From NCBI GenBank assembly GCA_009926625.1, contig RFON01000018.1:1-47453 (forward strand): DNA of 47,453 nucleotides. Reading direction: 5' to 3'. The notes under the pieces were generated by a model. That model had not been told where the DNA came from. It searched no databases and was given only the letters and a program-made list of their open reading frames with translations. Positions within the stretch are counted from its first letter, which is position 1. Each line of letters opens with the position of its first letter. This DNA is from Planctomycetota bacterium. Its GTDB lineage: Bacteria; Planctomycetota; Phycisphaerae; Phycisphaerales; SM1A02. Below, in pieces: positions 1 to 47,453 of this stretch. Both the position numbers and the translations under genes were made by a program.

Positions 1-546
1 ACCCAGGAGTCCCTTCGTCAGGACCGCCATCCCGCAACAACTGCCCGCCATGAGCAGCCATCGCGCGCGCGCTGCGCCGACCGACGACAGCGATCCGTGC
101 AGCGCCACCAGACTGCCCGTCACCCAGGCTGCGAACATCGCATCGAGTGTGACCACGCCGCCGATCACCATTGGGCCGATCGTCGTTGCCTGCACCGCAA
201 ACGCGGCGAGTCCGACATCGCGTCTCCCGCTGATCCGCGCAGCCATCACGCCGGCGAGCGCGGCCATGGCGAATGCGGCGATTGCACTCGGCAGGCGCGC
301 GGCGAACTCGTTCCTGCCGAAGATCTCCAGCGAAAGTGCGATGCACCACATCCCCATCGGCGGCTTCTCGTAGTAATGAAAGCCAGCCATTCGGAGATTC
401 GTCCAGGCGCCCGTGTCCAGCATCTCCGCCGCCATGATTGCGTAACGCGGCTCATCCGGCTGCACCATCGGCCGCACCCCGAGTCCGACCAACCCGACCG
501 CTGCGAAGATCCCAATCACCCACCACACGCGCGTGCGCAGCGACAT
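1..546 (-). CDS. arnT: ArnT-like aminoarabinose transferase, N-terminal part
   Basis: This gene runs off the left edge, so only the first 182 residues are visible. ArnT (GT83, GT-C fold) moves 4-amino-4-deoxy-L-arabinose from undecaprenyl phosphate onto lipid A on the periplasmic side of the inner membrane. The visible part has an N-terminal membrane helix (WWVIGIFAAVGLVGLG), then the first periplasmic loop with PDEPRYA and, about 30 residues later, YYEKPPMGMW. Both are hallmarks of ArnT and related lipid-linked sugar transferases. More hydrophobic segments follow, and the last visible residues (VLTKGLLG) also fit the family. The ATG at 546 is 8 bases past the arnD stop, so it is the last visible gene of the operon. 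A more general GT39/GT83 transferase is possible in isolation, but the context favours ArnT. Confidence 0.85.
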   Translation of the reverse strand, partial: MSLRTRVWWVIGIFAAVGLVGLGVRPMVQPDEPRYAIMAAEMLDTGAWTNLRMAGFHYYEKPPMGMWCIALSLEIFGRNEFAARLPSAIAAFAMAALAGVMAARISGRRDVGLAAFAVQATTIGPMVIGGVVTLDAMFAAWVTGSLVALHGSLSSVGAARARWLLMAGSCCGMAVLTKGLLG

Positions 547-556
547 CCGCGCGATC

Positions 557-1465
557 CTAACGCCGCGGTGCCCGCGCAACGCACACCCAGCCCTCGCGCC
601 CAGCCACCGTGCCCGCGGCAAGCGCCGCTGGTTCACCGAGCGACTGCGATGCAAGCCAACTGCCAAGGGTGCCGAACCCACATCCCTTCGCGAGCGCCCG
701 CGCGAGGAAGTCGTCGAAGAGCTGCGCCTTTGCGCCACCCTCGGACTCCGCATGAACGGTCAGCACATGCGGCTGACCATCACCAAGCCGCGCCAGCAAT
801 TGCTCGTTCCACTCCGCATCGCCGCGCGCGCCGGGCTGCGCCGCCTCGTCGAAGGTCGGCAGGTCGACGGGAATCTGTGGCTGCTGCAGCGGCACCCCCT
901 CCACGAGCGGCAGAAATGGGCGCGCTGGTCCGCGGCAATCGCTGCGCCATCGGAATGCGCGCGATGCTGGCAGCTTGAGCACGCGTTCGCTGCAACGCCA
1001 GCCCGGCGCAGCGGCGCACTCGGGCGCGCGCTGGAACACGGCATGGAACGCCTCGCACGCGCGGTGCAGTTCCGCATCGAGTGCCTCCGCGGGAAGTCGA
1101 TCGATCCCGACCTGCCACCGATGGTGGTCCCAGGCATGAACGCCAACCTCGTGCCCGTCCGCCTCGATGTCACGCAGTTGCGCCGCCAGCGCCGAGCCGA
1201 TGCGCGGTCCAGGCCACAGCGTGCCGCGCAGCAGGATGTCCCATCCGTACAGGCTTGCCGCACGCGAGCGGAGCATCTTCAGCGCGAAGGCAGGTCGCAG
1301 CATTCGCCATGCGTGCCGCCCCATATTGTCGGGGCCGAGCGTCACGAACCAGGTGGCGCGGATGCCGCGCTTGCGCAGCGTGCGCAGGAGCGTGGGAACG
1401 CCGCCGCGCGTTCCACGCCAGGTGTCGACATCGATGCGCAGTCCCGCCGCCACGGTCCGAGTCAT
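557..1465 (-). CDS. arnD: ArnD, lipid-linked formamido-arabinose deformylase
   Basis: A polysaccharide-deacetylase family protein of 302 residues, the usual ArnD length. ArnD removes the formyl group from undecaprenyl-phosphate 4-deoxy-4-formamido-L-arabinose before flipping and transfer to lipid A. Near the N-terminus it has [10 protein letters not shown], containing the catalytic and metal-binding Asp, then [12 protein letters not shown] and [14 protein letters not shown]. In the middle it has [14 protein letters not shown], where the His residues bind metal. All are typical of the ArnD branch. The frame is open further upstream, but the ATG at 1465 overlaps the arnA stop by 4 bases and begins directly before the conserved first motif, so I chose it. 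The C-terminal 60 residues are less conserved to my eye. Confidence 0.9.
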
Positions 1466-3513
1466 GCGCGAACGGTGGTGCCGCCGCGCCGCGGCGCCTC
1501 CTTCGCGCCGCCCGACCCCTGCCGCAACAAACCGTTCTCGCGGGCGTGCTGCTGCAGGAACCAATCGAGGGTGCGTTCAACGCTTGCAGCCGTTGCGATG
1601 CGCGGCGTCCAATCGATGAGCGTGCGGGCGTTTCGGATGCTCGGCCGGCGATGCTGCACATCCTCGTAACCCTGCCCGTAATACGACGCGCTCTCGATCT
1701 GCTGGAAGCCGGCGAACGGTGGATACAGCGACCGCAGCGGATGTCGATCGAATGCGTTCACGAGCATCTCCGCAAGTTCGCGGATGCTCGCCTCGTTGTC
1801 GGGGTTGCCCACATTGAAGATGCGTCCGTCGCATGCCGACTGCTCGTTGGCGATGATGCGATAGAGGCACTCGATGCCCTCGTCGACATCGGTGAAGCAG
1901 CGGCGCTGCGCCCCCCCGTCGACGAGCAGGATCGGCGTTCCCTCGACGAGATTCAGGATGAGCTGCGTGATCGCGCGCGAACTGCCGATGCGCGCCGAAT
2001 CGAGCGAGTCGAGGCGCGGACCGATCCAGTTGAAGGGGCGAAAGAGGCTGAACCGCAGACCGCGCTGTGCGCCGTACGCCCAGATGACACGGTCGAGCAG
2101 TTGCTTGCTCGCCGAATAAATCCAGCGCTGCCGATGGATTGGACCCGTCACGAGCGGACTGGTCTCTTCATCGAACAACTCATCCGTGCACATGCCGTAC
2201 ACCTCGGAAGTGCTTGGGAAGACCAGCCGCTTGTTGTAGCGCACCACATCGCGGACGACTCGGAGGTTCTCCTCGAAGTCCAGTTCGAACACACGCAGTG
2301 GATTGCGCACGTACTCAATGGGCGTGGCGATCGCCACCAGCGGCAGCACCACATCACACTTGCGCACGTGGTACTCGACCCACTCGCGGTTGATCGAGAT
2401 GTCTCCCTCGAGGAAATGGAAGCGCGGATGCTCGGTGAGCGCGCCAAGGTTCTCCGAGTTGAGGTCCATGCCGTAGACCTCGAACCCATCGTCGCGCAGC
2501 AGCCGCTCCGACACATGGCTGCCGATGAAGCCGTTCACGCCGAGGATCAGCACGGATGTGCAGCGGCGGCGGCGCGCCGAAGCCCGCTTGCCCAGCCGCA
2601 TGCGCGGACGCAGGTTCATCTCGGTTGCCAACTGCGGTCCAGTGGTCCAGACGCCATCGGGCCCCTGCGCCTCGACGATCTCCAGCGCCCCGTCGCCTGC
2701 CGCCACGATGAGCGGCGCGGCCGAAACCAATTCGCCCGGCGCAGCAGCTGCGCCCGCAGGCGTCTGCACACGGCGCACCTTCCACACCATCAGCTTGCGG
2801 GTGCCGGCAAAGGTGAACGCACCCGGCCACGGGTGCGAGACCGCACGCACGAGATTGCAAATCTGTTCCGTGCTGCGCGTCCAGTCGATTTCGCCGTCCG
2901 CGGGCGTGCGCGGGCCCATCACCGTTGCCTGCGACTCGTCCTGCGCGCGCCGCGGCGCCGTGCCCGCGACAAGCAGCGGAATCGTCTCCGCCAAGAGCTG
3001 CGCAGACTCCGTGCAGATGCGCTGTGTCAACTCCCATGCCGTCTCGTCGGGCCCGATGGCAATCGAACGCTGCGCGATGATGTCGCCGGCATCCGCCTTG
3101 TCCACCATGTGGTGCAGCGTCACGCCGGTCTCGCGCTCGCCATGTACGAGCACCCAGTTGATCGGACAGCGACCGCGGTACTTCGGCAGCAGTGCCGAAT
3201 GGAGATTGATGCATCCCTTCGGAAAGAGCGCTCGCACCGCAGGTCCCACCATGTTTCGGTAATGGAAGGAGAGCAGCAGTTCTGGTTGCAGGGCGCGGAT
3301 TCGCTCCACCCAGATCGGATGATCGATCCGCGCCGGCGCATGCACGGGGATGCCGTGTTCGGCAGCCAGCCGCGCGACGCTTGCATACCAGCCGCCCTCC
3401 TTCGGATCGTCGCGGTGAGTGAAGACAGCCACGACCTGCAGCCCGCTCGCGATCGCTTGCCGAAGCGCTGCCGCGCCGATTTCGTGGTACGCCAGAACGA
3501 CTGTCCGCATCAT
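1462..3513 (-). CDS. arnA: ArnA, bifunctional formyltransferase / UDP-glucuronate decarboxylase
   Basis: A two-domain cytoplasmic enzyme of 683 residues (E. coli ArnA has 660). The N-terminal domain (about 1-310) is a formyl-THF-dependent formyltransferase acting on UDP-4-amino-arabinose. It has [13 protein letters not shown] (N103, H105) and the Asp of [10 protein letters not shown] (D141), matching the E. coli triad N102/H104/D140 if the second Met is used. The C-terminal domain (about 320-683) is a short-chain dehydrogenase that oxidises and decarboxylates UDP-glucuronate. It has the NAD loop GVNGFIG at 325-331, PSTSEVYG with E437, YSASK with Y466 and K470, and DGGAQRRCF with the arginine. 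A linker rich in Ala and Arg joins the two. ATG codons lie at 3513 and 3510; the Shine-Dalgarno spacing favours 3510. The stop overlaps the arnD start. Confidence 0.95.
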
Positions 3514-3516
3514 GCG

Positions 3517-3522
3517 CTCCTT
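3517..3522 (-). promoter_or_regulatory. Shine-Dalgarno site of arnA
   Basis: On the minus strand AAGGAG stands 3 bases before the first ATG (3513) and 6 bases before the second (3510). The spacing favours 3510. Initiation there also puts the formyltransferase triad at N102, H104 and D140, the E. coli numbering. This decides the start by inference. Confidence 0.6.
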
Positions 3523-3539
3523 CCGAGGCGTTGCGCCCC

Positions 3540-4562
3540 TCAGTTCCGAACCTGCGGACGATCGCGTCCCACCCCGCGCGCGACCGACACCGAGTCGACC
3601 GCCGCGACAGAGGTTTCGCCGAGCGTTTCGCCCACCACGCGGTCAATGATGTATCGCGGGCGCTCACGCACATCCGCGTGGATGCGACCGATGTACTCAC
3701 CCATCAACCCCAGCGCGACGAACTGCGCACCGATGAAGAAGAACGCAACGGCAAACAGCGTGAAAACACCCTGCCCCGCCCACTCTGCACCGTAGATGAA
3801 GCGCAGCACGAGCAGCAGGGCGCCGAATCCGATTGCCAGCATCGACACCGCCACGCCGAGCCACGACAGCAGGCGAAGCGGAGCGGTCGTCATGCAGGTC
3901 AGCAGGTCGAACTGCAGGTTGACCAGCTTCAGCAGCGTGTACTTGCTGGTGCCGCGCGCGCGTTCCGAGTGCCCGACGGGGATTTCGGTGACGCGCCGCG
4001 CAAAGAGGTTCGCCAGTACGGGAATGAATGTGTGCCGCTCGCGGCAACTGAGCATCGCCTCCACCACGCGGCGGCGATAGGCACGCAGCATGCAGCCGTA
4101 ATCGTGCAGCCGCACGCCCGTCGTGCGCCGCACCATCAGGTTGATCACGCCGCTGAAGACCTTGCGGAAAAGCGCATCCTGGCGATCCTGCCGCACGGAC
4201 CCGACGACATCGAACCCTTCGTCGATCTTGCGCACGAGCGCGGGAATCTCCTCGGGGGGATTCTGGAGATCCGCATCGAGCGTCACGAGGATGTCGCCCT
4301 GTGCCGCGCCGAAACCACAGAGGATCGCGTTGTGCTGCCCGTAGTTGCGGTTCAGCAGCAGCGCCTTCACGCTGCCCGCGTGCGCGGCCGCCGTCTGCAC
4401 GAGCATCTCCGTCGAACCATCACGGCTGCCGTCGTCGACGAAGATCACTTCCCAAGGGCGATCAAGCGAACGGCATGCGGCAATCGTGCGGTCCACCAGT
4501 TCGGCGATGTTCTCCCGTTCGTTGAAAACGGGAATCACCACCGTCACCGAGGCGGCGCTCAT
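3540..4562 (-). CDS. arnC: ArnC, undecaprenyl-phosphate formamido-arabinose transferase
   Basis: A GT2-family inner-membrane glycosyltransferase of 340 residues (E. coli ArnC has 322). It transfers 4-deoxy-4-formamido-L-arabinose from UDP to undecaprenyl phosphate on the cytoplasmic face. The N-terminal GT-A domain shows [21 protein letters not shown] and the metal-binding [10 protein letters not shown], in the order seen in ArnC and DPM-type enzymes. Two strong membrane helices follow near residues 235-260 and 270-295 ([20 protein letters not shown] and [19 protein letters not shown]), and then [18 protein letters not shown], a conserved ending of this family. The start overlaps the arnB stop by 4 bases (ATGA). 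The gene lies between arnB and arnA as in enterobacteria. Without that context it could be any DPM1/GtrB-like transferase. Confidence 0.92.
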
Positions 4563-5740
4563 GAACGCCCCCCAACCACAACGCTGCGCGCGCCCGCCAG
4601 CACATCCTTGATTGCATCGACCACATCGCGCACATCCGGCTCACGCATGTCGGGGAAGCACGGCAGCGTGCAGATGCGCGCTGAGTTCCACTCCGTCACA
4701 GGCAGACGCCCCGTCCAGTACGGGCGATTTTCACGGTACCAAGTGTGCGTGTGCGCCGCGAGAAAGTGGATCCCCGTTCCGATGTTGCGCGCCTTCAGAC
4801 CATCCATGAGCGCAGCCCGATCGACGCCGCAGCGCGCCTCGTCCACTCGCACCACGATCAAGTGCCGCGCGTGACGGTGCGGCCAAGCAGGATCGGCAAG
4901 CAGGTTGATGCCCTCCACCTCGGCGAGCAGCCGCCGATACTGCGCCGCGATCGCCTCGCGCCGCGCGATGAACGCGTCGAGCCGCGACATCTGCCGCACC
5001 GCAAGGACCGCGTTCATGTCGGCCATGTTCTGCTTGTAGCCGGGCGACTGCACCTGCGCCTGCGGTGAACGCCCCTGCTGCGCGCGATCGTGCGCATCGA
5101 CCGCGAGCCCGTGGAACCGCAGCCCGCGGACGCGCGCGGCGAGCGCGCGGTCGTTCGTGGTCAGTACCCCGCCCTCGCCCGACGTGATGTTCTTGATCGG
5201 ATGCAGCGAGAAGATCGCCGTATCGACGCCGCCAACTTCCACGCCGCGGTACTGCGTGCCGATGGCGTGCGCGGCATCTTCAAGGATGGGAACGCCCCGC
5301 CTCCTGCACACCGTGCGCACCGCGTCCAGATCGACGGGTGCCCCCGCGTAATGCACGGGGATCACCAGCCTCGTGCGCGGGGTGATCGCTGCGTCGATCG
5401 CATCAGCCCCTACGAGCAGTGTCTCGGGGTCGACATCCACGAACACATTTGTCGCGCCACGGAGTTCCACCAGATTCGGCGTCGAGACCCATGTCAACGA
5501 TGGTCCAACCACCTCATCCCCTGGACCGATCCCCATCGCCTCGAGTGCCAGTTGCATGAGCGCCGTGCCAGAGGTGGCTGCAATCGCCTCGGCGGCCCCT
5601 GTTCGCTGGGCAACCAACGCTTCCAGTTCCGCCACCTTCGGTCCGGTGGTGATCCAGCCGCTGCGGAGCACATCGCCGACCGCAGCGATGTCCTCCTCGC
5701 TGATCGAGGGGCGGCAGAACGGCAGGAACGAGGTCCGCAT
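4559..5740 (-). CDS. arnB: ArnB, UDP-4-keto-arabinose aminotransferase
   Basis: A PLP-dependent DegT/DnrJ/EryC1 aminotransferase of 393 residues, close to the 379-385 of enterobacterial ArnB. It converts the 4-keto sugar made by ArnA into UDP-4-amino-4-deoxy-L-arabinose using glutamate. Visible features: the N-terminus FLPFCRPSISEEDI (typical of ArnB), SGWITTGPKV, TSGTAL (phosphate binding), DAAHAIGT (Asp that contacts the pyridine nitrogen), and SLHPIKNITSGEGG in which K183 is the PLP lysine. GYKQNMADMNA follows. It is the first gene of the operon and has no Shine-Dalgarno; a TATAGT hexamer ends 6 bases before the ATG, so the transcript may be leaderless. No PmrA/PhoP-like box was recognised upstream. 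Confidence 0.93.
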   Translation of the reverse strand: MRTSFLPFCRPSISEEDIAAVGDVLRSGWITTGPKVAELEALVAQRTGAAEAIAATSGTALMQLALEAMGIGPGDEVVGPSLTWVSTPNLVELRGATNVFVDVDPETLLVGADAIDAAITPRTRLVIPVHYAGAPVDLDAVRTVCRRRGVPILEDAAHAIGTQYRGVEVGGVDTAIFSLHPIKNITSGEGGVLTTNDRALAARVRGLRFHGLAVDAHDRAQQGRSPQAQVQSPGYKQNMADMNAVLAVRQMSRLDAFIARREAIAAQYRRLLAEVEGINLLADPAWPHRHARHLIVVRVDEARCGVDRAALMDGLKARNIGTGIHFLAAHTHTWYRENRPYWTGRLPVTEWNSARICTLPCFPDMREPDVRDVVDAIKDVLAGARSVVVGGRS

Positions 5741-5746
5741 CCATCA

Positions 5747-5752
5747 ACTATA
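5747..5752 (-). promoter_or_regulatory. -10 element of the arn operon
   Basis: TATAGT on the minus strand ends 6 bases before the arnB ATG, a distance that would place the transcription start at or next to the start codon. No clear -35 was identified. One of eleven such sites in this window. Confidence 0.55.
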
Positions 5753-5832
5753 TCGGCAATCAGCCCATTCCCAAGCAGTTGAACGCGCGTTGCATCGCTG
5801 CGGGACGCGCCGCGGCGACTCGCGCGACCCGC

Positions 5833-5838
5833 TACACT
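5833..5838 (+). promoter_or_regulatory. -10 element of tRNA-Pro
   Basis: TACACT lies 13 bases before the mature 5' end of tRNA-Pro. The tRNA-Ser gene has TAGACT at the same 13-base distance on its own strand, which supports both as promoter elements. Confidence 0.5.
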
Positions 5839-5851
5839 CGGTGGTTCAACT

Positions 5852-5925
5852 CGGGTTGTAGCGCAGCTTGGTAGCGCGTTTGACTGGGGGTCAAAAGGTC
5901 GTGGGTTCAAATCCCGCCAGCCCGA
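5852..5925 (+). tRNA. tRNA-Pro (GGG)
   Basis: A complete cloverleaf of 74 bases. The acceptor arm pairs CGGGTTG with CAGCCCG (one G-T), with discriminator A. The D arm has GCGC stems around AGCTTGGTA. The anticodon stem TTTGA/TCAAA encloses the loop CTGGGGG, giving anticodon GGG. The T arm is GTGGG TTCAAAT CCCGC. CCA is not encoded and must be added after transcription. The C1 start is typical of tRNA-Pro. Confidence 0.96.
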
Positions 5926-6203
5926 TTCCCGACTCGCGCGGTCTCCCCAGACCCTGCGATCTGCTTTGTATCCGTGTCAAAGCCTCTTGGGCCGCGCCAT
6001 ATTGGTGCCGAGCCCCGACAACTCGCTCAGCATCGGATGCGTCCGTCCATGAACAAGACGCTAGCCTCCGTTCTCCGAGAACGCCGCGAGTGCCCTCCTG
6101 AACGCGCCCCGCTACGCGCGGATTTTGTACTCGTCGCAATCCGCAGCGTGGCGAGGAACAGTCGGTCGGAGTACGGCTGCGTCGCATGCTGGTGAATGAG
6201 GAA
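5926..6203. other. Gap between the two tRNA genes, no gene recognised
   Basis: These 278 bases separate convergent tRNA-Pro and tRNA-Ser. Open frames here reach into the tRNA genes and read as the well-known false peptides of translated tRNAs. Just after tRNA-Pro there is a short stem (GGTCT/AGACC with a CCCC loop) but no T-tract. At 6070-6084 there is a 7-base inverted repeat CGTTCTC/GAGAACG with one central base. I see no supported coding gene and cannot exclude a small RNA. Confidence 0.4.
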
Positions 6204-6290
6204 CGGACAGGGTGGGATTCGAACCCACGATACGGTTACCCGTATACAGCATTTCCAATGCTGCTCCTTCAACCGCTCGGACACCTGTCC
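6204..6290 (-). tRNA. tRNA-Ser (GGA)
   Basis: An 87-base class II tRNA with the long variable arm expected for serine. The acceptor arm pairs GGACAGG with CCTGTCC, with discriminator G. The anticodon stem CAGCA/TGCTG encloses TTGGAAA, giving anticodon GGA. The variable arm has TACGG/CCGTA pairing, and the T arm is GTGGG TTCGAAT CCCAC. CCA is not encoded. Confidence 0.96.
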
Positions 6291-6302
6291 TCTTTCGGTC
6301 GA

Positions 6303-6309
6303 TAGTCTA
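6303..6309. promoter_or_regulatory. Overlapping divergent -10 elements (tRNA-Ser / truB)
   Basis: TAGTCTA reads TAGTCT on the plus strand, 12 bases before the truB ATG, and TAGACT on the minus strand, 13 bases before the 5' end of tRNA-Ser. The two polymerase sites would overlap almost completely, so they could not be used at once. The assignment is inference from position and similarity to the other -10 elements. Confidence 0.45.
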
Positions 6310-6320
6310 CAGGACGAACG

Positions 6321-7052
6321 ATGCAGGGCGGTTCACACGCAGCGGATCTCCATGGCATCTTGCTCGTTGACAAACCCGTCGGTCCCACGAGCATGCGTGT
6401 CGTGGAACGCGTGCGACGCTCCGCGGGTGGTGCGCGCTGCGGTCATGCTGGAACACTTGATCCGCTCGCGAGCGGGCTGCTCGTGATCGGGATTGGGTCA
6501 TGCACCAAGCAACTGAGTCATTGGATGGCTGGTGACAAGCGATACGAGAGCACCATGGATCTGTCGGCGTTCACGGCAACGGATGACAGCGAGGGGGCAC
6601 TGGATGTCGTTGATGTGGCCACGCCGCCGGAGCGCGCGCATGTCGAGCGCGCGCTGCAATCGTTCGTCGGCGAAGTCATGCAGGCACCGCCTGCGTTCAG
6701 CGCCGTGAAGATCGCCGGCCGACGCGCGTACGACTTGGCGCGGCGCGAGGTGCGCGCGGGGGGCGATGCGGGATCCGTGCAGCCGCAGGCGCGCGCGGTG
6801 CGGGTGCATGCCATCGATGTCGTCGCCTGGGAGTGGCCGCTCCTGACGGTTCGGATCCACTGCGACAAGGGCTTCTATGTGCGGAGCCTCGCGCGGGACC
6901 TCGGTCGCTCGCTCGAAACGGGCGGGTTCTGTCGGTCGATCCGCCGAACATGGAGCGCGCCATTCCGCGTCGAGGATGCGCTGCAACTCGATGCACTTCC
7001 GCAGCAGTTGATGCAGGAGCACTTGCAGCCTGCGCCGCAGGTTCAGGGCTGA
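6321..7052 (+). CDS. truB: TruB, tRNA pseudouridine-55 synthase
   Basis: Makes pseudouridine 55 in the T loop of tRNAs. The 243-residue protein has the family start GILLVDKPVGPTS, then RCGHAGTLDPLASGLL with catalytic D47, then the conserved APPAFSAVKIAGRRAYDLAR and, in the C-terminal half, FYVRSLARDLG. It is shorter than E. coli TruB (314 residues) and lacks the C-terminal PUA-like part, as in many bacteria. AGGA lies just upstream of the ATG. The last 10 bases overlap the end of lspA, which reads from the opposite strand. It lies next to the tRNA-Ser gene, whose product would be one of its substrates. Confidence 0.95.
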   Translation: MQGGSHAADLHGILLVDKPVGPTSMRVVERVRRSAGGARCGHAGTLDPLASGLLVIGIGSCTKQLSHWMAGDKRYESTMDLSAFTATDDSEGALDVVDVATPPERAHVERALQSFVGEVMQAPPAFSAVKIAGRRAYDLARREVRAGGDAGSVQPQARAVRVHAIDVVAWEWPLLTVRIHCDKGFYVRSLARDLGRSLETGGFCRSIRRTWSAPFRVEDALQLDALPQQLMQEHLQPAPQVQG

Positions 7053-7687
7053 GCAGGTGCGGACTGCGCGGCCTTTTCCTGCCGACGCGCCGCGGTGTCG
7101 GCGCGCATCGACTGCAGGATCAGGATCGCCATGCCGAGCAAGAGCACCGCGTCGGCAATGTTGAAGACCCAGGGAAAGACCTCGCGCGTGCCGCCGGGCC
7201 ATGCGAGGTTGAACGGCAGGTCGCGGCGCGGCAGCATGTGCAGGAAGTCACGCACGGCGCCGAATGTGATGCGGTCGTACAGATTGCCGATGCCGCCGGC
7301 GAGGACAAGCCCGAGCGCAATGTGCGACCAGGTCGAACGCGCGCGCGTGCGGAACGCGAACAGGCACAGCCCCACGGTCACCGCCACGACGGTCAGAACG
7401 ATGAAGACGCCGCGTGCGTTCTGCCCAATGCCGAAGACGGCACCGTGGTTGACTACGAGGTGAAAGTCAAGCAGGTCAGGAGAAATGACTTGGACACCGC
7501 TGTGCCATGGCAAGCGGTAGGAGGGATCGGCGACGACCTCCCGCGGCTCAAGGATGACTGGATCGCCTGCAACGGTCGCGAAGGCCGCGTGCTTGCTCCA
7601 CAGATCCGCCCCGAGCGCAAGCGCCCAGACAAGGAGCAGCACGGCCCACGCGCGCGGCGAGCGCCACGCAGGGCCGTCGGCGTTCAC
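7043..7687 (-). CDS. lspA: LspA, prolipoprotein signal peptidase II
   Basis: Cleaves signal peptides of diacylated lipoproteins in the inner membrane. At 214 residues it is longer than the usual 160-170, because of a periplasmic insertion of roughly 30 residues after the first helix. Seen: helix 1 WAVLLLVWALALGADLWSK, then VVNHGAVFGIGQN, GGIGNLYDRITFGAVRDF and FNIADAVLLLG. The catalytic aspartates should be D147 and D179. I chose the GTG at 7687 because it overlaps the stop of the upstream dksA-like gene by 4 bases (GTGA) and begins just before helix 1. The frame extends further upstream, but that part lies inside the neighbouring gene. Cotranscribed with the dksA-like gene. Confidence 0.93.
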   Translation of the reverse strand: MNADGPAWRSPRAWAVLLLVWALALGADLWSKHAAFATVAGDPVILEPREVVADPSYRLPWHSGVQVISPDLLDFHLVVNHGAVFGIGQNARGVFIVLTVVAVTVGLCLFAFRTRARSTWSHIALGLVLAGGIGNLYDRITFGAVRDFLHMLPRRDLPFNLAWPGGTREVFPWVFNIADAVLLLGMAILILQSMRADTAARRQEKAAQSAPAQP

Positions 7688-8646
7688 ACAAGACCTCTGC
7701 TCTTCTCCACGATCCGCTCGGACTCGACGGTGTACTTCGCCCATGGCTTCGCATCGAGTCGCGCCTTGGGAATGGGCTTGCCCGTCATTAGGCAAAGTCC
7801 GTAGGTGAGATCCTTGATGCGAGCAAGCGCGTCATCCACTTCACGCACGATCTCTCGGTCGTGCTGCGCGAACTCCAGGGCGAAGCCCTGCTCGAAGGTG
7901 TCCGTACCGATGTCCGCCATGTGCAGCGGCATCGTGGAAAGTCCGCCGTCACTGCTCTTGAGCGCTTCGCGTTCAGTGTCATCGACGCGTCCAACGAGTT
8001 CGGTGCGCAGCCGCAGCAGCGTGTCGTGGTAGCGCTCGAGATCACGCGCCGAGAGTTTCGTCTTTCCCAGTTTCAGCGGCGCGGGTTCCTGATCCGCCGC
8101 CGGCACTGCCTTCGGTGCCGGCTTGCGCTTGGCAACCTTGATGCCCTTCATCGAGAGAACGCGCACGCGGCGACCATTGATGATGACAAAGCCCGCAGGT
8201 GCCTTCTGCGTGGTGGCTGCTTGGACGGCCGCTTCCGCAACGGACCGCGCGTTGGCGAAGTCGATCTTCTTGCGCGTCTCCTTCGGCTTCTCACCCGTGC
8301 GCGTTGGCTTCGCCTTCGGGCGCTGCTTGGCGATGACAGGTGGCGGCGCGCCCTTGGACCGCTTCGGCGGCGGGGGCGGCGGGCCCACGATGCTCTCGGG
8401 CATCTCGTACACCTTCTTCGGTGGAGGCAGTTTGGTCAGCTGCGGAGCAGTCGGGGGCAACTGCTTCTTCGCGATGAGTGTGGGCATCGGCTTCGCGGTC
8501 GCGGACGCCTTGGGCGCGCCCTTGCGGGAATCGTTCGTTGACTCCTTCTTGCCCCCCTTGCCCTTGTCCCGCTCGGCTCTTGCGTGCTCGGCTGCGGAGC
8601 GCCCCTTTGGCGACGAACGCGATGCGACCTTCTTCTTTGCTGCCAC
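7684..8646 (-). CDS. DksA/TraR-like protein with long basic N-terminus
   Basis: A protein of 320 residues. The C-terminal 120 residues resemble the DksA/TraR family: a coiled-coil-like segment (LERYHDTLLRLRTELVGRV), DDALARIKDLTYGLC and GKPIPKARLDAKPWAKYT. Only one Cys remains where the family normally has a four-Cys zinc finger, so zinc binding is probably lost. The first 200 residues are rich in Lys, Ala and Pro, probably disordered, with a short segment VIINGRRVRVLSMKGI. Family members bind RNA polymerase; the lysine-rich tail may bind nucleic acid. Start: GTG at 8646 with AGGAGG 8 bases upstream, preferred over an earlier in-frame start at 8694. A sigma70-type promoter lies upstream. It overlaps lspA by 4 bases. 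Confidence 0.8.
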   Translation of the reverse strand: MAAKKKVASRSSPKGRSAAEHARAERDKGKGGKKESTNDSRKGAPKASATAKPMPTLIAKKQLPPTAPQLTKLPPPKKVYEMPESIVGPPPPPPKRSKGAPPPVIAKQRPKAKPTRTGEKPKETRKKIDFANARSVAEAAVQAATTQKAPAGFVIINGRRVRVLSMKGIKVAKRKPAPKAVPAADQEPAPLKLGKTKLSARDLERYHDTLLRLRTELVGRVDDTEREALKSSDGGLSTMPLHMADIGTDTFEQGFALEFAQHDREIVREVDDALARIKDLTYGLCLMTGKPIPKARLDAKPWAKYTVESERIVEKSRGLV

Positions 8647-8654
8647 GCGGGAAT

Positions 8655-8660
8655 CCTCCT
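8655..8660 (-). promoter_or_regulatory. Shine-Dalgarno site fixing the GTG start of the dksA-like gene
   Basis: AGGAGG on the minus strand, 8 bases before the GTG at 8646. This is one of the few strong Shine-Dalgarno sites in the window, and it fits the long leader implied by the promoter at 8709-8737. Confidence 0.8.
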
Positions 8661-8708
8661 GAGTCGGTTGCGGCAGCCCTGGGACTGGGCACAATCCGCA
8701 GCTCCGAC

Positions 8709-8737
8709 ATTCTAATGAAATCTGGCCGAAAAGTCAA
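8709..8737 (-). promoter_or_regulatory. Sigma70-type promoter of the dksA-lspA unit
   Basis: TTGACT (8732-8737) and TAGAAT (8709-8714) on the minus strand, with a spacer of exactly 17 bases. This is the best consensus promoter in the window and implies a leader of about 55 bases. Confidence 0.75.
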
Positions 8738-8759
8738 CGCGTTGCCAACAGGCGACGAC

Positions 8760-8777
8760 ACGCGCTTCGAAGCGCGT
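8760..8777. repeat. Perfect 18-base palindrome after accA
   Basis: ACGCGCTTCGAAGCGCGT lies 5 bases beyond the accA stop. As RNA it forms a GC-rich hairpin, and further pairing (GGCGAC with GTCG) may extend it. No T-tract follows. It could terminate accA, or be a dimer-protein operator upstream of the dksA promoter. Confidence 0.45.
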
Positions 8778-8782
8778 CGCCG

Positions 8783-9748
8783 TCAGCGCGGCGCACCGAT
8801 GCGACGAAACTTGTCGTACCGCTGCGCGAGCAGCGTCTCGACATCGATCCTCGTCAGTTGCGTCAACTGCTCCACGATCCATGCCTGCACCGCCTGCGAA
8901 GCGGCGCGGGGATCGCGGTGCGCGCCCCCGACAGGTTCGCGGATGACCGCGTCCACAAGGCCGTTCGCAAGATTGTCCCTCGCCGTCAGCGCCAACGCCC
9001 TTGCAGCCTGTGGATTGGTGCTTTCGTTCGCCTCCTTCCAGAGGATCGCAGCGCACCCCTCAGGCGAGATCACCGAGTACCAGGCGTTTTCCAACATCGC
9101 AACGCGATCCGCGACGGCAATGCCGAGCGCGCCGCCCGACCCGCCCTCGCCGATGACGATCGACACGATCGGCGTGCGCAGACGGCTCATCTCGCGCAGG
9201 TTGACCGCGATCGCCTCCGCCTGTCCGCGCTGCTCGCTGTCGATGCCGGGGTACGCCCCGGGCGTATCGACAAGAGTCACGATCGGCAGGCGGAACTTTT
9301 CCGCGAGGCGCATTTTCAGGAGCGCCTTTCGATAACCCTCAGGGTTCGCGCAGCCGAACCTGCACGCGATGCGCTCTGGGGTCGTGCGCCCCTTCTGATG
9401 CCCGACAAGCAGCACCTTGAACGGTCCGAGCCGCGCAAAACCCGTGACCATGGCAGGATCATCTGCGTACCGCCGATCGCCATGCAAAGGACAGAAATCG
9501 CGGCAAATCAGGTCGACATAGTCGAGCGTCTGCGGGCGAGCCGGATGCCGAGCCACGCGGACCGTCTGCCATGGGGTGAGGTCGCGGTAGGTTCTCTCGA
9601 GCAGGGTGGCGTGCGCAGCGCGAAGCGTCGCCATCTCATCCGACGCAGCTTCTCCCGCCGCCTCGAGTGCTGCAATCTGCCGTTCCACCTCGGCCACGGG
9701 TTGCTCAAAATCGAGCAGCGCGACCGACCCAATCGTGCTGTGGGTCAT
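8783..9748 (-). CDS. accA: AccA, acetyl-CoA carboxylase carboxyltransferase subunit alpha
   Basis: The alpha subunit transfers the carboxyl group from biotin to acetyl-CoA, the first step of fatty acid synthesis, in complex with AccD. The protein has 321 residues (E. coli 319). It starts with an N-terminal helix typical of AccA (LLDFEQPVAEVERQIAALE), followed by TPWQTVRVARHPARPQTLDY, then FCPLHGDRRYADDPAMVTG, GHQKGRTT, TLVDTPGAYPG, GEGGSGGALGIAVADRVAM and SVISPEGCAAILWK, all in family order. No Shine-Dalgarno; TACCAT ends 6 bases before the ATG. The gene diverges from proC across 34 bases. accD and the biotin subunits are not in the window. Confidence 0.97.
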   Translation of the reverse strand: MTHSTIGSVALLDFEQPVAEVERQIAALEAAGEAASDEMATLRAAHATLLERTYRDLTPWQTVRVARHPARPQTLDYVDLICRDFCPLHGDRRYADDPAMVTGFARLGPFKVLLVGHQKGRTTPERIACRFGCANPEGYRKALLKMRLAEKFRLPIVTLVDTPGAYPGIDSEQRGQAEAIAVNLREMSRLRTPIVSIVIGEGGSGGALGIAVADRVAMLENAWYSVISPEGCAAILWKEANESTNPQAARALALTARDNLANGLVDAVIREPVGGAHRDPRAASQAVQAWIVEQLTQLTRIDVETLLAQRYDKFRRIGAPR

Positions 9749-9754
9749 TCTCCG

Positions 9755-9760
9755 ATGGTA
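9755..9760 (-). promoter_or_regulatory. -10 element of accA
   Basis: TACCAT on the minus strand, 6 bases before the accA ATG. It stands back to back with the proC element 10 bases away. Confidence 0.55.
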
Positions 9761-9770
9761 GCACCCATGC

Positions 9771-9776
9771 TATTGT
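9771..9776 (+). promoter_or_regulatory. -10 element of proC
   Basis: TATTGT ends 6 bases before the proC ATG. The region upstream where a -35 would lie falls over the accA start, in a shared 34-base gap. Confidence 0.55.
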
Positions 9777-9782
9777 TCACGC

Positions 9783-10628
9783 ATGGCTGAAACAGTTGTG
9801 GTGGTTGGTTTCGGCAGCATGGGAAGCGCACTGGTGACGGGATGCGTCCGCGCCTCGGTGCTCACTGCGCGCCAAGTCACGATCATCGATCCAGATCCAG
9901 CTGCGCGCGAACGCGCGGAGCAGATCGGTTGCGCGGCCACGACAGACCTCGCACGCGCCGCGGATGCGGACATCGTTGTGCTCGCGGTGAAGCCGCAGTC
10001 GTTTCCTGAGGTGGCGCTCGCGGTCGGGCTCCTCAAGCCAGGCACGCTGGTGATATCCGTGATGGCTGGCGTATCCACGACCCGCATGAGCGAGGCCTTC
10101 GGCGCGGGCACCCACACGGTTCGCTGCATGCCGAATGTGGCCGCGCAGGTCGGGCTCGCCGTCACGACATATGCCGCGGTCAAGGAGTGTTCCGATGCGA
10201 ACCGTGCTCGAGCACTCCGCGTGCTTGGGTCCATCGGCTCCACAGTGGAGATCCCAGAGCACCTGTTTGATGCGGCGACCGCGACGAGCGGATCAGGCCC
10301 CGCGTATCTGTTCCTCCTCGCGGAGTCGATGATCGAGAGCGCCATGCGATTGGGCTTTGACCGCCCGACCGCGGACCGCCTCGTACGCCAGTCGCTGCTC
10401 GGAGCTTCCACGCTGCTTGCGCGCGGCGACCGCAATCCTGCGGAGTTGCGCGGCATGGTGACAAGCCAAGGGGGGACCACCAGCGCAGCGGTGGCGGTGT
10501 TCGAGTCCCATGGGTTCCAGTCCATGATGCACAACGCGCTTCGCGCGGCACGCGACCGCGGGCGTGACCTTGCGGCGGCAGCCGCGCGGCAGTCCGCTCC
10601 CCCGCCGGCCGTTACGGGCGGCGCATGA
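9783..10628 (+). CDS. proC: ProC, pyrroline-5-carboxylate reductase
   Basis: Reduces 1-pyrroline-5-carboxylate to proline with NAD(P)H. It has 281 residues. The Rossmann loop VVGFGSMGSALVTG is at the N-terminus, VLAVKPQ marks the cofactor site, and ISVMAGVSTTRM and RCMPNVAAQVG follow. The C-terminal dimer and catalytic region carries ATATSGSGPAYLFLLAESMIE, then RQSLLGASTLL and LRGMVTSQGGTTSAAV, a close match to the family signature. The stop overlaps the next gene, an ABC ATPase, by 4 bases, an unexpected partner for a biosynthetic enzyme. The gene probably heads that operon from its leaderless-type promoter. Confidence 0.96.
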   Translation: MAETVVVVGFGSMGSALVTGCVRASVLTARQVTIIDPDPAARERAEQIGCAATTDLARAADADIVVLAVKPQSFPEVALAVGLLKPGTLVISVMAGVSTTRMSEAFGAGTHTVRCMPNVAAQVGLAVTTYAAVKECSDANRARALRVLGSIGSTVEIPEHLFDAATATSGSGPAYLFLLAESMIESAMRLGFDRPTADRLVRQSLLGASTLLARGDRNPAELRGMVTSQGGTTSAAVAVFESHGFQSMMHNALRAARDRGRDLAAAAARQSAPPPAVTGGA

Positions 10629-11617
10629 ACAACGCCGTGGTTGGCGGCGCGCTCGCCGTTGATGTCGACGGCGTTCGCAAGACCTACGGGCGACGGATTC
10701 GTGCGCTGCAGGGCGTTGCGCTGCATGTCGCTCACGGCGAGATCTTCGGTCTGCTCGGACCGAATGGCGCTGGCAAGAGCACGCTCGTGAAGGTCCTCAT
10801 GACGCTCGTTCGCGCTGATGAAGCGCGTGGCTCGGTGCTCGGGCAGCCCGTGGGATCCTCCGCCGCGCTCGAGAGCATCGGCTACCTGCCCGAACACCAC
10901 CGATTCCCGCCCTTCCTGACCGGCCGTCAGGCGGTGGAGTTCAGCGGAGCCATGTCGAAGGTCGACCGTCCCACGCGAAAGCGTCGCGCTGCCGAACTGC
11001 TCGAGCGGGTTGGGCTCGGATCCTGGATGGACCGCAAGCTTGGCTCCTATTCGAAGGGCATGAAGCAGCGCGCGGGGCTCGCGGCAGCGCTCGTGAACGA
11101 CCCTCGGCTCGTCGTGCTCGACGAACCGACCGATGGCGTCGATCCTGTCGGTCGGCGTGAGATTCGCGACCTCCTCGTGGAGATGCGCTCCGAGGGACGA
11201 ACGGTGTTGTTGAACTCGCATTTGCTCTCGGAGGTCGAGGGGATTTGCGACCGAGTGGGGATCTTGGTGCAGGGTCGGCTTGCCGCGCAGGGCACGATCG
11301 AAGAGTTGACCGCATCGAGTCGCCGCTACGAGATCGTGATCGCTGGCGATGTGCCCGAGTGGTGTGGCACGGACACGCGCGTGGAACGCATTCCAAGCGG
11401 CATGCTGCAGAGCGTCGGCATCACGGGAGCCGCGACGCGGCTGCTGTTCCTCGGGCTGGACGCGCACGGTGCGCAGCCGCTGCTCGACCGGCTTCGCGCG
11501 GAAGGGCGGATCGTGATTTCGGTGCAGACGGTTCGGGAGTCCCTTGAGGATCTCTTCCTCCGCGCCGTCACCGACCCTTCGACGGGGCTCATCCTGAAGC
11601 CGGGTGCAGCACGATGA
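10625..11617 (+). CDS. ABC-2 exporter ATP-binding protein
   Basis: A 330-residue ATPase. Walker A is GPNGAGKST at 45-53. It has a Q-loop region near YLPEHHRFPPF, a signature YSKGMKQRAGLA, Walker B LVVLDEPTDGVDP and the H-loop NSHLLSEVE. After about residue 220 there is a C-terminal extension of the CcmA/NosF type, ending in ESLEDLFLRAV, as in transporters that work with ABC-2 permeases. The substrate cannot be read from the sequence; the branch includes GldA, NosF and drug or lipid exporters. It overlaps proC and the permease by 4 bases on each side, so it is probably translated with both. Confidence 0.88.
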   Translation: MNNAVVGGALAVDVDGVRKTYGRRIRALQGVALHVAHGEIFGLLGPNGAGKSTLVKVLMTLVRADEARGSVLGQPVGSSAALESIGYLPEHHRFPPFLTGRQAVEFSGAMSKVDRPTRKRRAAELLERVGLGSWMDRKLGSYSKGMKQRAGLAAALVNDPRLVVLDEPTDGVDPVGRREIRDLLVEMRSEGRTVLLNSHLLSEVEGICDRVGILVQGRLAAQGTIEELTASSRRYEIVIAGDVPEWCGTDTRVERIPSGMLQSVGITGAATRLLFLGLDAHGAQPLLDRLRAEGRIVISVQTVRESLEDLFLRAVTDPSTGLILKPGAAR

Positions 11618-12696
11618 CGCAAACCGCAGCGATCTTCCTCAGCGCCTACCGCGAACTCAGTGCGCGGCGGCTGTTCTGGCTCGCGCTCGTGATCAATGTC
11701 CTGGTGGTGGCGCTGTTCGCGACGCTCGGCATCAACGAGCAAGGCATCAGCTTTCTCGGATGGACTTTCGACAGCCCCTTCTTCAATAGCAACACCACTT
11801 CACCCGAGACGTTCTACAAGTCGCTGTTCGTCACGCTCGGCGTCGACTGGTGGCTGGGGCTGATCGCCACCCTGCTTGCGCTCGTGACGACCTGCGGCAT
11901 CATTCCTGACCTTGTCGCGCCAGGGTCGATCGACCTGCTGCTGGCCAAGCCGATCGGGCGCGCTCGGCTGTTCCTCACGAAGTACGCAAGCGGGCTGCTG
12001 TTCGCTGCGCTGCAGGTGAGTGTCTTTTCCCTCGCGAGTTTCGCGGCGATCGGGCTTCGCGGCGGCGTGTGGGAATGGGGGCTCTTCCTCGCCGTGCCGA
12101 TCGTCACCTTCTTCTACAGTTTGCTCTACTGCATCTGCGCGCTCGCAGGGATGCTGACGAAGTCCTCGGTTGCCTCGCTGATCCTGACGCTGCTTGCCTG
12201 GACGGTCATCTTCTCGGTGAACCTCTCGGAGTCGATCGTGGTCGCGGGTCGCATCGCCAACACCCTTGAGACCGCCGCGATCGAGCGGGAACTGGTTGCT
12301 GGCGTGACGAAGGACGGTTCCGAACCGCTCGACGAGGAAGAGTTGGAAACGCTGCGCACGGATTTGCAGCGGGCGAAGGACAACCGCGTCGACTGGGACC
12401 GCGCGTTCTTCTGGTTCCACGGAATCAAGACCTTCGTGCCAAAGACGGGCGACACGCTCGAACTGCTGGACCGATGGCTGCTCGCGTCCGCCTCGATGCC
12501 GACCCGCGACCCCGACTCCGAGCGAGGCCCGCAGCGCGCGTTCGGACCGCGGCGCGTGAAGCGCGGCGAGTACGAGCGTGCGCTCAAGGACGAGGAGCGA
12601 TCTCGCTCGATCGTTTGGGTGCTTGGAACGAGCGCTGCGTTCGAAGCGGGAATTCTGCTGCTTGCGACGGTGGTGTTCGTCCGCCGCGATTACTGA
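11614..12696 (+). CDS. ABC-2 type permease
   Basis: A 360-residue integral membrane protein, the partner of the preceding ATPase. About six hydrophobic segments are visible: LFWLALVINVLVVALFATLG, WWLGLIATLLALVTTCGII, a segment near LFAALQVSVFSLASFAAIGL, GLFLAVPIVTFFYSLLYCIC, VASLILTLLAWTVIFSVNL, and a last helix near the C-terminus (VLGTSAAFEAGILLLATVVF). Between the fifth and last helices lies a charged loop of about 120 residues with ELETLRTDLQRAKDNRVDWD. ABC-2 permeases often have such a loop. DLVAPGSIDLLLAKPIGRARLF is characteristic of the NosY-like branch. The end overlaps the convergent mltA by 7 bases. Confidence 0.82.
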   Translation: MTQTAAIFLSAYRELSARRLFWLALVINVLVVALFATLGINEQGISFLGWTFDSPFFNSNTTSPETFYKSLFVTLGVDWWLGLIATLLALVTTCGIIPDLVAPGSIDLLLAKPIGRARLFLTKYASGLLFAALQVSVFSLASFAAIGLRGGVWEWGLFLAVPIVTFFYSLLYCICALAGMLTKSSVASLILTLLAWTVIFSVNLSESIVVAGRIANTLETAAIERELVAGVTKDGSEPLDEEELETLRTDLQRAKDNRVDWDRAFFWFHGIKTFVPKTGDTLELLDRWLLASASMPTRDPDSERGPQRAFGPRRVKRGEYERALKDEERSRSIVWVLGTSAAFEAGILLLATVVFVRRDY

Positions 12697-13985
12697 GCGC
12701 GGCGAGCGGGCTTCTTGGTCGCCGCTGGTGAATTGGCGGGCGCCTTGGGCGGCAGCGGGTACTGCGAAACGTACTCGGGCTTCAGGAAGAAGTAGTAGAC
12801 CGTTCCTTCCGCGTACTGTCCGCCCGCGAGGATTTCCGCGCTTGGTCCGATTCCCATGAAGATGTCGGCGCGGCCTGGTGCGCGGATTGCACCGCCGGTG
12901 TCTTGATCAAGCATGAATCGCTTGAAGACCGACTTGGACGAGCCGTAGGTTGCCCCCATCGTGTCGACAAATGTGATGCCGCCAGGTGGATACACGCTCT
13001 TGTCCGTTGCGAGCGATGCCTGATCGGTGACCTTGACGCCGAGGCTGCCCGCGGGCCATGTCTTGCCGTCGTACTCCTGGAAGAACACGAAGCGGTTGTT
13101 CATGTTCATGTAGCGCTCGACCGTGGTCGGGTCCTTCTCATAGAGACGCCGAACCGCGGTGAGACTGAGTTGGTCCGCCGGGATCAGTCCCGCCTTCATG
13201 AGGCTCGTGCCGAGTCCCACATACTCGCCGTCGGTCGCACCTGCGTAGCCGATGAAGATGATGCGTCCGTCGGTCAGCGTCAGTTTCGCGCTGCCGTTGA
13301 TCTGCACGATGTACGCATCGAGCGCGGTCGGGAACCAGGCAAGTTCGAGTCCCTTCAGCATGCCGCTCGATTCGATCTCGGCGCGGTCAGGCCAAGGCAC
13401 CACCGAGCTCTCCGACACGCGCCGCCCGAGCGACTTGCCGGTGACCGGATCGGTCTCCAGTTCCTTCGGTCGTCGGTACACGGGGAAGTCGAAGCCAGGC
13501 TGTCGGGTCAGGCTCGCGCGGAACTCTGGTGCGAAGTAACCAGTGAAGAGCACGCCGCCCTTGCCGTTCCATCCTTTGGTCTGGTAGCAGTCGAACATCT
13601 GCTTCAGTGCTGCGGAGAACGCATCCGCGCTCGCGCTGTCGACGAGTACCTGCTGGAACGCGACGATGCTTGCGGAGGCCTGATCCCAGGACGCCACTTC
13701 AGGGAATGGGAACATCTGCGGGAACCGCGTGCGGCTCGATGGCGCTTGGAACCATGTCTGGCTCTGCATCAGCGCTTCCGTGAGGTAGGCGTCACGCGAA
13801 TCCCACGCCTTGGTGAGATCGGGCCACGGTTCCTCGGGGCCGAGCTTTCGCAGCGCACACTCGCCAGGAGCGAGCGGTCGGGCGAAGTCTGCGGTCGGTG
13901 CGGGTGGCGGCGCCGTCTCGCAGCCAGCGAGAAGGGCGAGAGCGATCGTGGCGAGAAGCGATGAGTGTTGGATGCGTCCGTGCAT
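12690..13985 (-). CDS. mltA: MltA, membrane-bound lytic murein transglycosylase A
   Basis: A lipoprotein that cuts peptidoglycan between MurNAc and GlcNAc, leaving 1,6-anhydro ends. It has 431 residues. The signal ALALLAGCETAPPP gives a lipobox Cys. The MltA barrel domain includes FTGYFAPEF (seen as VLFTGYFAPEFRASLT). The C-terminal 3D domain, with its three essential aspartates, is visible in ITFVDTMGATYG, MLDQDTGGAIRAPGRADIFMG and the preceding DQASLATDKSVYPPGG. I chose the ATG at 13985, directly before the signal peptide; the upstream in-frame codons are not needed. TACCAT ends 6 bases before it and there is no Shine-Dalgarno. The product would use LspA (7043) for maturation. Divergent from tatA. 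Confidence 0.92.
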   Translation of the reverse strand: MHGRIQHSSLLATIALALLAGCETAPPPAPTADFARPLAPGECALRKLGPEEPWPDLTKAWDSRDAYLTEALMQSQTWFQAPSSRTRFPQMFPFPEVASWDQASASIVAFQQVLVDSASADAFSAALKQMFDCYQTKGWNGKGGVLFTGYFAPEFRASLTRQPGFDFPVYRRPKELETDPVTGKSLGRRVSESSVVPWPDRAEIESSGMLKGLELAWFPTALDAYIVQINGSAKLTLTDGRIIFIGYAGATDGEYVGLGTSLMKAGLIPADQLSLTAVRRLYEKDPTTVERYMNMNNRFVFFQEYDGKTWPAGSLGVKVTDQASLATDKSVYPPGGITFVDTMGATYGSSKSVFKRFMLDQDTGGAIRAPGRADIFMGIGPSAEILAGGQYAEGTVYYFFLKPEYVSQYPLPPKAPANSPAATKKPARRAQ

Positions 13986-13991
13986 GGGGAA

Positions 13992-13997
13992 ATGGTA
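13992..13997 (-). promoter_or_regulatory. -10 element of mltA
   Basis: TACCAT on the minus strand, 6 bases before the ATG at 13985; the same hexamer and distance as at accA. Confidence 0.55.
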
Positions 13998-14059
13998 TCG
14001 GTGGTTTGTGCGTGAATTCGTCCCGACTGCGCTATCATCGGCAGAAGGAGGCAAACGCC

Positions 14060-14350
14060 ATGATCACCGCTCAGCCATTCTTGCTCGCTTGGGGATTCTC
14101 GGGATGGGAACTTGCCATCCTGCTTGTCCTGGGGCTGTTGATCTTCGGCCGACGCCTCCCCGAACTCGGTCGTTCCGTCGGCAAGACGATTGTCGAGTTC
14201 AAGAAGGGGCTCGCTGGAATCGAAACCGATGTCAACAACTCGGGCAGTTCCTCGAGTTCGTCGATCACCCCACCGACATCTGCCCTGCCGGCAGGCGATC
14301 GCTCTGCAAGCGTTTCCTCGAAGGAAACGATGCAGATACCCAAGGGCTGA
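14060..14350 (+). CDS. tatA: TatA/TatE-family twin-arginine translocase subunit
   Basis: A 96-residue subunit of the Tat pathway, which exports folded proteins. It has a short N-terminus (MITAQPFLLAWGFSG), one membrane helix (WELAILLVLGLLIFGRRLP), the FG hinge and an amphipathic helix (GRSVGKTIVEFKKGLAGI), followed by a Ser/Thr-rich tail. The start at 14060 follows GGAGG (14047-14051) by 8 bases, and TATCAT at 14033-14038 is a possible -10. Thus, unlike its divergent neighbour mltA, it uses a leader with a Shine-Dalgarno. tatB and tatC are not in the window. TatB cannot be fully excluded, but the short tail fits TatA better. Confidence 0.88.
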   Translation: MITAQPFLLAWGFSGWELAILLVLGLLIFGRRLPELGRSVGKTIVEFKKGLAGIETDVNNSGSSSSSSITPPTSALPAGDRSASVSSKETMQIPKG

Positions 14351-14556
14351 GCGAGTCGCGCCGCATGATGGCGCTTGCCGCCGCATGATGGCGCATGGCG
14401 CCCCGCGAGAATTTCGGGCTGATTTGGTGAAGGACGAGCCGCGGTGACCTAGGTTGCTTGCGGCGTGTCGGCGGTCATCAGTCGGGGGGCTGCCGCGAAG
14501 CGCCGCGTTCGGCTTTTCGGGCGACTTGGTCGCCATTTTGGGGGGGATGTGTAACC
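14351..14556. other. Leader region before the 14557 gene
   Basis: About 200 bases without a supported gene. It holds a 16-base direct repeat (14359-14394) and, at 14520-14534, a stem GGCGAC/GTCGCC with a TTG loop followed by ATTTT. The stem sits about 6 bases before the G-rich stretch GGGGGGA (14541-14547) that may serve as ribosome binding site. The stem could be a weak terminator or could affect access to that site. Confidence 0.35.
14359..14394 (+). repeat. Tandem 16-base repeat downstream of tatA
   Basis: CGCCGCATGATGGCGC occurs twice (14359-14374 and 14379-14394), separated by 4 bases. Each copy can fold on its own (CGCC with GGCG around GCATGAT). It may act as a transcript end for tatA; no T-tract is present. 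Confidence 0.6.
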
Positions 14557-15549
14557 ATGTTTTTCAATCAAACCGCCGATGGATGTGTCCTGGTGTGCGG
14601 AGCAGGTCGTGAGGGCGCCGCTTCGGGCCGTGGCCTGCCGAGCTGGTGGGCGCGAGTTGCGCTGTTGTTCGTGTGTGGAACAGTGGCACTGCCGAGCGCT
14701 GCGGTCCCGCTCAAGGACGGTCCGACGGCACCGCCCTGCCCTGGCCTTGAGTGGCTCTGCGGCAAACCGCCGAGTGAGACCGAAGATCCCATCTCGCAGC
14801 TCTGCCAGTGCGGGCCCGGCGAGTGGTTTCGAGATCCTCGTGCGCCACTGATGAATCCGCCGACGATTCAGCAAGTCTCTGGGCGGACGAGCGAGCAGTT
14901 TGTCACTTGGCGTTGGTCGCAGTGCAGATTTGCAGAGCCCGCAGGCGCATCGGCAACCGTGGCCTTGCACGGTCAGAGCACCTTCTGGCACGCCGGTACC
15001 CGCACGGACACTGGATTCGCGAGTTTCGCTGGGGGATTCAATGAACGCTGGATGGGCTCGTTGCCAGCGTGCCCGCGACTGTGCCTGCTTGCCGCGACAG
15101 GTGGCGGCAGCGTCAGCATCGGCGTCTCCTGCTCGGCTCGGCAAGGGTGCTCTTCAACTGCCGGCGGCACCTGCACCGGCAGTGCGTCGAGCCGCGGGGA
15201 AGCAAAGGCAACGCTCGACTCGACCGCCATTCATGCATCGGCGCAGTTCAACTCAAGCGAACGGCACACCCTGATCGAGGGCAACATTGGGTTGCCGCTG
15301 CCGATCACCAACGCTTCGATCGAAGGCAGCCTTTCGGCAGAGGGCAGTTGGCAAGTGAAGGGCAACGGAAGTGCCGTCGGGATACTCGCGTTTTCCGTGA
15401 AGCCTGACCGCACCTACTGCGCACTGACAAACCTTCCAGTGAATGCTCAGTGGTCGGGAGCGGCAGCCGTTGCCGCCGCGGCAGCTGTGGATGCGAACGG
15501 GGCGGCGAGTGCATCCGCGTCGGCGACCCTCACACTTCAGATCCAGTGA
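14557..15549 (+). CDS. Exported Cys- and Ala-rich protein, unknown function
   Basis: I do not recognise a family. The protein has 330 residues. A probable signal peptide lies unusually far in: about 30 residues precede the helix WARVALLFVCGTVALPSAAVP. The region around residues 60-90 is Cys-rich (PPCPGLEWLCGKPP, LCQCGPGEW). The rest alternates Ser/Gly/Ala-rich stretches that look like beta-structure, ending in an Ala-rich tract (AAAVAAAAAVDANGAASASASATL). Fourteen or so cysteines suggest disulfides in an exported protein. I took the ATG at 14557 after the G-rich stretch; an in-frame start at 14458 has no ribosome site. Only 18 bases separate it from the next gene, also exported, so the two may act together. 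Confidence 0.65.
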   Translation: MFFNQTADGCVLVCGAGREGAASGRGLPSWWARVALLFVCGTVALPSAAVPLKDGPTAPPCPGLEWLCGKPPSETEDPISQLCQCGPGEWFRDPRAPLMNPPTIQQVSGRTSEQFVTWRWSQCRFAEPAGASATVALHGQSTFWHAGTRTDTGFASFAGGFNERWMGSLPACPRLCLLAATGGGSVSIGVSCSARQGCSSTAGGTCTGSASSRGEAKATLDSTAIHASAQFNSSERHTLIEGNIGLPLPITNASIEGSLSAEGSWQVKGNGSAVGILAFSVKPDRTYCALTNLPVNAQWSGAAAVAAAAAVDANGAASASASATLTLQIQ

Positions 15550-15567
15550 GCGTCCCCCCGTGCTGCC

Positions 15568-17616
15568 ATGCGAGTGAACATCAAACGAGCAAGCAAAGAC
15601 GAGAGCGAAGTCATGCGCCATCGGCAGCACGAACACACATGCGGTCGCCACCCGCCAGGATCGGCGGGATGGTTGACTGGCTTGGCTCGGGCGGGCTGGC
15701 CCCTGTCACGGTTGACGAGGGGGCTGGCCCTGCCCGCAGCGTGCGCTCCGATGTTGGCTGTCGTGCTCGCGGGATCGCCGATGTGCGGCTTGCCGCTGTC
15801 CATCGCCTCGGGAGTCACTCGCGACGACGCAGTCGACTTGATCGACCCGCGGATCATCGAGTCGTTTCGTGCGACCGCAGGGAGTCTGCAAGACTCCTTC
15901 GCGGCTTCCGACCACATGCTGCTCGTTCGTCGAAAGATGGCTGTCGACGCATCGCTCGCAGCCCCGATTCTGGTCCAGCAACTCATGCGCGGCGATCCGC
16001 CGCGTCAATGGCTCGCGCTGCTCGACGACTGTTACGGCGCGGCGACAGCGGCGGGTCAAGAGGGCTCGGTCCCGGCCGAGATGGTCCTTGCCTTGGAGGC
16101 GCTCAAGCAATCGAGCGGACCGCTTGAACTCTGTTGGCGTTCACGAACAACGGATGGCGCGGCGAGCGAGTGTGGAATGACCATCGCCTGGAGCGGGCGT
16201 GTCGCAGCCGATGGCTTCGAAGTCCGCTCGGATTGGTGCAGTCCCTGCCTCGGTCAGCGAGGTGGCAACTTTCCGCTTCCTGCCGACCGCACGATCGTCT
16301 CTTGCAGCGTGCACTCGATGAGCGTTCGCGTCGAGGGCAGTTCGGCGCATCTGACGCAGCCGTGGCCTAATGAGCCTGCCCAGTTCATCCATCTTGGCGA
16401 TGTCTACGACCCCCTCGACACGCTGCGTGCCGCATGGTGGACGCGGGAGGTCGTTCTGCAACCTGGGCTCCACATCGGGCGGCGCGCGCGGTGGATTCCG
16501 ATTGGGAACGGCAACGCTGGCGTGACGACCGATGGCGCAGCGGCATGCTCGGCATGCTCGGCATGCTCGGCATGGCGCCTGCAAGTGGCGCTTCGTTCTT
16601 GCGCGGCAAACAGGACGGCAGGCTTTGCGATCACACCGCGCGACTCAGCGTTGACACGGCTCACGCTGCGACCATCGACGGATGTGCCGCTCGTCGAAGA
16701 TGGCAGTGTCCTGGAAATCGACTTTGTGCCGGCAGCGCGAGGGGCTGCACACGCGCTGCCACCGTTGCCACTCGTGCCAAGGACCATTCGTTGTCTCGCC
16801 GACGGGCGCGAGGCCTGGCGGTGCGATATCCACCAATTCGGCGGACCGCCCAAGGTTGCCGCTGATCGCAGCACAGCGTGGGTGGCTGCGATTGATGTGC
16901 TCCAGCAGGTTCAGACCGCCTGGGATGTGTCTTCGCTGCCTCGTCCGCCGCTCGATGATTCGAGCGCTCACACGGACACGGCCACGATGTTGGCGCAGTG
17001 CAGTGCCCGCGCTTGGTACGCGGGCATGCTGGGCGACTGCGAAGTGCTCGCGAGTGCTCTGCAGCGGGTGCGAATGCTGCTTGCGCAGGAGACCGCAAAC
17101 GACCGCGAACTGAGCGGCGAGGATGTATCAGGGGGCGGGGATGTATCAGGCTTGATGCTGAACGAGTACGGCTGTCTCGCGGAGTCGATGACCGTCGCGG
17201 GCGCGTCTGACTCGATCCTCATGCTCTTGGAAACGATGCACCTGACCGAAGCTGCTGCACTGCCGCATTGGGAGCGGCGCGCTGCCTGCCTGCGCGCTGC
17301 TGCGTCGGGAAGGTTCTGGCAGGCCGACCACATCGCTCGTGCGGCGCTTTGCACCGATGCGGGAGAGCGAGATCGCGCACTTTGGCGGCGCATCCGCGAG
17401 CAACTCCGTCCGTGGTGCCTAGCGCCAATGCAATTCACTGCCTCAGGCGGTGATCCCGCGGTCATCGCCCTTGGCGCTTGGATCGCAACGCGCGATTACG
17501 AATGGCGAGCGGCTGATGCAGCAGGGTTCCCTCCGCTGGGAACCATCGATGGTCATCAATCGGGTGGTTGCGCGCGCGAACTTGCGGCGACATTCGCCGA
17601 GTGGGAGCGCGACTAG
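15568..17616 (+). CDS. Large exported protein, unknown function
   Basis: Not recognised. The protein has 682 residues. The first 60 are basic, with a hydrophobic segment ending in ACAPMLAVVLAGSPMCGLPLS, which could be a signal peptide or anchor. Conserved-looking elements are few: CWRSRTTDGAASECGMTIAWSG and SDWCSPCLGQRGGNFPLP in the middle third, and a helical C-terminal third (ALQRVRMLLAQETAND, MLLETMHLTEAAALPHWERR) that may contain helix-hairpin repeats. Two short in-frame tandem repeats (16543 and 17121) point to local expansion. The start is uncertain: Met 1 at 15568 or Met 16 at 15613, neither with a Shine-Dalgarno. It follows the 14557 gene by 18 bases. The stop overlaps the convergent cytochrome gene by 4 bases. 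Confidence 0.65.
   Translation: MRVNIKRASKDESEVMRHRQHEHTCGRHPPGSAGWLTGLARAGWPLSRLTRGLALPAACAPMLAVVLAGSPMCGLPLSIASGVTRDDAVDLIDPRIIESFRATAGSLQDSFAASDHMLLVRRKMAVDASLAAPILVQQLMRGDPPRQWLALLDDCYGAATAAGQEGSVPAEMVLALEALKQSSGPLELCWRSRTTDGAASECGMTIAWSGRVAADGFEVRSDWCSPCLGQRGGNFPLPADRTIVSCSVHSMSVRVEGSSAHLTQPWPNEPAQFIHLGDVYDPLDTLRAAWWTREVVLQPGLHIGRRARWIPIGNGNAGVTTDGAAACSACSACSAWRLQVALRSCAANRTAGFAITPRDSALTRLTLRPSTDVPLVEDGSVLEIDFVPAARGAAHALPPLPLVPRTIRCLADGREAWRCDIHQFGGPPKVAADRSTAWVAAIDVLQQVQTAWDVSSLPRPPLDDSSAHTDTATMLAQCSARAWYAGMLGDCEVLASALQRVRMLLAQETANDRELSGEDVSGGGDVSGLMLNEYGCLAESMTVAGASDSILMLLETMHLTEAAALPHWERRAACLRAAASGRFWQADHIARAALCTDAGERDRALWRRIREQLRPWCLAPMQFTASGGDPAVIALGAWIATRDYEWRAADAAGFPPLGTIDGHQSGGCARELAATFAEWERD
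16543..16574 (+). repeat. 9-base tandem repeat inside the 15568 gene
   Basis: GCATGCTCG three times perfectly plus a partial fourth copy. In frame it encodes Ala-Cys-Ser three times. The unit contains the palindrome GCATGC. Its length, a multiple of three, keeps the frame open if copies are gained or lost. Confidence 0.85.
17121..17150 (+). repeat. 18-base-period direct repeat inside the 15568 gene
   Basis: GGATGTATCAGG occurs at 17121-17132 and again at 17139-17150. It encodes a doubled Asp-Val-Ser-Gly, probably a surface loop. Confidence 0.8.
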
Positions 17617-18683
17617 GGAACTGGCTCGGAGGAGTTCGCAGGCTCTGGCGCGGGCGGAGGCGCGGGCGGAGGCGCTGCCGCGGGCGCGGCTACGCCCTCA
17701 GTTGCGCCCTGCGCGATCCATGCGCGAACCACGGCGATGTCCGCCTTCGAGACGCGCTCGCCCTCCGGCGGCATCGCATCTTCGTCATCGATCGGCAGTT
17801 CCATGCTGCGGACAATCGCGCTCTCGTCGGGGGCACCAGGCTTCACGATCCAACGGTCCTTTCGTTGGCGAAGCATTGCCGAGACATCATCAAGCTGGAC
17901 TCCTGCCTTGCGTTTTCCGTTGCCGTGACACTCAAAGCATCGCGACGCAAGGATCGGCAACACCTGCGTCTTGAAGTCGATCCGAGCCACGGCGATTGGC
18001 TGCTGCGCTGGCGCGGGCGTTGGCGCAGGCGCTGGTGCGGGCGTTGGCGCTGGCGGTGGCGCGGGCGGAGGCGCGGGCGCGGGCGCGGGCGCGGGCGCTG
18101 ATTGCGGCGGAGGCTGAGGCGGAGGACTCACGATGCCGAGTGCTTCACGCGCTTCGTTTGCCGCGCGATCTCGCTTTGCCTGCTCGGTCGCCTCGAGCGC
18201 CCGAAAGAAAGCCTCTGGCACGGCTCCATCGCCATGAACCAGTTCTCCGCCAAGGTGCCCTGCCCCTCCGATCCCAAACGCGACAGCCACAAGCGCCAAT
18301 CGCCATGCAGCGATGACGGACGATGAAGCACCACCCTTCGAACGCACGGTTGAGCGAAGGGCGCCGCCAGTCACCCAGAGGGCAAACAGCGCAGCGGTGC
18401 CGCTGATTGCGATCCAACGGTGCAAGAACAGGTCCATGCCACCATCGCTGTACGAGTCGGCGTTCATCCAACCGGTCACGCACGCCATCACGCCGCTCAG
18501 CGCCGCAATCCAGATGCAGGTGAACGCGAACGGCGACGGCGCTGCACGCCCACGGACCGCGCTCCACACCTCCGCCGCAGCAGCGAGCACCGTGAGCGCC
18601 AGCGGAAAGTGCAGCACAGCAGGATGCAGCGTGCCGACGAAGAACGCCCAGGCATCGGTCACCTGATCGGCAAGGATGGTCAC
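17613..18683 (-). CDS. DUF2231 membrane domain fused to planctomycete-type cytochrome c
   Basis: A 356-residue membrane protein. Residues 1-150 form a four-helix domain of DUF2231 type, with LHPAVLHFPLALTVLAAAAE and FLHRWIAISGTAALFALW; the conserved His residues in the helices could bind heme. A Pro-Ala linker of about 40 residues (187-228) follows. The C-terminal domain is a planctomycete-type cytochrome c: RCFECHGNGKRKAG binds heme through C249, C252 and H253, and IVRSMELPIDDEDAMPPEGE supplies the usual MPP motif. A second Pro-Ala tail ends the protein. The role is probably periplasmic electron transfer; partners are not visible here. The start is GTG at 18683, with TATCCT 7 bases upstream. 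Confidence 0.85.
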   Translation of the reverse strand: MTILADQVTDAWAFFVGTLHPAVLHFPLALTVLAAAAEVWSAVRGRAAPSPFAFTCIWIAALSGVMACVTGWMNADSYSDGGMDLFLHRWIAISGTAALFALWVTGGALRSTVRSKGGASSSVIAAWRLALVAVAFGIGGAGHLGGELVHGDGAVPEAFFRALEATEQAKRDRAANEAREALGIVSPPPQPPPQSAPAPAPAPAPPPAPPPAPTPAPAPAPTPAPAQQPIAVARIDFKTQVLPILASRCFECHGNGKRKAGVQLDDVSAMLRQRKDRWIVKPGAPDESAIVRSMELPIDDEDAMPPEGERVSKADIAVVRAWIAQGATEGVAAPAAAPPPAPPPAPEPANSSEPVP

Positions 18684-18690
18684 GACAAAG

Positions 18691-18696
18691 AGGATA
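18691..18696 (-). promoter_or_regulatory. -10 element of the cytochrome gene
   Basis: TATCCT on the minus strand, 7 bases before the GTG at 18683. It lies in the 49-base gap after dinB, so the cytochrome can be transcribed apart from dinB. Confidence 0.5.
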
Positions 18697-18732
18697 GCCC
18701 TGTGCGCGCGACTCGCGCCCCAATCGCTCCGC

Positions 18733-19896
18733 CTACTGCGCGCCGCCTGCCCGACGAATGCACGAGTCCCCGAAGCGGCGCCTCAGCGCATCCGTCGCGG
18801 CATCGAGCCGACGCTCGCGCGCCGCTTCAGGGTCGGGAAACAGTCCCTGCCCTTCTGCGGCTTGACCAAAGTTGGAGAGCGAAACCCCCAGCAACCGCAC
18901 GGCGGACCACTCCGACTTGCACCAAGCATCCAGCAGCGCGCTGGCCATCCGCCACACGGCGGCAGTCGAGTCCGTGACCGCATCAGCCGATGCCTGCCGC
19001 GTCAGTGTCGTGAAATCCGGGCGCCGGACCTTCAGCGTCACGGTGCGCGCCGCGAACCCGCGTGAACGCATCTGCCAGCTCACGCTTTCCACCTGCCGTA
19101 GCAGTATCTCCCGCAATTGCCGCGGGTCGTCGATGTCCTCACCGAAGGTCTCCTCGTGTCCGATGCTCTTTCGTTCGCGGTCGCCTTCCACGGGTCGATC
19201 ATCGATCCCTTGGGCAAGCAGCCACGCATGCTCCCCCGCGGAACCGAGATCGGCACGCACACGGTCGCGCGACGCCGATTGCAGATGACCGAATGTCAGG
19301 TAACCAAGCCGACGAAAGCGCTCCTCTGCAACGGGTCCGACCCCCCACAGTCGCCCGATCTCGAGCGGCGCAAGGAACGCAAGCAGCCCCTCGGCGCGCA
19401 CGATGACGAGGCCACGCGGCTTTCGGAGATCCGAGGCGATCTTCGCCACGAACTTGCTCTGCGCCAACCCCGCAGAGCAATGCAATCCCGTTGCCGCAAA
19501 CACACGGTCCACCAGCAGCCGCACGGTTTGGGATGGATCACCGTGCAATCGCTCCGTCCCCGTCAGATCCACGAACGCCTCATCAAGCGACAGTGCCTCG
19601 ACGGACGGCGAGAACGAGCGCAGCGTGTCCATGAACCGCCGCGACAGTTCCACATACCGCCGCATTCGAACGGGTCGCACGACGGCACTTGGACAGCGTC
19701 GCCGCGCCTCCGCCATCGGCATCGCCGAGCGACACCCGCAGGCGCGCGCCTCATAGCTGGCTGCAGCCACCACGCTTCGTGCGCCAAGACCGCCGACAAG
19801 AACAGGACGACCGCGAAAGGACGCGTCATCGAGTTGCTCGACGCTCGCGAAGAACGCATCGAGATCAACATGAACGATGAAGCGATCGCTCGGCAC
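18733..19896 (-). CDS. dinB: DinB, Y-family DNA polymerase IV
   Basis: An error-prone translesion polymerase of 387 residues. The palm carries HVDLDAFFASVE (D11) and SLDEAFVDLTG (D105, E106), the metal-binding acids. Also seen are VAAASYEARACGCRSAMP, the Y-family steric and fingers region, then CSAGLAQSKFVAKIASDLRKPRG, and the helix-hairpin-helix thumb IGRLWGVGP. The little-finger domain contains KSIGHEETFGEDI. It ends SCIRRAGGAQ without an obvious QLSLF-type clamp motif, but GQGLFPDPE near residue 360 may serve as the beta-clamp peptide. The start is GTG at 19896, 9 bases past the murG stop. No LexA box was recognised. A TAGCCT -10 inside the murG end may drive it alone. Confidence 0.95.
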   Translation of the reverse strand: MPSDRFIVHVDLDAFFASVEQLDDASFRGRPVLVGGLGARSVVAAASYEARACGCRSAMPMAEARRRCPSAVVRPVRMRRYVELSRRFMDTLRSFSPSVEALSLDEAFVDLTGTERLHGDPSQTVRLLVDRVFAATGLHCSAGLAQSKFVAKIASDLRKPRGLVIVRAEGLLAFLAPLEIGRLWGVGPVAEERFRRLGYLTFGHLQSASRDRVRADLGSAGEHAWLLAQGIDDRPVEGDRERKSIGHEETFGEDIDDPRQLREILLRQVESVSWQMRSRGFAARTVTLKVRRPDFTTLTRQASADAVTDSTAAVWRMASALLDAWCKSEWSAVRLLGVSLSNFGQAAEGQGLFPDPEAARERRLDAATDALRRRFGDSCIRRAGGAQ

Positions 19897-19904
19897 GCCC
19901 CGTC

Positions 19905-19910
19905 AGGCTA
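19905..19910 (-). promoter_or_regulatory. Possible -10 element of dinB
   Basis: TAGCCT on the minus strand, 8 bases before the dinB GTG and overlapping the murG stop codon. If real, it separates dinB control from the cell-wall genes upstream. Confidence 0.4.
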
Positions 19911-21167
19911 TGACAATGTCCAACTCGCCAGCATCGCTCTGCGCGGGTTGCCGCGATCAGGCACGCTGCCGCGGAACTCGCTTCCGCGCAGGACAAAGTC
20001 GGCGATTTGCTCGGCGCTCGACGGCGGCGGCAGTGCGGCCAACACACGCCGCATCTGTGCGCGGCGATCAGGCGCGGCCATCAATTCAAGGATGCGGGCG
20101 CCCAGTCCCGCAAGATTCTGCTGCGGATCGATCTGGTCCGTCTCGACAAGCGCACCGCCGGCCTCGACGAGCGGCAGTGCGTTCTCGCGTTGGTGCTGAT
20201 CCTTGTGATACGGGTAAGGCGCAAAGATCGTTGGCACCTGATTGCACTGCGCCTCCGCCACCGAACTTGCCCCGGCGCGACTCACCGCCAACTCCGCGGC
20301 ACCCCAAGCGACACCCATTCGATGCAGGAACGGGATCACCGCGGCGCGAATCCCAGCCTCGCGCCATGCGCGCTCATAGCGGGTCACACCACCCGCAGGC
20401 GAGGGACCGCACAAGTGGAGCACCTGCCAATCCGCGAACGCCGCCGAATGGGAGCGCGCCAGTTCGCATGCAAGGTCGTTCAGCGACTGCGCCCCCTGCG
20501 ATGCGCCCGTGATGAGCAGCACCGGCGCATGCAGGTCGAGCCCAAGCTCGGCGCGGCAGAGTTCCGTCGACGCAGGTGCCATCGCGATCCGGCGCAGCGG
20601 CATACCGATCACGGCGCTCGCAAACCGCGGCATCGACGGCACGGGTACTGCCGACACCACCTTTGTCGCGCGGCGCGCCACCAGACGGTTCGCCTTCCCA
20701 GGGGTCGCGTCCAAGTTCACCAACAGCACTGGAACCCCCGCCCGCCGCGCGGCGGCGACCACGGGCGGCGTCACATATCCGCCGAGCGACACGACCCAAT
20801 CGGGGCGGCACTCCCGAAGCAGGCGATCCGCATCGCGCCTCGCCCGCACCAAACCAAGAAGGCACCGAAGCAGGCGACGCGGGTTCAGGCTCAGCGGCTC
20901 CGCACGGATCGGGATGAAGCGCGCGGCGGCCTCCCGCAGCATGTTGGCATCAACCTCGCGCGTCGAACACGCGAACACCACGCGCGCCGAGGGATCCGCA
21001 GCTCCAATCCGCTCGGCGATCGCCAGTCCAGGCGAAATGTGCCCGCCGGTTCCGCCCCCTGCCAAGACGATCGACCGCGGTCTTGGCGCGCCACCGCGAC
21101 CGCTCGCCTCAGGCGCCGCGCGCATCGAGGGAGAGAGTTCGAACGCGGCACCGCTCATGCGATTCAC
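19908..21167 (-). CDS. murG: MurG, lipid II synthase (GlcNAc transferase)
   Basis: Adds GlcNAc from UDP-GlcNAc to lipid I at the cytoplasmic face, making lipid II. It has 419 residues, longer than the usual 355 because of an N-terminal lead of about 30 residues and a C-terminal tail of about 25. Seen: IVLAGGGTGGHISPGLAIAE (glycine loop 1), WVVSLGGYVTPPVVAAARR, LLITGASQGAQSLND (glycine loop 3), and near the C-terminus AELAVSRAGASSVAEAQCNQVPTIFAPYP with the following DQHQRENALPL, which binds the nucleotide sugar. The start GTG at 21167 overlaps the ftsW stop (GTGA); an ATG at 21158 is an alternative. This ftsW-murG order is a fragment of the classical dcw cluster. Confidence 0.95.
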   Translation of the reverse strand: MNRMSGAAFELSPSMRAAPEASGRGGAPRPRSIVLAGGGTGGHISPGLAIAERIGAADPSARVVFACSTREVDANMLREAAARFIPIRAEPLSLNPRRLLRCLLGLVRARRDADRLLRECRPDWVVSLGGYVTPPVVAAARRAGVPVLLVNLDATPGKANRLVARRATKVVSAVPVPSMPRFASAVIGMPLRRIAMAPASTELCRAELGLDLHAPVLLITGASQGAQSLNDLACELARSHSAAFADWQVLHLCGPSPAGGVTRYERAWREAGIRAAVIPFLHRMGVAWGAAELAVSRAGASSVAEAQCNQVPTIFAPYPYHKDQHQRENALPLVEAGGALVETDQIDPQQNLAGLGARILELMAAPDRRAQMRRVLAALPPPSSAEQIADFVLRGSEFRGSVPDRGNPRRAMLASWTLS

Positions 21168-22414
21168 GCGCTCGCTGCGGGCGCGCTCGCTGAGGGAGCG
21201 CTCACCGCGCCTGCCATCCGTTCGTCCTCACGCTGCATCGCGCGGTCCATCGCCATCAGGAGCCCCAGCGACAGGCATGTCAGCATCCACCCAGTGCCGC
21301 CGCGCGACACCAGCGGCAACGCGATGCCCTTGGTCGGCGCGAGCCCAGTCACTACCAACATATTGATGAGCGCTTGGAAGCCAATCGTCGCAAGCACGCC
21401 CAGCCCCACGATTTGGCAGTAGGGACTCAACCGCGCGCGACGCTCGCCCCCAGCGGCATCAGCCGTATCAGCGGCAGCGATCGATCCATCACCAGCATCC
21501 CGCACTGCCCCGACGATGCACCAACCCGACCACAGCAGCCCCGCGTACAGCAGGACCACAAGCAACGCCCCGATCAGTCCTGTCTCCTCACAGATGATCG
21601 CGTAGATGAAGTCCGTCGTTCCCTCGGGTAAGTACCCGAACTTCTGCACACTGTTGCCCAGCCCGCGCCCAGTCAGCCCACCGCCAGAGATCGCGCCCAT
21701 CGACTGGATGATGTGGTAGCCGATGCCGCGCGCATCGTCGTACGGATCGAGGTACGCGAGGATGCGGTTCACTCGGTACGGGCTGGTGATGATGAGCGCC
21801 ACGAACCCGAGCGCAGCAGCAGGCATCAGCAGCGCGGCGTGCCACCAGCGGCATCCGGCTGCGACGAGCACGATCAGCGACACAAGCAGCACGAGCGTCG
21901 CGGTTCCGAGGTCCTCCACCGCGATCCCAAGCGCGATGGCACCTACGCAAGTGACTGGTGGCACGAAGCCACTCCAGAAGCGCGAAAGCCCTTGCGCGCC
22001 GCGAAAGCAGCACCACCAGGCAATGACCAGCGGCATTCCCCACTTGGCGATCTCACTTGGCTGGAAGATGATCGGACCAACGGCGATCCATCGGCTCGCA
22101 CCATTCACCTCGCGGCCGACCCCAGGCACATGCACCAGCACGATCGCGCCAATGCTCGCAAGCAGTATCCACCACACGGGGTTCCAGACCCCTCGCAGGT
22201 GCTGCATCCGCTCGACAGGAACGAGCGACCCAATCCAGAGGCACACCATCGAAATCGCCGCAAACAGGGTGGCGCGGCCGAACAGCAGTCCCGTCAACGT
22301 CGTCTGACCGCCTCGTGCGACATCAAGGCTGGCAGACGTAACGAACACCACCCCGAGTACCACGAGGCAGAGGCAGGACAGCGCGATGCCGTGACGAGCC
22401 CTCAGCACCCACAC
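21164..22414 (-). CDS. ftsW: FtsW/RodA-family lipid II polymerase
   Basis: A SEDS-family membrane protein of 416 residues that polymerises glycan strands with a cognate class B PBP. About ten membrane helices are visible. Family motifs: NGASRWIAVGPIIFQPSEIAKWGMP (the strongest match), EDLGTATLVL with the catalytic-type Asp, RILAYLDPYDDARGIGYHIIQS, GGGLTGRGLGNSVQKFGYLPE, TDFIYAIICEETG, and GLAPTKGIALPLVSRGGTG near the C-terminus. The position next to murG favours FtsW over RodA. The start is GTG at 22414, with no Shine-Dalgarno and no -10 at the typical distance. An Ala/Ser tail ends the protein. Divergent from miaB across 64 bases. Confidence 0.93.
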   Translation of the reverse strand: MWVLRARHGIALSCLCLVVLGVVFVTSASLDVARGGQTTLTGLLFGRATLFAAISMVCLWIGSLVPVERMQHLRGVWNPVWWILLASIGAIVLVHVPGVGREVNGASRWIAVGPIIFQPSEIAKWGMPLVIAWWCCFRGAQGLSRFWSGFVPPVTCVGAIALGIAVEDLGTATLVLLVSLIVLVAAGCRWWHAALLMPAAALGFVALIITSPYRVNRILAYLDPYDDARGIGYHIIQSMGAISGGGLTGRGLGNSVQKFGYLPEGTTDFIYAIICEETGLIGALLVVLLYAGLLWSGWCIVGAVRDAGDGSIAAADTADAAGGERRARLSPYCQIVGLGVLATIGFQALINMLVVTGLAPTKGIALPLVSRGGTGWMLTCLSLGLLMAMDRAMQREDERMAGAVSAPSASAPAASA

Positions 22415-22478
22415 TTCATCGTCAACTTCCCCGTCGTTGCGCGAGAAAGCGCTTCAGCAAACTATCCTGCCCGACCGC

Positions 22479-24065
22479 ATGCACCCAGTCTTCCTCGAGA
22501 CATTCGGCTGCCAGATGAACGAGCTCGACAGTGAGCTTGTGCGGGGACAACTGACCACGCTCGGCTACCGCTTCGTGAACGACCCCGCGCACGCTCGGGT
22601 CGTGCTGTTCAACACATGCTCCGTTCGCGAGCAGGCGGAACAGAAGGCGTACAGCCGCATCGGGATCGTCGGTCAGCGCAAGGCTGCGGGCGAAACGATC
22701 GTGCTCGGTGTCATCGGCTGCATGGCGGAACGCGATGGGATCGACCTGTTGCGCCGCCACCCGCAAGTCGACCTGATGTGCGGACCTGCCGAACTCGATC
22801 GCCTCCCGCAGTTGATCGACAACGCGCTCCGAACCCAGTCCGCGGAAGACTCGATGTTGCCATCGCGGGATGGACGAGTTGCGCTGGCTGGCAACCGAAG
22901 TCGGCGCTCAAGCACCCTCGCTGCGGCTGAGGACAACCTCGAATCGCTCGATCTTTCGCGCGCGTTTGACGACCACTCCATCGGCGGCGCGCGCCGCAGC
23001 GCCCAGGTGCGGATAACCCGCGGGTGCAACAAGTTCTGTACCTACTGCGTGGTACCCGCAACGCGAGGCGCCGAGGTTCATCGGCCACCCGATCACATCG
23101 TCGAGGAGTGTCGACGACTCGCCGATGCGGGCGCTCTTGAAGTCACCCTGCTTGGACAGACGGTCAACCATTACCGATACGAACATGGGCTTGCCCTTAC
23201 GGTCGACGGTCGGCAGGCAGCCCAGGTGGGACCGGGGCTCGCCGCGTTTCGAAACGCGGCTCCCGCGAGTTCGCGTGTCACGACCTTTGCACAGTTGCTC
23301 CGTCGCATCCACGATGAGGTTCCCGAGATCCTGCGACTGCGATTTGTGACCAGTTACCCTCGGGACTTCGGTGACGATGTGCTTGAGGTCATGCGTGACT
23401 GTCCACGAGTTTGCAGGTACTTGCATGCACCCGCCCAGAGTGGTTCCGACCGCATCCTGAAACTGATGAATCGCGGCTACACGCGCGGCGAGTACGTCGA
23501 CTTCGTCCAGCGCGCTCTTTCGGTGGTGCCAGACCTCTGCCTCGCCGGCGACTTCATCGTGGGATTCCCGACCGAGACCGATGAGGACTTTGAGCAAACC
23601 TGTTCTCTGGTGCGCGAACTGCCCTTCAAGAACAACTTCATTTTCAAGTATTCGCCGAGGCCTGGCACCGTGGCAATCGACCGCTTTGCCGACGATGTGC
23701 CAGATGCGGTCAAGCGCATGCGAAACAACAGGCTGCTGGCGATCCAGAGCGAAACATCGCGCCGCGTTCATGCTGCCTGGGTCGGGCGTACGGTCGATGT
23801 GTTCTTCAACGAAACAAGAGCGCCCCGAGCGAGTTTGTCCAGCGGTCAGGGCAGCGCGATCGCGCTCCCGCAACTCGCCACCATCGGCAGACAGTCCACA
23901 GATTCATGGCAGGCCATCGGACGAACAAGCGGCGATCTCATCTGCATCCTGCGGATGGACAGCGAGGAGTATGCAAGTTCACTGGTTGGAACGGTCAGAA
24001 AAGCATCAATACTTGCTTCAGAGACGCTTTTTTTGCACCTGAATGACCTTGCAACACATTTCTGA
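22479..24065 (+). CDS. miaB: MiaB, tRNA-2-methylthio-N6-isopentenyladenosine synthase
   Basis: A radical-SAM methylthiotransferase that adds the 2-methylthio group at A37 of tRNAs. From the ATG at 22479 it has 528 residues (E. coli 474). The N-terminal MTTase domain holds C11, C47 and C81 for the auxiliary Fe-S cluster (FGCQMNELDSE, FNTCSVREQAEQKAYSRIG, VIGCMAERDG). The radical-SAM CxxxCxxC is RGCNKFCTYC (C183, C187, C190). LHAPAQSGSDRILKLMNRGY and GDFIVGFPTETDEDF are typical of MiaB. A TRAM domain ends the protein. Extra segments lie before the radical-SAM motif and near residues 240-265. An in-frame TTG at 22437 is less likely. TATCCT at 22463-22468 is a possible -10. Confidence 0.93.
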   Translation: MHPVFLETFGCQMNELDSELVRGQLTTLGYRFVNDPAHARVVLFNTCSVREQAEQKAYSRIGIVGQRKAAGETIVLGVIGCMAERDGIDLLRRHPQVDLMCGPAELDRLPQLIDNALRTQSAEDSMLPSRDGRVALAGNRSRRSSTLAAAEDNLESLDLSRAFDDHSIGGARRSAQVRITRGCNKFCTYCVVPATRGAEVHRPPDHIVEECRRLADAGALEVTLLGQTVNHYRYEHGLALTVDGRQAAQVGPGLAAFRNAAPASSRVTTFAQLLRRIHDEVPEILRLRFVTSYPRDFGDDVLEVMRDCPRVCRYLHAPAQSGSDRILKLMNRGYTRGEYVDFVQRALSVVPDLCLAGDFIVGFPTETDEDFEQTCSLVRELPFKNNFIFKYSPRPGTVAIDRFADDVPDAVKRMRNNRLLAIQSETSRRVHAAWVGRTVDVFFNETRAPRASLSSGQGSAIALPQLATIGRQSTDSWQAIGRTSGDLICILRMDSEEYASSLVGTVRKASILASETLFLHLNDLATHF

Positions 24066-24110
24066 ACGATTCCCAAGCGTTTTATTCACGCCGTTTTTTG
24101 CCAACAAAAT

Positions 24111-24138
24111 TTGACCAATCGCGATCTTGGTGCATTTT
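24111..24138 (+). promoter_or_regulatory. Promoter of the 24216 gene
   Basis: TTGACC (24111-24116), then 16 bases, then CATTTT (24133-24138). The spacer holds GCGATCTTGG; the promoter at 25126 has GCGGTCTTGG at the equivalent place, and CAGTC follows in both. This implies a leader of about 70 bases. Confidence 0.5.
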
Positions 24139-24215
24139 CTCGACAGTCTAGGAGAGGTCGGAAAAGGGTGTGTCGGTTCAACGTCCCTTCCCTATTTTCG
24201 AAAGGCCTCTCTCAA

Positions 24216-24878
24216 ATGAAGTCCATTGCAATCTTTGGTGCAGCAGCCCTCGTGGCATCGTCTGCTTCCGCAGCGTTCACCGGTTTCTCGGTTGATCGCG
24301 TCATCAACGCAGCTGGCAACGCTCAGTACACCGTTTACGGCAACTGGGACCAGAGCAACATCACATTCCTCAACGCCTTCAACCTGCAGGTCACCTCGGG
24401 TGCCATGAACGCGTTCCACTCGGGCCTCGGCGAGAGCTCGTGGATTCCTCAGGGCTCGTCAACCGCCAGCCATGTGTCGAACGACTCATGGGTCACCAGC
24501 ACCGGCACCCATGTCGGCAGCCAGACCGCGCTTGATCCTTCGTTCGTCGAAACCGACGCAGATGGCAACCCAATTGCTGCTGCTCTCGCGCAGCCACCGC
24601 TCAACTCAGGTTGGTACGACGCAACCCCAGGCACGGCCAACGCCGTCGGTGCGGGTGGCAGCCAGGGCGGATACCGCATCCGTCTGATGCAAATCGTTCG
24701 CGAGCTCGCGAATGACAGCGTCTGCACCTTCCAGATGGTCCTCGGTTTCAAGCTTGCGAACACCACCACGGCTCTGTTCGCAGGCTCTGGTCAGCAGATC
24801 ACCATCGGCGTTCCAGCCCCAGGCGCGGTTGCGCTCCTCGGTCTCGCTGGTCTCGCAGCTCGTCGTCGTCGGGGTTGA
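24216..24878 (+). CDS. Exported protein with PEP-CTERM-like sorting signal
   Basis: A protein of 220 residues. The signal peptide is MKSIAIFGAAALVASSASAA. The middle has no family I recognise: it is Gly/Ser/Asn/Thr-rich with VDRVINAAGNAQYTVYGNW and few charges, suggesting an extracellular beta-rich domain. The last 20 residues are VPAPGAVALLGLAGLAARRR plus Gly: a Pro-Gly motif, a hydrophobic helix and an Arg cluster. This is the planctomycete variant of the PEP-CTERM signal handled by an exosortase, so the protein is probably anchored briefly and then released or attached at the cell surface. I chose the ATG at 24216, directly before the signal peptide. A strong terminator follows. Confidence 0.8.
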   Translation: MKSIAIFGAAALVASSASAAFTGFSVDRVINAAGNAQYTVYGNWDQSNITFLNAFNLQVTSGAMNAFHSGLGESSWIPQGSSTASHVSNDSWVTSTGTHVGSQTALDPSFVETDADGNPIAAALAQPPLNSGWYDATPGTANAVGAGGSQGGYRIRLMQIVRELANDSVCTFQMVLGFKLANTTTALFAGSGQQITIGVPAPGAVALLGLAGLAARRRRG

Positions 24879-24985
24879 TCCCTCGGCTGCATTGAGCGAG
24901 GACTTGCCGACTCATGTTGGCCAGATCCTCAGCTAGGTTCGATGCCTACAGAGGCAACTGAACCTGGTCCTCAGGGAAGCGACTC

Positions 24986-25020
24986 AAACCCACCACCTTC
25001 GGGTGGTGGGTTTTTCCTTT
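24986..25020 (+). terminator. Rho-independent terminator of the 24216 gene
   Basis: A perfect 12-base stem (24986-24997 with 25002-25013) closes a TTCG tetraloop between CACC and GGTG. A T-rich tract follows (TTTTTCCTTTTTT). One of the two strongest terminators in the window. Confidence 0.95.
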
Positions 25021-25125
25021 TTTGGTTTGGCGAACGCGGACAAAGTCAATGCGGAGTGCGCACCGTGTTCGACGCGCTCGAGGACAGTCCGTTCAAAATC
25101 CTTTGTGATTTTTCAACGCCTTTGG

Positions 25126-25154
25126 TTGTCCGATGCGCGGTCTTGGGCTATTTT
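25126..25154 (+). promoter_or_regulatory. Promoter of the 25245 gene
   Basis: TTGTCC (25126-25131), 17 bases, TATTTT (25149-25154). The spacer shares GCGNTCTTGG with the promoter at 24111, and CAGTC follows the -10 in both. The leader is about 85 bases. Confidence 0.5.
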
Positions 25155-25244
25155 TCCGTCCAGTCGGGAACTGGCTGAGGCAAACAGCTTCAACCGCCGC
25201 GATGACCTGTTGTCCACTAACCAGCCCTTGGAGGCCTCAAAAAA

Positions 25245-26696
25245 ATGAAGATTGGAACATTCGTCGGAACTTTGGCCCTCGGTGGTCTCGCCGTTTTCAT
25301 CGGTCAGATGAACGCGACCGCCCTCCCACAGGATGGAAGTGAGGGAGGCGTTTCCGCGGGACCAGACGTGATCGTGGGTGGCATACCGGACTATGCCCGC
25401 TACACCCCAGGCACCTACAACGGCGTCGAGTACGCCGCGTACGCCGTCGGCACCACGAGTTGCAACATCGGAACGACCCAGTTGCAGTGGCAGCCAATGC
25501 CAAGCACGCTCCACCCGACGATTCCACAGAACATGTACCGCTACTCGAACGGGCGGTTTGAGCAGATCGGCATGAGCTGGATCAAGCACGGATTCTGCGC
25601 ACTGCAGCAGACTCTCTGCGGGACCTGCACCCCAGCGGGCTCGGGCTGCCCCACAGTGCTTGGGATCGGTTGCTCCGATCCATACACCGCGAGCCTGAAC
25701 GGCGATCAAGCCGATTTGAAGAGCCGCCGCGGCGTGAACGCAGCGCTCGGTTCGTTCCCATCGAACTACACGGACCCCACGGCTGAGACAGCGGAGCCAA
25801 GCGCGATCCGCGAGCGACTCCGTGTTCGTCGAAGCGATCTCGATCCAACGTCGAATCCGGGTGCCCAGTACTTTGCGGAAGGTCAGTACGCGCATCCCGA
25901 TGATGCCGCCGCAGGGAACGATGACAACAACTGCTCGTATCGCAAGTTCACGGTTGGCACCACCTGGAGCACCACGCAGGGATACCCGCTGACTCTCAGC
26001 GGCAGCACCATCCAACAGCAGCCAGCGATCAACGCTTGGCAAACGATTCAGACGGATGTGAGCACCCGCGAGTACGACGTCGCGGGTGACGGTCGCTTCG
26101 TGTTTGCCTATCGCACGAGCGACAATGGCAACGGCACTTGGCACTACGAGTACGCCGTGTTCAACATGAACAGCCATCGCTCGGGAGGCTCATTCAGCAT
26201 TCCGGTTCCCGAGGGCGTGGTCGTGACCAACATCGGCTTCAAGAGCCCTGAGTATCACTCGGGTGACCAGAAGGCGGGAGCAAGCGGCTACAACCAGAAC
26301 ACTCCGTGGACGGCGACGGTTGCAAATGGGGCAATCACTTGGTCGGGCGTACCCTACGCGACGGACCAAACCGCAAACGCCCTTCGCTGGTCGACGCTGT
26401 TCAACTTCCGGTTTGACGCGAATCAACCGCCACAGGCCGCCAACGCAACGCTCGGTCTGTTCCGTCCGGTGACCTCGACCAGCCCCGCAACTTCTGTTGC
26501 CATGGGCTCGCGAGGACCCAGTGCCCCGCCACCGCCAGCGAATCCGTCGGACCTGAACAATGACGGTCTCGTCAACGGCAGTGACCTTGCCGGGCTCCTC
26601 GGTAATTGGGGCAACTCAGGTTCGGGGGATGTCAATGGAGATGGTTCGGTTGAAGGCGCAGATCTTGCTGCAATGTTGAGCGCCTGGACTGGCTGA
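25245..26696 (+). CDS. Secreted protein with C-terminal dockerin-like domain
   Basis: A protein of 483 residues. It begins with a signal peptide (MKIGTFVGTLALGGLAVFIG). The body (about 40-420) is not recognised; it has a small Cys cluster (CALQQTLCGTCTPAGSGC) and aromatic, Gly-rich segments such as GNGTWHYEYAVFNMNS that suggest a beta-sandwich. A Pro linker (APPPPANP) leads to the last 50 residues, which hold two EF-hand-like calcium loops, DLNNDGLVNGSDLAGLL and DVNGDGSVEGADLAAML. Each is followed by a short helix with Trp. This is the type I dockerin pattern common on planctomycete exported proteins. The ATG at 25245 has TTGGAGG upstream. A strong terminator follows the gene. Confidence 0.82.
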   Translation: MKIGTFVGTLALGGLAVFIGQMNATALPQDGSEGGVSAGPDVIVGGIPDYARYTPGTYNGVEYAAYAVGTTSCNIGTTQLQWQPMPSTLHPTIPQNMYRYSNGRFEQIGMSWIKHGFCALQQTLCGTCTPAGSGCPTVLGIGCSDPYTASLNGDQADLKSRRGVNAALGSFPSNYTDPTAETAEPSAIRERLRVRRSDLDPTSNPGAQYFAEGQYAHPDDAAAGNDDNNCSYRKFTVGTTWSTTQGYPLTLSGSTIQQQPAINAWQTIQTDVSTREYDVAGDGRFVFAYRTSDNGNGTWHYEYAVFNMNSHRSGGSFSIPVPEGVVVTNIGFKSPEYHSGDQKAGASGYNQNTPWTATVANGAITWSGVPYATDQTANALRWSTLFNFRFDANQPPQAANATLGLFRPVTSTSPATSVAMGSRGPSAPPPPANPSDLNNDGLVNGSDLAGLLGNWGNSGSGDVNGDGSVEGADLAAMLSAWTG

Positions 26697-26744
26697 TCGG
26701 GCACTTCCCAAACGCCCCCGACCTCCGCGATTCGTGTGAACCTC

Positions 26745-26779
26745 ACCGCCCTCGGATTTCTCCGAGGGCGGTTTTTTTT
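26745..26779 (+). terminator. Rho-independent terminator of the 25245 gene
   Basis: A perfect 12-base stem (26745-26756 with 26761-26772), TTTC loop, then a run of T residues up to 26779. Confidence 0.95.
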
Positions 26780-26821
26780 ACAAAAATGCCGCAAGGTGGT
26801 GGCAAGATGGTTCAGGCTCCG

Positions 26822-26827
26822 TATGTT
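26822..26827 (+). promoter_or_regulatory. -10 element of the metalloprotease gene
   Basis: TATGTT ends 8 bases before the ATG at 26836, directly after the terminator of the previous gene. There is no convincing Shine-Dalgarno. Confidence 0.45.
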
Positions 26828-26835
26828 TGGGAATC

Positions 26836-29139
26836 ATGAGAACCCCAAACTCGACGCGCCGTGGCTACGGCATCCTCTGTGTCCTCGCCGTTGCTGTCGT
26901 TTCGTCGATGCAGATAGGACTCGCCGGAGCTGATGTCGCGCGAAAGGTCGGTGCTCGAACCAGTGAAGTTCTTCCCATCGCCGAACTCGCCTCGTTCGTC
27001 ACCTTCGAGCCGCGACTTCCTGATGCCCTTCCAGCGCAGATTCGCTTTGAAGCACCGATTGATGGTGCCAAGGTCGAGATCGTGGTTGAGAAGCATTCGT
27101 GTCGCTCAGACTCGTTTCAGGTGCTTGTCGATGTCGGCGACGGAAAGCTGACGCGTGTGCCAGACCCGGTGGTGCGCACCTACAAGGGCGCAATCACCAA
27201 CCGTCCAGGAACGATCGTCACAGGCTCGCTGCTCGAGAGCGGCTTCAGCGGCATGATCCATCTTGAGGACGGCTCCGACTGGGCAATCCAGCCGCTGTCG
27301 GATTTCCGCCGCGATGTTGGAGTTGGAGATACGCGTCATGTCAGTTACGCCGCTGCCGATGCGATCCCCGACGGCCGAGGCTGCGCACTTGGGCGCCGTG
27401 GCTTTGAGCGATTTGGCGTTCCTGCTGCCAATGGCGGGCAAAGCGGCGACGAAGGTGGTCTGGCAGGGACGACCCCCGGTCAGGTGGTGATTTCCTGCGA
27501 GACGGACTACGAGTTCTTCCAGAAGAACAGCTCGAGTGTCGCAAACACCGTCAACGATGTCGAGTTGATCATTTCGAATCTCAACACCATCTACGACAGG
27601 GATGCAAATGTCATCCACGAACTGGGCACCATCGTGGTGCGATCGGCATCAACGGACCCCTATGTCGGCACGACGATCGATGCGCGCCTGGATGAGTTCG
27701 GAACCAAGTGGGCGTCTGCACCTGAGTCGGGGATTTTCCGCAACATCTCCCACTTTTTCTCGGGCTACGCATTTTCGGGCGGAACGATCGGTCTGGCGTA
27801 CCTCGGTGGCGTTTGCACAGGCATCAACGCAACGCAGTACGGCGTTGTCGAGAGCCGCTACACAACGACCCTGACCTTCCGCATCTCACTGAGCACGCAT
27901 GAGCTGGGCCACAACTGGGACTGCACGCACTGCGATAGCCAGGGCTCCGCCAACTGCAACATCATGTGTTCGAGCAACGGTGGATGCGGCGGCATCAGCG
28001 GATCGAATCTTCGGCTGAACACGCTCAGCGTGTCGGAGATCAACGCCTGGCGTGGACAGGTTGCTTGCGACTTCCCTCGCCCCGTCGCCGTCACCCCTCC
28101 TTTCACGGAGACTTTCACGACCACGACGCTGTCCACGGACCGTTGGATCTACAACGACGGCGGTGCAGTGAGCACTGCAGCACAGAATGAGCCGAGTGCA
28201 CCTTACTCGCTCAATGTGAACTCATCTGGCAGCAACACCTACGACGACGACGAAGTGCGAACCAACTTCATCAACCTCAGCGGTACGAGTTCGGCGACTG
28301 CCGCTTACAAGGTGCAGCGCAGCGGGGTGGAGTCAGGCAAGACGCTCGTGGTGGAGTATCTGAACAACACGCTCGACTGGACTGGACTGAACACGCTCAC
28401 CTCGGACGGCGCGGCGCAGACGACTTTCACTGCGTACGAGCATGTGTTGCCGGCGAACGCGCGGCATGCTGCGTTCCGCCTGAGGTTCCGCCCCGATGGC
28501 GCCGACACCTCTGACAACTGGTACATCGATGATGTTCAGGTGTTCACGGTTGTCACACCACCCGCTCCCACGAATGACGATTGCGTGGGAGCCATCACGA
28601 TCACTGCGGCCAACACTGCGTTCAACACGACCAACGCGACGGACACATCGCTCGCCGTCCCCACAACCTGCACCGCGAACGGCAATGGAGTGATTGCAAA
28701 GGATGTGTGGTACAAGTTTGTGGCGCCATGCGCAGGCTCGACAGCCGTTTCCACATGTGGACTTGCGGGCTTCGACACGAGGGTCGCCGTGTACGGGCCA
28801 TCCGTTGACTGCCCAGGACTTTCCACCACCGTGCGCGCGTGCAACGACGATGCCGCTGGGTGCGCGTCAGGAACATCGTCGGTGGCGTTCATCTCGCTCG
28901 CTGGAGGCACCTACTACATCCGCGTCGGCGGTGCGACCGCTGGCGGATCCGGCACCCTGTCGGTGATCTGCACGGACTGCGCAGCCGATCTCAACGACGA
29001 CCTCGCCACCGATGCCGCAGACCTTGCGGTGCAGCTTGCCAACTGGGGCAACAGCGGGGCTGGCGACCTCGACGGGAATGGGTTTGTGGACGGCGCAGAC
29101 CTCGCTGGATTGCTTGGCGCTTGGGGCCCCTGCAACTGA
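26836..29139 (+). CDS. Secreted reprolysin-like zinc metalloprotease with dockerin
   Basis: A protein of 767 residues. A signal peptide (ILCVLAVAVVSSMQIGLAGA) is followed by a region resembling an M12B propeptide (to about residue 200), then a metzincin catalytic domain. The zinc motif is HELGHNWDCTHC at 355-366: three His ligands, Glu as base. The Met-turn is NIMCSS (Met 377). After about residue 420 come a jelly-roll-like segment (WIYNDGGAVSTAAQNEPSAPYSL-type, ending in DNWYIDDVQVF), then a beta-domain starting PTNDDCVGAI and ending SGTLSVIC, with GTYYIRVGG. The last 50 residues carry two dockerin-like loops; the first (DLNDDLATDAADLAV) is degenerate, the second (DLDGNGFVDGADLAGLL) intact. 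The ATG at 26836 is preceded by TATGTT. The substrate is unknown. Confidence 0.88.
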   Translation: MRTPNSTRRGYGILCVLAVAVVSSMQIGLAGADVARKVGARTSEVLPIAELASFVTFEPRLPDALPAQIRFEAPIDGAKVEIVVEKHSCRSDSFQVLVDVGDGKLTRVPDPVVRTYKGAITNRPGTIVTGSLLESGFSGMIHLEDGSDWAIQPLSDFRRDVGVGDTRHVSYAAADAIPDGRGCALGRRGFERFGVPAANGGQSGDEGGLAGTTPGQVVISCETDYEFFQKNSSSVANTVNDVELIISNLNTIYDRDANVIHELGTIVVRSASTDPYVGTTIDARLDEFGTKWASAPESGIFRNISHFFSGYAFSGGTIGLAYLGGVCTGINATQYGVVESRYTTTLTFRISLSTHELGHNWDCTHCDSQGSANCNIMCSSNGGCGGISGSNLRLNTLSVSEINAWRGQVACDFPRPVAVTPPFTETFTTTTLSTDRWIYNDGGAVSTAAQNEPSAPYSLNVNSSGSNTYDDDEVRTNFINLSGTSSATAAYKVQRSGVESGKTLVVEYLNNTLDWTGLNTLTSDGAAQTTFTAYEHVLPANARHAAFRLRFRPDGADTSDNWYIDDVQVFTVVTPPAPTNDDCVGAITITAANTAFNTTNATDTSLAVPTTCTANGNGVIAKDVWYKFVAPCAGSTAVSTCGLAGFDTRVAVYGPSVDCPGLSTTVRACNDDAAGCASGTSSVAFISLAGGTYYIRVGGATAGGSGTLSVICTDCAADLNDDLATDAADLAVQLANWGNSGAGDLDGNGFVDGADLAGLLGAWGPCN

Positions 29140-29168
29140 CCATCGGGCTCTAGCATCGAACGATCTTG

Positions 29169-29846
29169 GTGCGTTCAGATCCGGTCGCTTGGATCGCCGT
29201 TGGGCTTGGCGCCGTGGCGTGCTGCCCAGTCGCAGCGCTCGGCGGGTTACTTGCGGGTGCCCTTTCGCTCGCTCGCATTCGAAGGTCGGATGGGCGCCTG
29301 ACTGGACAACGCATCGCGTGGACTGGCATCCTGCTTTCGGTGGTGGTGGGCGCGACTTCGCTGCTTGTCGCCGAACGCCTGCAGGCCGCTCAGACCGCAA
29401 ACAGCCTCTCGGCTGTTCGAAGTGCCGTCGAGCAAACCCTCAGCGGGAGCGTCGACGCATCCGCATGGTGGGTCCGTGAAGCGCACCCTGGTTTGATCGA
29501 TTTTCAGCGGGAGATGGCCAAGTTGGTGGCACCAGTCACCGTGGGGGCGACAACGCAGACAGAGACTTTGATCGGCAACCCGCCTGTGGGACGGTTTCGT
29601 TTGGTGATCCAGACACGGTCCGGGGATGCGATTGGATCGGTGGATGCGCTGCTCGTCACCGACTGGAGCACATGGCTCCCTGGGCCGCGCCTTCGGAGCA
29701 TCGAGATTGCACTGCCGCGATCGACGACCGCGGCATCGTCCGAGGCATCAGTCGAGGAATCGGGCGAATCACCAGAGCAGTCCATCGTGCGCTATCCGCG
29801 CGTTGACCCACCCCAAGCGGGTGCTACCCTGCCCCGCGATGGCTGA
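29169..29846 (+). CDS. DUF4190-like membrane protein, first of two
   Basis: A protein of 225 residues. Two N-terminal membrane helices (VAWIAVGLGAVACCPVAALGG and the segment around GILLSVVVGATSLLVAERL) flank a short positively charged loop, as in DUF4190 proteins. The C-terminal 150 residues are soluble and probably periplasmic, ending in a Ser/Glu-rich tail. The next gene encodes a protein of the same layout; the motif CCPxxxLxGxxxG is shared. I chose GTG at 29169; TTG at 29166 is the alternative. The last 8 bases overlap the next gene. Function unknown. Confidence 0.68.
   Translation: MRSDPVAWIAVGLGAVACCPVAALGGLLAGALSLARIRRSDGRLTGQRIAWTGILLSVVVGATSLLVAERLQAAQTANSLSAVRSAVEQTLSGSVDASAWWVREAHPGLIDFQREMAKLVAPVTVGATTQTETLIGNPPVGRFRLVIQTRSGDAIGSVDALLVTDWSTWLPGPRLRSIEIALPRSTTAASSEASVEESGESPEQSIVRYPRVDPPQAGATLPRDG
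29825..29830 (+). promoter_or_regulatory. Possible -10 element inside the 29169 gene
   Basis: TACCCT ends 8 bases before the ATG at 29839. If active, the second DUF4190-like gene and the mlaF-murD run can be transcribed without the first. Confidence 0.45.
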
Positions 29847-30495
29847 CTCCTTCAGCACCGCTCTTGCCGACGCCGAGCAACCGCGCCCCGTGAGCAAGGC
29901 CGCTATTGCCTCGCTTGTGCTCTCGCTGGTGTTCTGCTGCCCACTGACTTCGTTGGCGGGGATCGTGACTGGCCTGTTCGCGGTCTTGGGCAGCGGACAG
30001 AAGGTGACTGGCAAGTGGCTCGCGATTCTTGGAATGCTTCTTGGGGTTGCAGGGCTCACCTTGCAAGGTGCGGGTGGGGTCCTCGGTTACAACGCGGTTG
30101 TGCGACCGATCCTCATCGGCCCGCAGAATGCGATCATCGCTGGACAAGCGGGGAACATCACGGCATTCCGCGACTCCTTCATTCCAATCAGCGATGCCAA
30201 GGGCGGTTCAGAGGCAGCAGCGGATGCGTTCATCCAGGAATTGACCAACCGCTACGGAACGCTCAAGACCGCGGCACTTGATCAGAACTCCGCGCCATCG
30301 ACGCCGCAGTCCGCCAGTCAAGCGTTCACGGGTGAGTACCTGCTCGACTTCACCAACGGGCGCATTCGCGCACGATGCAGCATGGAGATCGCCGACCAGA
30401 AGGGACAACTGTCCATGAAGATCATCTCCGTCGAGGTCTCCGATGCGCAGTACGGCAACCTGTCTTACCCAGCAGCCCCCGAGGGGATGCCATGA
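29839..30495 (+). CDS. DUF4190-like membrane protein, second of two
   Basis: A protein of 218 residues. A short N-terminus leads into two membrane helices (IASLVLSLVFCCPLTSLAGIV and WLAILGMLLGVAGLTLQGAG) in the DUF4190 arrangement, with a GQKVTGKW loop between. The C-terminal domain of about 140 residues (FRDSFIPISDAKGGSEAAAD onward) is soluble, with alternating strands near the end. It is probably paralogous to the preceding gene, sharing helix positions and the CCP motif. The stop overlaps the start of the MlaF-like ATPase gene by 4 bases, which ties it to that operon. Function unknown. Confidence 0.72.
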   Translation: MADSFSTALADAEQPRPVSKAAIASLVLSLVFCCPLTSLAGIVTGLFAVLGSGQKVTGKWLAILGMLLGVAGLTLQGAGGVLGYNAVVRPILIGPQNAIIAGQAGNITAFRDSFIPISDAKGGSEAAADAFIQELTNRYGTLKTAALDQNSAPSTPQSASQAFTGEYLLDFTNGRIRARCSMEIADQKGQLSMKIISVEVSDAQYGNLSYPAAPEGMP

Positions 30496-30539
30496 GTGGG
30501 GCCATGAGTGGGGCCATGAGTGGGGCCACGAGCGGAACC
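30492..30539 (+). repeat. 12-base start-codon repeat of the mlaF-like gene
   Basis: ATGAGTGGGGCC three times in tandem, followed by diverged copies (ACGAGCGGAACC and ACGAGTGCAGCC at 30528-30551). Each perfect copy contains an in-frame ATG, giving three equivalent start codons 12 bases apart. The repeat encodes Met-Ser-Gly-Ala. Confidence 0.9.
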
Positions 30540-31466
30540 ACGAGTGCAGCCGTCAGTGGTGCGGGCAGCGCAGGCAGCTCGCCTGAGGTTCGAGTCACTG
30601 TTCGCGATCTCGGCAAGACATTCGGCACCCAGACGGTCCTGCAAGGCGTGAACCTCGATGTGCACGCTGGCGAGACGCTTGTCATCATGGGCGGATCAGG
30701 GTGCGGAAAGAGCACGCTCCTGCGTTTGCTGATTGGATCACACAAGCCGACGAGCGGTTCGATCAAGTTGCTTGGACAGGACATCGCCGAGATTGGTGAT
30801 GTTGCATTCGACGACATCAAGCGGCAGTTCGGCATCCTGTTTCAGTCTGCGGCGCTGTTCCAGTCGATGTCCATCGCCGACAATGTCGCACTGCCGCTGC
30901 GCGAACACACGAATCTCGCTCCAGAAGTGATCGAGATGATGGTGAAGATCAAGCTCGAACTGGTTGGCCTTCGGCAGCATGCCGACAAGTTCCCCTCGCA
31001 GATCTCGGGGGGCATGGCGAAGCGCGCGGGACTTGCGCGCGCCATGGCCATGGACCCGAAGATCCTCTTCTACGACGAGCCGAGCGCTGGACTGGACCCT
31101 GTCACGAGCGCGGAGATCGACCAACTCATCAAGGAACTCACTCGCAACTTTGCCGTGACAAGCGTGGTGGTGACGCACGAGATGGATTCGGCATTCACGA
31201 TCGCGGATCGCATGCTGATGCTTGATGGCGGTCGAGTGCTGAAGGTGGGTTCGCGTGAGGAGTTCGAGCGGCTGCGCGCGGTAAGCGATGCAGACGTGAG
31301 CGGACTGAGCGAGGACGATCAAATCATTCGGCAATTCCTGCGCGGCGCCGCGCAAGGGCCGATCACGCGGCGCAGGAGCGCCGATGATTACCGCGAGGAC
31401 CTGCTTGGCGAAGAGGGCAACGAAGAGCGTGTGACGCGCGGGGCCGTTCCGACAAAGCGGATATGA
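30492..31466 (+). CDS. MlaF-like ABC transporter ATPase
   Basis: A 324-residue ATPase. After a repetitive Ser-Gly-Ala tail (1-30) comes an ABC domain: Walker A GGSGCGKST (67-75), Q-loop QFGILFQSAALFQSM, signature SGGMAKRAGLARAMAMDP, Walker B ILFYDEPSAGLDP and VVTHEMDSAFTIADR. FQSAALFQSMSIADNVALPL and the SGGM(A/R)KR signature are typical of MlaF/Ttg2A, the ATPase that moves phospholipids between membranes. The partners MlaE (permease) and MlaD (MCE protein) are not adjacent, so the symbol is left empty. Three in-frame ATGs make the start uncertain; the first overlaps the upstream stop (ATGA). The end overlaps murD by 4 bases. Confidence 0.87.
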   Translation: MSGAMSGAMSGATSGTTSAAVSGAGSAGSSPEVRVTVRDLGKTFGTQTVLQGVNLDVHAGETLVIMGGSGCGKSTLLRLLIGSHKPTSGSIKLLGQDIAEIGDVAFDDIKRQFGILFQSAALFQSMSIADNVALPLREHTNLAPEVIEMMVKIKLELVGLRQHADKFPSQISGGMAKRAGLARAMAMDPKILFYDEPSAGLDPVTSAEIDQLIKELTRNFAVTSVVVTHEMDSAFTIADRMLMLDGGRVLKVGSREEFERLRAVSDADVSGLSEDDQIIRQFLRGAAQGPITRRRSADDYREDLLGEEGNEERVTRGAVPTKRI

Positions 31467-32851
31467 CTTGGACGGCGACCAGCGGCAACGACGACCGCTC
31501 GTGGGAGGATCGACGCGTCACCGTCATGGGACTCGGGCAGTTCGGTGGCGGACTGGGGGTCGTGCAGTGGTTGCTTCGGCTTGGCGCGCGTGTCTGCGTC
31601 ACCGACCTCGCAAGCGAAAAGGTCCTGGCGGAGCCCATCGCGGCTCTGTCGGACGCGGTGCGCTCCGGGCGCGTCAGGCTGGCACTCGGAGGGCACGCTC
31701 CAACGGACTTCACGGAATGCGACCTGGTGATTGCCAACGCGGCCGTTCCCAAGCCGTGGGAGCATCCCCTGCTGCTTGCCGCGCGCAACGCGGGCATTCC
31801 AGTCACAAGCGAGATCCGTCTCGCTGCTGAGCGGCTCGACCAAGCGCGGACGGTTGGCGTCACTGGCAGTGCCGGCAAGAGCACAACCAGTTCCATGCTT
31901 GCGTGCGCGCTGCGCGAGTCGGGGCGGTGCGTTGTGCTCGGGGGCAATATCGGCGGCTCGCTTCTCGGGTCAGCCGAACCACGCGATTGGACCGTGCTGG
32001 AACTCTCGAGCGCACAGCTGTGGTGGCTGTCTGCCGAATCGGGCTTGCCGGGGTGGTCACCTCGCGTGGCAGTGCTGACGAACCTCGCTCCCAACCACAT
32101 CGACTGGCATGGATCGCTTGGACACTACCTCGCATCGAAGGCGAGCATTCGAGCGCATCAGCCTGAGGGCGGAGTGTTCATCAGCCGCTTCGACGAGGAG
32201 CATCCCTCGCAAGCGAGCGAGATGGCGCGCGCGTGCCCGATCGGTGCCTGGTGGCGAGGCGGAAGCAGCGTGGGTGAAGTGCCGTCCATGCGACTGGCAA
32301 CCCCTGGTGCACATCAGGAACGCAATGCGCGGCTCGCATGGTCTGCGGCGGCCGCGTGCGCGGCGATCGATGGACAGCCTTGGGATGCGGGGCGCGCGTT
32401 GACGGGGCTCGAGGCGTTCACTGGCCTTGAGCATCGCCTGCAGTTGGTAGGGACCTTCAACGGCCTGCAGTGCTTCAACGACTCGAAGGCGACAACACCC
32501 GAGGCGACTGCCATCGCGCTGGGGGCGTTTCCCGATTGGTCGCGGATCCACCTGATTGCTGGTGGCTACGACAAGAAGGTGGACCTCTCAGCGGTGCGCG
32601 ATCTCGCGCCGCGGCTCGCGGGGCTCTATGCGATCGGCGCCACCGCGCACCTGCTGGCACCTGCGCCGCCCGCGATCCGCTGCGAATCACTCCGCGCAGC
32701 CGTCGATGAAGCGTTCGCGCGCGCCAGGGCGGGCGACATCCTGCTGCTGTCGCCCGCGTGCGCGAGTTACGGGGAGTTCATCAACTTCGAGGAGCGCGGG
32801 CGGAAGTTCGTCGAGCTCGTCAGAAGCCCAAGGCCCGCGGCGCGCTGTTAG
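31463..32851 (+). CDS. murD: MurD, UDP-MurNAc-L-alanine:D-glutamate ligase
   Basis: An ATP-dependent ligase that adds D-glutamate to UDP-MurNAc-L-Ala in the cytoplasm. It has 462 residues (E. coli 438). The N-terminal Rossmann-like domain has VTVMGLGQFGGGLGVVQWL. The central domain has the P-loop GVTGSAGKSTTSSML (GSAGKST at 135-141), GGNIGGSLL, ELSSAQLWWL and LTNLAPNHIDWHGSLGHYLASKASI. The C-terminal domain has the DSKATTPEAT motif, GGYDKKVDL and LLLSPACASYGEFINFEERGRKF, a textbook MurD ending. The start overlaps the MlaF-like gene by 4 bases. It lies far from ftsW and murG, so the classical cluster is split here. Confidence 0.96.
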   Translation: MTWTATSGNDDRSWEDRRVTVMGLGQFGGGLGVVQWLLRLGARVCVTDLASEKVLAEPIAALSDAVRSGRVRLALGGHAPTDFTECDLVIANAAVPKPWEHPLLLAARNAGIPVTSEIRLAAERLDQARTVGVTGSAGKSTTSSMLACALRESGRCVVLGGNIGGSLLGSAEPRDWTVLELSSAQLWWLSAESGLPGWSPRVAVLTNLAPNHIDWHGSLGHYLASKASIRAHQPEGGVFISRFDEEHPSQASEMARACPIGAWWRGGSSVGEVPSMRLATPGAHQERNARLAWSAAAACAAIDGQPWDAGRALTGLEAFTGLEHRLQLVGTFNGLQCFNDSKATTPEATAIALGAFPDWSRIHLIAGGYDKKVDLSAVRDLAPRLAGLYAIGATAHLLAPAPPAIRCESLRAAVDEAFARARAGDILLLSPACASYGEFINFEERGRKFVELVRSPRPAARC

Positions 32852-32887
32852 ACTGCTGCCTGCGCGGACATTGGCCGCCTGCCACTC

Positions 32888-33388
32888 ATGAGCACATCGA
32901 AATCACTTGCCGTTGCTGCGTTGGCTTCCTGCTGCCTTTTCGGCTGCTATTCGCCCGACGGGGGTTTCATGCCGTCGACTGGTCGAGGCTTCACCTACAT
33001 CTCCACGCCGACGCAGCCTGTGACGGTGACGCTCATCGACACGCGCACCAACGAGTCGTTCTACAAGATGGACATCCCGGCGGGACAGCAGTTGACCTTC
33101 CGCTTCTCCGACGGCACCACCACCAACGACAGTGCCAAGGCGAAGCCGGTCACGATGTCATGGGGAATGTGGGCCGCCGGCGATCAAGTGGGTTCGCTCA
33201 GCAACCAGATGACCGCTCCGCCTGCCTCCTGCAGACGAATCGACATCACCTATCGAACGCCGCCAGAGGATCCGCCGCCAGATCCCACACTGCTGCTTCC
33301 TCCCGATGCGGAGAGCGCCACCGCGGCTGATGGCTCGCGCAGTTCGGCACCTGGCGGCACAGCCACATTCACTCGCCCCAAGGACTGA
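32888..33388 (+). CDS. Small lipoprotein, unknown function
   Basis: A protein of 166 residues with a lipoprotein signal: VAALASCCLFGC, with the lipobox Cys near residue 20. The mature part has a beta-rich core (PVTVTLIDTRTNESFYKMDIPAGQQLTFRF), which looks like a small immunoglobulin-like or carboxypeptidase-regulatory-like fold. A Pro/Ala-rich tail follows from about residue 125. I recognise no specific family. It lies 36 bases after murD and 7 bases before ispF, so it is in the same operon. A role at the envelope is likely from the signal alone. Confidence 0.7.
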   Translation: MSTSKSLAVAALASCCLFGCYSPDGGFMPSTGRGFTYISTPTQPVTVTLIDTRTNESFYKMDIPAGQQLTFRFSDGTTTNDSAKAKPVTMSWGMWAAGDQVGSLSNQMTAPPASCRRIDITYRTPPEDPPPDPTLLLPPDAESATAADGSRSSAPGGTATFTRPKD

Positions 33389-33395
33389 CCGTCTG

Positions 33396-33899
33396 ATGCG
33401 GATAGGGCACGGGTACGACCTGCACCGCCTCGATGCGCTCAAGCCGCAGGGATCGGGCAGGCCCTTTGTGCTCGGCGGTGTCCGCATCGACGCGCCGCGC
33501 GGACCCGTTGCGCATTCCGATGGCGATGCGCTGCTGCACGCGGTGACGGATGCCGTGCTCGGTGCGCTCGGACTTCCCGACATCGGTCAACTCTTTCCCG
33601 ATCAGGACCCGCGGCACGACGGCGCCGACTCGGCGGCGTTCCTTCGTGACGCCGTCGACCGAATGCATGCGGCGGGCTTTCAGATCGGCAACATCGACTG
33701 CACGGTCATCTGCGAAGTTCCGAAGGTCGGTCCGCACAAGGAGTCGATCGCTTCGAACATCGCACGACTGCTCTGCTGCGGCCGAGATCAGGTGAATGTG
33801 AAGGGCAAGACGCATGAGCGCGTGGACGCGGTCGGCGAGGGACGCGCGATTGAGGTGCATGTGGTTGCGCTCCTCGTTGCGCGGACCGCTGCATCGTGA
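33396..33899 (+). CDS. ispF: IspF, 2-C-methyl-D-erythritol 2,4-cyclodiphosphate synthase
   Basis: An enzyme of the non-mevalonate isoprenoid pathway that cyclises CDP-methylerythritol phosphate and releases CMP. It has 167 residues, a typical length. MRIGHGYDLHRL supplies metal ligands D8 and H10; VAHSDGDALLHAVTDAVLGALGL supplies H48. LPDIGQLFPDQDPRH, NIDCTVICEVPKVGPHK and VNVKGKTHERVDAVGEGRAIEVH complete the family pattern, with the K-T-(N/T)-E-like CDP site. The product feeds undecaprenyl phosphate, which MurD-MurG and Arn enzymes need. The start at 33396 was chosen because MRIGHG is the invariant N-terminus. The stop overlaps a GTG of the next frame. Confidence 0.96.
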   Translation: MRIGHGYDLHRLDALKPQGSGRPFVLGGVRIDAPRGPVAHSDGDALLHAVTDAVLGALGLPDIGQLFPDQDPRHDGADSAAFLRDAVDRMHAAGFQIGNIDCTVICEVPKVGPHKESIASNIARLLCCGRDQVNVKGKTHERVDAVGEGRAIEVHVVALLVARTAAS

Positions 33900-33903
33900 G
33901 CCG

Positions 33904-33909
33904 TATACT
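33904..33909 (+). promoter_or_regulatory. -10 element of the 33917 gene
   Basis: TATACT, the closest to consensus of the short-distance elements, 7 bases before the ATG at 33917 and just past the ispF stop. Confidence 0.55.
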
Positions 33910-33916
33910 CGCTCGC

Positions 33917-35050
33917 ATGCGAGCATTCGTGACAGGGCAGATCGGCGTGGACAAGCGCCCGTATCTGCAGCAGGTCGTGGAGATGGCGGGTGAGCGCGGG
34001 GATCGCATCGAGCTGTTCAACATCGGCGACCTCATGTACGCGGAGGCGTCGGACATCACCCCCGGCCGCATCCTCGACCTGCCGATTTCTCGGCTCGCGA
34101 GCCTTCGTCGCGCCGCGTTCAAGGATGTGATCGCTGCAACGCAACCGAAGTCCGAGCATCCCAATGTCATCATCAACACGCATGCCACCTTCCGCTGGCG
34201 GCACGGCCTCTTCAGTGCATTCGACTTCGATCAGTTGCAGAAGCTGGAACCAAACTGCTTCATCTGCATCGTCGACAATGTGGAAACGGTGCACCATCGT
34301 CTGCACCGCGAGCATGTCATCGATGCGACCCTCAAGGACTGCATGGTGTGGCGCGAAGAGGAGATCTTGGCAACGGAACTGATGGCGCAGGCCATGGGAT
34401 GCGGAAGCAACTTCTACATCCTGAGCCGTGGACGACAGCGCGACACGATCGAGACATGCGTCAGGCTCGTGTCGCGCCCGGACATGCGAAAGGTCTATCC
34501 GTCGTTCCCGATGAGCCATGTCGTCGACATGCCCGATGTGCTCGAGGAGATTGCGCACTTTCGCGCGGAACTCGCCAAGCACTTCATCACATTCGATCCC
34601 GCCGATGTGGATGAGAAGTTGCTGCTCGACCGTGCCATCGATGCTGCACGAAAGGGCGATGACTTCGTCGAGGTCCAGCCGCACGCGTTCGGCGGGCGCG
34701 AGGGCAATCCGACGATGCGACTGCCCGTGCGCGAGGTGCTCGACATCGCCGGCGACATCGACGGGCAGATCTACATGCGGGACTTCAAGTTGATCGACCA
34801 GAGCGACATGATCGTTTCGCTGGTGCCTGAACTGCCGGGGGGCGTTCCAGCCTTGTCGAGTGGCGTCGAGCGCGAACTGCACCATGCCTTCGAGCACACC
34901 AAGGAGGTGTATGTGGTCTGGAAGCCGAAGAAGAACCCCAGCCCCTTCATCAGCGAGACGGCAACCAAGGTCTTCCGAAGTGTGTCGGAAGCGCTGGGCT
35001 ACTTTGAGGCAAAGGGTATGTTCGCTCCCGCGTCGCTGTTCGGCCACTGA
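33917..35050 (+). CDS. AdkA-like P-loop protein fused to a deoxyribosyltransferase-like domain
   Basis: A protein of 377 residues with two parts. The N-terminal 190 residues look like archaeal-type adenylate kinase: MRAFVTGQIGVDK at the P-loop position, FNIGDLMYAEA, and NVIINTHATFRWRHG followed by LEPNCFICIVDNVETVHHRL. The P-loop is altered: GQIGVDKR (7-14) instead of a GxxGxGKT/S form, with Asp and Arg in key places. After KVYPSFPMSHVVDMP the C-terminal part resembles nucleoside 2-deoxyribosyltransferases: YMRDFKLIDQSDMIVSLVPE, then SSGVERELHHAF (314-325) and KEVYVVW. Activity is unknown; nucleotide or nucleoside binding is inferred. The ATG at 33917 follows TATACT by 7 bases; GTG at 33896 would overlap ispF. 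Confidence 0.72.
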   Translation: MRAFVTGQIGVDKRPYLQQVVEMAGERGDRIELFNIGDLMYAEASDITPGRILDLPISRLASLRRAAFKDVIAATQPKSEHPNVIINTHATFRWRHGLFSAFDFDQLQKLEPNCFICIVDNVETVHHRLHREHVIDATLKDCMVWREEEILATELMAQAMGCGSNFYILSRGRQRDTIETCVRLVSRPDMRKVYPSFPMSHVVDMPDVLEEIAHFRAELAKHFITFDPADVDEKLLLDRAIDAARKGDDFVEVQPHAFGGREGNPTMRLPVREVLDIAGDIDGQIYMRDFKLIDQSDMIVSLVPELPGGVPALSSGVERELHHAFEHTKEVYVVWKPKKNPSPFISETATKVFRSVSEALGYFEAKGMFAPASLFGH

Positions 35051-35064
35051 GCGCTGCGCACCCC

Positions 35065-35898
35065 GTGCCGAGACTTCGACTTCTGGTCGCGTACGACGGC
35101 ACCGACTTCCACGGCTGGCAGCGGCAGGTTCCACCAGGGCTTCCCGAACTGCGCACCGCGCAGGGCGTCTTGACGGAGGCGGTCCACGATCTCATCGGCG
35201 CAGCGGTTCCGGTGCTTGGGGCAAGCAGGACCGACGCAGGGGTCCACGCGCGCGGTCAGGTGGCGTCCTTCAGCATCGATCGACTGCGTCTCCCAACAGA
35301 CCGCGTTGCGATGGCGCTGAATACGCGGCTGCCTCGCGATCTCGAGGTGCTCGCTGCGGACAAGGTCGATGAGTCGTTCGATCCCGTGCGGAGTTGCGTG
35401 AGCAAGTCGTACAGTTACCGCCTGCGGGTTGCGGACGGCACCCGACCGCGCGGGCTTGAAGGGCGCGCCTCCCCCTTCGAGCGGCGTTACACCAGCGTGT
35501 GCCGTCATGCGGTCGACCTTGCGCGCATGCGCGCCGCCGCCGCGCGCTTGGTTGGAACGCATGACTTCCGCGCCTTCGCCCATGAACCCGACCAACGCGA
35601 GACGACCGTTCGCACGCTGCTTGGCTGTGCGGTGACGCGCCCCGAGGCTGGCATCGTCCGCTTCGATGTGTCTGGCAGTGGGTTCCTCCACCACATGGTG
35701 CGCATCCTTGTTGGAACGCTCGTGGAGGTCGGGCGCGGACGGATTGAACCATCGGACATCGACCGCATCATCGCCCTTCGTGATCGCTCCGAGGCGGGAC
35801 CCACGATGCCGCCAGAGGGACTTTGCCTCGAGTGGATTCACTACGGCGTCCAGTGGCGGCGCGAGTTCGTCCCTGCGGCCGTTGACGATGCTCCATGA
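35065..35898 (+). CDS. truA: TruA, tRNA pseudouridine-38/39/40 synthase
   Basis: Forms pseudouridine in the anticodon arm of tRNAs. It has 277 residues (E. coli 270). It starts LRLLVAYDGTDFHGWQRQ, has the catalytic Asp in GASRTDAGVHARGQVASF (D57), then ALNTRLPRDLEV and the C-terminal motifs GTHDFRAFAHEPDQ and FLHHMVRILVGTLVEVGRGRI. The order matches the family fully. The start is GTG at 35065, 14 bases after the previous stop; no ATG lies at a suitable place. Probably in the same operon as the 33917 gene. Confidence 0.95.
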   Translation: MPRLRLLVAYDGTDFHGWQRQVPPGLPELRTAQGVLTEAVHDLIGAAVPVLGASRTDAGVHARGQVASFSIDRLRLPTDRVAMALNTRLPRDLEVLAADKVDESFDPVRSCVSKSYSYRLRVADGTRPRGLEGRASPFERRYTSVCRHAVDLARMRAAAARLVGTHDFRAFAHEPDQRETTVRTLLGCAVTRPEAGIVRFDVSGSGFLHHMVRILVGTLVEVGRGRIEPSDIDRIIALRDRSEAGPTMPPEGLCLEWIHYGVQWRREFVPAAVDDAP

Positions 35899-35916
35899 TC
35901 CCGTCATGAGGCTTCC

Positions 35917-37110
35917 ATGAGGATCCTGCATCTATCAACGAGGCTCATCGTGGGTGGGTCGCAGGAGAACACCCTCCTGTCGTGCATTGGAAGCGCTGAC
36001 CAGGGACATCAAGTCGCCTTGGCATACGGGCCGATCTATGGTCCTGAGGGCTCCCTACTGCCGCGCGCGCAGTCCGATGGTCGCATCGCCTGCTTTGAAG
36101 TGCCGGACATGGTTCGGCATGTCGCGCCCCTGCGGGATCTCCGCTGCTTTCGCCAGATCACCCAGTTGATCGGTGACTGGAAGCCCGATGTCGTTCACAC
36201 ACACTCATCGAAGGCTGGAATACTCGGTCGCTTCGCGGCCTGGCGACTGCATGTACCTGCCGTTGTCCACACCGTGCACGGACTGCCCTTCCACCGCTTC
36301 CAGTCGCGCGCCGTCCACCGAGCCTTCGTGCTCGCGGAACGCATGGCCGCGCGACGATGCCATGCGATCGTGAGCGTTGCTGATTCGATGACGCGGCAGG
36401 CGCTTGCCGAGGGAATCGGGGTTGCGTCGCAGTACTCGACGATTCGAAGCGGCTTGGATACGGCACCGTTCTTGAACGCTCACCTGCTGCGCGCAGCCAC
36501 GCGCGATCGACTGGGGGTGGGCGCGAGCGTCACCGTGATCGCCACGCTCGGTCGACTTGCAGAGCTCAAGGGGCATGACGATCTCATCACCGCTGCACTG
36601 CCACTGCTGCACGCGAGGGGGCGGGATCAACTGATGCTCCTCTGGATCGGCGATGGATGGTGGCGGGAGCGATTGGAGCGGCGCCTCGAGCGCGAGGGGA
36701 TCCGTGACCGCGTCATCCTGACTGGGCTCGTACCACCCAACGAAGTTCCCGCGCTGCTTGCCGCGAGTGATGTGGTTGTGCATCCGTCGTGGCGCGAAGG
36801 TCTGCCGCGGGCCGTTGTGCAGGCACTGTTGTGTGCGCGCCCCGTCATCGCCGCGGACATCGATGGCGCATCGGAAGTGTGCAAGGCTGGCGAGACCGGG
36901 TGGTTGGTGCCTGTGGGCGATCCGCTGCGGCTGCGCGCGGCGATCGAGCAGGTCACCGCAGACATGGCGCACGCTGCGCGGCTTGCCGCTCGCGGGCAAG
37001 TAGAGGTGCGCAACGACTACGACACCGCGGCGATGGTGAATCGCCTGCTGGCGCTCTACCGAGAGATCCTCGAGCGCCCGACCGCGTACGGGCAGCCAAC
37101 GCAGCGGTGA
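35917..37110 (+). CDS. GT4-family glycosyltransferase
   Basis: A 397-residue GT-B fold transferase. The N-terminus ILHLSTRLIVGGSQENTLL has the glycine-rich acceptor loop. HTHSSKAGILGRFAAWRL follows, then VHTVHGLPFHRF. The C-terminal nucleotide-sugar domain has IATLGRLAELKGHDDLI, LWIGDGWWRERLERRL, VILTGLVPPNEVPALLAASDVVVHPSWREGLPRAVVQAL (family 4 EX7E-type region) and GASEVCKAGETGWLVPVGDP. The donor and acceptor cannot be read from the sequence; exopolysaccharide, O-antigen or small-molecule glycoside synthesis are all possible. BshA was considered because the next gene is a PIG-L deacetylase, but the N-terminus does not look like BshA. Confidence 0.85.
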   Translation: MRILHLSTRLIVGGSQENTLLSCIGSADQGHQVALAYGPIYGPEGSLLPRAQSDGRIACFEVPDMVRHVAPLRDLRCFRQITQLIGDWKPDVVHTHSSKAGILGRFAAWRLHVPAVVHTVHGLPFHRFQSRAVHRAFVLAERMAARRCHAIVSVADSMTRQALAEGIGVASQYSTIRSGLDTAPFLNAHLLRAATRDRLGVGASVTVIATLGRLAELKGHDDLITAALPLLHARGRDQLMLLWIGDGWWRERLERRLEREGIRDRVILTGLVPPNEVPALLAASDVVVHPSWREGLPRAVVQALLCARPVIAADIDGASEVCKAGETGWLVPVGDPLRLRAAIEQVTADMAHAARLAARGQVEVRNDYDTAAMVNRLLALYREILERPTAYGQPTQR

Positions 37111-37151
37111 GTCGACCTGGATCGGCAGTGCGCCTAGAGTGCGCCGCGAAG

Positions 37152-37838
37152 ATGCCTTCGATGAACATTGCTGTTTTCGGTCCACATCCAGACGATCAGG
37201 AACTCGCCATGGGCGGCACGATTGCGCGCCTCGCCTCGGAGGGGCATGTCGTCACCCTTGTCGATCTCACCGACGGCGAACCAACCCCGATGGGTGATCC
37301 CGTCACGCGCGCACGGGAGGCTGCAGAGGCGGCCGCGATCCTCGGCGTGCCGCGCATTTCTCTTGGGATGCGAAACCGCGCGATCGTCGACGATCTTGCC
37401 TCCCGAGCCGCCGTTGCTGGCGCGATTCGTACGCTGCGCGCCGACATCGTGTTTGCGCCGCATCCCGTCGATGCACACCCTGACCATGTTGCGGCGACGA
37501 GCATCATCGAAGCGGCGTGCTTTGCGGCAAAGTTCACCAAGAGTGACTTGCCCGGCGAGCCCCACACCGTTGCCCACATCTTCCACTATTTCGCGACGCA
37601 TCTGCGCAGCGTCCCGCAGCCAGCGTTCATCGTGGACACGACAGGATTCGCGGACCACAAACAGCGCGCGATACTCGCCTACGCAAGCCAGTTCATTCGC
37701 AATGAAAGGAATCGGGAGATTCCAAAGTGGGTGCACGCTGCAGGGACATACTTCGGCAGCCGCATCGGCTGCGAAAGCGGCGAGCCCTTCGGGAGCCGCC
37801 AGTGCATTCCGCTCGACATCGGCGCACTTCGCGTTTGA
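37152..37838 (+). CDS. PIG-L family N-acetylglucosaminyl deacetylase (BshB-like)
   Basis: A protein of 228 residues. The zinc site is built by FGPHPDDQELAMGGTIA near the N-terminus and PHPVDAHPDHVAA in the middle; the first Asp of the PHPDD motif acts as base. LVDLTDGEPTPMG is common in the BshB1/MshB branch that deacetylates GlcNAc-malate or GlcNAc-inositol in low-molecular-weight thiol synthesis. The C-terminal GCESGEPFGSRQCIP partly resembles the BshB ending. Bacillithiol is one possibility; deacetylation of another sugar conjugate made by the preceding glycosyltransferase is another. ATG codons at 37152 and 37161 are both possible. It lies 41 bases after the glycosyltransferase gene. Confidence 0.82.
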   Translation: MPSMNIAVFGPHPDDQELAMGGTIARLASEGHVVTLVDLTDGEPTPMGDPVTRAREAAEAAAILGVPRISLGMRNRAIVDDLASRAAVAGAIRTLRADIVFAPHPVDAHPDHVAATSIIEAACFAAKFTKSDLPGEPHTVAHIFHYFATHLRSVPQPAFIVDTTGFADHKQRAILAYASQFIRNERNREIPKWVHAAGTYFGSRIGCESGEPFGSRQCIPLDIGALRV

Positions 37839-37850
37839 AGGATGCGCCCC

Positions 37851-37883
37851 GTTCGCGCCCAGTTCGCGCCCAGTTAGCGCCCC
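37851..37883 (+). repeat. 11-base tandem repeat at the dut stop
   Basis: GTTCGCGCCCA twice, then GTTAGCGCCCC. The dut stop codon (TAA on the minus strand, 37874-37876) is formed by the variant third copy, where TTA replaces TTC, so repeat divergence created or preserves the stop. Confidence 0.8.
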
Positions 37884-38317
37884 GTCGAGCCGAACCCGCC
37901 ACCACCTCGCGCGGTCTCACTCAACTCGTGCGTCTCGTCCCATGACACTCGCGCGACTGGCGCGACCACCAGCTGCGCGATCCGCATGGCGGGCGTCACA
38001 GTGAAGTCGGCGGGTCCGAGGTTGATGAGCGCCACTTTCATTTCACCGCGGTAGTCCGCGTCAACGGTGCCGGGGCTGTTGGGGATCGTCACGCCGTGAC
38101 GGGTCGCGAGCCCGCTTCGGGGCCGAACCTGCCCTTCAAAGCCGGGCGGCAACTCGACTGCGAAGCCAAGCGGAATGAGCGCAATCGCACCGCGTTCAAG
38201 GACGAGATCCCCGTCGATTGCCGCATGCAGGTCCATCCCCGCTGCGAGCGCAGACTGATACTCAGGGAGCACCGCATGCGGCGAGAGCCGCTGGAAACGA
38301 ACGCGAACATCTGCCAT
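37874..38317 (-). CDS. dut: Dut, deoxyuridine 5'-triphosphate nucleotidohydrolase
   Basis: Hydrolyses dUTP to dUMP and keeps uracil out of DNA. It has 147 residues, a typical trimeric dUTPase. The five motifs are all present: AGMDLHAA (1), [12 protein letters not shown] (2), [19 protein letters not shown] (3), [10 protein letters not shown] (4) and the Gly-rich end [11 protein letters not shown] (5), which folds over the active site. The ATG at 38317 has TACACT 6 bases upstream and no Shine-Dalgarno. An in-frame start at 38344 would lie upstream of this promoter element and is rejected. The C-terminal codons lie next to a tandem repeat at 37851. Confidence 0.96.
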
Positions 38318-38323
38318 GCGGCG

Positions 38324-38329
38324 AGTGTA
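38324..38329 (-). promoter_or_regulatory. -10 element of dut
   Basis: TACACT on the minus strand, 6 bases before the dut ATG. The same hexamer precedes tRNA-Pro. Confidence 0.55.
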
Positions 38330-38347
38330 GGGGTTGCCGCGCACCGC

Positions 38348-38353
38348 TATCGT
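38348..38353 (+). promoter_or_regulatory. -10 element of the 38362 gene
   Basis: TATCGT ends 8 bases before the ATG at 38362. With the dut element it forms a 44-base divergent promoter region much like that of accA-proC. Confidence 0.5.
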
Positions 38354-38361
38354 TCTCGCTG

Positions 38362-38670
38362 ATGTCGATCTGCGCCGTGATCGGACTCCTGTTGTTGGCT
38401 GTCATCGGTTGGCTGATGGTGTCTGGCATGCGCCTGAAGCAACTGGCGAGCGGCCCTTGGATTGTCTGCGCACGCTGCGGACACGCACTGACCCAAGGTC
38501 AATCGCGCTGCCCAGAATGTGGACAACAGTGGGACGCCGAAGCTGTCGAACGCCTCCGCGCGGCCCGAAGCCGCGGCGCGACTACCCGCATCGTCATCGG
38601 TTGGATCCTGCTCGGACTCGTTCTCTGCGCCGTCGGCCTCGCGGTCTGGCATGGCATTGCCGAACCGTGA
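38362..38670 (+). CDS. Small membrane protein with a zinc ribbon between two helices
   Basis: A protein of 102 residues. An N-terminal membrane helix ([20 protein letters not shown]) is followed by a four-Cys zinc ribbon ([22 protein letters not shown]), a short basic helix, and a second membrane helix ([20 protein letters not shown]). The CxxC-x10-CxxC spacing is that of a rubredoxin-like zinc ribbon. The ribbon should face the cytoplasm if the helices cross once each. Function unknown; planctomycetes have many such small ribbon proteins. TATCGT lies 8 bases before the ATG. It is convergent with bcp, which ends 60 bases away. Confidence 0.75.
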
Positions 38671-38730
38671 GCTGGTCGCGCAGGCGAGTGCCCACGCACG
38701 CCACCCACTCGCGCGAGCAGCAACGGCTGA

Positions 38731-39261
38731 TCAGTCGAGCTCGCGCAGCGCAGCGAGTACCACAGCTGCGTGACCGCGCACGGACACACGGTCCCAGCGC
38801 TGCGCCACGCGGCCGCTGCGGTCGATCAAGTAGGTCGTTCGCACGATTCCCATGAAGGACTTCCCGTACATCGACTTCTTCTGCCAGACGCCGTACCGCG
38901 TGCTGACGGCTGGGATGCCATCGGCTGCAGGTTCGTCGGAGAGCAGGGCGAAGGGCAGCCCGAGCGATTCGACGAAGTCGCCATGACTGTCTGGAGCGTC
39001 GGGCGAAATGCCCAGCACCACCCCTCCGCTGCGGACGATCGCCGTGTGCGCATCGCGAAACTCACACGCCTCCTGCGTACAGCCAGGCGTGTGATCGCGC
39101 GGATAGAAGTACAGGACGACCAACTTCCCCTTGTACCGCGTGAGCGAGTGCTTCTGCCCATCGCCATCAGGCAGCGTGAAGGCCGGCGCACGGGCACCGA
39201 TCGCGACCAGTGCCGTGGCGCCCGCGCCGGCGCTCGCCTTTCGCTTCGCGGGGCGGCTCAT
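38731..39261 (-). CDS. bcp: Bcp-type peroxiredoxin (thiol peroxidase)
   Basis: Reduces hydrogen peroxide and organic hydroperoxides using thioredoxin. It has 176 residues, with an extra basic N-terminus of about 20 compared with E. coli Bcp (156). Motifs: [36 protein letters not shown] with the peroxidatic Cys at 61 and resolving Cys at 66, [26 protein letters not shown], and [15 protein letters not shown]. This is the Cys-x4-Cys (BCP/PrxQ) type. The ATG at 39261 overlaps the stop of the upstream ABC ATPase gene by 4 bases, so it is the last gene of the peptide-transporter operon, a partner I would not have predicted. Confidence 0.94.
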
Positions 39262-40481
39262 GCCGATCCGACCACCGACTTCGACCGCAGCGTCGAAAGA
39301 TCAGCGCGCCTCGATGGATGCGCCTCGATGAAGGGGGTTCGCCAGACGCCCACCCATCGATTGGGCTCGATCTCGTACAGCGCATAAGGCTCGCGTCCCG
39401 CCGCGAGCTGGGGACGGTGCTCCTGCGGCAGGAATGGCCACCAGGGAACGATGCCATCTTGGCACCGCGGGAGCAGGCGGAACTCCGCAGGGTTGTCGAC
39501 CACATCCTCGACAGTCGTCAGACGCGTGCGCGAATCCCGAACCCCAGGAATCGAACGGAAGAGTCCGCGCGTGTACGGATGCATCGGGCGGTCGAAGAGC
39601 TGCTCCACCGTCGCGTACTCCACCACTCGCCCCGCGTACATCACGCAGGCGACATCGGCGTTCTCTGCAACCACGCCGAGGTTGTGGGTGATCAGCATGA
39701 TGCCCATGCCACGGCGCCGCTGCAGATCCGAGAGCAGCTCGAGTATCTGCGCCTGGATGGTGACATCGAGCGCGGTTGTGGGCTCATCGGCAAGCAGCAG
39801 TGTCGGCTGGCATGCGAGCGCCATGGCAATCATCACTCGCTGCCGCATGCCGCCCGAATACCGATGCGGATAGTCGGAGAGCAGCTGCATCTTCAGGCCA
39901 CGAATGCGTTCGGGAAGCGTGCGTTCCAAGTCGCGAACGGCATCGATCGACGCCTTGCCGGCGTCCACATCGGTGCGAAGCGCAACGAGTTCGCGCTTCA
40001 GCCGCGACTCGATCGGTTGGTAGATGCCCACCTCGTCGAGCGCCTTCAACGCGGTCTCCACGGCTTCATCGGGAGAAACCTTCTGATGAAGGAAGATCGC
40101 TTCGAGGATCTGGTCCCCGATGGAGTACACCGGGTTCAAGCTGGTCATCGGTTCTTGGAAGATCATGGCGATTTCCCCGCCGCGGATCTTCAGCATCTCG
40201 CGCTCCGAGAGCGACAGGAGATCGCGCCCACCGAAGAGGATCGTCCCGCGATCCACCCGCCCTGGTGGGCACGGGATCAGTTGCATCGTCGTCATCGCAG
40301 TGACACTCTTGCCGCAGCCCGACTCGCCGACCACCGCAAGCGTCTGCTGCGGATGGATGGTGAGGCTCACGCCGGCGACCGCTTGGATGCGCGGCCCCGC
40401 ACCATTGTCGAAACTGACCGCAAGGTCAGCGACGCTCAGAAGCGGCGGCGAAGGGAGTGGCGTATCGGATGAAGCGCTCAT
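39258..40481 (-). CDS. OppD/DppD-like peptide ABC transporter ATPase
   Basis: A 407-residue ATPase. Walker A is GESGCGKS at 52-59, Q-loop [20 protein letters not shown], signature [19 protein letters not shown], Walker [21 protein letters not shown] and H-loop [42 protein letters not shown] and the C-terminal Cys-containing region are those of Opp/Dpp ATPases, though only one Cys remains there, so the usual Fe-S binding four-Cys motif is not evident. An insertion of about 40 residues ([13 protein letters not shown] to [10 protein letters not shown]) splits the helical subdomain before the signature. No OppF-like second ATPase is in the window. The start overlaps the OppC-like stop by one base. 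Confidence 0.9.
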
Positions 40482-41980
40482 CAGTGTGCTGCCTTCCTGA
40501 GCTTGGGATCGATCGCATCACGCATTGCTTCGCCGAGCAGGTTGTACGACAGGACCGAGAGGAAGATGGCGAGCCCTGGGAACACCGCAAGCCACCACAC
40601 GAATGTTCCCGTTGCCGCCGTGGCGCTCGAGAGCATTTTTCCCCAACTCGCTTGTCCATCGGGACCGAGCCCGAGGAACGACAGCGTCGCTTCGATCGTG
40701 ATCGCCGCCGCGATGGCGAAGCTGGTGTCGACGAGCACGGGCGTGACACCGTTGGGCAGCATGTGGCGCATCAGCACCGATCGCACCGGCAGCCCCGTCG
40801 CCTGCGCTGCCTGCACGAAATCCATCTGTCGGATGCGGAGGAATTCGGCGCGCGTAAAGCGTGCCGCACCCGTCCACGAGAAGATGCCGATGATCGCCAT
40901 CATGACATAGGTGTTTCGCGGCAGAACGCCTGCGGCGACGATCAGCACGAAGAGTGTTGGCACGGCCATGAAAATCTCCACGACCCTGTAGAGCAGCAAG
41001 TCGACCCAGCCGCCGAAGTAACCCATGAGCGCACCGATGGTCACGCCGATGAGGACGCTGATTCCAGTGGACACAAGGCCAATCGAGATCGAAAGCCGGC
41101 ACGCCCAGAGCAGTTGCGCAAGCACATCGCCGCCAAGTGCATCGGTGCCAAGCCATGTGCGCCGTGAACCAAAGGGCGTTCCGCGGAAGCTGTCGAGATG
41201 CTGGATGTCCGACACCTGCGTGCCGGGGGCTTGGGCAACCATGTCACTGCGCGTGTATTCGGGTGACCATGGAATGAGCGTCCACACCGCGCGAGCGCGA
41301 CCTGCAGACTCATCAAGGACCAGCATTTCATGATTCACCAGCGTCGAGGAACCTGCAGACCAGACCAAGGCAAATGAGAACAGCGCCACCGCAGCCACGG
41401 CGATCATGCGGCGAGCTGGCGAGAGGATGATGGGCACGACGAACGCCACCGATGCCGAGAGCAGTGCTGCAACGGCGATCAACGGCCACGGCCCGCCATC
41501 AAGCCGCGCCCAGTTGCGCAGCCAGTGGAGCGAGGAACCATCGGAGGCCCACACCAGAACCTGCGACAGCACGATGGTCGCGCCGCCTTGCACGAGCAGG
41601 GCAGCAAGCACGGTGATGCGGACGCTTCGACCAAGTGCCGCGGAACCAAAGAAGACCCATGGGACACCGATCAGCGCGCCGGCCATCAGCAACCAATCGG
41701 TCGGCGTGAGGTGGGCAATCAGCGGGAAAGACCGAGATTCCACGCTTCCATCGGCGGCGATTCGATCGAGCACAATGGGATGCGCGTTGGCCAGCAGCGG
41801 AGCGAACACCGCGAAGAATCCCATCATGCTGATCCACGCGATGCCGAAGACCGCGCCAGGCCTGGCGCGTACGCGGTCCCATGCATCGGCCCAAAAGCCC
41901 TTCGCTTCGCGCGCGCCGATGCCTCGCATGACCTCGACCCCCGAAACCGACTGAGGCACTTCCGCAAGGGTTTCACTCAT
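40481..41980 (-). CDS. OppC-like permease with extra N-terminal membrane domain
   Basis: A protein of 499 residues; the family norm is about 300. The last 280 residues are a standard OppC/DppC core: [28 protein letters not shown], then [28 protein letters not shown] and the EAA-type loop [25 protein letters not shown] that contacts the ATPase, ending [22 protein letters not shown]. Between the first family helix ([20 protein letters not shown]) and the core lies an insertion with about four more helices ([60 protein letters not shown] and [19 protein letters not shown]) and a periplasmic stretch. The start overlaps the OppB-like gene by 8 bases. Confidence 0.88.
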
Positions 41981-43538
41981 ACGCCACCCGCGGATCGCAC
42001 AGCGCGTACAGGATGTCGGCCATCAGCAGCGCCAGCAGGCTGACCGACGAGATCATGAAGGTGTTGGCAAGGATCAACTCGCGGTCGCGAAGGTTGATCG
42101 CTTCGATCACCAGACTGCCCATGCCGGGGATGGTGAAGATTCGCTCGACCACCACGCTGCCGCCGAGCATCGCGGGAAAGATCCCCACGAACATGGTGAT
42201 GAGTGGAAGCAAGCTGTTGCGAAGCACATGGCTGATGACGATGTCCTTGCGCGACACACCCTTGGCGCGTGCGGTCCGCACATAGTCCGCACTGAAGTTG
42301 TCGAGCATGCTGGCACGCGTTTGCTTGCTGAGTACCGCGAAACCGCCGTACACCAAACAGAGCACGGGCAGCGCGAGGTGCCACAGCGTGTCGAGCAGCC
42401 AACCGCGGTGCCAGGCACCCGACTCGTCGGTGTACGGGAGGAAAGTCATGGTGGCCTCCGCACTGTCGTGCAGTCCGCTCACTGGGAACCAGCCGAGATA
42501 CTGGTTGTTGGCGAGAAACCCGATTGCGAAGACGCCCGCGAGCACCACAGGGACCGAGTACAGCAGCAGGAAGAAGAATCCGCTTGCCACATCGGCGGCA
42601 CCACCGCGGCGAACACTCGCCAGCACACCCGTTGGCACCGCGACCAGGTAGATGATCGGGAAGGCAATCAGGTTGATCAGCATCGTGACAGGCAGCGCGG
42701 TCTTGATGAGGTCCCACACGGGGCGATTGCGGGAAAATGCCACGCCGAAGTCGGGCGAGTCAATCGATACCACATCGCGGATCACTTCGATTCCCGCCGC
42801 GGGGAATGGGCGTGCCTTGAACGCGATGGTCGCCCGCTGTCGCGCCTCCTCGGCAAGCGACCACGCGAGATGCATCTGCTCTGCGGCTGCGTTCACCTTG
42901 GCCCATGTCGCGGTCATTCCCTGCGTGGCAGCATCGGTTTGCGCAGGGCTTGTCGTTGGCGATGAATCGAGCGGAAGGTCGCGGAACTTCTGCGGGTCGG
43001 CACCACCCTTGGGATCGAGCCGGGATGTCCATGGTTCACCGAGGCTTCGTACATGATCGGCGAGCGCATCCTTGAAGGCTCGCACCGATCCAACATAGGT
43101 CCGACGCCGCCCCTCCGCATCGCGCTGCAGGGCACGGAACTCCTCCACGAGCGCGTCGCCCGACTGGGGAGTGAAGGTGACTTCAAACGCAGCGGGTGCA
43201 GCGAACGCCCATTGCATCGGCGGTTCAGGCAGTTCTCTCGGAACTGGGATGCGTTCACCCGAGGGAGACTCGAGCGAAGTCATACCGAAACGCACTGGAC
43301 AGACGCGCGCGATCCAACGTCCGTACTGCACGACCACGGGATCGTTGAGTCCATATCGATCCTCGAGGTACGCCTGCATCTGTGCGACTTTGCTGGTGTC
43401 GCTCATCTGACCGCCCTGCACCGCGAGCCCAGCGCCAATGCCGCCCGGCGCGAGTGCCACGATGAGAAACACCATCAGCGTGATCCCAAGCACCGTGGGG
43501 ATCATCAGCAGCAGGCGTCGGATCAGGTAGGTGGCCAT
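41973..43538 (-). CDS. OppB-like permease with large periplasmic insertion
   Basis: A protein of 521 residues; the family norm is about 310. It starts with the OppB first helix (YLIRRLLLMIPTVLGITLMVFLIVAL) and the family segment LEDRYGLNDPVVVQYGRWI. From about residue 85 to 275 there is extra soluble sequence, mostly helical and charged, with QSGDALVEEFRALQRDAEGR and KVNAAAEQMHLAWSLAEEARQ. The rest is a normal core: LPVTMLINLIAFPIIYLVAVPTGVLAS, EAA-type loop DYVRTARAKGVSRKDIVISHVLRNSLLP, GSVVVERIFTIPGMGSLV and [16 protein letters not shown]. The insertion sits where the first periplasmic loop is expected, so it could contact the binding protein. Confidence 0.88.
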   Translation of the reverse strand: MATYLIRRLLLMIPTVLGITLMVFLIVALAPGGIGAGLAVQGGQMSDTSKVAQMQAYLEDRYGLNDPVVVQYGRWIARVCPVRFGMTSLESPSGERIPVPRELPEPPMQWAFAAPAAFEVTFTPQSGDALVEEFRALQRDAEGRRRTYVGSVRAFKDALADHVRSLGEPWTSRLDPKGGADPQKFRDLPLDSSPTTSPAQTDAATQGMTATWAKVNAAAEQMHLAWSLAEEARQRATIAFKARPFPAAGIEVIRDVVSIDSPDFGVAFSRNRPVWDLIKTALPVTMLINLIAFPIIYLVAVPTGVLASVRRGGAADVASGFFFLLLYSVPVVLAGVFAIGFLANNQYLGWFPVSGLHDSAEATMTFLPYTDESGAWHRGWLLDTLWHLALPVLCLVYGGFAVLSKQTRASMLDNFSADYVRTARAKGVSRKDIVISHVLRNSLLPLITMFVGIFPAMLGGSVVVERIFTIPGMGSLVIEAINLRDRELILANTFMISSVSLLALLMADILYALCDPRVAYE

Positions 43539-43566
43539 CGGGCGTGCTCGCGCTCGAAGGGTCTGG

Positions 43567-45483
43567 TCAGTAGGCAGGCACCGGCACGGATGAACGGAAA
43601 AACTCTTCGGGCTGCAGGCCGGTGCGATACATGTTCACATTCCCGAATCGCCGGTCGACGAATCGCAGCCAAGGTGCCACGCGCACGAATGTGTACGGCT
43701 GCTCGCGCGCAATGACCGCCTCCAGCTGCCGCCACACGAGCATGCGATCCGCCTCCTCCATGCTGCGCCGCCCCTGCTCGATCAGCGCATCGGCGTCGGC
43801 GTTCCGCCACTGGGTGAAATTGTCGCCACCCTCGCGAGTGCTCTCGGAATGCCAAATCTGCCGCGGATCGCTTTCGGGAGCGTTGTTGCCCCAGCCCATC
43901 GTGATCGCATCGAAGTCCCGCAGTTTGAGGAGGTCCTGATAGCGACTCCAGTCGACGGGACGCGTGGTCACCAGGATGCCGGCATTCGTGAAACTGTCTT
44001 TGACGAAGCGCGCGAGCCGCTCGGAAATCTCGCCACCCGTGGCATAGGTGTACTCGAATGTGAACTTGTCCCCCGCCTCGTTCTCGAGGATGCCATCGCC
44101 ATTTCGGTCCTTCCACCCCGCCTCCGCGAGCAGTGCCTTGGCCTGATCAGGGCTGAAAGGCAGTGGCTTCAGCGCAGGGTCACTCGCTGGACTCTCTGGG
44201 TTCATCGGGCCCTTCGAGACGATGCCGATGCCGTCCCAGATGTCGCGGATCATGCGCTCGCGATCAAGCAGCATGGTCATGGCGCGGCGCACGCGCGCAT
44301 CGTGGAACGGGGTCAGTGCCTTCCCAGCCCGCGGGCCGCACTGCCATGCGATGAAGGAATAGCCGCAGCGCATGTTCACCCACTTGAGCGCGTAGAACGC
44401 CTTTTCGAAGTCTGCGTCGTCGCGCAGCACCTTGTTGAACTGCGGCGATGACGGCAGGATCATCGATCCCTCGCCGTTTCGCAGCGAGACCAGCCGACCC
44501 AGTTCATCGGAGACCACCTTGAAACGCAGCCTGTCGAGCGGCGGCTTCTCCGCCCAGTACTGCTCGTTCCGCACCAGAACGATGTCGGTGCCCGGCGTCC
44601 ACTGCACATCGATGTTGTCCGGACCCGACGGCAGTCGCTCCATCTTGAACTGCCCCGACCCCATCAGGAGTCCAGTGGCTTGGTTGATTTGGGATGGTTC
44701 GAACTTGCTGTACCAGTGCTTCGGCAGCACTGGGTTGACGAATGCGATCAGCGTGTTCGTGAAGAACGGTTCCTTGAACTCGAACTCCACCGTCTGTTCA
44801 TCGATCACCTTCACCGTCTTCAGATTGTCCTGTGTGCTGCGCGCGCGCTCCGCTTCGATGAGCGGGTTGCCAATGAAGTCGAGATATGTCCAGCGCACAT
44901 CCTCCGCCGTCACCCGCGCACCATCGCTGAAGCGCGCCCGAGGGTTGATGTGCGCGCGGATCCACAGCCCATCAGGGTCGATCTGCCAGCCATCGGCGAG
45001 AACGCCCACCATCTTCAGCGTCTTCGGGTCGAACGATCCGAGTGCCTCGCACACTCGGTCGAGCACACGCGTGCCATAGACATCCGACTGGATGTACGGC
45101 ACGAGCTTCGCCGGCTGCGCCTCGAAGATCTCCGTGAACTCACCGCCCACGGCGAAACCGGGAATGCCCGCGGGGTCGGTCGCTGGTGCGGGCGAAGTCC
45201 AGCGCGTGATTGCGACGCCTGGTCGCGCCCAAGCATCGTTGCCCTGGACCGCCGCCGCGGCGGGCGCGGCTCCCGAAGCAACCGGCACGCCAGAGGCGAA
45301 CCCCTTCTCGATCTGCCGCTGGAGCAGCGCATCCTGCCGTTCCATCTCGCCGAGTTTCACGCGGATCGAATCGATGGCGAGTTCCATGCGCGTGCGCTGC
45401 GTCATGGAGAGCCAGACCGAAATCAGCACGGCCAACAGCAACAGGATGGTGAAGAAATCCTTCAGTCCGAATCGACTTTGCAT
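43567..45483 (-). CDS. Membrane-anchored peptide-binding protein (SBP family 5)
   Basis: A protein of 638 residues that should bind the substrate for the adjacent permeases. Unlike usual OppA/DppA proteins it has no cleavable or lipoprotein signal. Instead an N-terminal helix (FFTILLLLAVLISVWLSM) is followed by a coiled-coil-like stretch (MELAIDSIRVKLGEMERQDALLQRQIEK) and an Ala-rich linker to about residue 85. The family 5 fold follows: LADGWQIDPDGLWIRAHINPRARFSDGARVTAEDVRWTYL-type region, PFFTNTLIAFVNPVLPKHWY, FHDARVRRAMTMLLDRERMI, LPFSPDQAKALLAEAGWKDRNGDGI and VKDSFTNAGILVTTRPVDWS. The ATG at 45483 was chosen because it directly precedes the anchor helix. It lies 28 bases before oppB-like and 16 bases after the upstream permease. 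Confidence 0.88.
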   Translation of the reverse strand: MQSRFGLKDFFTILLLLAVLISVWLSMTQRTRMELAIDSIRVKLGEMERQDALLQRQIEKGFASGVPVASGAAPAAAAVQGNDAWARPGVAITRWTSPAPATDPAGIPGFAVGGEFTEIFEAQPAKLVPYIQSDVYGTRVLDRVCEALGSFDPKTLKMVGVLADGWQIDPDGLWIRAHINPRARFSDGARVTAEDVRWTYLDFIGNPLIEAERARSTQDNLKTVKVIDEQTVEFEFKEPFFTNTLIAFVNPVLPKHWYSKFEPSQINQATGLLMGSGQFKMERLPSGPDNIDVQWTPGTDIVLVRNEQYWAEKPPLDRLRFKVVSDELGRLVSLRNGEGSMILPSSPQFNKVLRDDADFEKAFYALKWVNMRCGYSFIAWQCGPRAGKALTPFHDARVRRAMTMLLDRERMIRDIWDGIGIVSKGPMNPESPASDPALKPLPFSPDQAKALLAEAGWKDRNGDGILENEAGDKFTFEYTYATGGEISERLARFVKDSFTNAGILVTTRPVDWSRYQDLLKLRDFDAITMGWGNNAPESDPRQIWHSESTREGGDNFTQWRNADADALIEQGRRSMEEADRMLVWRQLEAVIAREQPYTFVRVAPWLRFVDRRFGNVNMYRTGLQPEEFFRSSVPVPAY

Positions 45484-45499
45484 TGGACTTGAGAGGCTA

Positions 45500-46552
45500 T
45501 CAGGAGCCGCGCCGCCGCCGAGCGGCCGTGGGGTCGACCGCCTCCCGCAGCGCATCGCCGAGGAAGTTCAGTGCAAGCAGCGTGGAGGCGATGCTGAGGC
45601 ATGGCCACAGCAGGAGCCACCAGCGGCTGTGAACGGTGTTCACCTCCGAAAGCCCCTCCGAGGCGAGGTTCCCCCACGAAGGCATCGGATCGCGAACACC
45701 GATGCCGAGGAAACTGAGGAAACTCTCCGCGAGAATCGCTGCCGGCACGGCAAGTGCGGCGTACACCGCCACGGTGCCCGCGACATTCGGCAGCGCATGA
45801 CGGAAGAACTGCCGTGCAGGGCCGATGCCAAGCGCACGACAAGCCTCCATGAACGGCTGCGCCCGCAGGCTGAGGACTTGACCGCGAATCACGCGCGCGA
45901 TCGTGAGCCAACTTGTGGTGCCGATGGCGACAAGCAGCACAACGAGGTCAATGCCCTGCCCAAGCACACCTGACGGCCGGACTCCGATGCGCTCGATGAC
46001 GCCATCGACAGCCACCGCAAGCAGCACAACGAGCAGCATGGATGGAAGTCCATACAGCACATCAACGGTTCGCATGAGGGCATCATCCACACGCCCGCCG
46101 CGCGCACCACTGATTGCTCCGTAGAGCGTGCCGACGGTGACCGCAATGAGCGCAGCGCTGCCGCCGACGAGCAAGCTGACGGCACCGCCGAGCAGACATC
46201 GCGCGAAGAGATCGCGCCCGAGCCTGTCGGTACCGAGCACACGCGAGGGGATGTAGTTGCCCGCAGCGCGTTCCTGCTCGATCACGGCCGCAGTGGATTC
46301 AGGCGAATGCCACCACGAAGGCGGCAGCAGCGACAGTCGCAGGTTTCCAGCTTCATAGCGGCGAACCGGCGCGCCTCCCGCACGCTCGACGCGCGCGAGC
46401 GTCCAAGGAAGGCTGAGGATGCACAGCGCAACGATGCACGCCAGCATCACCGCGCCCACGCGGGCGGGAGGCGACCACGAAGTCCAGCGAGACGCCCAGC
46501 CAAGCGGCCGTTGGCCGACTGCCTCCGCAGCATCTGCGAGCGCTCGTGTCAC
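45500..46552 (-). CDS. Second OppC/DppC-like permease
   Basis: A protein of 350 residues. N-terminal helix VGAVMLACIVALCILSLPW, then a periplasmic stretch with LLPPSWWHSPEST and the family motif RVLGTDRLGRDLFARCLLGGAVSLLVG. MRTVDVLYGLPSMLLVVLLAVAVDG and the EAA-type loop PFMEACRALGIGPARQFFRHALPN mark it as OppC type. It ends LLALNFLGDALREAVDPTAARRR, a standard ending. Both this and the 40481 gene are OppC-like, while only one OppB-like gene is visible, so this one either pairs with the same OppB or with a subunit outside the window. The GTG start at 46552 overlaps the upstream gene's stop by 4 bases. Confidence 0.88.
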   Translation of the reverse strand: MTRALADAAEAVGQRPLGWASRWTSWSPPARVGAVMLACIVALCILSLPWTLARVERAGGAPVRRYEAGNLRLSLLPPSWWHSPESTAAVIEQERAAGNYIPSRVLGTDRLGRDLFARCLLGGAVSLLVGGSAALIAVTVGTLYGAISGARGGRVDDALMRTVDVLYGLPSMLLVVLLAVAVDGVIERIGVRPSGVLGQGIDLVVLLVAIGTTSWLTIARVIRGQVLSLRAQPFMEACRALGIGPARQFFRHALPNVAGTVAVYAALAVPAAILAESFLSFLGIGVRDPMPSWGNLASEGLSEVNTVHSRWWLLLWPCLSIASTLLALNFLGDALREAVDPTAARRRRGS

Positions 46553-47316
46553 GGTGCACGATTGTTCGAAGGCGGGTCACCTGCGGGCAACGGGGGCGGC
46601 GCCGCAACGGGAGCGCCACTGGGCGATGTCGCAAGCGGCGTTCGCCCGCCGAGCAGTGCTTCCTGCCGCCCCTCACGAACGCCAGCCACGACTTGATCGA
46701 CGGTCGCGTTGCGCTGGCGCGCATCGCGTTCCAAGTCAATACGCATCGAACGAACCACTGCATCGATCTCAGCCAGTTCCATCCCGCGCGATCGCAGGTT
46801 CAGGTCGACCAACCTGCCCGCGAGTTCCCGCACGCGCGCTTCCGACTTGATCGCCGCTGCCTCGCCGCCCGCGCGGGAATCGGCCAACCAAGCGCTGCCA
46901 GCCTCCTCGAGTTCTCCCTGCACGCGAATCTCCTCGATGCGCAGCGCATAGAGCGCAGGCTTGCGAAGCCGCAGGACCGCGAGCGCCGTGAGCCGCTTGC
47001 CCGCGCGCGAGACCGCTTCGTCGAACGCCGCCGGATCGCTCGCACGCGCCTGTTCGAGCATCGTGAGCAGTTCCGGCGAAACATCGCGCGCGACATCGAT
47101 GATCGTCTGGGGATCTGGCTGCCCAGCAGGAGGGATGGGCGACTGCTCCATCGTCGCCACCAGCGGCAGGACGCGGTCGACGCGCCTCACGGATCCGACG
47201 GCGAGCGACGCCCATGCAGCTGCCGCGGCACACGCGATCGCCGCTGCCAAGAGCACTGGATGGGCACGCGTGGCTCGCTCGTCGCGCGCGGTTCGATTGT
47301 CGAGGTGCTTGTTCAT
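46549..47316 (-). CDS. Single-pass membrane protein, unknown function
   Basis: A protein of 255 residues. A charged N-terminus (MNKHLDNRTARDERATRAH) leads to one membrane helix (PVLLAAAIACAAAAAWASLAVG). The rest should be periplasmic and is mostly helical: ELLTMLEQARASDPAAFDEAV, LRKPALYALRIEEIRVQGELEEA and IDLERDARQRNATVDQVVAGVREGR look like amphipathic helices, which gives it a look similar to CpxP/Spy-type or anti-sigma-associated proteins, but I cannot name a family. A Pro/Ala tail ends it. The ATG at 47316 overlaps the preceding partial gene by 4 bases, and its stop overlaps the permease gene start, so it belongs to the transporter operon. Confidence 0.7.
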   Translation of the reverse strand: MNKHLDNRTARDERATRAHPVLLAAAIACAAAAAWASLAVGSVRRVDRVLPLVATMEQSPIPPAGQPDPQTIIDVARDVSPELLTMLEQARASDPAAFDEAVSRAGKRLTALAVLRLRKPALYALRIEEIRVQGELEEAGSAWLADSRAGGEAAAIKSEARVRELAGRLVDLNLRSRGMELAEIDAVVRSMRIDLERDARQRNATVDQVVAGVREGRQEALLGGRTPLATSPSGAPVAAPPPLPAGDPPSNNRAP

Positions 47317-47453
47317 GGTGCCCCCCGCGATGCAAGTGCGATCAACTGCACTTCGCTGGCCAGCTTTCGGTAGGACGCATCCCGAGTTCGAAGCAGGTCA
47401 ATGGGATCGAGTAATCCGTCCGCGCGACTCCCGCGTGCCTCCACAACATCGCT
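47313..47453 (-). CDS. C-terminal end of an unknown gene, cut by the window edge
   Basis: Only the last 46 codons are in the window. The reading frame ends LIALASRGAP and stop, with TGA overlapping the ATG of the next gene (ATGA). The visible residues (VVEARGSRADGLLDPIDLL, then ASYRKLASEVQLIAL) are charged and probably helical; no family is recognisable. The overlap shows it is the preceding gene of the same operon. Confidence 0.6.
   Translation of the reverse strand, partial: SDVVEARGSRADGLLDPIDLLRTRDASYRKLASEVQLIALASRGAP

Follow-up and report, generated by a model that had tools for sequence, protein, structure and literature searches.

Start-proximal TANNNT boxes and probable leaderless or near-leaderless expression in a planctomycete of the order Phycisphaerales

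TANNNT hexamers in the window

The window, by which we mean the whole stretch of 47,453 nucleotides analysed, comes from an uncultured planctomycete. It carries TANNNT hexamers close to start codons on both strands, and two further copies lie shortly before tRNA genes (Table 1). Eleven of the start-proximal hexamers had been listed in the initial annotation, and all eleven are exact in both sequence and distance. Among the 40 genes called in the window, ten have a TANNNT 6-8 bases before the start where 0.67 would be expected (Poisson P 2.7e-9); nine of these were already listed, and the tenth is the TAGGAT upstream of the gene at the extreme left end. The background of about 0.5% per position assumed earlier agrees with values of 0.56% from the window composition and 0.37% from the upstream regions.

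Two of the eleven listed sites are less secure. The 102-residue ORF at 38362 is not among the 40 called genes and matches only zinc-ribbon models, below cut-offs, and the gene at 29839 has an 8-base overlap with the called gene preceding it. The proC start is fixed, as the Pfam domain begins at residue 5. For dinB, one run of the gene caller returned the start noted earlier and another a later one; the former is supported because the polymerase domain begins at residue 10.

Table 1. TANNNT hexamers upstream of start codons and tRNA genes in the window
Hexamer	Coordinates	Strand	Distance (bases)	Start codon	Downstream gene or RNA	Remark
TAGGAT	554-559	-	7	ATG	gene 1-546	-10-like; absent from initial list
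TATAGT	5747-5752	-	6	ATG	'arnB' (4559-5740), DegT/DnrJ/EryC1 aminotransferase	
TACACT	5833-5838	+	12		tRNA-Pro (5851-5926)	untranslated RNA
TAGACT	6304-6309	-	13		tRNA-Ser (6204-6290)	
TACCAT	9755-9760	-	6	ATG	accA (8783-9748)	
TATTGT	9771-9776	+	6	ATG	proC (9783-10628)	back to back with accA box; 34-bp gap
TACCAT	13992-13997	-	6	ATG	mltA (12690-13985)	
TATCCT	18691-18696	-	7	GTG	planctomycete-type cytochrome gene (17613-18683)	
TAGCCT	19905-19910	-	8	GTG	dinB (18733-19896)	
TATGTT	26822-26827	+	8	ATG	26836, M12-type metallopeptidase	
TACCCT	29825-29830	+	8	ATG	29839	within preceding called gene; less secure
TATACT	33904-33909	+	7	ATG	33917, AAA-domain protein	
TACACT	38324-38329	-	6	ATG	dut (37874-38317)	
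TATCGT	38348-38353	+	8	ATG	38362	gene insecure

Distance of the hexamer from start codons

The peak at 6-8 bases extends beyond the window. Genes were called on coding potential, with neither a promoter nor a Shine-Dalgarno (SD) model, in a 647-kb sample amounting to a quarter of the genome, and we considered the 332 leading or spaced genes, which have either a divergent upstream neighbour or a gap of at least 20 bases. TANNNT lies 6-8 bases before the start in 57 of these, against a mean of 3.4 in control bins, and in a congener (G005) the corresponding figures are 45 of 204 genes and a mean of 2.9. When distances of 5-10 bases are taken together, the box is present in 81/332 genes here (about 7 expected by chance) and in 52/204 in the congener (about 6 expected), and the earlier description of leaderless initiation as a major mode is thus a fair one. 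With the same script, Thermus shows the peak, in 28 leading genes of 98 against an expectation of 1.6, and E. coli, with 3 of 56 against 3.2, does not.

All three fixed letters of the hexamer, T, A and T at -10 positions 1, 2 and 6, are needed, and hexamers with any one of them replaced show no clear excess at 6-8 bases. There is a slight preference for CGC immediately before the box. In both genomes the hexamer is most frequent at 6-7 bases, with further sites beyond: among 283 leading genes here there are 20 matches at 9 and 10 bases compared with 42 at 6-8, and sites at 9-11 bases make up between a fifth and a third of the total (26/83 here, 12/57 in the congener).

The gene caller is weakened by small samples. 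In an E. coli check it recovered 36 of the 42 annotated genes and placed the start exactly in 28 of these, and the counts of leading genes with a box shift between its versions: G202 (GC 0.73) gave 0/35 in a failed version and 7/42 after a GC3-based start, G057 gave 3/29, 1/42 and 7/48, and G011 gave 6/27 and 8/40 in earlier versions but 0/32, at a coverage of 0.19, in the GC3-based version, which failed there. Fractions for individual genomes taken from 80-kb samples should therefore be read as indicative only; comparisons across the phylum are based on whole-genome counts.

Promoter character of the boxes

The same hexamer is found 9-16 bases before 19 of 34 tRNA genes, where about 1.1 would be expected, and is missing from that interval at the other 15. 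As tRNAs are never translated, this identifies the hexamer as a promoter -10 box. Only a weak -35 element is seen: four or more of the six TTGACA positions are matched in 35 of 159 promoters, compared with 20.1 in shuffles.

We considered whether the boxes could instead be a translational element of a leadered mRNA unrelated to transcription, such as a binding site for ribosomal protein S1 or an unfolded patch before the start. The genome does encode a six-domain S1-type protein, and Nakagawa et al. 2017 (PMC5397173), in the portion of their text dealing with it, name S1 sites as another possible explanation for AT-rich bias in upstream sequence. We nevertheless regard this as very unlikely, given the requirement for three specific letters, of which none can be replaced with clear enrichment retained, and the presence of the same hexamers at tRNA genes. 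The spacing of neighbouring genes points the same way: among genes closely preceded by another on the same strand, the box occurs in 11 of 22 with gaps of 9-19 bases and in only 3 of 122 with shorter gaps or overlaps, a difference that coding constraint could also explain.

Shine-Dalgarno sequences and operon position

Genes with a box rarely have an SD sequence. It is present in 7 of the 81 box genes and in 54 of the 251 other leading or spaced genes (p 0.008), the former value being at background, as control levels here are 6-10%. The congener gives 4/52 and 28/152, with a control level of 4-9%, which is not significant alone (p 0.078). SD sequences are commonest inside operons, with 58 of 144 closely preceded genes having one, and boxes show the opposite distribution, being present in only 14 of those 144 genes, 11 of them with a gap of 9-19 bases. 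Both box and SD are missing from about 60% of leading genes (173/283 here, 109/175 in the congener), a point that counts against our reading. The initial annotation had also proposed that genes with a good SD have their -10 further away, which our counts do not bear out: in the stretch 12-95 bases upstream of SD-bearing leading genes (51 here, 22 in the congener), no position is enriched for TANNNT, although variable leader lengths would blur such a peak.

A stop codon of the upstream gene might double as part of the box. Here, where the gap is 9-13 bases, TAA or TAG closes the upstream gene in 7 of 10 cases, as against 16 of 92 others, but in the congener the proportions are 8/17 and 30/61, and we therefore do not claim such doubling.

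Conservation in relatives

The 34-36 bp gap between accA and proC contains two back-to-back boxes in all 18 genomes compared within the genus, among them this one, with TANNNT at 6-8 bases from accA and at 6-7 bases from proC in every one. All eight rows found for arnB (seven distinct sequences) have TATAGT, at 6 or 9 bases from the aligned start, and the cytochrome gene has TATCCT or TATTCT in 9 of 10 rows with an alignable start (8 of 9 distinct). TANNNT precedes dinB by 6-9 bases in six of seven such rows, the exception (L158) being from another family. For mltA the box is kept in two of three aligned rows, as TACCAT or TATCAT at 8 bases in two close relatives; the one further row whose alignment begins at residue 1, L021, lacks it. 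Single relatives were available for three genes: 33917 has TATACT at 7 bases in the one found, 26836 has TACAGT at 6 bases in the one with an aligned start, and the 29839 box is not kept in the one found (0/1). For dut and 38362, no relative was found among the loci compared.

Distribution across the Planctomycetota

Whole-genome counts, which use no gene calls, compare spacing 6 with the phase-matched spacing 15. This genome has 208 occurrences at the former and 66 at the latter, in agreement with the peak seen in the quarter sampled. These figures bear on the prospect that the pattern reflects chance together with a favourable choice of start codons. The listed starts were indeed picked by eye, and two of the eleven are insecure; however, starts chosen on coding potential without a promoter model give the peak in two genomes, and the whole-genome excess, independent of any gene call, refutes this explanation, to which we assign a negligible likelihood.

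Of the order's 101 genomes, 88 have a significant excess. Two show none (G039, 417 vs 434; G199, 1633 vs 1638) and count against our reading. In an individual genome whose background is high, such counts have little power. Outside the order the excess is significant in 42 of 111 genomes sampled from the phylum, and is distributed family by family; none of the sampled genomes shows it in three families (0/7, 0/7 and 0/5) or in other orders of the same class (0/4).

We looked for a cause in the initiation machinery. Loss of ribosomal protein bS21 is rejected, as the protein is found in 117 of 118 planctomycete genomes, both with and without the signature. A degenerate anti-SD is ruled out in this genome, where CACCTCC is intact at the 3' end of the 16S rRNA, and loss of IF3 is likewise discounted, IF3 being present in 20 of 21 genomes searched, this one included.

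Proposed mode of expression

We propose that the boxes are very probably the -10 elements of ordinary sigma70-type promoters that give rise to leaderless or near-leaderless mRNAs. The case is built on position, letter specificity, SD distribution, conservation and the tRNA control; the start-site position and the ribosomal step we infer, the former from the usual spacing of bacterial promoters. RNA polymerase would start about 6-8 bases downstream of the box, such that a box at 6-8 bases from the gene would place the start on the first base of the ATG or GTG, and a box at 9-10 bases would place it a few bases before the start codon. The resulting mRNA would have no leader or almost none and could not carry an SD for that reason, and its 5'-terminal start codon would be recognised by the ribosome with initiator tRNA. 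Between a fifth and a quarter of genes not closely preceded by a same-strand gene may use this mode, with SD-led initiation serving mainly operon-internal genes.

The initial annotation described these transcripts simply as leaderless. That reading is supported: the distance peak, the three fixed letters, the background level of SD sequences, the tRNA genes, the conservation and the whole-genome excess all point to -10 boxes whose predicted start site is on or just before the codon. The wording 'leaderless or nearly so' is the more exact one, because with the box at 9-10 bases some transcripts would retain a few bases of leader; with a fifth to a third of sites at 9-11 bases, not all transcripts would be strictly leaderless. 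It is conceivable, if rather unlikely, that most transcripts from these promoters have a very short leader of about 2-8 bases and are handled by the ribosome as leaderless. The frequent sites at 9 and 10 bases would suit such leaders, but the main peak at 6-7 bases in both genomes would put the start on the codon at the usual promoter spacing.

Comparison with known systems

Leaderless expression of this style is known from Deinococcus and the actinobacteria and is hardly described for Planctomycetota. The closest parallel is in Deinococcus-Thermus, where, in the account of Zhong et al. 2025 (PMC12340547) as far as it deals with this motif, a TANNNT -10 motif adjoining ORFs drives leaderless mRNA and does not require a -35, yet adding one raises expression. 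The likeness lies in the same hexamer close to the start codon, seen also in Thermus with our script; the systems differ in phylum and in spacing, as Thermus, sampled at pooled orthologous loci, has 27 matches at 6-7 bases and another 18 grouped at 11-12, whereas here they are spread over 6-10. They differ also in bS21, found in nearly all planctomycete genomes searched, which a control search did not find in Thermus composti, Deinobacterium or Corynebacterium.

In their main text, Zheng et al. 2011 (PMC3160421) report genes that lack a leader and have TA-like signals in 207 of 953 bacterial genomes, with shares of about 20% in Actinobacteria and about 40% in Deinococcus-Thermus. The TAnnnT about 12 bases before the start in their high-GC genomes and the share of genes concerned are comparable to what we see; Planctomycetes are missing from their groups with leaderless genes and are unmentioned in that main text. 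Nakagawa et al. 2017 (PMC5397173) suggest that phyla in which SD genes are few, Planctomycetes included, rely on leaderless mRNA and/or S1 interaction; their treatment of these phyla covers one planctomycete species, locates no -10 box and leaves leaderless and S1 readings unseparated. The mechanism itself is thus known, and it is the scale and patchiness of this mode in Planctomycetota that appear to be unreported.

Taken across the phylum, it seems reasonably likely that leaderless expression from a start-proximal -10 is general in the order and in several other Planctomycetota families and absent from yet others despite near-universal bS21, so that several gains or losses would have occurred with the ribosome toolkit unchanged, and that in compact genomes such as this one it allows a gap of only about 34 bp between divergent genes to house two back-to-back promoters. 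The phylum would then offer a natural experiment: it has families with and without the leaderless signature and bS21 in nearly all sampled genomes, and the causes and costs of a switch in initiation mode are therefore directly comparable. On the practical side, start codons in these bacteria may be placed wrongly by gene finders that look for an SD, and a leader may be dispensable in expression constructs designed for them.

Start-proximal TANNNT hexamers in the window and its genome

The initial annotation placed a TANNNT hexamer 6-8 bases before eleven start codons in the window, and all eleven are present at the distances it gave. Pfam analysis of ten of the corresponding proteins (that of 29839, a gene labelled by its start position, was left out) shows nine with matches above the curated cut-off that fit the names used, the 'arnB' product being a DegT/DnrJ/EryC1-type aminotransferase; the sole matches of the 38362 protein are to zinc-ribbon models, below the cut-off. 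When start codons are picked by a script on coding potential alone, the hexamer lies 6-8 bases before 10 of the window's 40 genes, against 0.67 expected. Gene calls are inconsistent at 13986-16881, the next gene lying at 15751 in one run and at 16882 in another, and annotation there is uncertain. Contig C15, which constitutes the window, belongs to a 2.58 Mb draft genome (105 contigs, 91% complete). The 13 closest named relatives of its proC (loci L005-L017, 60-93% identity) are all in metagenome genomes, two of them named as from Lake Baikal. The organism is taken to be a planctomycete, probably a member of the Phycisphaerales and probably of freshwater origin. Compact freshwater Phycisphaerae have been described whose genomes are ~2.6 Mb and whose intergenic spacers have a median length of 43.5 bases (Andrei et al. 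2019, PMC6461901).

The peak anticipated elsewhere in the genome is indeed found outside the window. We sampled 647,453 bases (the window and longer stretches; 485 genes called by script), and 332 of these genes either diverge from their upstream neighbour or lie at least 20 bases from the preceding gene on the same strand. TANNNT is present in 57 of the 332 at 6-8 bases and in 26 at 9-11, whereas control 3-base bins located 30-94 bases upstream average 3.4 (sd 2.0). The congener G005 (393,897 bases, 204 genes of the same class) has 45 and 12 respectively, with a control mean of 2.9. Sliding bins over 285 leading genes (presumed heads of transcription units, from an earlier gene call) give 37 at 6-8 bases and 21 at 9-11, with none beyond exceeding 6. 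Run on Thermus, the same script places the hexamer 6-8 bases before 28 of 98 leading genes, with 1.6 expected (the sample includes orthologous loci from several species, so the genes are not independent); for Escherichia coli it gives 3 of 56 (3.2 expected). Annotated E. coli starts also show no peak, with 2 of 42 genes at 6-8 bases and ~1.9 expected.

The first T, the A and the last T are all required for the 6-8-base signal. Among 247 own-sample genes lacking a TANNNT box, variants in which one of these letters is substituted are found at 6-8 bases in 30, 16 and 9 genes respectively (24.8, 25.4 and 6.1 expected), and among 149 such genes in G005 in 21, 24 and 8 (18.2, 18.6 and 5.7 expected). 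We also note that TAA/TAG stops are enriched in the own-genome sample among upstream genes whose end lies 9-13 bases from the following start codon (7/10 vs 16/92), a pattern that would fit a stop codon also supplying the TA of the box; this enrichment is absent in G005 (8/17 vs 30/61).

The hexamer as a promoter element

TANNNT is located 9-16 bases before the mature tRNA in 19 of 34 distinct readable tRNA genes of the window genome (~1.1 expected), these being drawn from 30 of 46 tRNA loci and the sampled stretches, and the tRNA boxes share forms such as TACACT, TATCAT and TATACT with those of protein genes. Because tRNA genes are transcribed and untranslated, yet carry the hexamer, TANNNT is best read as the -10 box of this organism's promoters. 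The five readable tRNA genes of G005 give three matches, one at 9 bases and the others at 19. A -35 element is weak, with 35 of 159 promoters matching TTGACA at four or more of six positions and 20.1 in shuffles; in Deinococcus the -10 motif is reported to suffice alone, an extra -35 raising strength (PMC12340547).

Across the 159 promoters from the two genomes the bases preceding the box are C in 50% at -1, G in 44% at -2 and C in 41% at -3, and GC lies directly 5' of 11 of 20 tRNA boxes (loci L219-L248). The GC pair precedes 35/159 boxes vs 15/82 other TANNNT sites, which is not clearly different. This CGC preference is perhaps a lineage-specific extended -10.

The accA-proC gap

The clearest single case of conservation is the gap between accA and proC.

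Coordinates of the conserved promoter region in the window
Feature	Coordinates	Arrangement	Description
accA-proC gap	9749-9782	divergent genes	34 bp, two back-to-back -10 boxes

The two genes are divergent, with ATG starts and a 34-36-base gap, in all 18 genus genomes compared (the window genome plus 17 congeners, proC having been matched in 17 of the 18 congeners searched). In every one TANNNT lies 6-7 bases upstream of the proC start and 6-8 upstream of that of accA. The boxes are 10 bases apart in the window, and the upstream half of each promoter would therefore overlap the start codon region of the opposite gene. In other genera six loci are still divergent, with gaps of 13-142 bases, less certain starts and no box pair in this form; at six more, accA and proC are not close divergent neighbours. 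Of the 17 divergent pairs in the own-genome sample whose gap is 10-70 bases, 5 have both boxes and 8 have one; in G005 these are 3 and 1 of 5. The arnB, dinB, cytochrome and mltA boxes are conserved in most relatives with alignable starts, with some drift in distance, and the 29839 box is absent from the sole relative found.

Distribution in Planctomycetota

Independently of gene calls, we compared counts of TANNNT-N6-ATG with TANNNT-N15-ATG, which preserves codon phase, on both strands of 212 genomes, with correction for 212 tests. The window genome has 208 vs 66, and the excess is significant in it and in 88 of 101 genomes of its order overall: 18/18 in the genus, 37/43 in the family's other genera and 33/40 in the order's other families. 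The strongest contrast of all is in a member of this order (G202, 321 vs 14). In seven of the order's 13 non-significant genomes the control count exceeds 700, a level at which the test is weak. Two genomes of the order, G039 and G199, lack any excess (417 vs 434 and 1633 vs 1638, respectively).

Of the 111 genomes sampled beyond the order, 42 are significant. Here the signal goes by family; many of the families not listed below are represented by a single genome each. The signal is present throughout f45 and f30 (5/5 each), f25 and f40 (4/4 each) and f22 and f28 (3/3 each), in 4/5 genomes of f13 and 3/4 of f19, and in none of f26 (0/7), f38 (0/7), f20 (0/5) or the three families sampled elsewhere in the class to which the window's order belongs (0/4). 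The f26 result does not reflect weak power, since two of its members have low backgrounds (130 vs 124; 230 vs 231) and all seven pooled give an excess of 102 (8629 vs 8527), compared with a median of 152 per genome in the window's genus. The pooled excess in f38 is 98 (16172 vs 16074), all its genomes being high-background. Samples of 80 kb from planctomycetes not belonging to the order show a slight excess in G156 and G121 and none in G148, G166, G145, G110 or G169.

Start-proximal TANNNT leaderless genes are established in Deinococcus-Thermus and Actinobacteria (PMC3160421, PMC12340547), and the mechanism is thus already known. Planctomycetes are missing from the list of groups with leaderless genes of Zheng et al. 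(PMC3160421), and in a 2009 paper they show no clear Shine-Dalgarno (SD) spacing range (PMC2784483). On the basis of a single species, Nakagawa et al. (PMC5397173) suggested that planctomycetes use leaderless mRNA and/or S1, and the account of anti-SD types for Phycisphaerae and Planctomycetia in a 2024 survey describes no leaderless use for the phylum (PMC10783764). A search by title of the open-licence literature, covering several complete listings and the top 20 of 545 and top 10 of 217 titles in two others, found no further paper on leaderless genes of Planctomycetota, and the extent and family-wise distribution of the signature appear to be new.

Translation initiation

The 16S 3' end of the window genome has an intact CACCTCC, and the genome also encodes bS21, IF3 and a six-domain S1-type protein, so SD initiation is available. 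bS21 is present in 117 of 118 planctomycete genomes and was not found in a control search of Thermus, Deinobacterium and Corynebacterium; leaderless-rich lineages therefore differ in bS21. SD-like motifs in the own sample precede 58/144 closely preceded genes (those with a same-strand neighbour close upstream) vs 51/283 leading genes (p 1e-6), and 7/81 box genes (those with TANNNT 5-10 bases before the start codon) vs 54/251 other spaced genes (p 0.008), the control level being 6-10%. The corresponding numbers in G005 are 28/108 vs 22/175 (p 0.006) and 4/52 vs 28/152 (p 0.078). Approximately 60% of leading genes (173/283 in the own sample, 109/175 in G005) have neither box nor SD. The picture is one in which the heads of transcription units use leaderless or other non-SD starts and operon interiors use SD initiation.
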